NCBI GenBank assembly: GCA_014904985.1
Contig: MU128914.1
Coordinates: forward strand, 428,825 to 492,824
Direction of reading: 5' to 3'
DNA from: Hydnum rufescens UP504
Lineage: Eukaryota; Basidiomycota; Agaricomycetes; Cantharellales; Hydnaceae
Length of the DNA: 64,000 nucleotides
Shown here: positions 1-64,000 of the stretch, piece after piece
Layout of the letters: each line of letters opens with the position of its first letter
How positions within the stretch are numbered: position 1 is the stretch's first letter
The notes under the pieces: model-generated
The model's database searches: none
What the model saw: only the letters and a program-made list of their open reading frames with translations
Told to the model about the DNA's origin: nothing
Position numbers and translations under genes: made by a program

Positions 1-980
1 AGGGGGCCATGGTTACATTCTTAAGACATGTGGGGCCATGGGCCTATAGGTCTATTAGACCCCATATTCTACCAGAAAAAGACTATCTAATTAGGTATGG
101 AAATTGGGCTGCCTAAGGTGATATAATAAAACTCAGTGTTGAATCAACTCAAGTCAACTTGAGCTGACTCCACCAACTGCACTTGGCTCAACTCTTGGGG
201 TCAAAGCTGAAGCTGATGGAAACTGCCAGAAGTTGAAGAAAGTCAAGCAGAAGCTGAGCAGAGCCAAGTTGTGGCAACACTAGCTCAGTCTATTGCCCAC
301 AAGCAATAGTCCTCAAATTGCTTGTGGGAAATAGACTGAGCCACCTGGATGAATTTATTTACAGGTTTTTTTGTTGGAAATCCAGTACATTCACTAAGAC
401 ATAATTTGAGCTTGCATCTTTGGAGTAATCAACTAATCCTCATGAGACAATTTTCAATATATGTTGGTGAACATATGTGCCAATTTGTGGGGGTGCAGGA
501 ACATTTTGTGAAATTTTACTTGGGATTCAACTCAGTGCACCTCCCTAGTACACTTTGCTATATGAAAATTCTCAAAATGAGAATTTTGGAAATTAGGCTT
601 TGACATTAGGTGGATATCTATGAGCCAAATAACATATTTAAAAATGGTATCCATTGGGCCAAAACTGGGCATGTAGATAGGGAAATATTGTTTGAAGATT
701 AAAATCTCTAAAAATTGAAAATTTGTGATTCTGGCTTCAACATGATCTGGAGACATATTATATGAGATCTCACACTGCATCTCAAGTGTCTAGCTTCTCT
801 TGTCATGGAGAAATCGGGGTCACAAGATTGATGGACATTTTGCATATTGCGGCGGCGACTCTGATTATGAAAACGACAGTAATTTCCACTGCAATTATCC
901 TTAATTTCAGATATTTCCAATCTAGCATTAACTACGTTCACAAGACTGCAGAGTTAACCACCAGCACAACTGTCTTCCCG
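1..980. other. Left flank outside the kinase array, no gene seen
   Basis: This AT-richer stretch is unlike the array spacers and holds only short open frames in all six frames. Homology to the other kinase copies begins near position 980, so this marks the left edge of the tandem array. It contains a near-perfect inverted repeat (283-341) and a small palindrome near 150, which could be remnants of a transposable element, but I see no transposase, integrase or reverse transcriptase motif. Confidence 0.5.
283..341. repeat. 25-bp inverted repeat with 9-bp loop
   Basis: The left arm 283-307 begins GCTCAGTCTATTGCCCAC. The right arm 317-341 is its reverse complement with a single mismatch. The arms could form a hairpin. 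No target-site duplication or open frame around it was recognised. Confidence 0.7.
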
Positions 981-1000
981 TTCTCATACCTCCAAGGACA

Positions 1001-3750
1001 ATGGCCTTATTTCCTGCCGGATCCGGCGGTGATGCTGCTGACTCTTTTGCTCCTATTGCTGAAACGGACTCTCCAGTCATCTGGAAGTTTCCTGACTTCT
1101 ATAGGAAGGTTACCTCTCCTGACTCTGCGTAAGTCATCCGGTTGCATACGTGCAACGGCATAATAACGGATACTGTTGGTAGGCTACATGCATTTATATC
1201 AGGGGATGTCCGAGACATTGTCTGTTGCCTGGGCATGGTTAGCATAGTTTATCACGTCCCCGCATTCCAGGTGGCTGAATGAACTTCCAGCCCTGCTATC
1301 TGCTCATGAGTGTCCACATCCAGAACCAGAGGGTGCCAATTGTCTGGTTGCGGGCGCAGAGGTGGTCGAATAGCAGGCCGGGTACAATTAAATTCTCCGC
1401 CAATCGCTCTAAGCTCGGGTATGGTTACCCTATGGTCACTACATTTGCTGCCCTGAATTTCTGTCACGTCATGGATTTTCTCAATAATATTACTCTACCC
1501 GACTTGGATCTCTACCCTTGGTTCTGGACTTGCCTCATCTTTGGAATGCTTCATCAAGGCTTCGGGGGATCTTGGGTCAAACCGCCCTCACCACGCTGGC
1601 TCAACAGCACCCTTGGTTCTTTCGCACAGCGTGCGGCCCGTATAGAATCCCTGCAGCGCCAATTTGCTATCCAGTTCCCTAATGCGGAAAAGATCTCACT
1701 CCGGGACTCGGAGAGATGGAAAAATGAGGTCACTTCTCTGTCTCAACCAGCCGATTTAACCTTACCCGAGGAACATCTCCAAGGATCGTTGCCCAATGCG
1801 AATGGTGGTCGAGGTCGCGAAATCAACCCCTCCAATGTGCTCACCTCAAAGCCTGTCAAATTCCCGACAGGACACGATCCGCATCATCGTTCAATATCCC
1901 GAACCAGGAACCCCTTGTCTGGCCAAACCGATGAAAGGCGGCCCGTGCAACCCGCCAATCCATTGTCAACTCCAACTCCTCCGACTCTGATGTCTCCTAA
2001 GGAGACTTCCACTGGAATAGACAAAGCCACGCCCATCCTGCAACGTGTTGTGATTATGGCTCCTTCCGCAGAAGCCTCGGGACAAGGCCCACAAGCTACC
2101 CCACCTTTTACCAATCCCCAATCCAGTCCCCCCGAAACTCCAAACTTGACTGGTCGTATTGTTCGTTTAGGCTCAACACCTATGGCCAGAGGAGGGTACT
2201 CCTCAGTCTGGAGAGGCACCTTGCTCTCTGCCACCTCCGACGACCCTCGCCAAACTCTTCAGGTGCTCTTTTCAATTGATAGCTCCCAGAGATGTGCTAA
2301 CAACCAATGCCCTAGGTCGCCCTCAAGGTGCTTCATGCTTCGTATACGGATGAGTCCACACTCAAACGGAAGCTCCTAAAGGTAATTTTATCTGACAGTT
2401 CCACCGTGGATCTTCCGTTCACGATAGGTGTAGCATCTGCAAGTAGAAATGCGAATATGGGCCCAATTACGTCACGAGAACGTGGTGAGATTATTAGGTC
2501 ATACCGAAGAACCTGAAGGGCCTGGTCTCGTTTCAATCTCGTACGTTCACGGTGATGTGCTGAGCTTTCTAGCGAGGAATCCAAGTGTCAATCGAGAGGT
2601 TATCGTACGTTTCGATGGGTATACTTTCACTCAAATATGGGGCCCATCCCCAATTGAGCTTGATTTTTACAGTGTGCCGATGTTGCGCTGGGATTGCAAT
2701 ACTTGCATGAACACAAACCTCCAATTATACATGGTGATCTTAAAGGGGTATGGTTGCATACGCGGAGCAGCGGTGCTTTGCTGATGAATTGATATCCTCA
2801 GCGGAACGTGCTGATCGATGGAGAAGGAAGAGGGAGTATTTGTGATTTTGGACTGTCTATAATTCTTGATGGGGGACCTACTGGCCATACGTCATCAATC
2901 TTCGGCGGGTCCCTGCGATTTCTGGCACCCGAACTTCTTGATGAAAACACTAGAACTGTGGAGACAGACATATATGCTTATGCATGCACTTGTATTGAGG
3001 TGCGATACATTCTTGCCGAGCGGCATGCCTTGTATCTAGCTTGTAACCCTCTATTCGCTGTAGATCTTGTTTGACCAGGAGCCCTACCACCAATTGTCCA
3101 AAGAGGCGCCCCTAATACGTGCTATATCAAATCATGAGCCTCCCTTTAAACCATCGAATGGGGAATTCACTTTTCCTTCAGTTCTGCGAATCTTGAAGCG
3201 CTGCTGGGATCACGACCGATCGAGTCGTCCACCATTGAACTTAATCATCGACACTGTAAAGCGCTGCCTGTACCGTGCCTATCGAACGAACTTGGGTATC
3301 CAACAAGGAATCGTATGTGCTCTCTCTGGATAGTACTCTGCTGATTATGCACCCAATTATCGGTTTACAGGGGCGGCGTGTTCGATTCATGTGCCTTCCT
3401 GGCGTTGAACAAGCAAGGTTAATCTGGGTCGACGATGATGGACTGAGCATTCTAGTGAAGTGTTCGTCGTCATTCCACCAAATCCCGATTTATCAGCGTT
3501 ATCGCTGGGAATTGATGGATAACCAAAACGTCGAAGGTGCGTTGCACCTCATTCTCTGACAGAAATAAAAGCTGATAAGGTCTTGGTAGACTTGGAGGGT
3601 GACCCTGATGCTTCTTCCCCTCTCTCGGGGAAAGATGAATCATCAGAGACCCTTCCCTACGTCTTAAAATGGATGGATTATTCTGCGAAATTTCGCCTCC
3701 CCTACTCGTCGAATGTGTCCTATGAGTCCTACCACAAAGCTTCTTCGTAA
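1001..3750 (+). CDS. Kinase array copy 1: TKL-type protein kinase with unknown N- and C-terminal domains
   Basis: A ten-exon model gives 746 residues with no internal stop. Exons are 1001-1128, 1183-1237, 1291-2262, 2316-2381, 2434-2604, 2673-2747, 2802-2999, 3064-3312, 3371-3536 and 3590-3750; introns are 52-68 nt, and intron 3 has a TGCTAAC branch site. The N-terminal part (YLLMSVHIQ, FGMLHQGFGGSWVKPP) is conserved across the array but unrecognised. A long Pro/Ser-rich linker leads to the kinase domain: GGYSSVWRG, VALK (lysine), EMRIW (helix C glutamate), HGDLKG, DFGLS, APELL and the late CWDHDRSSRP. A C-terminal extension follows. All catalytic residues are present, so it is probably an active Ser/Thr or dual-specificity kinase. 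The start at 1001 is the first in-frame ATG; the conserved 5' block of the other copies is missing because the array edge cuts it off, so the true 5' end and promoter may differ. Confidence 0.75.
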
Positions 3751-6700
3751 ACGGTATGATGGATGCTAGGTTGAGAATTGATACTGGGGCTTTTAATGGA
3801 AGTATTGGAGTGGGCCGTACCCACTGGAGGTTGAGTTAAGTTGCTGGGATTCTAGTCGGAACCTCGTTTCCTTACGACTGGTCGTCATTTTCTGGCTTAT
3901 TCATGGGTGCCATGTTGTTTATGTATGTGTCTATGCGACTACAAGTGTAGATATCAATTTCGGACAGATGTACATGTACGATTCAGACTTGGAGGAAGAA
4001 AGGGTAACAGATGGGCATGATACTTGGATAATTTACATCCCTAAAGGGAGGAGTAATGCGAGAAATCAACCACAGGGAATCGGAATTTTGGAACGTCGAA
4101 TGAAGCGAGAATCTGGAGGAGGGTGGGAATAAATCAGCGGCACAAAGCAGACCTTTTTGACGGACTCTTTAGTCAACTTCCGTCTTCGCGCAGATTAATT
4201 CATGTGCTGTCCGTGGAATGAAACCCTTGGGGCCCCCGAGGATATAGAAAAACGTAAACGGCATTAAAGGAACGCGAGCGGGACGCACCAGCTGTTCTCC
4301 CCCCTCGGTGTAGGATCCATCAATGATTGCTTTGTACCCGATCATTTTTCACGGTCATTCCCCCAATCCACCTCCACTCTGTCAATCGGTACCCAAGAGC
4401 AGAGCACTCACAAAACGCCTCCCGATAGCCCAGATACGCCGAAAAACCCCACGGGACTATTCCCTATTCCACAGAGGCGATTTGCCGAGTTGTTTGTTGT
4501 GATTCTCGACATCAGAGTCTGAATCGGCCCACTCGATGCTGCAAGGGTTAGTATACAATATGTTTGTCAGTAATTATTCAAGACCAAGGGCAGAGAAATA
4601 GACATGGGTGGACGCAGTGAAGTCCAGATAGTATCGGGTGTCCTCGACACCGCTCATCCTGAGTTGGGAGAAAAAAAGAAAAGAAGACAGAACATAAGAG
4701 TTCCCCGGAGGTCGTGTCATCCAGATACAACCGAAGGTGCACGGTTCATCTAAAAAATGTAGCTGCTGGGCTCGCGGAGGAAAGAACGTATGGCAGTACA
4801 TTACCTCACCTGGTTGCGGACACCTGGGAAGAATCCAGTTCTTGACGTGCGGATTTCTGTCCTCCTTCGACGGGAGGTTCGCACGAAATTCTTGGGACAG
4901 CTCAAAACGGGTAGTTCACCATTTCACCAGTCCCAATGAGCTCCGACTAAGGGAAAGATCAATTTATCCTGAGAGAAAGTTGGAGCGGAGCTCCAATCTC
5001 ATCTGATTCTGAAGGCACTTTTCGAGTTTTCGGAGCTGTTCTCGGTGACTTGTGGTGCGTGACAGCGACGTGGAATCCTTTGTGACCTGTGACGATCTAT
5101 GTAGCAATCCCCAAACAACTCGAAGGCGGCCTTGGTGTTGTACTTATCCGCAAACAATTCATTTTTCCTCGGGGCGACTTGACAGTGTCGCGCCGCACCT
5201 CGCGAGACCGCTACGATGTTTGTTACCTTCATCTGCGATCCCTTCCCTTCGTCGCGCTTCTCAAGTGGTCTTACAGAGTCCTTCAATCGCCACATAGCAT
5301 CCTATTCTCCAGTGACCGGCCCGAAGACGACGTGGTGTCTAATGAACCCGCACAGTAGGGGATGAAAACCACCCGTGGCAAATCGTACAGGTACGCTATA
5401 TTTAGATGTATGGAGAGACGCTTCTCGACCTTGACTCTTACTTGACGGCCTCGTCAGTTCGTGATAGTCATTTAGCAGTATAGCCTTGTTCTTCAACCAG
5501 AAATACATCTTCCATGCCAAGCCCCCTCGCGTCCTGGGGCCGTTATTTTTCTTAATACGGGTCGTGCGGACCGTATGAAGACGGCGAAATAGATTTACGA
5601 GGTGAGCCGGGCGAGGCTTAGTGTCCACCCAGTGGGTCTCTTATTTGCTGTGTCCATGCAGTAATCTAGGTAAACGTACGTGATGTATCCATGTTTTGGC
5701 CGGTGTGTCGCTTCCATACTCCAGATTCGCCTCGTCCTTGCGGGGGTCCAGGGAACTTTGGGATGCATGCCCGTCCCATTTCACGCACCTTAGGTTTTTC
5801 TGTGCTTCTCTATCATTCGGCCTGCGAGGGCGTCGTTTGGACTTTCGGATCTCACACGGTGCATTTTTTACGTCCACTCCCCCTTCATTTGCTCATACCT
5901 AAATAGGTGGCGAAGACACCTACGACCAACATCAGAACTCGGAGCCGCGAGGTGCCAGTGTAGCTCATTCTTTCCTTGGTCGTCTTCTGAGCCGAGCGCT
6001 AATCCGCCCCCTACTCAGGGAGAATGAAAAAAGCAACCGTGTTCCACCGTCGTTGTGCTCAGTGGTAATAGCATCGGAAGACTTGAGGGGATGGCTGCGA
6101 GACCACGGGGACGCCCAGACCACGAATATGTGTCCAAACTAGGAAGTTATAAATGAGACTCCTGCCTTCAGTTCTTTGATTTACAACTCTCGGATCATTC
6201 GACCATACGGATGTTCATGATGCCATCCTTAAGGGCTGTGGGCCCTCTTGATTTTCACGAGGTTTTGTACGTATATTTCGCACCCAATCACTAGGAACTC
6301 CGGATCTCTCCAACTTTGCCTATTCTGCACGCAGGACGGGCGCGTTCGCGTAAACTTGCAGCACCCATGATTACCCTTAGGGATTGACAGCTCCTGGCGG
6401 ATTCCCGCGAGATGCATGAGACGCTATCGGGCACGGATTTGTGTCATGAAAACCCAAGCCATCCAGCACGTGTCGGGAATGGTTCCAGTTCGTGGTCCAC
6501 AATTTTCTCTGATGGGAGCAGCCAAGGCCAGAAATATGTTATGTGCCTACCGGCATTCTGGCTCAGCCATAAGAGATTCAGAGATCCTGAAAATTCTTGG
6601 AACTCAGTGTCTCCGCCGGTTGGACTCGATTGTGCACTTCGGAGGGTTGCGGCACAGGCTTTGAAGGCATCGACGAGCTCCAGATCCTACGTCTCCTTCG

Positions 6701-7770
6701 CAATATTCTCCCATGGTTCTCCCATGCTCTCGTATGGCTCTCTGACGAGAAGGACATGGACAGCCTTAATACGCCGCTTGTGCTGGAGTTTCCAGTCACA
6801 CGACTCGTTATTCTTTTGTGGGTCGTTGAATGTGTTGAGAAATCGGGATCGCACAGATGTGATCCTCACGCTGATGGATGGACCTTGATCTGCGACCGCT
6901 TTCCTTTGTCACGCTTCTTCTCCAGTGATCTTCACAGAGCCGTTCAATCGCGACATGGCAGCATATTCCCCAGTGATGGACCCGAAGACGAAGTAGTTTC
7001 CAATGAAACCTCATTGTGGCCGAGGAAAAATGCCTGGGCACAGTTATGCTATAATAACGGTATCTGCTGATGCTATGGAGACACGCTGCTCAACCTTCCC
7101 TGACGTCGTCAGTTTGCGACTGTCCTTTAGGACCGATATGAACCTGTTCTTAAACCGGAAACAAGTCTTCCGAGTCAGGCTTCGCATCCCGGTAAGCCTT
7201 TTTTTTCTTAATACACAGGTTGTGCGGACTATGTCAAGACGGTGAAATAAATTGACGGAGGTGAGCCAGGGAAGATTGGTATCTGTGATGCAGTAATGTA
7301 GACGAACGTACGTGTCTTGGCCGTTGTGTCACTTCCATACTCCAGATTCGCCTGGTCTTTGCGGCCTTGAATTTCATACGGTGTATTTCTACCTCCGCTG
7401 TCTCTTCATTTGCTCGTGGCTAAATATGTGGTGAAGACACCTGCAGTCAACATCAGAGCTCGGAGGTGGCAAGGGGCTGCCTAACTTGTTCGTTGCTTGG
7501 TCGTCCTCTGAGTGGAGGGATGACTTGCCTCCCTACTCGAGGAGAACGAAATAAGGAACCATGTTCATCGTCATTGTGCTTGGTGAGAAGGATACCGGAA
7601 GACTTGAGGTGATGGCTGTGAGACTACCTTGATCCCCAGGTATGAGGATGTGTCCAAACTTGAACCGATATGGCACACAGCAAGAGGTGTTCACGTACAT
7701 CATGGTTAGGATCAGCCCAGGTATATGTACTTAGAGTCTAGGAGCCGTTTACTATGACGGGACCACAAAA
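3751..7770. repeat. Spacer 1: decayed shared array modules
   Basis: No intact gene is seen. The 3' flank (3751-about 4310), a block around 4311-4560 and a block around 4560-5000 recur after copies 2, 3 and 6. The stretch 5220-5900 recurs within the same spacer at about 6880-7430, so this spacer is internally duplicated. Open frames here are short, lie on both strands and are not preserved between copies, which argues for decayed sequence. The relic at 6416-7070 is listed separately. Confidence 0.55.
6416..7070 (+). pseudogene. Unidentified coding relic in spacer 1
   Basis: The + strand holds overlapping open frames with protein-like composition (for example ILPWFSHALVWLSDE and LVILLWVVECVEK). 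Similar sequence lies in spacers 2 (about 12,180-12,560) and 3 (about 18,950-19,380), where the frames are broken by different stops. That pattern suggests a second gene once carried in the array unit. I do not recognise the family. It may not be expressed. Confidence 0.35.
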
Positions 7771-7788
7771 TTGCAAGGGTGTAGGCTT

Positions 7789-7947
7789 ATGAGTCCCTTG
7801 AAAGTTTTGATCGAAGAGGCGGGGAGGTTTAAGTTGATCAGCCATGCTCAGGAAAGCATCATGGAAGCCCTGAGGGAGAAGGGATTGAATGTAGATCATC
7901 CGATCCAGCCACGTGGCAATGACTCATGTGTCACGTTTCTGATCCTG
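7789..7947 (+). other. Conserved upstream coding-like block before copy 2
   Basis: An ATG at 7789 (MSPLKVLIEE...) opens a frame that runs into exon 1 of copy 2. The same block occurs before copies 3-8 at about 13,611, 20,551, 23,902, 28,232, 34,360 and 39,613, but in several of them the frame is broken before exon 1. It may be an older N-terminal extension, an upstream ORF or 5' leader. I placed the start of copy 2 at the later ATG shared by copies 2-6. Confidence 0.45.
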
Positions 7948-10540
7948 ATGGCACGCGAAGACAGATCGCCCTTTGTCATACCTCCATGGACAACGGTCTT
8001 GTCTCCCGTTGAATCCGACGCTGATGCCACTGACACTTTTGCTGCTATCGCTGAAATGGTCTATCCATTCGTCTGGAACACTCCTAACTTCTATAGGGAG
8101 ATTACCTCCCCTAAGTCTCCGTAAGTCATCCTGTTGAATATGTGCAGCCCCAGAATAACGGGGATTTTTGGTAGGCTGTGTGCATTTATATCAGGGGATG
8201 TCCGAGACATCGCATGTGGGCTGGGCGAGGTTGGCATAGTTTATCATGTCCTTGCGTCCCAGGTGGCTCAATCAACCTTCAGGACAGCTATCTGCTCATG
8301 AGTGTCCACATTCAGAACCAGAGGGTGCCAGTTGTCTGGTTGCGGGCGGAGACGTGGTTCTATGGCGCTCCGGGTAGAATCGAATTCTCCACCGACCGCT
8401 CTAAGCTCCGGGACACACGCAGTGATTACGCCATGGTCACCACATTTGCTACTCTGAATTTCCGTCACGCCATAGAGCTTCTCAATAATATTACTGTACC
8501 GCGCATCTACGTGGATGGAGACGATCGCTACCCTTGGCGCACGTGGTGGGCTTACCTCAACTTCGGAATGCTTCATCAAGGCTTCGGGGGATCTTGGGTC
8601 AAACTGCCACCAAGCTGGGTTGGCGAGCAATTTGTTGCCCCAAACGCAAAGTACGCGGATATGGAATCTGTGCAACGCCAATTCGTTATCCAGTACCCAA
8701 ACGCGAAAAAGATCTCACTCAGGGACCCGGAGAGATGGAAAAATGAGTCTACTTCTCTGTCCCAACCAGCTGATTTAACACTGGCAGGCACGAAAGAGAA
8801 AATAGCACATATTGGCTCAGCACCAACCTTACCGGAGGCACCATTTTCAACCAGTCCCCCCGAAACTCCCAACTTGACGGGCCGTATTGTTCGTTTAGGC
8901 TCAACACCTATGGCCACAGGCGGGTACTCCTCAGTCTGGAGAGGCAGCTTGCTCTCTCCCTCCTCCTCCTCCCCAGACCAAGCTCTTCAGGTATTGTTCT
9001 CAATTCATAGCTTCCACACGGTGTTTGTGCTAACCGCTGATGTCCTAGGTCGCCATCAAGGTCCTTCGCGCTTCATATACGGATGAGGACACACTCAAAC
9101 GGAAACTCCACAAGGTAATTTCATCTAATAATTGCACCATGAATATTTTATTCACGACATGTATAGCGTCTTCATGTGGAAATGCGAATATGGGCGCAAT
9201 TGCATCACGAGAACGTGGTGCGATTGTTAGGTCATACTGAAGAACCCGAAGGGCCTGGTCTCGTTTCAATTTCGTACCCTCACGGTAATGTCTTGAGGTT
9301 TCTAGCAAAGAATCCAAGTGTCAATCGAGAGATTATCGTGCGTTTACATCCATATACTTTCTCCCGAATACGGCATCCATCGCCCACTGAGTCCGATCTT
9401 TACAGTGTACCGATGTCGCGCTGGGATTACAATACTTGCATGAACACGTCCCTCCAATTATACATGGCGATCTGAAAGGGGTATGGTTGAATATCCCGAG
9501 CGATGGTGCCTTACTGATCAACTGATATCCTCAGCCGAACGTGTTGATTGACGCAGAAGGAAGAGCGAGTATTTGTGATTTCGGACTGTCTATTATTCTT
9601 GATGGGCACCCTACTGGCCATACGTCATCGAACTTCGGCGGGTCACTGCGATTTCTGGCCCCTGAGCTTCTGCACGAAAGCACTAGAACTGTGGAGACAG
9701 ACATATATGCTTATGCGTGCACTTGTATTGCGGTGGGATCATTCTCCACGTACGCTCGGCTTTGTGTCTAACTTGTAATGCTCCATTCACTCCAGATCCT
9801 GTTTGACCAGGAGCCGTATCACGAACTCTCCAAAGAGGCGCACATCATGAGTGCTATATGGAGTCATCAGCCTCCTTTTATACCAGCAAACGAGGATGGC
9901 ACGTTTCCTTCAATTTTGCGAGTTTTAGAACGCTGCTGGTCTCACGACCGATCGAGTCGGCCATCAGTGGACTTAATCATCGACACTCTACAGCGCTGCC
10001 TGTATCATACCTATCGAACAAACTTGGGCATCCACCAAGGAATCGCACGTGCTCTTTCTAGATAGTACTCTACTGGATTATGAACCTAGGTTATTGGTTT
10101 ACAGGGGAGGCGTGTTCGATTTATGTGCGTTCCTGGGATTGAAGAAGCAAAGTTGATCTCGGTCGCCGACGGTGGACTGAGCATCGTGGTGGATTCTTCG
10201 AGCTCATTCCACCGAGTCCCGATCTATCAGCGTTATCGATGGGAACTGATGGGTAAGCAGAACCTCAAAAACGGCTGGGCCTTATACTCTGACAGAAGTA
10301 AAACCTGATCGAGTATTGGTAGATTCCGAGTATGACTCCGATGGATCTTGGTTGCATAAAGCAGATCATCAGTCTTCGCCTTTCACTGCTTTCCCCTCCC
10401 TGGCGCGGAAGTTTGCATCATCATCGGAGATCCCCCCCTACGTCTCAAAATGGAAGGATTATTCCGCGAAATTCCGCCTTCTCTACTCGTTGATGGTGTC
10501 CTATGAGCCCTACAACGAGCCGACTTCGGGAACGGCATAA
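7948..10540 (+). CDS. Kinase array copy 2: intact TKL-type kinase, 686 aa
   Basis: Exons are 7948-8120, 8175-8229, 8283-8990, 9049-9114, 9167-9337, 9406-9480, 9535-9732, 9796-10044, 10105-10252 and 10323-10540; the sum is exactly 687 codons with stop. The unknown N-terminal part is about residues 1-250 and the linker is short. Kinase landmarks are GGYSSVWRG 289-297, Lys316, Glu339, HGDLK 411-415, Asn418, DFG 431-433, APE 458-460 and Arg537; the C-terminal extension starts near 566. Two splice oddities were compensated: intron 8 has a GC donor (GCACGT, 10045), and intron 9 uses a new GTAAGC donor at 10253 because the usual GTGCGT site is lost. The start was chosen at the ATG conserved in copies 2-6; an in-frame ATG at 7789 would add 53 residues. 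Probably active. Substrate and localisation are unknown. Confidence 0.8.
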
Positions 10541-13500
10541 TGGTCGCCAGGATGTGAATTGATACCAGAGTTTTTAATGGGTATTGAAGCAGGCCATGAT
10601 GCGTTGGAGTCACAGGGAGGGATCATAGCCACAATTGTCTTTCGTTACAACCGCTCATTTTCTGTCTTAATCACGGGCGTCATGTTGTATATGTATATAT
10701 CCGGGTACGACTGTATATAGATGCCAATTCCAGACACCTGTCGTGTACGGTTTGAGGGAGGAAAAGGTACCACCGTACATGCGTATTATACTTGGACAAA
10801 TGTGACATTTAAACTCCCAGGGGGAGATTAATGTCAGTAGGGGAAATCAACCAGGCGCAATCGCCAATTTCGCAACGTTGAACGAAACAAGGGTCACGAA
10901 GACAGCGGAAAACTAGCCATACTAAGTAGAGATATCCATGGCGGCTTCTTTAGTCAATTTCCGCACAGTCCGTGTGGATTTGCGTGCTGTCTGCGGACCC
11001 CTCAAGGCCCCCGAATGATATATAAAAACACAGAGGGCATTGAAGGACCGTGAGTGGGGCGCACCAACTTTCTGGCTGTTCTCGGTCTTTCTCGTGTGTG
11101 GCCTGGGCGTGGAATCGATCAATGATTGATCCACACCAGATCATCTTCATGCATACTTGACGGCCATTCCGCCAATCTATCCACACTATCAACGAGGATC
11201 CAAGGGGAATACACTCACAAAACGCTTCTGGACAGCCTAGATACGCCTGAGATCCCTAGAGGGCCATCTCCTTATTCCGCAGGGGGGACTCGCGCACTTG
11301 TTTTACCGATACCAGAGTCTGGGTGAGTCGGAATCGGCCCGCGCCTTGGGGCTTAGTGTGCCAGTACCCGCATATGTTGTCAGTAAGGACTCAAGACAGA
11401 GTGGAGAGAAATAAACACACGTGAACGATGCGAACATGGTGAAGGTAAGATATTTTCTGGCCCATTTGACACCATTCATCCCGAATTGGAAGAAAAGAAA
11501 ACGAGCGGCAGTATCATACCATTCAGATACAATTGAAGGCCCAGAGTTGGTCAAAAAGACCTAGCTGGTGATCCCGTGGGGAAAAGAACATGTGGCATGT
11601 ACAATAATTATCTCACCTAGTTGTAGTCGCCTTCGAAGAATCCGGAGTGCGGACTTCCATCCTCCTTCGACCAGAGATTCGCCCAAAATTCTTATGGCGC
11701 CTGAAAACCGGTAGTTCGCCCGCCAGCCCCAGTGTTATCAGTTCATACTGAATGGGTAGTTGGAACTTGGCTCCAGTTCATCTGAGGGGTGTTCAGCGCG
11801 ACCTGTGACCGTGACAACCGGTGTGACAGTGTATCGTTCTCACTCCGACCAACTTGAAGGCGGGCTTGTATCGTAGCTACGTGCGCACAATTCACTGTGT
11901 CTCGAGACGACTTGGCAGTTGGCCCCTCGTTGACACCACCACTAGTGAAGCAGCCTTGTATCCCGAACGTGCTCTCTGCTTCTAAAATGGTCTCCTGGCC
12001 GAACTCCAGGACCGTTGTCCACTCCTGAACGCTCCAAGCTTTCGCCTCATTTACAGGTCCGACCTCGGGAGATCATATGATGGCTAGACCCGGTCTCGAT
12101 CGTGCCTTGCTCGTATTTCTTTCTGACGTCCGATCCAGCTGACAGCCTCCATCAGCTGTCTGTGATTGGATTCATCCATTCCTGCTCTGTCCTACGCGTT
12201 CGAACACGTTCGACTTCATGGCCCGCAATTTCCTCTGATGGGAACCGCCGCGGCCAGAAATATGTTATATGCACAGTGGGATTCTGGTTCATCCGTAAGA
12301 GATTCGTAGATCCTGAAAATTCTTGGAGCTCCATGTCTCCACCGGTTGGTGCACATCGGGGGGTCATGGCACAGGTACTGAAGACATCGACGAGCAACCT
12401 ATCCCACATCTCTTTCGCCCTATTGTCCCATGGTTCTTCCATGCCCTCGTATCGCTCTCTGACGAGACGAAGGAGGAAGCACATGGCCGGGCTTGATACA
12501 CCTCTTGTACTGGAGTTTCAGTCACACGACTTGTGGGTGGTCGAACGTGTTGAGAAATAGGGATCGTCCGATGTGATCCTCGCGCTGATGGATGCACCTT
12601 GATCTGTGGCCGGTTTTCTTCGTCACGCTTCTTCTCTAGTGACCTTCACAGAGTCGTTCAACCGCAACATGGCAGCATATTCCCCAGTGATGGTTCCGAA
12701 GACGAGGTAGTTTCAAACGAAACCTCATTGTGGCAGAGGAAAAGTGCCCGGGGACGCAACAACGGTATGTACTGATGTATAGAGACACGCTGCTCAACCT
12801 TCTCTCTTATTTGATGGCGTCGTCAGTTTGCAACTGTCCTTTAGCATCGATGTCATCCTGTTCTTACAACGGAAACATGTCTTCCAAGTCAAGCCCCCTC
12901 GCGTCCCGGTAGGCCCCTTTTTTCCCTAGTACGCGGGTTGTGGGTCCCCTCTCAAGACGGTGAAATACATTTACAGAGACGAGCCGGGGAAGGCTTAGTA
13001 TCTTATGTGGGGCCTCTCATTTACTCTGTTGGTGCGGTAATGTAGGCAAGCATAGGTGATATATACATGTTTTGGCGGTTGTGTCACTTCCATACTCCGG
13101 ATTCGTCTCGTTCTTACTGGAGTCAAAAACTAAAGGACGCTGGAATCCTATGATTTTCCCCATTCATGGTCTGTACTTCGACTGATCGTTTCGGCTCTTG
13201 GATCTCACACGGTATATTTTCTACATCCACTCTCCCTTCATTTGCTCATAGCTAAATAGGCGGTGAAGACGCCCGCGGCCATCATTAGAACTCGGGGCGG
13301 CAAGGGGCTGGATAACTCCTCCTTTCGCTGGTCGTCTGCTGAGTGGACGGATGGTTCGCCCTCCCTACTCCGGGAGAGTGAAAAAAGCAACTGTTATCGC
13401 TGTGCTTGAAGAGAATGGTATCGGAAGACTTGAGGTGATGACTATGAGACCACCTCGACGCCCAGGACATGAAGATGGGTGAAAACTTCCAGCGATATGG

Positions 13501-13600
13501 AGGTGTCCACGTACATCATGTCCAGGATCAGTCCGGGTATATGTACTTAGCTTAGATTCTGGGAGCCGTTCACCGTGGCAAGGACGACAAAATCGCAAGG
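10541..13600. repeat. Spacer 2: decayed shared array modules
   Basis: This is the same modular layout as spacer 1 without the internal duplication: a kinase 3' flank (10,541-about 11,100), the block about 11,108-11,400, then a long tail ending in the 5' block of copy 3. Short open frames on either strand are not conserved between copies. No intact gene is seen. The GGCTTAGTATC sequence near 12,996 is the uninterrupted counterpart of the MITE insertion site in spacer 3. Confidence 0.5.
12102..12560 (+). pseudogene. Unidentified coding relic in spacer 2
   Basis: This is homologous at nucleotide level to the relics in spacers 1 and 3, including the protein-like stretch LFRPIVPWFFHALVSLSDE. The frame is interrupted by stops and frame changes, so it is probably non-functional. 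The family was not recognised. Confidence 0.35.
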
Positions 13601-13800
13601 GTGTAGGCTTATGAGTTCCTTGAAAGTTTTCGTCGAAAGAGGGTGGAGGTTTGAGTTCAGTTTGATCAGCCATGGTCAGGAAAGCATCATCCAAGCGCTG
13701 ACGCAGAAGAGAAACTGATGGGGAATGGAGATTGAATGGAGGTCATCCGATCCGGACACGTGGCCATGACTCACACTGGATTTCCGGCGTTCTGATCCTG

Positions 13801-16212
13801 ATGGCGCACAGAGCCAAAGCTTGGTTGCGCTCTCTCATGCCTCCAAGGACAGCAGTCTCGTCTCCCGCTGGATCCGGCGCTGCTGTGCGGCACTCTTTTG
13901 ATGCTATCGCTCAAAGGGAGGGGGAGCTTGTCCCTCCTCTGTAAGCCATCCTGTTGAATACATGGAGCTGCATAATAACGGAGATTTCTGGTAGGGTGGA
14001 TGAATTTCTATCTGGGAATGTCCGAGACATCGTCTGTTGCCTGGGCCGCGGGGTTGGCATAGTCACGTCCTTGCATTCCAAGCGCAGCGGCTGAATGAAC
14101 TTCCAGGACTACTATCTGCTCATCAGTGTCCACATCCGGAACGAGAGCGGGGTAGTTATCTGGTTGCGGGCGGAGAAGCAGTCCTATAACAGCTCGGGCA
14201 CAATTCAATTCTCCGCTGACCGCTATAAGCTCGGGGAACCCCGCGACATTGACATCATGACCACCGCACTTCAAGTTACCCTGAATTTCTCTCACGTCAT
14301 GAACATTCTCAATAATATTAATCTACCACACTTGGATACCTCTGGCTACTCTGGGTGGTGGGCTTGCCTCAACTTCGGAATGCTTCATCAAGGCTTTGGG
14401 GGATCTTGGGTCGAACCACCCCCACCAGGCTGGTGGGGGAGGGCCCTCCCTTCTTTCGAGTCCCACGTGGCTTCCATAGAATCCATGGAGCGCCAATTTG
14501 CTATTCAGTACCCTAACGCGGGAAAGATCTCACTCAGGGACCCGGAGAGATGGACAAACGAGGCTGGTTCTCTGCCGGGACCGGCCAGTCCCTTCGAAAC
14601 TCCCAACTTGACTGGCCGTATCGTTCGTTTAGGCTCAACACCCATGGCCAGAGGAGGTTACTCCTCAGTCTGGAGAGGCAGGTTGATCTCTACCACCTCG
14701 GACGACCCTCACCGAACTCTTCAGGTGCTCTTTTCAGTTGATGGCTCCCGGTGGGTGCCTGTGCTAACAACCGATTCCCTAGGTTGCCCTCAAGGTTCTT
14801 CACGTTTCGTATACAGACGAGTCCATAATTAAACGGAAACTCCACAAGGTAATTTTATCTGACAGTTCCACCATGGATCTTCCGTTCACAATAGGTGTAG
14901 CATCTACATATAGAAATGCGAATATGGGCCCAATTGCGTCACGAGAACGTGGTGAGATTGTTAGGTTATACTGAAGAACCTGAAGGGCCTGGACTCGTTT
15001 CAATCTCTTACGTTCACGGTGATGTCTTGAGCTTTCTAGCAAAGAATCCAAGCGTCAATCGAGAGATTATAGTGCGTTTACATCGATATACTTTCACCCG
15101 ACTATGGGGTGCATCCCCAACTGAGCTTGATCTTTACAGTGTGCGGATGTTGCACTGGGATTACAATACTTGCATGAACACAAGCCTCCAATTATACATG
15201 GCGACCTTAAAGGGGTATGGTCGAGTACACGGAGGGGTGATGCTTTGCTGACGAATTGATATGCTCAGCGGAACGTGCTGGTCGATGCGGAAGGAAGAGC
15301 GAGTATTTGTGATTTTGGGCTGTCTATAATTCTTGATGGACAACCTACTGGCTATACGTCATCGAACTTCGGCGGGACATTGCGATTTCTGGCTCCCGAA
15401 CTTCTTGACGAACGCACTAGAACCATGCAGGCAGACATATATGCTTATGCATGCACTTGCATTCAGGTGTGATACATTCTTGCCGTACCCTGCACTTTGT
15501 GTCTGACTTTTAGTCGGTATTCAATGCAGATCTTGTTTGACCTGGGACCCTATCACCTACTATCTGAAGATGCACACCTTATGCGTGCTATATTAGATCC
15601 CGATCGGCCTCCCTTTGAACCATCGGATGAGGAGGTCACGTTCCCCTCAGTTTTGCAAGTCTTAAAACACTGCTGGTCTCATGACCGATGGAGTCGGCCA
15701 TCGGTGAACTTAGTGATCGACACTCTGCAGCGCTGCTTATACCGTTCCTATCAAACAAACTTGGGCGCCCACCAAGGAGTCGTGCGTGCTCTCTCTGGAT
15801 AGTACTCTACTGGATTATGCCCCTAGATTGTTGGTTTACAGGGGAAGCGTGTTCGATTTATTTGCCATCCTGACGTTGGACAAGCAAAGCTGATGTGGGT
15901 TGGCGACGATGGACTGAGCATTGTGGTGAAGTCCTCAACCTCATTCCACCAAATCCCGATTTACCAGCGCTATCGTTGGGAATTGATGGATAGGCAGAAC
16001 ATCAAGGGTGCACTGTGCCTTACTTTTTAACACAAGTAAAAGCTGATAGGGTATTAGTAGATTCGGAAGACGGTTCCAATCTCTCGGGGAAGGATACGTC
16101 ATCATCGGAGAGCCCTCCCTACATCTCAAAATGGATAGACTACTCTGTTAAATTTCGCCTCCCTTACTCATCGATGGTGTCCTACAAGTCCTACCACAAA
16201 GCCACCTCGTAA
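13801..16212 (+). CDS. Kinase array copy 3: compact TKL-type kinase, 631 aa
   Basis: Exons are 13801-13940, 13995-14052, 14107-14724, 14783-14848, 14901-15071, 15140-15214, 15269-15466, 15530-15781, 15842-16007 and 16061-16212; the frame is complete. Relative to the other copies exon 1 has lost about 36 nt, and the linker between the N-terminal part and the kinase domain is almost gone (the ERWTNEAGSL segment runs nearly straight into PNLTGRIVRLG). The kinase motifs GGYSSVWRG, VALK, EMRIW, HGDLKG, DFGLS and APELL are all present; exon 8 has one extra codon. The start is the ATG aligned with those of copies 2 and 4-6; the frame is open upstream to 13702 without another ATG. It shows that the linker is dispensable for an open frame. 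Probably active. Function unknown. Confidence 0.78.
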
Positions 16213-18949
16213 ATGGTACAATGGATGCTAGGATGAGAATTGATACTGGAGCTTTTAATGGGCGTATCGGAGTGGACCGCGCCCGGTAGAGGTCGAGTCG
16301 AGTCAGGGATTGTAGCCACAATCACCATCTCCTTACAGCCGGCCGTCATCTTCTGGTTTATTCGTGCGTGTCATGTTGTGTATGTATGCATGCGGCTACG
16401 ACTGTAGATCTCAATTCCAGACAGATGTACTTGACGACTTGGAGGAAGAAAGGACATCAAACGGGCAGCATACTTGGATAATTTACATTCCTGGGGGGAG
16501 AACATTGATGCGCGAAAGTAACCCACAGAATCGAAGATTTCGGAACGTTGGACGAAACAAGAATCTCAAGGACGGTGAGAAAAAACGAACCATACAAAGT
16601 AGACATTCTTAGTGGCTTCTTTAGTCAACTTCCGCGCACTCCGCGCAGATTAATTTATGTGCTGCCTGGAACGGAACCTTTTGGACTGCCGAGGACAGAG
16701 AAAAGCGCAGAGGACATCAAAGAAATGCGAGTGGGATACACCCACTGTTCTCCCCACCCGCCCGCGGGTGGGATCGATCAATGATGGGTTTGTACCAGAT
16801 CATACTTCACGGTCGTCCCCTTGATCTATCCCCACTCGGTCGATCGGGATCCAAGGGGAGAGCATTCACAAAACGCTTCCCAACAGCCTGGACGCGCCAG
16901 AGATTCAAATGGGTACTCCATAGAGGGGATTCGCCTAGTTGTTCGCGATTCTCGACACCATAGTCTGAATTAGCCCCCTCGGAGCCGGAGGGTTAGTGTT
17001 CCAGTGCCTGCAGATGCTGTCAGTAAGTATTCAAGACCGAGTGGAAAGAGAATATGGTGGAGGTAAGATATGTTCTGGCCCAGCCGACACCATTCATCCT
17101 GAATTGAGAGAAAATAAAAGGAGTTCCAGGATCATATCATCAGATACAATTGAAGATGCAGAGTTCAACGAAAAGAGGTAGTTGGCGAGGTCGTGGGGGA
17201 AGGAACGTAATTATCTCACCTGGTTGTAGCTAGGCACGTTTGAAGAATCAGTGCGTGGATTTCTGTCCTCCTTCGACCGGAGATTCGCACCAAATTCTTG
17301 TGACGTCTCAAAACTGGAAGTTCGTCCATTCGCGCCCCAGTGAGCTCGGACTATCACTTTATACTTGGAGCTCGACTCCAACTCATCTGAGGCTTTTTCC
17401 GTAGTTCTGAGTGACCTGTAACGCGTGACAGCCCCTTGTGACTGAGCGTTAGCTCACAGCCCGCGAACAAGGCCAAGGCGAGCTTCATATCGCAGTTACG
17501 CCCAAACAGTCCGCTTTGTTCCGAGATTACAGTCCCGCACCTCGCTGAGATCACCACTAGCAATGCAACCTTGCATTCCGAACGTGCTCTCTGCTTCTAA
17601 CATGGCCTCATCGCAGAATTCCAGAACTATTTTCGAACCCTAAACACCCCCAGCTTTTGCATCGTTTGCAGGACCGACCTCGAGGGATCAAGTGACGGCT
17701 GATGCTAGTGAAGTAACCGCTAGTACTCGACCTCGAACCTGCCTTGTTCGTATTTCTTTCTGGCAATGTCCAGCCCAACTGACAAGCTCAATCAGCTGTC
17801 TGCGATTGATTTCATCAATCCCTGTTTTCTCTTACGCTTTTCAACGGGACGTTGAAAACTTCGTGAGTGCGACGCGTTGTAGAACTCCTCCAGGATGCGC
17901 CACCTGGATTTCAATTCTGTATTGGTGGCCCCATGACAATATATTCAAACCTACCCAAACGTGCATCTTACTGACCGTAATGTTTGTGGGAGGCCGCGTC
18001 TACAACTGGCAAGGAATGTCTTGATATTCAACCACACTCGCGCTTTCAGAGCCCACCGAAATCTGGAGAGGAATTGGGATTTCTTTCTCTTCACACCGTT
18101 CTCAAGACTTCGTTGTCCCGGTGCATGCGTGTATAAATTCCACCGTTTCTCCGCGTTTTCCTTCCAATCCTTCCTTTGTCAATTGGACCTTCAGATAGGC
18201 AATTAAAAATCTACGGACGGCCACGATCAGCATCCCCTGGCCTGATCACCACGTTGACTGAAGACCATTCCCGATAGTTATATTGAACATTTATCCGAGG
18301 CTCTTCATCCAAATGCGTTTTCCCGCGCACCCCAAGATTTTATTGAGGCGTCGAGATCCAAGACTTCAGCTCTCCATGGCCTCTTGTCATCTACGCCACA
18401 TTGTTCGTCAATCCACATTGCAAAGCAACTCGGCTCCTCTCCAGCGTTATATCCTCTCTACAGGCAGCACTCCCGCAGGACATTCTCGGTTTCATGGGGT
18501 CTTCCCCGGATTTACAGGTAACCACAGGCAAGTCGTAGGCCTCCCTAGGAAGTTATCTCCTGTCTTCAACTGATTTCAGTTCTCTGATTTACAACGTCAG
18601 TCCATTTCGACCACACGGATGTTCGCGATGCCATCGGTGAGGGCCGTGGGCCTTCCCGATCCACAGGAGAATTTGTATAGGTATTCCTGTTCGTCCGCAC
18701 CTATTGCATTCTCACAAATATTTGTTGTAGTGTGGCTCGGTTTATCAACTCTGCTTCACGTTCTCGAGGACCTAGTGCATTAGATCTAACCATTCTCCCA
18801 GCCCGTTCTCATTCACAGCTCGCACCCCATCATCAGCAACTCCGGATCTCTCCAACTTTGCCTATTCTGCGGGTGCGTCGCGTAAACTTGGGACTCTCAT
18901 GGTTACCCTTAGGGATTGACTGCTCCTTGGGGATGCCCGGGAGATGCAC

Positions 18950-19380
18950 GAGTTGTCATCGCGCATGGATTTGTGTGATGAAGACGGAAGCAATCCAGGA
19001 GGTGTCGGGAATGCGTTCCACTTCGTGACCCGCAATTTCCTCTGATGGGAACCGGACGCGGCTCGAAATATGTTATCTGAACAGTGGCATTCTGGTTCAG
19101 CGGCAAGAGATTCGCACATTCTTGGGGCTCCATGTCTCCACCGGTTGGACTCGATCGTGCACTTCGGAGGGTCCTGGCACAGGTATTGAAGGCATCGACG
19201 AACACCCTATCTCATATCTCTTTCGCCGCATTGTCCCATGGTTCCTCCATGCCCTCGTATCGCTCTCTGACGAGACGAAGGACGAAGGACATGGCTGGGC
19301 CTGATACACCCCTTGTACTGGAGTTTTCACACGACTCGTTATTCTTTTGTGGGTCGTCGAACGTGTTGAGAAATAGGGAT
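18950..19380 (+). pseudogene. Unidentified coding relic in spacer 3
   Basis: This is the third copy of the spacer relic (LFRRIVPWFLHALVSLSDE), with in-frame stops at different positions from the other two. The best conserved part is the stretch ending LSDETK. No family was recognised, and it is likely non-functional. Confidence 0.35.
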
Positions 19381-19798
19381 TGCCAGATATGACCCTCACG
19401 TTGATTTGCGACCGCTTTCCTTAGTCACACTTCTTCTCCAGTGAGTTTCACGGAGTCGTTCAATCGCGACATAGCAACATATGCCTCAGTGATGGTCCCA
19501 GAGACGACGTAGTTGCCAACGAAACCTCGTCGTGGCCGAGGAAGAATGCCCGAGCATGGTTACGGTATAATAACGGTGTATGCTGATGTATGGAGACGCT
19601 TCTGAACCTTCACTCTTATTTGATGGCGTCGTCTTTGCAACTGTCCTTCAGCACCAATATAATTCAATTCTCAAACCGGAAACAATTCTTCCAAGCCAAG
19701 CCCCCTCGCATCCCCGTAGGCCTTCTGTTGTCTTAATACACAGGTTGTGCTGTCAAGACGGTGAGATACATTTACGGAGGCAAGCCCGGGGAGGCTTA

Positions 19799-19940
19799 GG
19801 GCCTGTTCGGATACCCCAGAAACGTTTCGAAGAAACGTGTTTCTCAATATAACAACAGTGAAACGTTTCAGGTCGTTTTGCCGTTTTTATATTGAGAAAT
19901 GCGTTTCTTCGAAACATTTCTGGGGTATCCAAACAGGCCC
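19799..19940. mobile_element. 142-bp MITE with TTA target-site duplication (PIF/Harbinger, Tourist-like)
   Basis: Terminal inverted repeats start GGGCCTGTTCGGATACCCCA and end in the near-perfect complement TGGGGTATCCAAACAGGCCC. The inner part is also largely palindromic (GTTTCTTCGAAAC). It is flanked by TTA on both sides (19796-19798 and 19941-19943). Paralogous spacers keep the empty site GGCTTAGTATC with a single TTA (near 12,996 and 38,849), which directly supports insertion. A 3-bp TWA duplication and GGGCCTG ends are typical of PIF/Harbinger MITEs; a 5-bp CTTAG duplication (hAT-like) is an alternative reading. It carries no coding sequence. Confidence 0.85.
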
Positions 19941-20712
19941 TTAGTATCGGTGAGTCTCCCACTTACTCTGTCGGTGCAGTAATGTAGGGGGGCGTACGTG
20001 ATATAAGCATGTTTCCGCTGTTATGTCACTTCCATGCTGCAGATTCACCTCCTTTTTGCGGGAATCAAGGACACTGGAATTCTATGACTGTCCTGTTTCA
20101 CGCACCTTGGGTTTTTCCTGTACTTGACTATCATTCAGATCGTTTCGGCTCTTGGATCTTACATGGTAGATTTTCTACATGCACCCCCCCTTCATTTGCT
20201 CATAGCTAAATAGGCGGTGGAGACGCACTCGGAGCGGCAAGGGGCTGTGTGACTGATTCTTTCCTTGGTCGTCTGCCGAGTGGACGGATTGCTCGTCTCC
20301 CTACTCAGAGAGAATGAAAAAAGCAACTGTGTTTGCCATCGCTGTGCTTGGTGAGAATGGTATCGGAGGACTTGAGGTGATGGGCATGAGACCACCTCGA
20401 CACCTAGGGCATAAAGATGTGTCCAAACTTGCAGCGATGTAGCACACAGAGGTGTCCGCGTACATCATGTTTAGGATCAGCCCGGATATATGTCCTTAGA
20501 TTCTGGTAGCCGTTCAACGTGACGGGGACGACAAAGTTACAAGGGTGTAGGCTTATGATTCCCTTGAAAATTTTCGTCGAAGAGGCGAGGAAGAAAGCCA
20601 TGTTCCCGAAAGCATCATGCAAGCGCTGACGGAGAAGGGATTGAATGGTGATCCTCCGATCCGGACACGTGGCTATGACTCTCGTATTGGATTCCCCGCG
20701 TTTCTGATCCTG

Positions 20713-23357
20713 ATGGCAAACAGAGACATACCTCCAAGGACGACGGTCTTGTCTCCCGCCGAATCTAGCGCTGATGCCACTGACTCTTTTGCTGCTATCG
20801 CTGAAGCGGTTCCTCCAGTCAACTGGAAGTTCCCTGACTTCTATACGGAGGTTACCTCTCCTGACTCTGCGTAAGCCATCCCGTTGAATACATACAGCTG
20901 CATAATAACGGAGGTTTTTGGCAGGCTGCATGCATTTATATCAGGGGATGTCCGAGACGTCGCGTGTTGCCTGGCCAGGGTTGGCACAGTTTATCATGTC
21001 CTTCCATTCCAGTTGGCTGAATGAACTTCCAGTTGGATTATCTGCTCATGAGTGTCCACATCCAGAACCAGAGGGTGCCAATTGTCTGGTTGCGGGCGGA
21101 GAGGCGGTCCGATAGCAGGCCGGGTAGAATCCAATTCTCCGCCGGCCGCTCTAACTTGGAGGAACCACGCGACGATTATGCTATGGCCACTACATTTGCT
21201 GCCCTGAATTTCACTCACGTCATAGACCTGCTCAATAATATTAATGTAGTAGCCCCCACAACTTTGACCTTCTCTTGGGTGTGGACTCGCATCAACTTCG
21301 GAGCACTTCATCAAGGCTTCAGGGGATCTTGGGTCAAACCGCCCTCACCACGCTGGTTCGAGAGCAGCCTCGAGCTTTTCGCAGGCGACGCGGCCTCCAT
21401 AGAATCAATGCAGCGCCAATTTGCTATCCAGTACCCAGACGCGAGAAAGATCTCACTCAGGGACCTGGAGAGATGGGACATTGAGCCCGCTTCCCCGCCC
21501 CAACCATCCTATTTAACCCTAGCAGGCAAGAAACGGAAAGTAGTAGATATTGGCCCAGCAGAGGAATATCTCCAACGACCTCCTACTCTGATGTCTCCTA
21601 AAGAGGCTTCAACTGGAGTAGACCTAGCCACGTCCATTCTGCAAGGTGTTGTGATTACGGCTCTTTCTGCAGAAACTTTCGGGCACGGCCTACAAGCTAG
21701 TTCATCACTTACCGATCCCCAATCAAGCCCCCCCGAAACTCTCAACTTGACGGGGCGAATTTCTCGTTTGGGCTCAACACCCATCGCCACTGGCGGGTAT
21801 TCGTCAGTCTGGAGAGGCAGCTTGCTCTCTGGTCCCTCCGATCACCCTGACCGATCTCTTCAGGTGTTCTTCTCAACTCATGGCTCCCGCAGGGCACAAG
21901 TGCTAACAGTGGATGCCCTAGGTCGCTATCAAGGTGCTTCGTGCTTCATACACGGATGAGTACACAGTCAAACGGAAGCTCCACAAGGTAATTGTATCTG
22001 ACCGTTACACCATGGAGGTTTTGTTCATGATAGATGTAGCGTCTGAATGCAGAAATGCGGATATGGGCCCAATTGCGTCATGAGAACGTGGCGAGATTGT
22101 TAGGTCATACCGAGGAACCAGAAGGGCCTGGTCTCGTGTCACTGCTGGCTCCTCACGGTAATGTCTCGGGCTTTCTAGCAAAGAACCCAAGCGTCAATCG
22201 AGAGATTATCGTGCGTTTACATCCATACGCATTCCCTCGACTATGGGATCCATCATCACCAACTGAGCTTGATCTTCACAGTGTGCCGATGTCGCACTGG
22301 GATTACAATACTTGCATGAACACATGCCTCCAATTATACATGGCGATCTGAAGGGGGTATGCCCAAACACCCCGAGTGGTGGTGCCTTGCTGATGAATTG
22401 ATATGTTCAGCCGAACGTGTTGATCGACGCGGAAGGAAGAGCGAGTATTTGTGATTTTGGACTGTCTATAATTCTTGACGGGGGGCCTACTGGCCATACG
22501 TCATCAAACTTCGGCGGGTCACTGCGATTTCTGGCCCCTGAGCTTCTGCAAGAAAGCTCTAGAACTGTGCAGACAGACATATATGCTTATGCATGCACTT
22601 GTATTGCAGTGGGATCCATTCTTCTCATACATTGCGCATTGTGTCTAACTCCATGAGCTGCAGATCTTGTTTGATCAGGAGCCGTATCACGAACTCTCCA
22701 GAGAGGCACACATCATGAGTGCTATATGGAGTCATCAGCCTCCTTTTGAACCAGAAAACGAGGATGGCACGTTTCCTTCAGTTTTGCAAGTCTTAGAACG
22801 CTGCTGGTCTCACGACCGATGGAGTCGGCCATCAGTGGACTTAATCATTGACACTCTACAGCGCTGCCTGTATCGTACCTATCGAACAAACTTGGGGTCC
22901 ACGAAGGGATCGTACGTGCTCTTTCCGGATAGTACTCTACTGGATTATGCACCTAGGTTATTGGTTTACAGGGGAGGACCGTTCGATTTATTTGCCTTCC
23001 TGGCATCGAACAAGCAACGTTGATCTCGGTCGCCGACAGTGGACTGAGCATCATCGTGGATTCCGGGATCTCCCTCCACCGAGTTCCGATCTATCAGCGT
23101 TATCACTGGGAATTGATGGATAGGCAGAACCTCGAGGGTGTGTTGCATCTTCTTCTCTGACAGAAGTAAAACCTGATCGGGTGTTGGTAGATTCGGAGGA
23201 TGGCTCCGATGCTTCCTCTCTCTCGGGGAAGGACGCATCGTCATCGGAGAGGTCCCACGTCTCGAAATGGATGGATTACTCTGTGAAATTTCGCCTCCCC
23301 TACTCGTCGATGGTGTCCTATGAGCCCTACCACAAAGTTTCATCGCAAACGGTATAA
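20713..23357 (+). CDS. Kinase array copy 4: TKL-type kinase, complete only with a shifted acceptor
   Basis: Exons are 20713-20870, 20925-20979, 21033-21863, 21922-21987, 22040-22210, 22282-22356, 22411-22608, 22664-22911, about 22977-23137 and 23191-23357. Exon 8 has lost one base near 22,898, so the usual acceptor (CAG ending 22971) would put exon 9 out of frame. The AG ending 22976 restores frame to the natural stop and gives 709 residues. With the usual acceptor the protein would end soon after the kinase domain and lack the C-terminal extension. Kinase motifs (GGYSSVWRG, VAIK, HGDLKG, DFGLS, APELL) are intact. The linker contains a KKRKV patch (21,528-21,542), a possible nuclear localisation signal not seen in the other copies. 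An in-frame ATG at 20617 would lengthen the N-terminus by 32 residues. Confidence 0.7.
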
Positions 23358-24152
23358 TGGATGCTAGGTTGGGAATTGATACTGGAGCTTTTAATGGGCG
23401 TATGGGAGCGAGCCGTACCCCCTGGAGGTCGAGTCGAGTCACGGGGATTCCAGCTACAATTTCGATCGGTGGTCATTTTCTGGCTTATTCATTGTGCAGT
23501 ACTGTATGTGTGATGTATCTATGACTGTACATATCGATTTCGGACAGATGTATGTGTACGATTCAGACTTGAAGGAAGAAAGGATATCAGATGGACGTAA
23601 TTTACATCCCTGGAGAGGCGGGGGGATTAATGCGAGAAATCAACAGCGCGCAATCGAAATTTTCGGAATGTTGAACGAAACAAGAATCTCGGGGAGGGTG
23701 CGAAAAACCAGTGGCACGAAGTAAACCTTTTTGATGGGTTCCCAACTTCCATACGCTCCGCGCAAATTAATTTACGTGCTGTCTGTGGAATGGAACTCTT
23801 GGGGCCCCCGAGGATATAGAAAAAGGCAAAGGGCATTAAAGGAACACGAGCAGGGCGTTGAGCATGATGGGGACGACCAAAGCGCAAGGGTGTAGGCTTA
23901 TGAGTCCCCTGAAACTATTTTCCATCGAAGAAGCAAGGGGGTTCAAGTCGACCAGCCATGGTCAGGAGAGCATCGTGCAAGCACTGACGAAACCGATGGG
24001 GGTGTAAATAGATTATATAATCACCCGAATACGTGAATATCACCCAAACCTGAGTGATGGTGCCTCGAATCCCTCGATCTTGGGCGATCCCTCTATGAGT
24101 GTTCTCTACTCACGGTTTTGACTCTTGTGTTGAATCTCCTACATTTTTGATC
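23358..24152. repeat. Short spacer 4 (about 0.8 kb)
   Basis: It holds only the kinase 3' flank (to about 23,860) joined directly to the 5' block of the next copy (from about 23,880). The modules found in spacers 1-3 are missing, consistent with a deletion or unequal crossing-over between copies 4 and 5. No gene is seen. Confidence 0.5.
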
Positions 24153-27067
24153 ATGATGGCTGACCGAGACAGAGCGAGCTCGCTCGTTCTCATGTCTCAA
24201 GCCCAAATGATCGACTCACCCTCCGTTGGCCCTGGCTCTTTTGCTGGTTTCGCAAAAGCGGACCGTCGAGCCACCTGGCCCATCTCCTCCTTCCATGAGA
24301 GAGTAAGTTCTCCTGACTGTGTGTGAGTCATCTTGTTGAATACGTGCAGTGGCATAATAACGGGGACTCTGGTTAGGGTGCATCCACTTCTATCAGGGGA
24401 TGTCCGCGACATCACCTGCTACGAAGACACGGTTGGCATAGTCTACATATGTATTGTGTCTTTGCATTGCAGGTGGCTAAACGGACTTCCAGGACTATAT
24501 GTTCATGTGTATCCACGTCCAGAACGGGGAGGTACCAATTGTCTGGGTTGGGTCAATCACTCTGGACTCGGTGTTTCCGCCGACCCCTCTAAGCGTTGGA
24601 AACCAGACACCGGTCGCTTCATCACCACCACATTTACCACCCTGAATTTCCGTCACGTCATAGACCTTCTCAAGAATACTGATGTAGCCATAGGGGCTGA
24701 CCCGATCCCTAGGCTGCAGGTTTCCATCGTCATTGGAATGCTACATGGAGGCTTCGGGGGAACTTGGGTCAAACCGCCCTCAGTGAACTGGCTCACGAAG
24801 TCCTTCAAGTATCTCGCAAGGCGCACGGACATTGTGGAATCCGTGGCGCGTGAATTTGCTATCCAGCACCCTGACGTGAAAAGTATCTCACTCAGGGAAC
24901 CGGAGATATGGAAGAAACAGCCTGTTTCTTTGTCCCAACCACCGAGCTCAAAAAAGGATGGTCCCGAGGATGCCGATTCAAACCCAGGGGGACAAAAGAG
25001 AAAATAGCACGTACTAGCTCAGCACCCACCTTATCAGACGAACATCTCCAAGAACCTCGCCCAATGCAGTCGCCCAATGCGAATAGTGCAGTACCTACTC
25101 CTGCAACCGATGCTGAGAAGAATGGTGGTGATCAGCCTCGAGGTCGCAAAATTCACCACGCCAATGCACTCACCTCAGAGGTTCTCGAATCCCCTATGCC
25201 GTACGATTCGCATCGTCGTTCAATATCCCGAGGCAGGACCCCTTGTCTGGCCAAACCGATGAGAGGCGACCGGTGCAAGCCACCAATCCATCCTTAACAC
25301 GTACTCCTCGTAAAGCGGCTTCGAACGGAATAGATGAAGCTACGTCCATTTTGCAGGGCGCCGTGATTACGGCTCCTTCCGCGGAAGCCTTGGGACAAGG
25401 CCCACAAGCTAGCCCACCATTTTCCGATCCCCAACCCAGTCCCCCCGAAACCCCCGACTTGACCGGTCGCATTGTTCGTTTAGGCTCAATACCCATGGCC
25501 AGAGGGGGGTACTCCTCAGTCTGGAGAGGCACCTTGATTTCTGCCACCTCCGACGACCCTCACCAATCTCTTCAGGTGCCCTTTTCAATCCATAGCTCCC
25601 GGAGAGTGCATATACTAACAACCGATGCCCTAGGTCGCCCTCAAGGTCCTTCACGTTTCGTATACAGACGAGTCCACAGTCAAACGGAAACTCCACAAGG
25701 TACTTTTATCTGACACTTACACCATGGATCTTCTGTTCACGATAGGTGTAGCATCTGCATGTAGAAATCCGAATATGGGCCCAATTGCGTCACGAGAATG
25801 TGGTGAGATTGTTAGGTTATACTGAAGAACGCGAAGGGCCTGGTCTCGTTTCAATCTCGTACGTTCACGGTGATGTCCTGAGCTTTCTAGCGAAGAATCC
25901 AAATGTCAATCGAGAGATTATTGTGCGTTCGCATCGATGTGCTCCCACTCAAATATGGGGTGCGTCCCCAACTCAACTTGATCTTTACAGTGTGCCGATG
26001 TTGGGCTGGGATTACAATACTTGCATGAACACAAGCCTCCAATTATACATGGCGACCTCAAAGGGGTATGGCTGAGTGCACGGAGCGGTGATGCCTTACT
26101 GATGAATTGATATGCTCAGCGGAACGTGCTGATCGATGCGGAAGGAAGAGGGTGTATTTGTGACTTTGGACTGTCTATAATTCTTGATGGGGGACCTACT
26201 GGCTATACGTCATCGAACTTCGGAGGGTCCCTACGGTTTCTGGCTCCCGAACTTCTTGATGAAGGCACTCGAACTGTGGAGACAGACATATATGCATATG
26301 CATGCACTTGTATTGAGGTGGGATCTCGCTGTACGCCGTGCTTGTGTGTAACTTTTAATGGTTCATTCACTGTAGATCTTGTCTGACGAGGAGCCCTACC
26401 ACCAGCTCTCCAAAGAGGCACAGCTTATCCGTGCTATATTGGATCGTCGGCCTCCCTTTGGACCATCGAGCGAGAACGTCACGTTCCCTTCCATTTTCCA
26501 AGTCTTAAAACGCTGCTGGTCTCACGACCGATCGGCTCGGCCGCCATTGAACTTAATTGTCGACACTATACAGCGCTGCCTGTACCACACGTATCGAGCA
26601 AACTTGGGTGTCCACCAAGGAATCGTACGTACTCTTTCTGACCGGTACTCTACTGGATTATGCATCCAAATTATTGGTTGACAGGGGAGGCATGTTCGAT
26701 TCATGCGCCTTCCCGGGGTTGAACAAGCAAAGCTGATATGGGTCGACGACGATGGACTGAGCATCGTGGTGAAGTCCCCGACGTCATTCCACCAAGTCCC
26801 GATTTATCAGCGTTATCGCTGGGAATTGATGGATAACCAGAACGTCGAGGGTGCGTTGCACCTTGTTCTCTATCACATGCAAAAGCTGATAAGGTCTTGG
26901 TAGATTCGGAAGACGACCCTCATGCTTCATCCTCTCTGTCAGGGAAAGGTGCATCGTCATCAGAGAGGCCTCCCTACGTCTCAAAATGGAAGGATTACTC
27001 TATGAAGTTTCGTCTCCCCTACTCGGCGATGGTGTCCTACAAGTCCTACCACGAAGCTTCTTCGTAA
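24153..27067 (+). pseudogene. Kinase array copy 5: frameshifted, mosaic
   Basis: Exon 1 (MMADRD...) and the splice sites are recognisable, but exon 3 changes frame three times: near 24,550 with a local deletion, near 24,985 in a G run, and near 25,240 in a C run. From about 25,243 the frame is open again and the whole kinase domain (GGYSSVWRG, VALK, HGDLKG, DFGLS, APELL) and C-terminal extension to 27,067 look intact. The N-terminal half (MLHGGFGGTWVKPP, QPPSSKK) resembles copies 6-8, while the linker end and kinase resemble copies 1-4, so it looks like a recombinant. It is probably a pseudogene as a full-length gene. Two of the breaks lie in homopolymers and could be sequence errors. Confidence 0.7.
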
Positions 27068-28599
27068 ACGGTATAATGGGTACTAGGTGAGAATTGATAC
27101 CACAGCTTTTAATGGGCGCTACGGGAGTTGGCCGTGACTGCAGGAGGTCGAGTCGAGTCAGGGATAGTGGCCACAATCACAATCACCTCTCCTTACGACC
27201 GGCTGCCGTCTTCTGGCTTATTCATGGGGGTTTTGATGTATGTGGCTATCACTGTAGATCTCAATTCCGGACAGATGTACGGGTACGACTTGAAGGAAGA
27301 CGAAAGAATATCAAACGGGGATATTAATGCGAAAAATAACCATGCGGAATCGAAAGTTTCGGAACGTTGGAGGAAACAAGAATCTCGATACAAAGTAGAC
27401 ACTCTTTAGTCAACTTCCGCACACTCCATGCAGATTAATTTACATACTTCTGTGAACGGAACCCTTGGGGCTGGCAAAGATAGAGAAAAACATAGAGGGC
27501 ATCAAGGAAATGCCAGTGCGAGTGGGACGCACGGCCCATATCAAGACGGTGAAATAAATTTCCTGAGGCGAGGCGAGCGCGAGCGAGGCTTAATATCCGT
27601 CCGGCAACTCCGCATTCAGTAATGTAGGCAAACATACAGTGCGTGATACATGTGTGCTTTCGCCCTTCCATATTCCAAATTCGTCTGGTCTAGCTTTGGG
27701 GGAGTCAAGGAAACTCAAGGACACTGGAATCTATCCCCTTTCACGCGCATCAGGTTTTTACTCTCGTTTGGTCTACGAGGGCGTCGTTTCGGCTTTTGGA
27801 TCGCATTTTCCCTTCATTTTCTCATGCCGAAATAGGTGGTAGCCAGCAGACTAGCGCCCGGGGTTGTTGAGCCAGACGTCTTTTCAGATAATTCGTTGGA
27901 CCCCCTGTTTTGGCTCGATCGAAGAGCTATGTCACTCATTCTTTCCCTGGTTGTCTTCTTAGTGGAGGTTGATTCACTTCCCAGTCAGGGAGAATGAAAA
28001 AGCAGTGGCGTTCGCCATTGTTGTGCTTGTTGAGAATGGCATCGGAAGACTCGAGGCAATGGCTCCGAGACCACCTCGGATGCCCAGGCCACGAAAACGC
28101 ATCCCAACTTACAGCAGTCAAGCACACAACACGATATGTCCTGATCATCATATTTGGGATCAGCCCGGGTATATGTACTTTTAATAAATACTATGAACCG
28201 TTGACCATGAGAAGGACTAAATCCCAAGGGCGTAGGCCTATGGTTCCCTTGGAAGTTTTTATCAAAGAGGTGAGGTCTGAGTTAATCAGCCATCTTCAGG
28301 AAAGGATGATGCAAGTGCTGACAAACAAGAGATGATTTCTGGTCTTCGAGTGCCAAAAGAAACGGGAGATCGAGATCTCCTGGTCATGTGCATCTCCGCG
28401 AAAAAACGATCCAAACCCGAATCCTGACTGATCGTGACTCGGTCTTGAGAGCGATCCGCCAGTTAAATCGTAGGCTTTATCTTGACAAAACCAAGTATTC
28501 CCTGGTGGTTTGATTAGGTTGTAATGCATGTCCTACTGATGATGAATCCGAAATTTCCATCACAATGTTCTCTGGCCTCGTGGTTTCGGCGTGGAGCTC
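27068..28599. repeat. Spacer 5
   Basis: The kinase 3' flank (27,068-about 27,530) is followed by truncated shared modules, the conserved 5' block at about 28,200-28,330 and a promoter-proximal region shared with copies 7 and 8 (a TTCTGGTCTTCGAGTGCCAA motif near 28,336). No gene is seen. Confidence 0.5.
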
Positions 28600-28607
28600 T
28601 TAAATAT
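28600..28607 (+). promoter_or_regulatory. TATA-like element upstream of copy 6
   Basis: TTAAATAT lies about 63 bp before the copy 6 ATG, and the same motif in the same context stands before copy 7 (34,897-34,904). It is a plausible core promoter element. The assignment rests on position and conservation only. Confidence 0.35.
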
Positions 28608-28669
28608 GGATTATGAGTGTTTTCTGCTCAATTATATGACTCTAGTGTTGGATTACTGCGTTTCTGATC

Positions 28670-31600
28670 ATGATGGCAGGCGGAGACATAGCGACATCGC
28701 CCATTCTCATACCTCGAAGGAATTGGGCTTTGTCACCCACTGTTGACGCTGTCTATTTTGCTGCTATCGCAAAAAAGGATCCCCCGGCTGTCTGGGCTTT
28801 TAATCGCTTCTATGAGGAGGTTACCTCTCCTAATTCTAGGTCAGTCATCTTGTTGAACATGTGCAGCGGCATAATAACGAGGACTTTTGATAGCCTTGGT
28901 GCATTTAGGTCAGGGGATGTCAGAGATATTGCATGCTACAAAGACGGGGTTGGCATAGTCTATGTATCATGTCCTTGCATTCCAGACAGCTGAATGAATC
29001 TCCAGGTCTGCGAATATTTGCTCATGCGTGTTCACATCCAGAACGAGAAGATCCCGGTTGCCTGGGTGCGGGCGGAGAGGCCGCCCATTGGGCCGGACAC
29101 AATCAAATTCTCCGCCGAGCGCTCCAAGCTCTGGGACCAAGAGGATAATGACATCATGGCTAGCGCATTTGCTACTTTGAGTTTCCGTCACGTAATAGAC
29201 CTTCTGGGCATCGTCCACACGGTAACCATGATATCTAGGTTGGACTCTATGTGGTACGCTGGCATCATCATCGGAATCCTTCATGGGGGCTTTGGGAAAT
29301 TTTGGGTCAATCTGCCCCCACCAGACTGGGTCAAGATCGCCCTCAATCTTTTCAGAGGCGACGCGTTGGACGCTACCCAATCCGTGGAACATCAATTTGC
29401 TATCCAGCACCCCAGCACGAAAAAAATCTCACTCATGGAGCCGGACGCATGGGACAACAAGCCCACTCCTCTGTCTCAACCCCCGAGCTCAGAAAGGATG
29501 ATCTCGAGGGGGTCGATTTAGACCCAGCAGGGACGAAAGGGAAAATAGCACGTGTCCGCTCAGTACCAACTTCGTCACAGGAAGATCTGCGAGAACCTCG
29601 GCCACTGCAGTCGCCCCGTGCGAATAGTGCTGTCCCTGTCAATGGGGCCGATGCTAAGAAGAATGCTGGTCGCCATCGCCGAAGTCACAAAACAAAGACT
29701 CGCTCCGCCCCAGGGATTGACCGTTCCAATGTACTCGCCTCGAAGGCCTTTGAATCGCTAAGACCATACGATCCAGATCGTCGTTCAAGATCTCGAAGCA
29801 GGAGTCCCTTATCTGATCAGAGCGATGAGAGGAGTCTCATGCAGCCCGCTAGTGGATCCACAACTCCCACACCTTCCACTCGGATCTCTGCTGAAGAGGG
29901 TTCTACCGGAATAGATGAAGCTCCAGTCATTCTGCAACATGTTGTGATTACGGTCCCTTCCAGAGAAGCTTTCGGACTCGGCCCACAAACCAGTCCATCA
30001 TTGACCAATCCCCAAGCCGAACCCCTCGAAACTCCCAATTTGACTGGGCGCATTCTTCGTTTGGGCTCAACGCCTATCGCCACTGGCGGGTACTCCTCAG
30101 TCTGGAGAGGCAGCTTGCTCTCTGATGCCTCCGACGACCTTCAGGTGTTCTCGTCGATTGGTAGCTCTCGCGGGATGCATGTGCTAACAGCCGATGCCCT
30201 AGGTCGCCATCAAGCTGCTTCGTGCTTCGTATACGGACGAGGACACGCTCGAACGGAAACTCCAGAAGGTAGTTTTATCTCACACTTCTACCAAGGATCT
30301 TTCATTCACGATGGAGATAGCGTCTGCGTGTAGAAATGCGCGTATGGGCCCAATTGCGTCACGAGAACGTGGTGAGATTGTTAGGTCGTAGTGACGAACC
30401 CGAAGGGCCCGGTCTCGTTTCAATGTTCTACCCTCATGGTAACGTGCTGAGCTTTCTAGCGAAGAATCCAAATGTCAATCGAGAGGTTATCGTGCGTTTA
30501 CCTCCATATTCTTTCTCTCAAACATGGGATCCATCGTCCACTGAGCTTGATCTTTACAGTGTGCCGATGTTGCACTGGGATTGCAATATTTGCATGAACG
30601 GAAGCCTCCAATTATACATGGCGATCTGAAAGGGGTATGCGTGAATACACGGAGCAGTGGTGCCTTGCTGATCAATTGATATCCTCAGCCGAACGTGCTG
30701 ATCGATGGAGAAGGAAGAGCGAGTATTTGCGATTTCGGACTGTCTATAATTCTTGACGGGGGACCCACGGGCCATACGACGTCAAACTTTGGCGGGTCAC
30801 TGCGATTTCTGGCCCCTGAACTTCTCGACGAAAGCGCCAGGACTGTGGAGACAGACATATATGCCTATGCATGCACTTGTATTGAGGTGGGATCCACTCT
30901 CATCGGGCGCCGTGCTTTGTGTCTAACCTGGAACTTGAATCATCCATTCACTGTAGATCTTGTTTGATCAGGAGCCCTACCAGGAACTCTCCAAAGAGGT
31001 ACACATCATGAGTGCTATATGGAATCATCGGCCTCCCATTGAACCATCGAACGAGGAAGTTACGTTTCCTTCGTTTTTGCGGATCCTGAAACGCTGCTGG
31101 AATCACAACTCATCGAGTCGGCCACCATTGAACCTAATCACCGACACTATGCAACGCTGCCTCTACCAGTACCTATCGAACAAATCTAGTCGTCCACCGA
31201 GGAATTGTGAGTGTTCTTTCTGGATAGTGCTCCACTGGTTCATAGAGCCAGATTATTGGTCTACAGGGAAGGCGTCTGCGATTTATGTGCCTTCCTGGCA
31301 TTGAAGAAGCAAAGCTGGTTTCAGTCACCGATAGTGGACTGAGCATTGTCGTGGATTCTTCGAGCTCATTCCACCGGGTCCCGATTTATCAGTGTTATCG
31401 CTGGGAATTGATGGATAGGCAGGACCTCGAGGGTGCGTTCGGTCTTCTTCTTTAACAGAAGCAAAAGCTGATAGATGTTGATAGATTCGGAGGATGGTTC
31501 TGATGTATCTTGGACGCATGAAACAGATCATGAGTATTCACCTTCCGCTTCCTCCCCTCTCTCACGGGGAAGTTTCCCCATCATTGGAGACCCCTCCTTA

Positions 31601-31691
31601 CGTCTCAAAATGGACGGATTATTCTGCGATATTTCGGCTCCCCTACTCGTCGTTGGTGTCCTATGAGCCCTACAACGAAGCTATTTCGTGA
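28670..31691 (+). pseudogene. Kinase array copy 6: several frameshifts
   Basis: All exons and most splice sites are recognisable. A one-base loss near 29,490, between the N-terminal part and the linker, shifts the frame. A one-base gain near 31,167 (CLYQYLSNK) shifts exon 8; another gain near 31,270 and one near 31,575 affect exons 9 and 10. The kinase core itself keeps GGYSSVWRG, VAIK, HGDLKG, DFGLS and APELL. The linker is long and has an arginine/serine-rich run (RRSRSRSRSP). The intact first part could still give a short protein with only the N-terminal domain (about 240 residues). It belongs with copies 7 and 8 by its N-terminal sequence (VWVRAER, DIMASAFATL). Confidence 0.72.
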
Positions 31692-34600
31692 ATGGTATAA
31701 TAGGTGCCATGATGAGAGTTCATATTAGAGCTTTTAACGGGGGACTATCGAACTGAAGCGTGTTCCGCTGGAGATCGAGTCGAGTCACGAGGATAGTAGC
31801 CACAACCTCTTTTCCTTAGGACCGACCGTCGTCGTTTGTCTTATTCAGGCACATCGCGTTGTGTATATATGTATGTACCATGCGGCTATGACTGCGATGT
31901 CAATTCCAGACTCGGGTATGCGTACGACTTGAAAGAAGAAAACATTACATGGGTATTATACTTGGACAAATGTGATGTTTACACTCCTGGGCGAGGATTG
32001 ACGCCGGAAATCAAGCACGCGCAATCGAAAATTTCAGAACGTTGAACGTAGCAGGAATCTCGAGGAGGGAGCAGCCACACTAAGTAGACATTATTGATGG
32101 GCCTCTTCATTCAAAAGCATCAGGAGCTTAAGCGAACGTGAGTGGGGGTGCGCACCACCTTTCTTACTGTTCTCGGCTTATTCCCGCGTGTGGCCTGGGT
32201 GTGGGATCGATTGATGATTGGTCTGTAGCAGATCATCTTCATGTGTAATTGACGGTCATCCTAATCCATCCCCGCTTGGTCAATCGGGACCCAAGAGGGG
32301 AACACTCACAAAACACTTCCGACATCCTGGATACACCAAAAATTCTCGCGGGACTGCTTCCATATGGCACAGAAAGGATTCGCCCGGTTCCTTTTAGTTC
32401 CCGACACCAGAATCTGAAGGAGTCTGAATCAGTCCACTTGACACTGTGAGGGTTAGCGTTGCAGAGCCTGCCAATGTTCTCAGGAATTATTCAAGACCGA
32501 GTCCAGAGAAATAAACACACGTGGACACGGTGAACTTGAAGATAAGATATTCTCTAGCCAGTCGATACCGTCCGCACTGAATTGGGAGAAAAGAAAAGGA
32601 GACCCACTGGCAGGGTCACACCATCCAGATCCAACTGAAGGTGCAGGGGTGACCGAAAAGGGGTAGCTGGCGAGCTCGTGCAGGAAAGGACATACCGCAT
32701 ATACTGTACTTATCTCACCAGGCTATAGGCAGCTTGGAAGACTACCCATCCTATGTTGCCCCACAGGAATCACGAAGCCCGAAGAACTAGACCCCAGATC
32801 CAACCTACCAGTCGAATGAATGCCAAGTTCCAGGCACTAAATATAGTGGAACCGACGGCGAGACGGGGCAATGAGAGATCGTAAGGGAGAAGATGTTGGA
32901 AGGAAGGCCGAGAAAATACCGAAAGACCCTAAGGGCCAAAATGGACCGTCTGAAAATAAGCTGTGCGCCACTTGAAGTAAATTCAGACGGAGGTGACGAG
33001 GAAGCGTGCGGATAATGCGCTTAGATGAAAGGATGCCACAAGTTCCTCATTGGATAGAGTGTAGAGTGGAGAACTGCGGACAGGAAGCAAAAATATGAAG
33101 GTCATCCTCTCAAGAAGGGCATCCAAAGGGACAACGCAAAGAGTCTGATACGTTGCGACCAATCAATAAGCAGTGAGTGATGTGTGACGCGTGACAGTGC
33201 ATCCTTATGATGATCGAGTGCCTCGCAGCCCCCGCACAACCGAAAAGCCGCTTTGTGTCGTGGTTATGCACAAACAATTCAATTTGCTTGGGCGACTTGA
33301 GGGCGCCGCCCCGCGCCTCATTGAGACCACCGCCACGCTCATGACCCCCCATATGCGATCGCTTTCGTTCGTCGTGCATCTTCTCCAGTGGTCTTCACAG
33401 CCCTTCAATCGCGTCACAGTATCCTATTCTCCAGCAACAGCCCTGGAGACGACGTGGTTTCCAATGAACGCATTGTGATGGGTGAAGCACACCCGCAGCA
33501 AATCGTACATATGGTACATGCTGATGTATGGAGACCCGCTGACTCTTATTTGACGGTGTCGTCGGTTCGTGATAGCCCTTTGGCACTAACATACCCCTGT
33601 TCTTATACCAGAAACAAGTTTTTCCATTCAAGCCCCCGGGCGTCCGGTAGGCGGTTATTTTTCTCAATACACAGACTGTGCGGACCATAACAATGCAGTG
33701 AAATATATTTTATGGAAATTCGCGGAGGCGAACCGGGCAAGGCTTATATTTAGTGTGCGTTCAGTGAGCCTCTGGTTTATCCTGTCAATGCATGCGGTAA
33801 TGTAGGCAAACGTACGTGATATATCCGTGTTTTGGCTGTTGTGTCGGTTCCATACTCTAGGTTCGCTTTGTCTTTACGGGTGTCAAGGAAGTTGAAAGAC
33901 GCTAGAATCCTATGAGTGATCCCTTTCGTGCGCCTTGCGTTGTTCCTGTACTTCACTATCATTCAGCCTACAAGGGCGTCGCTTCGACTTTCGGATCGCA
34001 TGCGGTGCGTTTTCTACATCGACTCTCGCTCGTACCTAAATAGGAGGCGAAGACACCCATGGCCAACGCCAGATCTCGGGACAGTAGCCCATTCCTTCAC
34101 TGGTCTTCTGAATGGAGAGATAATTCGCCTCCCTAATCAGGGAGAATGAAAAAGCAACGGCGTTCACCATCGTTATGCTTGGAGAGGGAAGACTTGAGGC
34201 GGTGGCTGCGAGACCGCGTCAACGCCCAGCCCACGGGGCTTACAGTGATACGGCACACAACACGGGGTGTCTATGTACATCATGTTTGGGATCAGCTGTA
34301 CAGTATGTACTTGGGTTCTGTGAACCGTTGAGCATGACGGGGATGACGAAATCGCAAGGGCGGGTCCCTTGGAAGTTTTGGTTGAAGAACAGAGGTTTAA
34401 GTTGGTCAGCCATCTTGGGGAAAGCATTGTGCAAGCGCCGACGGAGAAGAGATTATTTCTGGTCTTCGAGTGCCAAAAGAAACCGACGGGAATCGAATAC
34501 GTCCGTGATCATCTGGACACATGAATATCAGAAATTCAAACCCAAATCTTGAGTGATCATACCTCGGTCTTGGGAGCAATCCACCGAGGTAAATGTTGAA

Positions 34601-34890
34601 GAATCAGTGTGGAGCCGCCCAGATTCGCACAACGAGAGGAAAAGATAGAGCGTTTGATCAGAGCTCAAGCAAACGCTTGAGGGAACTTCCCGAGAAACTA
34701 TCTAGAGGATACGTTGACTAAACGATGAGCGTTAGAGCTCGCCCATCCCCAATTCCAACGGTCAACCCTAGGCTTTATCTTGACAAAATCAAAGATCCCT
34801 GGGCGGTTTGACTTGCGCTGTAATACATCTCCTCCTAATGATGAACATGAAGTTTCCATCGCTCTCTGGCCTCGTGGTTTTGGCGCGGAT
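31692..34890. repeat. Spacer 6
   Basis: The kinase 3' flank (31,692-about 32,110) and block about 32,200-32,560 match spacers 1-3. The stretch 32,720-33,180 has no counterpart that I see elsewhere in the window and only short frames. From 33,190 to 34,150 come the shared modules found before copies 2 and 8, then the 5' block and promoter region of copy 7. No intact gene is seen. Confidence 0.5.
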
Positions 34891-34896
34891 GTCTCC

Positions 34897-34904
34897 TTAA
34901 ATAT
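34897..34904 (+). promoter_or_regulatory. TATA-like element upstream of copy 7
   Basis: TTAAATAT is in the same conserved context as that before copy 6 (28,600-28,607). The ATG that follows it in copy 6 has been lost here. Confidence 0.3.
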
Positions 34905-35044
34905 CGAGCATGCGCATTCTCCACTCAATGTTATGACTCTCGTGCCGGATTCCTCGCACTTCTGATCACGGAGACAGAGCGAGGTCGCCTATCATCATAC
35001 CAAGGGTTTTGTCTCCTCTTGTTGACGCTGGCTCTTTTACTGCT

Positions 35045-37894
35045 ATGGCAGAAGTGGAACCTCTAATGTCCTTGGAGTTTCCTCGCTTCCATCAGATGAT
35101 TACCTCTCCTAACACCGAGTAAGTCTTCTTCTTGAATATATACATACAGCGGCATAACAACGGAGATTTTTAGGATGCTGGGCCCCTTTACATCAGGGGA
35201 TGTCGGGGATATCGCGTTCTACAAAGACGGGGTTGGCATAACCTATCGTGTCCTTGCATTCCAGGCAGCTAAATGAACCTCCAGGCTGGCGAGTACCTGC
35301 TCATGTGTGTTCACACCCCGAACGAGAAGATCCCGCCAATCTGGGTGCGGGCGGAGAGGCCGCTCACTGGGCCGGATACGATCAAGTTCTCCTACAACCG
35401 CTGCAAGCTCTGGAAACCAGGCGACGATGACATCATGGCCAGCGCATTTGCTACCCTGAATTTCCGTCACGTCACAGACCTTCTGAACATCGTCCATAAG
35501 GTAACCAGCGCTTACAGAATGGCCCATCGGGACTCTGCATGGCACCTTAGAATGTCCCAGTGGGACTCTTTGTGGTACGCTGGCGTCGTCATCGGAATCC
35601 TTCACGGACACTTTGGGAAATCTTGGATCAAGGAGCCCCCACCAGACTGGGTCAAGGTCGCCCTCAAGCTTTTCGGAAGGAAGACGAAGTGGGCTACGGA
35701 ATCCGTGGAACACAAATTTACTATCCAGCACCCTAACACGAAAAGGATCTCACTGATGGAGCCGTCGACATGGAAAAACGAGCCCACACCTCTGTCCCAA
35801 CCACCGAGCTCAAAACAGGATGATCGGGAAGAAACCGATTTAAACCCAGCAGGCACGAAGGAGAAAATGGCACGTATTGCCTCAGCATTAACTTTGCTGC
35901 AGGACAACCCCCAACAGCCTCACCCAATGCAGTTACCTAATGAAAATGGTGTAGTGTCTGCCGCCGCGACTGATTCCAAGAAGAATAGTGATGACCAACC
36001 TCGTGGTCGCAACGTAAGGGTTCCCCTCGCCCCAGAGATTGACCCCTCCAACGTACTCGGCTCAAACTCCCTCGAAGAGGCTTCCACCGGAATAGGCGAA
36101 GCCACAGCCGTTCTGCGAGATGTACTGAGTGCGGTTCGTTCCCCAGAAGCCATTGAGCGAGGCCCACAAGCTAGTTCATCATCTACCAATGCCCAACCTG
36201 GTCCCCCGGGAACTCCTAACTTGACTGGCTGCCTTGTTCGTTTGGGCCCAACCCCCATGGCCGCAGGCGGGTACTCAGTCTGGAGGGGCAACTTGCTCTC
36301 TGCCACCTCCGATGAACCTGGCCGAGCTCTTCAGGTGTTCCTGTCAATTGATAGCTCTCGCAGATCGCATGTGCTAACGGCCGATGCCCTAGGTCGTCAT
36401 CAAGGTGCTTCATGCTTCGTATACGGATGAGGACACGCTCAAACGGAAAGTGTCCAAGGTGATTTTCTCTCATAGTTACACTGTGGATCTTTCGTTCATG
36501 ATGGTGTAGGATCTGCATATGGAAATGCGCATATGGACCCAATTGCATCACGAGAACGTAGTGAGATTTTTAGGCCATACTGAAGAACCAGAAGGGTTTG
36601 GTCTCGTTTCAATTTCGTACCCTCACGGTAATGTCTTGAGCTTTCTAGTGAAGAGTCCAAGTGTCAATCGAGAGGTTATCGTTCGTTTGTATTCATATAC
36701 ATTCTCTCGAATATGGCCCCACTGAGCTTGATCTTTACAGTGTGCTGATGTTGCCCTGGGATTGCAATACTTGCATGAACAAGAACCTCCAATTATACAT
36801 GGCAATCTGAAAGGGGTATGTTTGAATATGGGCGGAGCGGTGATGCCTTGCTCATCAACTCATATCGTCAGCCAAACGTGTTGATTGATGCGCAAGGAAG
36901 AGCGAGTATTTGCGATTTCGGACTGTCTATAATCCTTGATGAGGCACCTACTGGCCATACGCCGTCAAACTTTGGCGAGTCACTGCGATTTCTGGCTCCC
37001 GAACTTCTGGAAGAAAGCACTAGAACTGTGGAGACAGACATATATGCTTATGCATGCACTTGTATTGCGGTAGGATCTATCCTCGCCGTTCGTTGTGCTT
37101 TGTGTCTGACTCGTAATTGTCGATTCGCTGTAGATCCTGTTTGACCAGAAACCCTACCCCAAACTGTCCAAGGAGGCACACCTCATGCGTGCCATATTTA
37201 GTCATCAGCCTCCCTTTGAACTATCGGACGAAGAAGTTACCTTTCCTTCGTTTTGGCGAATTTTGAATCGCTGCTGGGATCACGACCGAACGAGTCGGCC
37301 ACCATTGAACTTAATCATCGACACTATACAGCGCTGCCTCTTCCGTACCTATCGAACAAATTTAGGGGTTCAGCAAGGAATCGTACGTGCTCTTCCTGGA
37401 TAGTTCTTTACCGGATTATGCACCTAAATTATTGGTTTACAGGGGAGGCGTGTTCGATTCATGGGCCTTCCTGGCATTGAACAAGCAACCCTGATCTCGC
37501 TCACTGATGGTGGACTGAGCATCGTGGTGAATTCTTCGACTTCATTCCACCGAGTCCCGATCTATCAGCGTTATCGCTGGGAAGTGATGGATAGTCAGAA
37601 CCTCGATAGTGCGCTCCGTCTCCCTTTCTATCACAAATACAACCTGATAGGGTGTTGGCAGATTCGGACGGTGACTCCGATGTATCTTGGCCCCTTGGAG
37701 CAGATCATCAGTATTCGCCTTTCCCCACTTTCCCCCGTCTCTTGGGGAACTTTGCACCACCGTTGGAGAGGCCTCCCCACGTCTCAAAATGGAAGGATTA
37801 TTCTGAAAAATTTCGCCTCCCTTACTCGTTGAGGGTGTCATACGAGACCTACAATGGAGCTACTTTGAAAATGGTATTATCCATGTCACGGTGA
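35045..37894 (+). CDS. Kinase array copy 7: probable pseudokinase (HGN instead of HGD)
   Basis: Exons are 35045-35118, 35174-35231, 35285-36334, 36393-36458, 36510-36680, 36741-36815, 36872-37069, 37134-37382, 37443-37608 and 37662-37894; the frame is complete and gives 779 residues. The ATGATGGC start used by copies 5 and 6 is deleted near 34,960, so the first in-frame ATG is inside exon 1 and the N-terminus is shortened. The catalytic-loop aspartate is replaced by asparagine (HGNLKG, codon 36,804-36,806), and the Gly-rich loop has lost one serine codon (GGYSVWRG, about 36,265-36,288). Lys (VVIK), helix C Glu, DFG and APE remain. In kinases generally the HxD Asp is the catalytic base, so phosphotransfer is expected to be lost or very weak while nucleotide binding may remain. 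The otherwise clean ten-exon frame suggests selection or recent change. Confidence 0.7.
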
Positions 37895-40314
37895 GAGTTG
37901 GTAGCAGAACGTTTTTTTCCGGTGTTTGGTAGGGGCCGCGACTCGCTGGAGGTCGAGTCGAGTGGCAGGGATAATAGCCATAATCTCCTTTCCTTACGAC
38001 CGACCGTCATCTTGTATCTTATTCATATGCGTCGTGCTGCATGTGTGTGGCTAGGACTATGATGTCAATTGCAGACACATGTACGCGTACGACAGGGAGG
38101 AAGAAAAGAAGAAAAGATACTACCTTGGTATTATACTTGGCCGGGGAGTGTCCTAGAGGGAGATAATGCGAAAAATCAACCATGCGCAATCGAAAATTTC
38201 CGAAAGTGGAACGAAGCAAGAATCCTGACGATGAAGCGGAAAAATCAGCCATCCTTTCCTCCGGATCTTGATTACCTCATCCGAGGAATTCTGAGAGATC
38301 TGTGACGCGTGACGATTCCCTTGTGACGTGTTGCGCCGCTCTCTGGCTCAGTCCCCGAGCAGGCTTCGTGTCATACTTATGCGCAAAGAATCCTATTTTC
38401 CTCGAGGAGATCTGACAGTACCGCGCCGCGCCCCGTTGAGACCGCTGCCATGCTGATCACTTTCATCTGCGATCGCTTGCCTTCGTCGCGCTTATTCTCT
38501 AGTAGTGTTCACAGAATCCTTCAATCGTGCCATAGCATCCTATGCTATAGTGACACCCCCGAAGACAATGTGATTTCCAACGAAACCGCGTTATGGAGCA
38601 GGGAAAAAACGCCGACAGCAAGTCGTATAGGTACGGTACATGCTGATGTATGGAGAGACGCTTCTCCACGTTGATTGTTATTTTATAGCCCATTAGCACC
38701 GGAATAATCCTGATCTTGAATTGGAAACAAGTCTTCCAAGCCAAGCCCCCTCACTAAGCCCTTATTTTTCTCCATACCCCGGTGCTGCGGACCAGAACAA
38801 AGCAGTGAAATACATTTTATAGAAATCTGCGAGGATGAGCCGGGCGAGGCTTAGTATCTGTCAGGTGAGCCTCTCATCTACAATTTCGGTGCAGTAATGT
38901 TAGCAAGCGCACGTGAGATGTGGACGTTTGGACATTGGGTTGTTTCCATGCCCCGGATTCGCTAGGTGTTTGCGGGGGCCAAGGAAACTGAGGGATGTCG
39001 GAGCCTTGTGTCTGTCCCTTTTAGTGCGCCTTGGGTTTTTCTCTGTGTTTGCCTTCGTTCACAGCCATTCCACCTACAAGGGGGCATTTGAGTTTCACAC
39101 GGTACATTTTCCATCACCCTTCATTTACTCACGCCTAAACAGGCAATGCTTCGACCGTCTCTCGTTCCGCGCCTACAGTAATATTTGTAGCAGGATTTCT
39201 TGGATCTCTCTTAGCATACATTTCTAATAGACTTTCGCTCCTCCCATGGTCGTGGGATGGGAAGACTTGATAGGTACCGAAGACACGTGTGTCCGACATC
39301 AGACCTCGGAATAGCCAGGGGCTGCGTAACTCATTCTTTCCCCCCTTGTCTTCTGAGATCCACCCCCCTACTCAGGCAGAATGAAAAAATGACGAATGAG
39401 GCTCACCATCACCGTGCTTGGCGACTACGGCATTGGGATACTTGAGGCGATGGCTGTCAGAACATCCCGATGGCCAGGCTCTGAAGATCCCCAAGTTACA
39501 GCGATACCGGTGAGGGATCCTTATACATCACGCTTAGGACTGGCCCGGGTATATCCATTTGGGTGCTGCTAACGATTATGAAGAGGGGCAAAATTGCAAA
39601 AGGTGGTGGCTTATGAGTCCCTGTGAAAGTTTTCAGAGGACGTTTAAGTTGATTAGTCATTTCCAGGAATATGTCTCGCAGCACTCATGGAGAAGAGATT
39701 ATTTCTGGTCTTCGAGTGCCAAAAGCGACCGATGGGGATGGAATGGGGCCGTAAGAGTGCATAGATCATCCGGGCACGCGAATATCACTTAGGAACCTGG
39801 ATCCAAATCTCGAGTGATAGCTCTTCCTACGACCCCCCGAGGCAACTCCTTTATCTTGACAAGGTGAAGATTCCCAGTTGATTTGGGTGGTAGACATGTT
39901 TATGTAATCAATAGAATAATCAATAGTGCGCGATAGAGTCAGCGTTTGGATTCATTTAATGATAGACTCATTGCTAAACGATCTCTAACAGCTTATACGA
40001 CCCAAACTGAATCAAGTGAGATGCGCGCAGAGCCAAAGCGCAGTCGCGATCGATCTCCACTCATGCCTGACCTGCCGGCCGGGCCCGGCCTGGACCTAAT
40101 TCAAACAAAACAAGAACTACTTTTTCAATTTCTCGAGGCGCTGCCGCAGGCTTAGTCAGGAGAGCAGCAGCCCACCATGCACAGTCATATCTAGCCCCTG
40201 CGCATCGATGATCGGCGAAGCTAATCTCTCGCAATAACGCCAGTAGAGGGTGTTCGGGCGTCGCTATTTCATAATTGCGCCACAGTCAGGAGATATGGAT
40301 AAGCACCTTCATTA
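37895..40314. repeat. Spacer 7
   Basis: The kinase 3' flank (37,895-about 38,235) is joined to modules shared with spacers 1 and 6 (38,290-39,500) and the 5' block at about 39,600-39,720, including the TTCTGGTCTTCGAGTGCCAA motif. From about 39,900 to 40,314 the sequence is unique in the window, with one short frame (39,946-40,155) of no recognised family. Confidence 0.45.
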
Positions 40315-40570
40315 GAGATGAAATCAAAAGCGAAAGCGACAGCGTTTCTCATTCTCCTTTTCCTATTCAGTTCTCTCATTAGAGATCAAATCAAAAGTGA
40401 AAGCGGCAACGTTCTCCTTTTCCTATTCAGTTCTCTCATTAGAGATCAAATCAAAAGTGAAAGCGGCAGCGTTCTCATTCTCCTTTTCCCATTCAGTTCT
40501 TTCATTAGGGATCAAATCAAGATTGAGCCGGCAGCACTTTCGTTCTTGTTTTCCTATTCAGACTCATAAT
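40315..40570. repeat. Minisatellite, about four units of 60-67 bp
   Basis: Units start at 40315, 40382, 40442 and 40508 with GAGATSAAATCAA-type beginnings and share CTTTTCCTATTCAGTTCT. Length changes come from a missing CTCATT-like piece. The last unit is most diverged. The array lies just upstream of copy 8 exon 1 in place of the promoter region seen before copies 6 and 7, and it keeps one open frame (40,318-40,569) that is probably incidental. Confidence 0.75.
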
Positions 40571-40650
40571 CCTATAAGGCCGACAAAGAGTCTTCCGTGA
40601 TCCTGATTCCTGGCCTATATAATCCCTCTGGGGGGGATCTCCCCCCTGTC

Positions 40651-43600
40651 ATGTTCTCGTCCTGGTCATTGGGTCCATTGGGTGGTCGGTCCATTGCTAT
40701 TCACCCCAATGCTTTCGCCTATATTGCAAAAGCCGAACCTCCATTCTCCTGGCCCGTTGCTTACTTCTATAAGGAAGTTACCTCTCCTGAATCCTGGTAC
40801 GTCGTCCTGGTCAGTACATGCAGTATCACAATACCGGAGACTTTTGGTAGGCTGGATTCATTCAAATCAGGAGATGTCCAAGACATCGTGTGCTACAAAG
40901 ACAGGGTTGGCATAATCTATCGTGCCCTTGCATTCCAGGCAGCTGAATAAAGCTCCAGGTTCACGAATATCTGCTCATGTTTGTTCGCATCCCGAACCAA
41001 GGTATCCCGCCTGTCTGGGTGCGGACGGAGAGGCACCCCATGAAAAGTGGCATTGCGAAAATGTTTTCTCGATCTCTCGATGCGCTGGATACGATCAAGT
41101 TCTCCTACGACCGCTCCAAACTTTGGAACCCAGAGGACGATAATATCATGGCCAGTGCATTTGCTGACTTGAATTTCCGTCATGTCATAGACCTTCTGAA
41201 CACCATCCATGAGTTGACCAACATTCGCGGGATAACCGGATTAAACCATACGTGGTACGCCCGCATCGTTATAGGAACGCTTCAAGGAGGGTTTGGGAGG
41301 GTTTGGCTGAATCCGCCCCAACGAGACTGGGTCATTGCCCTCAACCTTTTCGGAAGGGATACGACCCAGGCCACGCAATCTGTAGAGCACCGATTTGCTA
41401 TCGAGCAGCCTAGCATGAACACATTGTCACTCATGCAACAAGACGAATGGAAAAACGAGACATTGGCCCGAATCCTCTCTACTCAATTATCTCCCGATGA
41501 TGTGAGTCCATCCATTAATGAGTGGCAGCCTCTCTATCTCACTTGAAGCAATGTCGTACAGCACGGTCCCACTCTGCCTCGCGCTCCTGAGCACGCTCCC
41601 CAATCTCAGGCAAGTGGCTCTCACTCGCCAACAGAGATTCCCTTCTCTCCAATCGGTGTACGTTTCGATTCGGATTGTACCCCATCGGCCTCTATCGTTC
41701 AGCCCCCACTCTACGATGCAAATATCAGTCTCACCTCCGGATTGATGCCAACAACGTTCACGACTGGAAGGACCTGTGTTCCCCCAGTGAGAAATATCGC
41801 TGCTTTGTAAACGGGATGTTGACCTCCAACCGACGATTAGAATGTTGCTCCTATCAACTCTTCTTCAGAGCCATCGTGGATGTGGGATGCTATTCCCAGT
41901 GTATGCAGACCAGGATGTCAGTTCGTCGTTCCCATGCCCACTCCTATGTCCCAACCGCCGAGTTCAAAACATGATCATGATGGAACCGATTCAAACCCAG
42001 GTGCATCCCAGGACATTCATCGTCGACGTATCTTTGATAAGTTCATTCCGTCGATCGCGAAGGCGGATGAAGTGCCCCAAGGCGCATTTGTTGGAGATAC
42101 CCGACAAGGACAGCAGGGGAAACCGCCCATACATTCTACTCCTAATCCTAACCGTGGTCCTAGGCCGACTGTCAATGTTTTTCCTTCATCTGAACTGGCA
42201 ACAGAGCAAGCCAGCCCATCATTTACCAACGCCCAACCTCCCCCCGAACCTCCTAACTTGACTGGGCGCATTCTTCGTTTGGGCTCAACACCCATCGCCA
42301 TGGGCGGATACTCCTCGGTCTGGAGGGGCCGCTTGTTCTCTGCTACTTCCGGCAATCCTGACAGATCTCTTCAGGTGTTCTTCTCAATTGATCATTCCCG
42401 CCGGGCGCATGTGCTAATAGCCGATGCCCTAGGTCGCTATCAAGATGCTTCGTGCTTCGCATACCGATGAATACACGCTCAAACGCAAGCTACACAAGGT
42501 AATTTTACCCGACGGTTGCACCCTGGATCTTTCGTTCACGAATACTTGTAGCGTCTGCATATAGAAATGCGAATATGGGCCCTATTGCGCCACGAGAACG
42601 TGGTGGGATTGTTAGGTTATATTGAGGAGCCCGAAGGACCTGGTCTCGTTTCGATGTTGTACTCTCACGGCAATGTGTTGAGTTTTCTAGCGAAGAATCC
42701 GAGTGTCAATCGAGAGGTTATTGTACGTTGATATCGATATGCTTTCACTCCAATATGGGCTCCATCCCACACTGAGCTTGATCTTTATAGTGTGCCGATG
42801 TTGCGCTGGGATTACAATACTTACATGAACACGAGCCCCCAATCATTCACGGTGATCTTAAAGGGGTATGCCTGAATATGCCGAACCGTGGTGGTGTCTT
42901 TTCTGATCAATTTATATCCTCAGCCCAACGTACTGATCGATGCAGAAGGAAGAGCTAGTATTTGTGATTTTGGACTGTCCGTAATCCTTGATGGGGGCCT
43001 ACTGGTCACACTTCATCGAACTTCGGGGGGTCATTGCGATTCTTGGCTCCCGAACTTCTTGAAGAAAGCACTAGAACTGTGCAGACAGATATATACACAT
43101 ATGCGTGCACCTGTATTGAGGTGGGATCTTTTTCCACTGTTTGTTCCCCCGTGCTTTGTGTCTAACTTGTCGATTCACTGTAGATCTTGTTTGACCAGGA
43201 GCCCTACCACCAGCTCTCCAAAGAGGCGCACCTTATGCGTGCTATATTGGGTCATCAGCCTCCCATTGAACCATCAGATGAGGAAGTCACTTTTCTTTGT
43301 TTTTGCAAATCTTGAAACGCTGCTGGGATCACGACCAGTCGAATCGGCCATCATTGAACTTGATCATCGACACTATACAGCGCTGTCTGTATCATACCTA
43401 TCGAACAAACTTGGGCGTTCACCGAGGAATCGTACGTGCTCTTTCTGGATAGTGCACCACTGGCTCATGCACCTAGGTTATTGGTTTATAGGGGAGGCGT
43501 GTTAGACTTAGATGCCTTCCTGGTATTGAACAAGCAAACCTGGTTTCGATCGTCGACGGTGGACTGAGTATCGTGGTGGATTCTCCAACCTCACTCTACC

Positions 43601-43937
43601 GAGTCCCGATTTATCAGCGCTATCGCTGGGAATCGATGGACACCCAGAGCCTCGGTGGTGCGTAGCCTCTCACCCTCGCACAGACGCAAGACCTGATAGG
43701 GATTTTATAGCTTCGGAGGATTTCGATGTATCCTGGTCCCATGAAGCAGAATCTCAGAATTCTTTTTTCACTGCTTCTTCTCTCTCGGGGAAGGATGGAT
43801 CATCATCGGAGAACCCACCCTACGTCTCAGAATGGAGGGAATATTCTCCAAAATTCCGCCTCCCCTACTCGTCAATGGTGTCCTACGAGCCTTACAACGA
43901 AGCGAGTTCAGGAGCGACGAAATTGATGCCAGGATGA
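40651..43937 (+). pseudogene. Kinase array copy 8 (with exons 7-10 unit 8a): interrupted
   Basis: Exon 1 (40651-40796), exon 2 (40851-40905) and the first part of exon 3 (from 40959) are intact, up to about 41,462. There about 490 bp of unrelated sequence with stops interrupts exon 3; homology resumes near 41,945 (SQPPSSKHD) and runs to 42,374. Exons 4-6 (42433-42498, 42552-42722, 42791-42865) are intact with VAIK and HGDLKG. Exon 7 (42924-43120) lacks one G in a G run near 42,995 and exon 8 (43184-43431) lacks one T in a T run near 43,292, each breaking the frame. Exons 9 and 10 (43492-43657, 43711-43937) are intact. The N-terminal sequence groups with copies 6 and 7. Splicing from exon 6 to the second cassette (8b) could avoid the two indels but not the insertion. 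Confidence 0.65.
41463..41945 (+). other. Foreign insertion in copy 8 exon 3, with LRR-like fragment
   Basis: This segment has no counterpart in any other copy. It contains open stretches resembling leucine-rich repeat or F-box-associated sequence (LLSTLPNLRQVALT, FPSLQSVYV) in one frame. A GTGAGT at about 41,500 could act as a donor. No terminal repeats or target-site duplication were recognised, so the mechanism (gene-fragment capture, ectopic repair) is open. Confidence 0.5.
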
Positions 43938-44267
43938 GAATTGATAGCAGACCTTGAGCCGGGGCGCAGGAAGGGGGCTGGAAATCACTGGAGGCGAGTC
44001 CAATGACACTGGCGACCATCTCCTTCAGTTGTGACTACCCATCTCAGGTCTTATTCGGTCGCGTCATATTATGTATGGACTCGGATATGGGCGCCTGCGA
44101 TCGCGTAGACAAGGTTAACTCACGCATATGGAAGGGGGAAAGGAAAGGAATTACATGAAATGCGACATGTACCCGGGACGTTATCGCAACTAAGCAAGAA
44201 TTCCGAGGATATGAATAGAAATACGTTGTGGAGCTGGGGAATGTGCCTATTTGGGATAGGACCCATC
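42851..44267. repeat. Direct tandem duplication, unit 1 (about 1.4 kb)
   Basis: The unit starts inside exon 6 of copy 8 (GGTGATCTTAAAGGGG) and ends in the kinase 3' flank. It is followed without spacer by a nearly identical unit 44,268-45,692. Because the unit includes the exon 6 donor and the intron 6 acceptor, the duplication copies a complete set of exons 7-10. Confidence 0.85.
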
Positions 44268-45692
44268 GGTGATCTTAAAGGGGTATGCCTGAATATGCCG
44301 AACCGTGGTGGTGTCTTTTCTGATCAATTTATATCCTCAGCCCAACGTACTGATCGATGCAGAAGGAAGAGCTAGTATTTGTGATTTTGGACTGTCCGTA
44401 ATCCTTGATGGGGGGCCTACTGGTCACACTTCATCGAACTTCGGGGGGTCATTGCGATTCTTGGCTCCCGAACTTCTTGAAGAAAGCACTAGAACTGTGC
44501 AGACAGATATATACACATATGCGTGCACCTGTATTGAGGTGGGATCTTTTTCCACTGTTTGTTCCCCCGTGCTTTGTGTCTAACTTGTCGATTCACTGTA
44601 GATCTTGTTTGACCAGGAGCCCTACCACCAGCTCTCCAAAGAGGCGCACCTTATGCGTGCTATATTGGGTCATCAGCCTCCCATTGAACCATCAGATGAG
44701 GAAGTCACTTTTTCTTTGTTTTTGCAAATCTTGAAACGCTGCTGGGATCACGACCAGTCGAATCGGCCATCATTGAACTTGATCATCGACACTATACAGC
44801 GCTGTCTGTATCATACCTATCGAACAAACTTGGGCGTTCACCGAGGAATCGTACGTGCTCTTTCTGGATAGTGCACCACTGGCTCATGCACCTAGGTTAT
44901 TGGTTTATAGGGGAGGCGTGTTAGACTTAGATGCCTTCCTGGCATTGAACAGACAAACCTGATTTCGATCGTCGACGGTGGACTGAGTATCGTGGTGGAT
45001 TCTCCGACCTCACTCTACCGAGTCCCGATTTATCAGCGCTATCGCTGGGAATTGATGGACACCCAGAGCCTCGATCGGTGCGTTGCCTCCCACTCTCACC
45101 CAAACCTGGGACCTGACAGGGATATTGCAGATTCGGAAGATTTCGATGTATCCTGCCAGTGGTCCCACGAAGCAGAATCTCAGAAATCATTTTTCACCGC
45201 TTCTTCTTCTCTCTCGAGGAAGGATGGATCATCATCGGAGAGCCCACCCTATGTCTCAAAATGGAGGGAGTATTCTCCAAAATTCCGCCTCCCCTACTCG
45301 TCGATGGTGTCGTACGAACCTTACAACGAAGCGAGCTTCAGGAAACGGGAGAATTGATGCCAGGATGAGGATTGATAGCAGACCTTGAACCGGGGCGCAG
45401 GAGGGGGGATTGGAAATCACTGGAGGCGAGTCCCAATGACACTGGCGACAATCTCCTTCAGTTGTGACTACCCATCTCAGGTCTTATTCGGTCGCGTCAT
45501 ATTATGTATGGACTCGGATATGGGTGCCTGCGATCGCGCAGACAAGGTTAACTCACGCATATGGAAGGGGGAAAGGAAAGGAATTACATGAAATGCGATG
45601 TGTACCCGGGACGTTATCGCAACTAAGCAAGAATTCCGAGGATATGATAGAAATACGTTGTGGAGCTGGGAAATGTGCCTATGTGCGATAGG
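44268..45692. repeat. Direct tandem duplication, unit 2 (about 1.4 kb)
   Basis: This is the second copy of 42,851-44,267, recognisable end to end (GGTGATCTTAAAGGGG to a GATAGGA near 45,690). Differences from unit 1 are few and scattered. It has the full-length G and T runs that unit 1 lacks. Confidence 0.85.
44341..45357 (+). pseudogene. Partial kinase 8b: duplicated exons 7-10 only
   Basis: Exon 7 (44341-44538: NVLID, DFGLS, APELL) and exon 8 (44602-44850, ending near HRGI) have clean frames, unlike 8a. Exon 9 starts at about 44,911. Exon 9 and exon 10 are joined by one open frame because an extra base together with the 53-nt intron 9 sequence keeps the frame to the stop at 45,357. It lacks the N-terminal domain and the kinase N-lobe, so it cannot be a kinase on its own. 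It could serve as alternative 3' exons for copy 8. C-terminal motifs (YQRYRWELMD, PPYVSKW) are conserved. Confidence 0.65.
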
Positions 45693-46840
45693 AGGGCGTC
45701 GTCGTAGGTGTTGTTTCTACTGCATCCTAAAAGCACCCATGCATCCACTAGCTATAGAGTCTTGGGCCGAACCCCCGTATCAGTGTTTTTTTTTTTTTTC
45801 CATTGTCCGGACACCATTATAGACATCGTATCGATCTATTAGCGGCCCCCCGAAGAGCGCATGCGCATCCAGACTCCCGAAGTATCTGCTGGATCGACTG
45901 TAGAACTGAAATTCGCATTATAATCCGGGGTGGCCATGACTCCAGGTCCCGTACCTTGGGATCAAACTTGCACCCCCCTCCCGGTTCGGTTTTCCCCCAA
46001 GTCTCGCTCCCGCTTGTTGCAGCCCTGGTGAATAGTATATTCAGCCGACGCGGTCTGAAACGATAAAAATGAACGGCCTGCCTTCGTGGTCTTGGACCAT
46101 CATCTCCCTGCCTGTGAGTGAATTCCATATTCGTGGGCCGTGTTCGTCATCTCTCGATGCAAAGAGACGATAACGACACCCAATATATACTCACTTAAAG
46201 GCTGGGCGGCTGCATTGATATCGTGCTCAGAGTAATAAGAATAAGAATATCAACAGGCCCTGAAGTTGCCCATGGGGGTCCCTTTATATACTAATTTGTG
46301 ATTGTGTGGAGTGTCACCACAGTAGTGAATGTGAGCCAACAGCGCCCTTAGAATTCCAACGTGTGGCAGCGATGCGCTACGAGGCGCGGGCCTAGAGAAA
46401 TGGGTTGGAAATACATACGCGGATGCGCCTTCGTAACCTTTTCCCCGCCCGTTCCAGTCGCGTTCGAATCATTAAGGATTCACGGCCATTGGATAATTCA
46501 ATTTCCACAACACGGACATATCGTCTTGAGCTTGACTCTGCTGTGTGACTGTGACTGTGACAACGCGTAACTCCTCGTGTTTATGTGAGGACTGTTTTGG
46601 TGGCCGTGCCTTACACCCCTTCGATCCTATTTGTGGACATACGTGTCGTCTCGCAGATGACCCAGTAATCATCCAATATTTCTTTGGTTCTGAACCTTAG
46701 TTCAACCAAAAATGTTTGGGTGTGCATTTGCTTAATCTCGTATATGTACCATTATTCTCCCCTCCGAAATGGGGGGCGACGGCGTTTCGTATCGCAAAAA
46801 GCAGAAGATGTCGTGGAGAGTCCGAGGAGGCGAAGTCGAT
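45693..46840. other. Intergenic region right of the kinase array
   Basis: This marks the right edge of the array. It contains a 15-T run near 45,786 and short frames on both strands with no recognised family. No tRNA fold or conserved block was found by eye. Confidence 0.4.
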
Positions 46841-47723
46841 GCGAGGATTTCGACAAGAATTCAATGCGATCATAGGGTGGATACTTGGGGCTCCCTGAAA
46901 GCACTCCCTTGGTAGAGTGTGATGCCATCAAATGAGTGGGATGGATCGTAGCGAATAGCGAAGGGGGTTCATTTTGATTAGTGATTTCATGAGACCCGTT
47001 GCAGCCCTGAAGTCGATGTGTGCGATTTAGGGCACACCCAGCAGCAGCGAGAATATGTTTGACATGTCTGTGTCTCCGGTCTCACGCAGACTCGCGCTCT
47101 TAGACTAGGGCCCTTGCATCCGCATCCGATCTCACATTGCTCCTTAGGTAATGTTGTCCGATGAGCAGAAAGGCACCAGGCCGGATTGACCGAATTGAAT
47201 ACAGTCGTCATATTAGGAGTGAAAGAGAATGCGGCTACGCGAGCTGAAGGGAATTTGAAGGGACCGTCACAGCACTTAATTAAGCACGGGCAGCACGGCA
47301 ATTGGGGATGGTCAGGGCTTAGCACGAATACAGTATTACTATTTGCAACAGGGACGGACGTCTCCAGGGCTTCCACCACCCCTTTTCCTTGGGACCGCAA
47401 TGCGAGAGACGCGACGCGCTGGCACAGTGCACCTCCAGTGACAGTACATGTCTGTCCAAACCCATTGTCCACGATTCAGAGCTAAGATGACAAGAGTTGA
47501 AGGGCAAGAACAAGAAATACAATGTTGAGACTTCTGGTTACGTGTCGAGCCAAGCATCATTGCTGCTCCAGACCAGGAGGGACTATGGGATACTTTGAAG
47601 CCACAAGAACGGGAGTCACGGGACCATCGAGTTCCGAGTTCCACGGCAAACTCCCCGATTAGATTTTTGCCTTTTTGCTGCATTCTTTAATCATCGGAAC
47701 GAACTTGATACAACTCTAGAAAT
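46840..47723. repeat. 5' flank of PEBP copy 1, duplicated at 62,190-63,039
   Basis: The order of short conserved stretches (for example TTTCATGAGA, CATATTAGG with GAGAATGCG, ACGGACGTCTCC) is the same before PEBP copy 3 at 62,190-63,039. This shows a segmental duplication that includes the promoter region. Frames within it are not conserved between the two copies. Confidence 0.6.
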
Positions 47724-48977
47724 ATGCATTCTTTTACCAACGCTCTCTTGCTCACATTGGCCGCTTCCTCATTCCCGAGCATCCTTGCTTTGTGTTCGTG
47801 AAATCTCCGTTCTGTTCTCACAAGCGCTGACCTCGTTTTCGTCTTGCGACTGCAGCTGCTGATCCTATCGCCGTCAAGATTGTGCAGCAACAATTCATCA
47901 ATGCCAAGATCGTCCCGGTAAGTCGTGTTTTCCGTGTGGCGCGCTCCCCTCCCAAATTCTTTGTAGGATGAGATACCCGTCTTCAACCCCATTGGTACAT
48001 TGCAACTCGACTTCAAAGCCAGTGTTGGTGTGACGTATGCATCATGCGCTTGTTATTTTCCTTCATCGTTCGGCGTTAATTCACGTGCCCTCCAAGGACT
48101 GTGGGCGAAGCCATTGCAGTGGCGAACACGACGCAGCAACCCTCCGTTACGGCAGCTGGTACTTTCAATGGGTGCGATTCTTGTAGGAAGTTTCGAACCC
48201 AATCTTTGTTGCTCATATCATGAGGCACATGCAGGACGTCTGCCAAGTACACGGTCCTCATGGTGGATACCAACTACCCTGGTTCATCGAACCCTAATGG
48301 TTTGTAGACTGTGAATAATTCGGCGTGCCAACCCTAGAGCTAATCTATCGCGGCATTAGGACTCTACTTGCACTGGCTGCAAAACGATGCTAGTGAGTGC
48401 CGTCTCTTATTGAACCCTTTGTGTCAATTCACGCTGTTTCGTGATTCACAGCCCTGGCTAGTGACGGTACCATCACCAATTCGACCGCCGCCGTGATCCC
48501 TTATGCTGGGCCCGCGCCGCCCTCTGGTTCCGGTCCCCATCGTTATACCGTGCTTCTCTATGCTCAACTCGCCAACTTCACGGCCCCTCGACGCCCGCGC
48601 CAAATTCCGGAGTCCATCAGATCAAGTACGACGAGTTCTTAAACATTCATCTCCCATCACATTTCTGATGAGATTTTTGAATATCGACTCGTAGCTTGGC
48701 TTCATACATTAGCTCGGCTGGTCTAGGAACGCCTCTCGCTGGGTCATACTTCACTGTCGAGGTCGGGACTGCCACTGTTAGCGTCTCTCCCACGACTGCC
48801 GTCGACACTGCCACGTTCTCGGCCAGTTCTACCGTCACTGGATCTGGCTCAAGCACTGTGAGTGGCACTGGTGCGGGCACCTCAGCCACCCAGAAGAGTT
48901 CTGCAGATCTGGGCAAGGGCGTCACCATTAGCAGCGTGCTTCTGAGCGCGTTCGGTCTCGCCGTGGTTTTGGCCTGA
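47724..48977 (+). CDS. PEBP-like, GPI-tailed small secreted protein (copy P1)
   Basis: Eight short exons are inferred: 47724-47793, 47856-47917, 47967-48034, 48097-48171, 48234-48299, 48360-48392, 48452-about 48,622 and 48695-48977. The N-terminus (MHSFTNALLLTLAASS) is a signal peptide. Motifs typical of the phosphatidylethanolamine-binding protein family follow: VLMVDTNYPGSSNPNG, LHWLQNDA and GPHRYTVLLYAQ. The Ser/Thr-rich tail ends in a hydrophobic stretch (SVLLSAFGLAVVLA), as in GPI-anchored proteins. One C appears missing in a C run near 48,586 (FTAP then frame change) compared with copy P2, so it is either a pseudogene or has a sequence error. The last intron donor (GTTCTT) and one acceptor (AAG at 48,096) are weak. 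The likely location is the cell surface. Ligand unknown. Confidence 0.6.
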
Positions 48978-50620
48978 GAGCTTTGAGCTTTTCTTATATG
49001 TCTCTTTCGACTCTGGACTGTCCCCTTTCCTTTGATTTGTGACACGCTCTTCAAATCCATCGTGTATGCGACTCGGTATATGTCAATACACTTCCTTCTC
49101 TTCTCCCGTCTGGGTCTGTGCTCGCTCTCAACTGGTTTCCGGCGCTTCCCTTGCGCAGTGTGGTGTGCGATGGCACTCTTACTCACCTCTAAATGATGAG
49201 ATTCCGACGCAAGGTGTTGTGGCAGCATCCGATTTCTTGAGGCAACCAAACAGTCGAGAACAATGCAAGACAAGATACGTATAGTAAGATGACTATCTAT
49301 GAACCCCACATTGTCGATGGGTCTGGTATTACCCACCAAGCCAGCTGGGTCTGGTGAGCTTTATTACGGGTACTTACATTTCTGATGTCAAACTTCCTGT
49401 TGGAGGAGTTCTTGTGCCCGCGGGCCTGAGGCAGGGGGAAGACGGCTGGAGTGCAGTCATTGTCGATTCGATATCAGGTGAGACAAGTCCACCATCTGCC
49501 TCACGATAGCCGACTAATATAGAGCGAAAGTGAAAAGAGCAGATACCTGACTTGGCCCCGAGGATTATCTAATGCCACAGGGGGCGGCCGAAGCATCTGC
49601 CCATTGCCTCACTCACAAGCTCCCGAAGGTGCTTGGGCGCAATTGTCTGTCGGGAGCTTCTGTCCATGGAATACTCGAGGACAGCTTTGCGATTGCCTCC
49701 AGGTTCTCCTACTTCCCTCTTCGGCAGGCATTTAGTTTTGTGCATCGTAAATCAGTCTTATTCCGCCTCTATGACAGGGAGTCGCCGGATCACCGAGGTG
49801 ATTAACAGTTCTGACTTCTCAAGTCCACAATTCCCCTCGATTATAGATATTTCGTGCTCAACTCCCTGTGTGTACGGCATCGGGAACATCCCAAACTCGC
49901 CTGGGGAGAGACAGCAACGGGGCGATTATCGGTGCGGAGTTTTTCCTCTTGCTTGAGACAAATAATGTCCAACCATGCCGGAAGGTGTTGTCAATGTGGA
50001 TGTTCCACTGGTAGATATGCATCCAGCAAACCGTGCCCTCACGCTTTCTTCCCCAGAGGACACTACCTTGGGTCGCGATTTCAAGACCCGCTACCGAGGT
50101 AGCGGGGAACATCCTCAAGTTGTTATTAAAGAATGTCCTAGAGTAAGTACCGCTATTGGTGCGGCCAGAGGGATCAGTGCCTTTTTTTTCCTAGTCATCG
50201 GACAATCGACGACTCGACCTTTGAAGGGCGCAGGGAATTATCCGCATTGCAACCCCACGCTGGGGGTGTCGCTCAAACACTTCGCCGAATCTGCTTATCC
50301 CACCTCTTCGCAAAATGGTGTGCCAGCCTCTTCTCCCACTCGCCATCTCCCGACGAACCACGCATTCTCCCTTAGCGGCTTCATCCATTCCCTCCTCGAA
50401 CTAAGTGTGCCGCTCGACCTGCTTAGCCGACGCTCTCAAGTGTTTCCCTTCAATCGTCGCCCGACCCACTGCCATAGTCTCCACCGTGAGGATTGCAATA
50501 GGTTGCAATTCATAGACGAAGCTTTTTTGGCCTACCACAGGAGGCTCGTCCATAGCCCTTCTGAGTACTTCTTCACGCTGGATGTCACCGGTCGAGCAGG
50601 AGGTTGAAAGAATATCAGAG
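48978..50620 (+). pseudogene. Unidentified PEBP-linked companion block (D1)
   Basis: Downstream of P1 a series of coding-like pieces (DVKLPVGGVLVPAGLRQ near 49,390-49,480; GAEFFLLLETNNVQP near 49,930; ALTLSSPEDTTL near 50,030) is paralleled downstream of P2 at 58,770-59,610 (ETNEVQPGDV, ALTLSGTEDTTL). Between the two copies the frame changes, so at least one is decayed. A continuous + frame exists at 49,975-50,607 but its 3' half has no counterpart. No family was recognised. Confidence 0.3.
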
Positions 50621-50997
50621 GTCGCAGCCAGCACTGTGGGTGGTGTCTTTCTGGACTGAGACTCTAGCTCACGTTGGATTAACATTTGTGGTGGGTGGTT
50701 CCTGTAGAACTCCCTTCCGATTTGTCTGGAACACGGTTTACATTTCAATTTTAGTTTTATGCCTCATTTGCGTACATCGTCCGTGCCCCGTCTTCCACCT
50801 CGGTTTCCACAACAACATAACCCGGCCCCACTACAGTGTACAGTGTCCTTTCCTCCAAGCCTAGTAATTCCAATTCTTCCATGGTCACGCCTTTCAAATC
50901 AAGAGTGATATAGTTTCGTAAGTGAAAAAACCTGTGATTGCAGAGGCACTGATGTGAGGAAACGGAACCATTGTATCCAACTGAAAGAACACGACCT
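50621..50997. other. Intergenic, 3' side of the NACHT-WD40 gene
   Basis: Only short frames are present. As the NACHT-WD40 gene ends at 50,998 on the - strand, this interval should hold its 3' UTR and polyadenylation signals. No specific site was identified with confidence. Confidence 0.35.
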
Positions 50998-53900
50998 TTA
51001 ATTTAGCCATTGCAGGAATTTACGGAAGCCCTTTAGCTTCAGGTTGACATGATGGGCAAGAAGTGACTGCTGATCACTTAAATCCCAATTAAATGGGTCG
51101 TGTGGAACAGCAAGAATTATCACACGACCATCCTCACATCCAACAGCAATCCGAGAATGGGTTTGCTGGCTTGATGCAGCAAGGAGAGTTTGGGGTATGT
51201 AGTTTGGGGGGATGAAACAGACATGTCTAACCCCACCATCTTGTTGGTGCTGCACAGATACCCATCTGTTATGAAGCAACCAAATAGGAGTCAAGTCTGC
51301 AGAGGGCTCAGAAGTCAGTGGATGTGACTCATAGAAGAGGTGATGGGGAGGTTGAGAGGTCAAATTCCAAGTCAACATCTTCCTTGATGAGCGTAAGATC
51401 AGAGTATGACCATCAAAGGAAAATGAGACCTCCTGAATGCTATCACAAACACCCCATAATTTTGCAATGGATGCACCAGATATACTGTCCCATAAGCGCA
51501 CAGTGCAATCCTCTGAGCCTGAGGCCAGGTGTGATCCATCAGGTGAAAATGCAAGTGTCAAAACTGGAGCAAAATGACCCTCTAATTTTGCAATGGACAT
51601 GCCAGATATGCCATCCCACAAGTGTACAGTATGATCAAAGGAGCCTGAGGCCAGGCGAGATCCACCAGGTGAAATTGCAACTGTCAAAACTGAATCAGAA
51701 TGGCCTTTCAATTTTGTGATGGGTGCACCAGATATGGCATCCCACAAGCATACAGTACAATCCTCTGAGCCTGAGACCAGGTGTGATCCATCAGGTGAGA
51801 ATGCAACTGTCAAAACTGATTTAGAATGGCCTTTCAAATTTGTGATGGACATGCTGGATATGCCATCCCACAATCGTACAGTATGATCAAAGGAGCCTGA
51901 GGCCAGGCACAATCCATCAGGTGAGAATGCAGTTGTCAAAACTGGACCAAAATGACCCTCTAATTTTGCAATGGACTTGCCAGAGATGCCATCCCACAAG
52001 TGTACAGTATGATCAAAGGAGCCTGAGGCCAGGTGCAATCCATCATGTGAAAATGCAATGGTGACAACTGCATTAGAATGGCCTTCCAATTTTGCAATGG
52101 ATGTGCCAGATGTGCCATTCCACAAGCATACACTATGATCTTCTGAGCCTGAGGCCAGGCATGATCCATCAGGTGAAAATGCAACTGTATAAACTGAACC
52201 AGAATGGCCCTCTAATTTTGCAATGAATGCACCAGATATGCCATCCCACAAGCATACAGTGCAATCCCGGGAGCCCGAGGCCAGGCGTGATCCATCAGGT
52301 GAAAATGCAACTGTTTTAACCCAACTAGAATGGCCCCCTAGGTTTGCAATTGATTTGCCAGTTATGCCATCCAACAAGTTTATGGTAGAATCATCTGAGC
52401 CTGAGGCCAGGCGTGATCCATCAGGTGAAAATGCAATCATCAAAACTGAACTAGAATGGCCCGCTGATTTTGCCATGGAGGCACCAGATATGCCATCCCA
52501 CAAGTGTACAGTTCGATCCCTGGAGCCTGAGGCCAGATGCAATCCATCAGGTGAAAAGGCAATTGTGTTAATCCAATCAGAATGGCCCTCCAATGTTGTA
52601 GTTGATGTGCCAGATATGACATCCCACAAGCGTATGGTATGATCCTGTGAGCCTGAGGCCAGGCATGATCCATCAGGTGAGAATGCAATTGTCTGAACAG
52701 AATCAGAATGGCCCTCTAATTTTGTGATCAAGGCACCAGATATGCCATCCCACAAACATACAGTATGATCATGTGAGCCTGAGGCCAGGAGCAATCCATC
52801 AGGTGAAAATGCAACCACCTGAACCACATCAGAATGGCCACATAAAGTACTCAAGTGCTGTGGCCATTCAGACTCCAGGCCTTGGAGCACTGCAATAGAA
52901 TCCTTTCCATCTCCACAATACACCTTGTACAGCTCAGTGTTGTGTGGGATGAAAGGCAATGCAGAATGATACACATGCAGTGCACTTGCTCTTATCACTT
53001 CCCCATGGGCGAGGATGAATCGGCGGGAATCAGATAGGATTTTTACCACCCTCGGCGGGCATTTCGAGCATTCCTGTCATTAGGATTATTCTTCACTCAA
53101 TCACTGCATCAAGGATCAATAGGAAATACACATACCGCCCAGCGATGCGCCGCTTCAATCGACAACACAGCATTCGAAACACTCCTAAGCAGACTCATGG
53201 CTTCGAACCACCACAAAATCAACCGCATCGAGAACCCCTCCAGTGCCTCCATCAACTTCGGCTCCCCCAGCTCCACACACAATAGATGCGACACCCAGTA
53301 GCGGCATGCGTACTGAACCTCTGGCAACAGCGCCTCTCTCACTTTCTCCGCCAATCCATCGACCTCCTCGTTCAGTAGCGACGGATCCGAAATCCCAGCT
53401 ACATCCCGCTTTAAATGTTTCTCCATAAGCCGGAAGCATCGAATAGCATGTCGCAGTTCCTGCTCCGGCTTGGGAACAATCGCGAAAGCCGTCATGGAAC
53501 ATCGGGAGGGCTCGGTAATAAATTCGAGAAACGAAGGGTGGTAGATACGAGGTGCATCGTGAACATCGGACGGGGGGACGATGACCGAGTGAAAATGACG
53601 CAATGTGGTCTCAACGAAGTCTCTTTCGCCTTCGACAAATCGAGCCAGAGAATCGAGTGAGAGCGGTTCGCGCAAGAGTACAATACTCCCAACAACGGTT
53701 TGGAACCTCTTCGGAATCTCCGAAGGATTAGAACCAGAAAGGGAGTTCTTGAGCACCCCCATGTACAGATCGTCTAGCTGCGAATAGGGCGCCGCTCCGA
53801 CTTGTTGGGCAGATTCGGTGTCAAGTATGAACCTTAAATGTCTGCGGGGATCTTGCACACGATCATCCCCGATGAATCGGATAGCCGTAGCTGCGTAAAT

Positions 53901-54967
53901 GAATAACTTCCGGGACTTCTCTACCAGGGAGTTCTTCTCGGCCTCCGTTGCCCAATTCGCTGGGATAGTAAGATCAAGTTTCTCCGGAATTTTGGCCAAT
54001 TCGGTGGAGATGTAAAAGCGGATGTCTTGTTGAATGACCGAAGCCTCGATATCGTGAAGAACCGTCTTCGCCAGCATTGGAGCCTTGTGGAACACAGAGG
54101 ATAGGTGGGGTTGTGGACGACTGGTAATCAGGATCCGTAGGAAAGGGATTCGGATCAGGTGTGTAAACACAAGTCGCAGAATATTTGCGGCCCCCTTTTC
54201 CTCACACTCGTCCAGGGCGTCAAGGACGATGAGTACTGGCCGTCGACTGGGATTAGTGCTAAGAAGAGGGTTCAGGATCAACGCCTGAAGCTGAGGCAAT
54301 AGTTCCTTTCGCCCGGCTGTCGGATTTTTCCTTAGAGCTTCCACGATGACTTCCTTGAATGCACTGTCTGAGTACGCAAGTTGGAAGGCGAGTGTCGGGA
54401 GTACGAGCCCCGGATCCCGTAAAGGATTGTCGCTCCGAGAAAAGAAAAAAGTGGCACCAAGCATTGCTTTCTCTTCCGCTCGTTCCGCCACGGTTTTGGC
54501 GATCGTCGATTTGCCAATGCCAGCCAGTCCGTTGAGCCAGTATACAGGCGGTCTTTCCCCGTTCGGGCTCTCCGACCATGACAAAATCTGCTCTAGTATA
54601 GCAACACGAGTGCCCTCGAGACATGGCGAGGGTGCGTCCTCGCGACCAGAGTCGTGGGCCGCAGATAGAGCGCGAGGGAGAGCCATCAAAAGGGAGTCGT
54701 CAAGAGAACCGGCACTGTCTGGAGGATCATTGATTAGGGGCAGGGAATGGAAACGGTCGAGGGAGGCTAGTACCGTAGTGATTATGGATATCCCCTCCAC
54801 GACCACCTTTACCCTTATGTTGGCCAGCACCCCCGTGACCAGTAACTGAGGAAAAGCACGGGTGAGGATGGAGACCCCGAGGAATTGGGAGAGAACTGAC
54901 TGTTAATGACAGGATTTTGCATCCTGATCACCATGGGAGTGTGGGGTGCGATCGATTCGCCCGACAT
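50998..54967 (-). CDS. NACHT-WD40 (NWD) STAND-type NLR-like protein
   Basis: Three exons read on the - strand: 54967-54932 (MSGESIAPHTPM), 54845-53136 and 53073-50998, giving about 1,273 residues. The 62-nt intron 53074-53135 (GTATGT...CAG) is convincing; the 86-nt first intron (GTGATC donor) and the start are less sure, and the N-terminus could be longer. After a short N-terminal segment comes the NACHT NTPase: P-loop GLAGIGKST (54,504-54,530), sensor/Walker B region VLIVLDALDEC (about 54,204-54,236) and SRPQPHLSS. The C-terminal half has about eleven canonical 42-residue WD40 repeats plus a degenerate one. Such proteins are fungal NLR analogues; some act in heterokaryon incompatibility and self/non-self recognition. 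The effector part at the N-terminus is too short to classify. Confidence 0.85.
51342..52854 (-). repeat. WD40 repeat array, about 12 units of 126 bp
   Basis: Units follow the pattern KLEGHSxxVxTxAFSPDGxxLASGS-type with LWDGISG ends. Eleven are canonical and the last (GVCDSIQEVSFSFDG) is degenerate. Differences concentrate just after GHS (DVVQ, DSVQ, DWIN, SSVL, SWVK, GSVY, NAVV, KSVL), where residues lie on the propeller surface in known NWD proteins. High similarity between units suggests repeat exchange, as reported for HNWD genes. Confidence 0.85.
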
Positions 54968-55065
54968 GTTAGATAGAGATAGGAGAGACAGAGATGAGGC
55001 GAGTGTTGTTCAATCGGAGTGTGATCTAGAGCCCGATGAGTGTTCTGAGGTTTGGAGCGAGTAAT
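54968..55065 (-). promoter_or_regulatory. Presumed promoter and leader of the NACHT-WD40 gene
   Basis: This is a short interval between the proposed start at 54,967 and the stop of the upstream - strand frame at 55,066. A pyrimidine-rich stretch on the - strand (CTCTGTCTCTCCTATCTC) immediately precedes the ATG, as is common near fungal transcription starts. No TATA box was identified. Confidence 0.3.
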
Positions 55066-57420
55066 TCAAGTGGCAAATCGAGCGGTGGGACCCCTGATTG
55101 TCAGGTCGACAGCCCGCACGCTCCCGCCCGAAAATTCGTGGATTTTGGAGCACTCTTCTCGGAGTGTGATGGTAACGTGGTGTTGGTCGTGGAATTCTCT
55201 TCTATATCCTGCGTTAGGCTGCCTGCAGGTAATGGCGGTTCTCTTTCTTACGTAACCGGGATTCTCCACTGCTAGGGCTCCGAGATAATCGAGAAAGAGA
55301 TTATAGTCCCCTCCGTTGCCCTCGAACCTTGTTATATTTTGCAACACATTCACCCCCTTCCGCATGGTGGGGCCCACCTTGCGTCTTACAAACATCATTC
55401 TCTGCACATACCCATGATTTATAAGATGTTTTGGCTGATTTTTGCCGCCAAGCAACAAGCAAAGGCGCTTAACAGTGAGAATGCTGTTTGTGCCCTTTGA
55501 GATAATATCATCCCGTGCCTGTGCTAACCACCCTCGAGCTCCAAGGTGAAAACCGCCTGCCACATAGGCTACCCACGTCAAGGTGAAACGCTTGCTCAGG
55601 GGTAGGCAGTTTTCTCGCTTTGCCATCGCCTGCTGTCTGTATATCCTTACGGTGGTCGGGTCACGTCCAAGCCCAGGTCACGACGCTAATCATCAAACCA
55701 CCCCCTGGCCTCCCTGAGCGCTGCAAAGGGACTCAGTGGATATCTCAGCAGCTGAATTGGTGGAAAACTAGAAGGTCACTTTCTGCTTTCGCCAGACAAC
55801 ACCTTCCAGAGTATCCGGGGGGTAATCCCACCGCTTGGGTTGTTGTACCTAATCTGTCACCGGTAGCGATCCTCTGTGTGCGATGGATACAGACGACATG
55901 CAGTTGCTCGTACGACGCGGACATAGGAGACATCGAATCCTCACGCACCCGTCATGTTCATGACGACCCCGGGAGAAGCCAGACAGAGTCATAATACTTG
56001 GAAGAGAACCCCTCTCATAGTTCTGCGAGTGTGGGTGAGCTGTGGGCAGTTCCTTACGCCCTAGCGTCCTTACCTCGCAATTGATGCCTTCCATCGTCCG
56101 CAGATTCATGTGGTCGGCATACAGATCTTTCTCGACATCGCCAGGACGATATACGAGCAAGGGGAGATCACTGGACTTCCACAGGTCCTTCACGTCATCC
56201 TCCTATTCCTCACGACCGAAATCGGGATTAGTACAATCCACCGCTTCCACCACCACCACTTCATCCCCGCTCCCATCATTCTGACGAGCTAGGTCCATGG
56301 GAACTACGACCAGATCGCAACAGTCACGATAGAGAGACATTCTCGAAATTCCCATCTCCCTGCATCTTCTCGCCGGTGCGAGCGAAGCCTCGTTCATGGC
56401 TTGAAACAAATTTCCCTTCAGACCATGATCACCGCTTTGCCAAAATATCATCCTGGAACCACGAACCTACTCCACAGGTACCTTGGAACTGGAGTCATCA
56501 GACTGAGCGCCCCGCTCTACGGAAAATCTGTCCCTGTGTTCCCCGTCATAAGGCTCGCTTTTTCTTAGCCCCTATGGGTCCCCAAGACCATCACGGCACT
56601 CGACCACGACAAGATTGGGGAACAAGGGCCAGATGACGTGCACAACGTCCCAAGCCCCTCTGGGAGGAAAATGAGTGCAAGCCAAACTACTATTATCAAG
56701 ATCATCCGAAAAATAACGGCTCCAATCGCGCTGACAGTGGTTGATGTCAGTGGAACAACGACCATGGTCAGGATCAGCAGCATAAGGATTGGCGGAAAGA
56801 TTCAAGTTGAGAGATGCGCCGAGTATCTCTCCAGTCCACTGCCCAATATTGTCTATAACTCTGGTGACTCCAATCCCCCACCACCGAAGAACGATGATGC
56901 GCATCGCGTCGATGCTTCGAAGAATCGTCGAGGGAGGTATCCGCGATGACGTTCGAAGTCCCGATCCAGGTCTCATTCTCATCCACGTTCATGGATGATG
57001 TCACGTTGCCATACTCCCGACTCATCTCCAGTATCTTTGCCTCAACATCGTGCCCATCGTCACGAATGACGAACGCGATTCCCGGTCTGCCTCATAGTAT
57101 CAATCCTGGCAATCGATCTTCCTGTTGGCGAGGCGTAAAACGAGCACGTTTGGTGAACTCCCACCGTTCCATGGCTAGTCGCAGATCTCATGGGGATCGT
57201 CCCATAAATCAAGGGAGTAACCAGGAGAGCTCTCCAATTCTTCTGTATCCAGCTGGAATCGGGGATGCAGCAGCCACAGGGGCGTGTACATCGTTTGCCG
57301 GTCGTGACGCCGGGGAAGTCCAATGGCCAGCGAGATAACTTCTCCTGACTCGATTCTGCAAGACCTACCTTCAGGAGGGAGGTTGATTCCCAATGCTGTT
57401 TTTTTAGCCACCATTTCCAA
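55066..57420 (-). pseudogene. Unidentified decayed coding relic, - strand
   Basis: Several consecutive - strand frames look protein-like and partly line up in frame: 57,420-57,175, about 57,140-56,780 (FVIRDDGHDVEAKILEMSRE), 56,982-56,572, 56,451-56,203 continuing after a single TAG into 56,193-56,065 (DLPLLVYRPGDVEKDLYADH), with a good GTAAGG donor near 56,070, then 55,948-55,745 and 55,626-55,066 (186 residues). In-frame stops (for example near 57,100 and 56,200) indicate decay unless introns remove them. I do not recognise the family. Composition resembles a single gene of about 600-700 codons. Confidence 0.35.
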
Positions 57421-57531
57421 TTTTTCTAACTCTTATTGAACAGCGCGTAGTGTCTGCGGTTGCCCGTTCTACCTTGGATCTTCCGCTCAGTTCCAGGTTC
57501 GGAACTCGTCTCGCGAAATAATAACCAAGCT

Positions 57532-57891
57532 ATGCCGACTGGGTCCGCATTGTTGGCGTCCGGGCTGTTAGGGACCACCCTGTTACTGTCGAATGATAGT
57601 TCAGGGTCATCCCAACCAGAGTTCGGCAGCTTATCGGCATCGGCATCAGCGATCTCAAGTGGAGTGTGCGCAGCTGATACACGTACAGTGAGGACTAAGG
57701 ATGGAAAATCTGGCGCAAGCACCCTAGAGCAATTCTTCGCTGATAACGAGGATGGAGATATGCAACCCACCACACCGAAGCAGTCGTCTTTGGGAGTGCC
57801 AACCTCTGGATGGCAACGTATCGACTCTAGGTCTTCCCAGGAGATAGCTAAACGTCATCTGACTCCCCATCTTGTCTTCTACCCCTGCTGA
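57532..57891 (+). CDS. Hypothetical Ser-rich protein, 119 aa
   Basis: An open frame from ATG 57,532 (MPTGSALLASGLLG) with a short hydrophobic start, then a Ser/Ala/Gly-rich stretch and an acidic patch (FADNEDGD), ends at 57,891. It has no recognised domain and no paralogue in the window. It could be a fragment or chance frame; the opposite strand is also open over part of it. Confidence 0.25.
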   Translation: MPTGSALLASGLLGTTLLLSNDSSGSSQPEFGSLSASASAISSGVCAADTRTVRTKDGKSGASTLEQFFADNEDGDMQPTTPKQSSLGVPTSGWQRIDSRSSQEIAKRHLTPHLVFYPC

Positions 57892-58059
57892 AGTCCATCA
57901 CATGTTGCCTGTTTGACCCCCTCATGTCTCTCCTTAGTGTCCCGGCAGCCATCGACATCGTTCCTCTCCATCCTTCATCTAACCATGTATGTCCCGGCCC
58001 TGGTGCGGAGCAAACAGTCACAGAGGCTACAGAACGATCGCATGCGGATCAAATACCTC

Positions 58060-58767
58060 GAAAGAATGATCGTATCCCAGCCCGGACCCTAATGGTGTGT
58101 GGACTACGAATCCCGATAGCTGATATATAGGGATACCGGGAATCGACGTGCACTGGCTGAAAAACGATGCCAGTGAGTGTCGTCGTTATTGACCTCTTCG
58201 TCCCAAGTCATGCTGCTTCATGATTTACAGCTCTGGGTAGCGATGACACCATCACCAATTCGACCTCCGCCGTGATCCCTTATGCTGGCCCTGTACTCGC
58301 CGCCGGTATCAGTCCCCACCGTTATGCCGTGCTTCTCTACGCTCAACTCACTGACTTCACGGCCCCCTCGACGTCCACGCCCAACTCCGGAGTCCATTTG
58401 ATCAAGTGCAAACGAGTTCTTAAACGTACATCTCCCAGCACATTTCTGACGAGATTCCTGAATGTCAACTTGTAGCTTGGCCTCTTACATCGGTTCCGCT
58501 GCTCTAGGAACGCCTCTCGCTGGGTCATACTTCACTGTTGAGGTCGGGACCGCTACCGTCAACGTCTCCCCCACCACTGCTGTCAACCCTTCCACGTTCT
58601 CGACCAGCTTGAACACCACTCGATCTAGCTCCTCGATCTCAGGCACTATGAGTGGCACCGGGGCGAGTAGCCCACCCACCCAGGGGAGCTCTGCAGAGCT
58701 GGGCAAAGGTGTCACCATCGGCAGTGTGCTCCTGAGCGCGTTCGGTCTTGCCATGGCTTTGATCTGA
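58060..58767 (+). pseudogene. PEBP-like protein copy P2, 5'-truncated
   Basis: Homology to P1 starts only near 58,085 (DPNG, before the intron that precedes VHWLKNDA). The signal peptide and first exons are missing and replaced by unrelated sequence. The core exon (58,232-about 58,420: SPHRYAVLLYAQ) and the last exon (58,477-58,767: AALGTPLAGSYFTVEVG, hydrophobic tail SVLLSAFGLAMALI) are well preserved. An extra base near 58,410 alters the end of the core exon. It is likely a pseudogene. Confidence 0.6.
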
Positions 58768-59610
58768 GAGCTTTGGGCTGTTCTTATGTCTCCTTGGCTC
58801 TGGATCGTCCAATCTCCTTTCATTTGTGATACGCTCTTCAAATTCATCGTGTATGCAACTCGCTATATGTTAATACACCTCGTTCTTTTCTCCCATCTAG
58901 ATCTGCACTCGGTCTCAATTCGCTTCTGGCACTTCCTTTTAGCGGTTGTGATGCGACAGCACTCTTGCTCACGTCTGGATGATGAGATTTCGACGCAAGG
59001 TATTGTGGCGGCATCGAGCAGAGCAGGCACAAAAAACGTCTTATTCGCACCGCATACTGTGCACAGCCCGGTACCCGACGATTATGTAACGCACAGCTTC
59101 CTGAGCCTGGCGTTCGAAATCTATGGCGATCTCTACCTCACCAACTCCTGAAAGTGCCTGGGCGCAGTTATCTGTCGGGGGCTTCTATCACTGGGGTACC
59201 CAGGGGCCGCCTTGCGGTTGCCTCCATGTCCCCCTAATTCCTTCTTCGGCAGACACTTGTGTACCGCAAATCAGTCTTATTCCGCCTCCACGACATGGGA
59301 GTCGCCGAATAACCGAGGCGCTTAGCATGTACTGAGTTCTGACTTCCAAGTCGACTGTTCCCCTCGATCGTAAATATTTCCCGCTGCAGTCTCTGTGCGA
59401 ATGATGGCATCAGAAACACCCCTGGCTCGTCTATGCAGCGACAGCACGGGGGAAATTACTGGCGTGGAGTCTTTTCCCCGGCTCGAGACAAACGAAGTCC
59501 AGCCGGGAGATGTTGACAACCTGGATGTGCCACCAGGAGACCTTGCCCTCACTCTTTCTGGCACAGAAGACACTACCTTAGTGCACCATTCACTCTTTGA
59601 CTTATTCTAA
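58768..59610 (+). pseudogene. Companion block downstream of P2 (D2)
   Basis: This is the counterpart of 48,978-50,100, including the 3' UTR-like beginning after the PEBP stop and the coding-like end at 59,398-59,610 (GVESFPRLETNEVQPGD, ALTLSGTEDTTL). It is shorter than D1 owing to internal deletion. No family was recognised. Confidence 0.3.
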
Positions 59611-59757
59611 TCATCCTCCTAAGTAGCCTGCCAGCTTGTTAGTCGCGCCAGCACTCTGACGAGCCTCCTCTCTCGATCAGCCTCAAGAATCTCCTTTCTC
59701 TTGTCACGAGTTCTACTCCTGTCCTATGGCCGGCGACCCACATCAGGAAACTTGACC

Positions 59758-59840
59758 AGAGGTTTGGCAGGTTTTTGGTGGTTTTTGAGGTCCAGAGCAT
59801 CCAGACCTCAAAAAACCAGCTAAAACCAACCAAACTCCTT
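59758..59840. repeat. Imperfect hairpin / MITE-like inverted repeat
   Basis: Arms of about 35 bp (GGTTTTTGGTGGTTTTTGAG and its near reverse complement CTCAAAAAACCAGC...) surround a short loop near 59,805. Outer parts match with several differences (AGGTTTGG versus CCAAACT). No clear target-site duplication was seen, so its class is open. Confidence 0.55.
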
Positions 59841-59848
59841 GGTCGAGT

Positions 59849-61108
59849 TTGCTGATGCAGTTCTGTGAAATTGCTCTGAATCCCCAGTCTGGTCTACGTC
59901 CTCTGCTGGACGCCCATGTGACGCACGCTAGCCCTTATCATGAACCAGGGGTGAGTTCGGAGCACACCATCGATACCAGGGCGATGCTGCCGAAGCAAAA
60001 TCTCCAGGCCGGTGGGCATCACTATGTTGTGGTACGAATACGGTCTCCCAAAGGCGAACTCGCCCAGATAAGATCCTTATGGCTGCGTTGCCAGCGCAAG
60101 CCGAGAGCATCCATGCCTCCCTTGCACAAACTACTAAAGGGGAATCGAGAGATTCCGGCTGTGGATAGTGTTAAACTTTGCTCTGATGAACGCAGGCTCC
60201 GAAACACCGCCACCGACTCTGTTATCTCGAGCTCGAGGTTTCAAAATGTCCAGGTAAAACATCTTCTACCTTTACTGGGAATCATCCATTCGGTATCGGC
60301 ATCCTATGGCCTATTCTGGGTGCGGTTTCATCGATCCATTTCTGTATGTGATCGACTTGAGGAGTCCTCCCAATTTTATTAGGTGGTTTTCCCCCATTAT
60401 TGTAGACACTCTGAATCGTCTGGGAGGAGACTGGGACAACCGAACAAAACATGGCCTCTGGAGGACATTATCTATGGCTTTAAGATCTGGTACCGGCAAG
60501 AACACCCGTGAAGTGGCCAGATTGTTCCTTGAACGCTGGGAGACAAAGACCGTACGTATCTCCCTACAAGAATGCACGATTTATTCCTGACCCTACGACA
60601 CTGTCGCATCGCTGCGCATTCCAACTGCTGCATTATTATTCCATTATGACATTTAGTTCGAACCATTGAGTCGCCGAAACCAGCACAACCAGTACGAACC
60701 GATACTCCAATCTTCCCAGTGCTAGATTCGTGCTGTACGAGTTCATTTTGCTCCGTGTCCACGTTCCGGCTACGACGGGTTTTCGATTTGCCTCGAACGT
60801 GGTCCTCTGGCTCGTCACGGGGTATTCTCTAGTTCACACTTAAATTTCCCAACCAATGACATGGTGGGTGACAATGCCACGAGTCCAAGCCGGGCGTAGT
60901 GATTCATGTGTCGTGATCCATAGAGCAGAGTGTCGGAAATAGAATCAAGACTCGTGACCGAAGATCTTAGTCGCATTGCAGCAATCGTTGAATTCGACAC
61001 CCCACCTACTCTGGATGATCTGCAACGATTGTTGGGCATTATATCTGAGGAATCTAAAATTTACAACGTACTAAAAGTGCATGCGCCTCGATTTTCAACT
61101 GTGAAATA
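59849..61108 (+). pseudogene. Unidentified coding-like region
   Basis: A chain of protein-like + strand frames: 59,849-60,240 (HHYVVVRIRSPKGELAQIRS), 60,306-60,555 (FIDPFLYVIDLRSPPNFIRW, ending at a GTACGT donor), about 60,727-60,842 (FVLYEFILLRVHVPA) and about 60,932-61,108 (LDDLQRLLGIISEESKIYNV, stop). Possible introns could join them, for example a GTAAAACATC donor near 60,256. I do not recognise the family. It may be a gene with introns or a relic. Confidence 0.3.
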
Positions 61109-62189
61109 ATCGAAATCTCACCTGACTATCATGATTAACCAGGAGAATTCCTGGTTCGATGCAACAGTGGTCCAAGATCTTCTCACCAATTGGTGTGGGG
61201 GAAATTTACGAGGGATTTTATCCCACTTGATCGATAGCGGGGGAGGGCGTGCTTGGATTCGAGCTCGGAAGTGAGGTCTTATTTTTTACCTGATTTGTCG
61301 CTACGGTACGTTTGGCTGACGATCAGTCACAATCTTGATGTCAAAGGGAGGATGTTAGGGGGTATAATATTTCCCATCCGGCCCTGTTTATTTAATCCCA
61401 ACAGGATACTTTTCAGCTAATTCGTCCCTTCCCTTCCCTGCCTTTTCCATTCCACTGCCACGTCGCTACAGATGCGGGGATTTACCGGAGACCCCTGGTC
61501 CCTCCTTCGCCGGAAATCTCAACTTTCTGCATTACTATCCGCCAATTTCTTGGTTAAAAGGCCAACAACGTATACGTCTTGGTCATATTTGGGTTTTCCT
61601 TTTGCTTATCTTCCGAATTCGCAGCCGAATTGGGTTTTCCAGAGACACTGGTGTTTTAACAGGAAAGTGGACGCCCAGGCGCGTTTCTCAGACCCTCGAA
61701 TACCCACGCGCAAAAATCTCTCCATTATTCGAGGAATACCTAGGAATATTAGAGTGTGGCTTGTGTGGCTTGTACTTGTCTCCTCAAGGAGCATCTATAT
61801 CTGGGCCTCGCCAGATCTCTTGATGGCTTTGACGTGCTGGTTTGAGTCAATTCCCGTATGCACTGCTCTCGGTATTCGGTGTGCGTGTGGACACCCCGCC
61901 GTGGCTGCCTAGTTATATGGATAGTTGACATAGCGAAGGCGTCCGGGGCTCGTGCAGCTTCAGGAGAAGAAGGAGAGGAAGACCGCTTCCGCAAAATAGG
62001 CTCGAAACACAAAATTTAGCGTTTAACCCCTTGGCCATGGGAGCTGGATTCTAGGGATAAACCCCTACATATTCACGGAACCGGACGAGTACCGCAAGCC
62101 GCCGGACCTTTCTGCATTTTTGTCCTAGACGATTCATATGTAGAGTCAGCCGGCTGACCAGGCGGTTACAATTGAGTTTCCTGGCGAAG
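61109..62189. other. Intergenic, nothing recognised
   Basis: Several short frames overlap on both strands (the longest 61,472-61,912 +) without conserved motifs or a paralogue. No repeat or RNA gene was recognised by eye. Confidence 0.35.
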
Positions 62190-63039
62190 TGCATGTGGCT
62201 CAACGGGAATTCAATGCGATCACGGCATGCACGTGAATATTTGGAGCTCCCTCAGAGCACGACCTTGGTAGAGTATGCATGGTTGAAACCCAGCAAGTAT
62301 ATGGGATGTATCGTAGCGACCAATAAAGTACGTTCGCTTTGATTCGTGGTTTCATGAGAAGGGTAGACCCTTGGCAGTCTTGAACTCGGTGTGTACGGTT
62401 TACGGCACACTCAGCGGCAGCAAAAGCACAGGGTGTAGGCTCACATTGTCCTCAGATGATCTTCTCGTATGAGCAGAGAGGCGCCAGGCCGGACTAGTTG
62501 AGGTAAATCCTGTCGTCATATTAGGGGTGGAAGAGAATGCGAGTGCTATGCGAGGTGAAGGGAATTTGAAAGGATTGTCAATTTGTCACAGTGCTTAATC
62601 AACTCCAGAGGATATAGGGGCAATCAAAGATGGTCAAGGGTAGCACGAATCCAGTATTAACTATTTGCAAGCGGGACGGACGTCTCCGGCGTTTCCATCA
62701 CCCCTTTGCCTTGGGACACCAATGCGATAGATGCGACGCGTAATACTGGCTTGCATAGTGCACCCCCGGCGACATTGCGTGTTTGTTCAAATCCGGCGAT
62801 CACAATTCAGAGCTGAGATGACACGAACAAGAACAAGAAATACAATGTCGAGACTTCTGGTTTACGTGTCGAGCCAACCATCATACTACCCCAGACCAGG
62901 AGGGACTATGTGATGGTTTGGGACCACAACATCGCATGGGACGGGATATTGCGTGCCTTGCTTGGTTGTGCTGTTACCTAAGTCCCCGGCAAGCACCTTC
63001 CTTGCTCCATCGAAACGAACTGGATACAGCTCTGAAAAC
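62190..63039. repeat. 5' flank of PEBP copy 3, duplicate of 46,840-47,723
   Basis: Conserved stretches occur in the same order as before P1, with indels (GATTCGTGGTTTCATGAGA, GCGCCAGGCCGG, CATATTAGG). The duplication therefore covers both flank and gene. Confidence 0.6.
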
Positions 63040-64000
63040 ATGCGCTCTTTTACCAACGCTCTCTTCCTCGCATTGGCCACTTCCTCATTCCCGAGCATTG
63101 TATTCGTCAAATCTCGCTCACAAGCACTAACCTCGTTTTCGTCTTGCGAGTGCAGCTGCTGATCCTATCGCCATCAAGATTGTGCACCAGCAATTCATCA
63201 ATGGCAGGATCGTCCCCGTAACTCATATCTTCGGTGTGTCGGACTTTCCTTCTAAATTCTTTGTAGGATGAGGTACCTGTCTTCAATCCTACTGCTACAT
63301 TGCAACTTGACTTCAAAGCCAGTGTCGGTGTGACGTAAGCACCATGGGCTTGCTATTTTCCTTCATCGTTCGGTGTTGCTTCACGTATCCTCCCATGACT
63401 GTGAGTCAAGTCGTTGCACAGGCAATTGTGGCACAACAATTCTCACTTACAGGCAGTTGGTGGTTCTAATGAGTGCGGTTCTTGCATGAAGTTTCGGACG
63501 CACTTTGTTGCTAATATCATGAGGCACATGCAGTACGTCTGCAAAGTACACGGTCCTCATGCTGGATGCCAACTACGCTGGTTCATTGGACCCTAATGGT
63601 GTGTAGACTGAATAATTCGATGTGCTAACCCTGAAGCTGATCTATCGCGGTATTGGGTCAACTTGCACTGGCCGCAAAACGATGCTAGTGAGTGCCGTCC
63701 TTATTGACCCCTTCATGTCAATTCACGATGTTTCGTGATTCACAGCCCTGGCTAGTGATGGTACCACCACCAATTCGACCGCCGCCGTGATCCCTTATGC
63801 TGGCCCTGCCCCTCCTCTGGTATCGGTCCCCATCGTTACACCGTGCTTCTCTATGCTCAACCCGCTAACTTCACGGCCCCTTCGGCGTGCGTGCCAACTC
63901 CGGAGTCCATCTGATCAAGGCCGACGGGTTCTCTTAAGCATACATCTCCCATCACATTTCTGACGAGATTCTTGAATGTCGACTCGTACATTGAGTTCAG
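63040..64000 (+). pseudogene. PEBP-like protein copy P3, decayed and cut by the window end
   Basis: The signal peptide (MRSFTNALFLALATSS), the FINGRIVP segment and the YTVLMLDANYAGSLDPNG, LHWPQNDA and RYTVLLYAQ-equivalent exons can be followed. An 8-nt loss at the end of exon 1, loss of the AG acceptor near 63,648 (TATTGG where P1 has ATTAG) and a one-base loss near 63,812 break the gene. The last exon, expected after about 63,990, lies beyond the window. Confidence 0.6.

Follow-up and report, generated by a model that had tools for sequence, protein, structure and literature searches.

A tandemly arrayed family of predicted TKL-group kinases with a fast-changing N-terminal domain in Hydnum rufescens

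The genome of Hydnum rufescens UP504, an ectomycorrhizal fungus of the Cantharellales, contains a large family of genes whose models join, within one polypeptide, an N-terminal domain some 230 residues long (here, the N-domain), a linker, a kinase domain and a C-terminal extension. The N-domain of these proteins has a ratio of nonsynonymous to synonymous change about three times that of the kinase. The window from which the analysis starts is a stretch of 64,000 nucleotides (contig C6, MU128914.1:428825-492824), and the assembly searched around it amounts to 63.2 Mb. On the plus strand of the window, our own spliced protein-to-DNA aligner recovers eight TKL kinase gene copies and a partial ninth, in agreement with a preliminary description that had proposed eight or more such genes in tandem.

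On balance, these genes probably form a lineage-specific family of intracellular TKL-group kinases, in which an N-domain supplies the input to a constant kinase chassis and which has spread in arrays. Here, the N-domain would be a changeable module for the binding of some partner or ligand, the kinase (of the Ser/Thr type, to judge by its motifs) would be the constant output, and the C-terminal piece would dock onto shared partners. Copies would be gained by unequal exchange and lost by frame shift and stop. The outcome would be a reservoir of N-domain variants upon one signalling chassis.

The array and its gene structure

The copies in the window are collected in Table 1, where the state of each (stops and frame shifts) is that of the best of three models. 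Where copies match one another over long stretches (1.4-2.3 kb), their DNA is 78-85% identical. Upstream of the first copy lies a stop at 929, and the interval 929-977 holds no in-frame ATG. In copy 7 the catalytic Asp is replaced by Asn (HGNLKG), and the extra introns of its model may hide breaks. The N-terminal half of copy 8 corresponds to the NCBI entry BS47DRAFT_926171 (P0003), which matches the copy 8 model with 97.8% identity over 508 residues. The partial ninth copy sits in a segment (44267-45693) that is a 95% duplicate of 42850-44261. Just 5' of copy 8 is a tandem repeat (40309-40561) with 3.9 copies of a unit of approximately 60 nt.

Table 1. Gene copies, parts of copy 2, and a diverged relative within the window.
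Feature	Position in window	Strand	Remarks
Copy 1 (c1)	977..3747	+	open frame, nine introns; modelled first exon without in-frame ATG
Copy 2 (c2)	7948..10537	+	open frame; GC donors in the models of introns 8 and 9; borders of intron 9 uncertain
c2 intron 1	8121..8174	+	same position in gene models P0003 and P0121
c2 intron 2	8230..8282	+	4-8 nt longer in some copies; GTTGGC donor in most window copies
c2 exon 3	8283..8990	+	one open frame: N-domain core, linker, kinase start
c2 exons 4-8 with introns	9049..10044	+	remaining kinase domain and start of C-terminal region
c2 C-terminal extension, exons 9-10	10105..10537	+	small beta-rich piece, then tail
Copy 3 (c3)	13801..16209	+	model with one in-frame stop; best-scoring model has 8 introns
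Copy 4 (c4)	20728..23351	+	model with one frame shift
Copy 5 (c5)	24156..27064	+	three frame shifts, all in exon 3 (N-domain and linker)
Copy 6 (c6)	28673..31688	+	model with three frame shifts
Copy 7 (c7)	34967..37864	+	model without stop or frame shift; two extra GC-AG introns
Copy 8 (c8)	40651..43919	+	two frame shifts in kinase
Partial copy 9	about 44264..45382	+	kinase C-lobe and C-terminal extension; front half absent
Diverged N-domain relative	60017..60313	+	30% identity, E 6.3e-5

The genes probably start at the ATG of a "MANGDRARSP" motif, because reading further upstream requires frame shifts in many copies. From there, nine short introns recur, of about 54, 53, 58, 52, 68, 54, 64, 60 and 53 nt. 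It had been claimed that every copy shares nine introns and a fixed order of domains. This goes too far, since the ninth copy lacks its front half and the best-scoring model of the third has 8 introns. Of the 48 modelled loci (the eight window copies and 40 others), 39 carry nine or more introns that are 42-75 nt long. Introns of this length comprise 406 GT-AG and 18 GC-AG cases, although the aligner permits only these two kinds and the modelled borders are, of course, not independent proof.

Independent support for introns 1 and 2 comes from the gene models P0003 and P0121. Intron 2 gains further support from copies that differ in length by 4 and 8 nt between conserved borders. In at least 21 of the 48 models, a single frame of exon 3 stays open from the N-domain across the linker up to the P-loop of the kinase, while its other two frames are rich in stops.

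For the 3' end of the gene, a C-terminal profile search of the databases delivers 23 proteins, one under the name H. rufescens and 22 from JGI. In four proteins (P0133-P0136) the kinase C-lobe continues directly into the extension, intron 8 being absent, as read by eye from the alignments. Intron 9 is absent in twelve JGI proteins (P0133-P0143, P0146) and in the NCBI model P0149; it is read through in P0144, P0145, P0147 and P0148, P0150-P0153 stop inside it or shortly past it, and P0154 and P0155 are ambiguous. Two of the intron-free proteins pair closely with copies in the window: P0141 is identical to the C-terminus of copy 3 at 88 of 88 residues, and P0133 shares 98.9% identity with copy 4 over 175 aa. 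P0139 and the locus L042 are identical over 105 residues. The simplest reading of such intron-free database proteins would be that transcripts of the family are spliced.

The kinase, its flanks, and their relatives

An early model of copy 2 matches PF07714 at E 2.6e-35, scoring 122.4 bits where the curated cut-off is 23.1, with PF00069 lower at 108.7. The catalytic Lys is present in 45 of the 48 models, the catalytic Asp in 43, and the Asp of the DFG motif in 44. These Pfam scores and motifs suggest that the family belongs to the TKL group, as had been proposed. The five Pfam families that match copy 2 at E<=1 do not include PF17667 (FunK1), and Pfam finds no NACHT, NB-ARC or WD40 family in the copy 2 kinase protein.

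It had also been suggested that the proteins may be a receptor- or sensor-kinase-like class. Here, hydropathy gives no transmembrane segment (19-residue Kyte-Doolittle means reach at most 1.44 in 12 open models), and the "receptor" label therefore finds no support; the first 30 residues of the same models do not, by eye, resemble a signal peptide. The best reading is an intracellular sensor or adaptor kinase.

That the flanks match no familiar family, another point of the preliminary description, agrees with searches of Pfam, NCBIfam and PDB, which offer no credible match for either the N- or the C-terminal flank. The two predicted structures are of low quality (pLDDT 49 and 51). Among 12 aligned sequences, an SGDV motif and several Trp positions are invariant.

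Relatives in the protein databases were sought in several ways. A full-length search scored 7992 candidates of about 415-1321 residues and gave 369 proteins at E<=1e-3; the best 61 (P0001-P0061) align on the kinase domain, except for P0003 and P0007, which align on the N-domain. A profile made from 12 N-domain sequences and applied to proteins in a length range of about 125-399 residues yielded 12 matches (five under the name H. rufescens, six from JGI, one from ENA). A wider N-domain profile, run on 155 database proteins, found 14, all of them existing members, with the next at E 0.1. Within the protein-length ranges searched, no N-domain appeared in another named species.

The tail of the C-terminal extension (about 10440-10489 in copy 2) carries a stretch of approximately 20 residues, KWxDYSxKFxLxY, with a weak similarity to the beginning of a polo box. 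Polo-like kinases also place a C-terminal module behind a kinase, as the Hydnum family does, but the resemblance of the tail is not significant: it matches PLK1 at E 0.64-0.83, and other proteins match better (E 0.57-0.59). The POLO_box family was rejected as a candidate, as PF00659 matches the genome at C23 only (E<=1) and is absent at E<=1 from 10 C-terminal sequences.

Searching with the N-domain of copy 8 brings in more diverged relatives, on C85 (E 5.9e-10), C108 (5.2e-7) and C77 (3.7e-6), together with the one at the far end of the window (Table 1), beside which no kinase (PF07714) occurs among the matches listed. On C108 and C85 the diverged N-domain is followed by a diverged kinase, whose group is less sure on C108, where the tested exon slightly favours PF00069 (68.8 bits) over PF07714 (64.5). 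These genes stand in tandem (L053, C108:30000-36600; L054, C85:179500-185700), and three of the copies read from them share a motif H-[SC]-CWWY.

At two further loci, L051 on C247 and L052 on C187, the kinase and C-terminus of the family lie behind another front region. By eye, these two front regions are alike and differ from the common N-domain. Because the family kinase and C-terminus are here combined with a different front, an exchange of front domains appears likely, although this front may itself be a remote N-domain.

Copy number, rates of change, and rival explanations

The N-domain of copy 2, used as query, gives 109 genome matches, which form at least 87 loci on 25 contigs. Paralogues outside the window, whose existence the preliminary description had left to be checked, are thus found. 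In at least 76 of the 87, a C-terminal match follows 0.9-4.5 kb further downstream in the same orientation, and 57 stand in arrays of three or more, with a median spacing of 6167 bp. The C-terminal query adds to this: 150 of its 152 genome matches form at least 100 loci, 24 of them without an N-domain in front. Outside the window array lie 79 of the 87 N-domain loci, and 40 stretches from these areas were modelled to give, with the eight window copies, the set of 48.

Queried with one common sequence, 12 of the 48 give near-complete models free of stops and frame shifts. The count of open copies becomes 13 because copy 2, open with the best of three queries, joins these 12; it may be high, since in four of the 12 (L021, L028, L031 and c7) the aligner has inserted one or two additional introns. 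The rest carry a stop or frame shift or are incomplete, so that the mixture of intact, mutated and broken copies noticed in the window extends to the modelled family.

Units of about 6 kb dispersed over 25 contigs might, of course, be moved by a mobile element that carries the kinase as cargo. Relatedness trees, built from family members only, speak to this. Judged by the kinase, seven of the eight window copies (all except c7) are nearest to a copy in another array, as such an element would have it. Judged by the N-domain, c1-c5 are nearest to other arrays, and c6, c7 and c8 to copies in the window. With 44 copies and 35 testable cases, the nearest relative of the N-domain lies in the same array in 10 of 35, where shuffling gives a mean of 3.5, which argues against mobility, although the maximum under shuffling is 13. 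The corresponding numbers are 7 of 35 for the kinase (shuffled mean 3.6, highest 10) and 11 of 35 for the C-terminus (3.5, highest 11). Eight intergenic open reading frames contain no Pfam family above its cut-off, and the intergenic DNA has no clearly favoured frame. A mobile element is thus a quite improbable vehicle. N-domain and kinase point to the same nearest relative in 11 of the 44 copies, a level of agreement for which either exchange or a star-like tree may be responsible.

The rates at which the parts of the protein change are unequal. Over all copies, pairwise comparison and tree counting together give dN/dS values of 0.72-0.85 for the N-domain, 0.58-0.65 for the linker, 0.26-0.29 for the kinase and 0.40-0.42 for the C-terminus. 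Pairwise values (medians and ratios of means, from pairs with dS 0.05-1.5) are 0.72-0.82, 0.58-0.61, 0.26-0.27 and 0.40, in the same order. Tree counting on 44 of the 48 copies (L044, L041, L046 and L047 were left out) gives 0.82-0.85, 0.65, 0.29 and 0.42. Insertions and deletions were compared at 42 of the 48 loci: of 58 in the N-domain, 34 have a length divisible by three, against 11 of 45 in introns. Twelve sites in all show positive selection at p<0.05, nine of them among the 226 of the N-domain, which is no excess over chance. The rate result would fit a tolerant and a diversifying N-domain alike, and does not tell them apart.

One could hold, then, that unequal crossing-over in regions rich in repeats has multiplied a once-useful family, its N-domain now drifting since little hangs on it and few of its copies working. 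In the one-query scan, 36 of 48 models have a stop or frame shift or are incomplete (a number that includes copy 2, open with another query), the positively selected sites of the N-domain do not rise above chance, and intergenic DNA is repeated as well as the genes. With only about a quarter of the modelled copies open, some of the speed of the N-domain could be due to relaxed constraint. Yet the contrast persists among the 13 open copies (N-domain 0.77-0.85, linker 0.50-0.59, kinase 0.29, C-terminus 0.43-0.44), and the open frame of exon 3 and the invariant SGDV and Trp positions also speak for constraint. As a full account, relaxed constraint is possible and rather doubtful.

A more specific proposal is that, once hyphae have fused, the N-domain senses viruses or non-self proteins and the kinase then triggers a response. 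A fast N-domain ahead of a conserved kinase, tandem arrays with loss, two loci where the front region differs while the kinase is that of the family, and a NACHT-WD40 gene adjoining the array speak for such self/non-self or immune recognition. Against it, there is no site-level excess of selection, and a single NACHT-WD40 neighbour makes no association. The hypothesis is attractive, its grounds being the rate contrast, the change of front region and the array form; we consider it unlikely nevertheless. Equally unlikely is its fuller version, an intracellular recognition system with a swappable, fast N-terminal sensor on a constant TKL kinase, maintained in dozens of arrayed copies, as a fungal counterpart of the kinase-fusion immune receptors of plants.

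Known systems and neighbouring features

The preferred reading, a lineage-specific kinase family with a changeable input, has partial precedents. A large lineage-specific increase of TKL kinases is described in the ectomycorrhizal mushroom Laccaria bicolor, and the Hydnum family resembles it in this respect; the part of that account consulted makes no mention of this N-domain, linker, C-terminal extension or arrays (PMC2838846). It leaves open, in the same part, whether an expanded TKL set is exceptional or typical of mycorrhizal symbionts at large (PMC2838846). The FslK kinases, a fungi-specific lineage placed near tyrosine kinases without being true ones, are, in the portion of their description seen, likewise expanded in Agaricomycetes with catalytic residues kept (PMC3937382). 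TKL expansions are thus already known in mushrooms, and the architecture reported here looks undescribed as far as these partial sources go (PMC2838846, PMC3937382). In the main text of the Hydnum genome paper, as far as seen, the species is named once and the word "kinase" is absent (PMC7550596).

No description of the architecture was found in the openly licensed literature searched on Hydnum, on TKL expansions and on fungal kinase recognition. We know of no flanking domain common to FslK and the Hydnum family. The resistance proteins of the Sr43 type in plants are reportedly kinase fusions, in which a kinase is joined to domains of unknown function; they offer an analogy from another organism for how the Hydnum proteins might work.

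With at least 87 loci and a fast N-domain clearly set apart from the conserved kinase, H. rufescens provides a testable case for the question of TKL expansion. Counts of its kinome may be too low, as only seven NCBI entries under its name came up with a flank of the family (P0003, P0121, P0128, P0130, P0131, P0132 and P0149, from length-limited searches of clusters at 90% identity).

Recognition-type evolution has been proposed for fungal NACHT-WD40 genes. The same is proposed here for the Hydnum kinases, although the copy 2 protein differs in having neither domain. Such a gene lies on the minus strand at 50998-54902, adjoining the array: a NACHT/NPHP3_N open reading frame followed by a WD40 frame with 11 WD40 stretches. 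The DNA of the latter is a 126-bp repeat in 10.8 copies with 77% matches. Two segments of the window, 47131-50008 and 58112-63988, are direct repeats of 74-84% identity. Both contain a Ser/Thr-rich open reading frame with a hydrophobic end (48681-48977 and 58462-58767), which perhaps encodes a small anchored protein.
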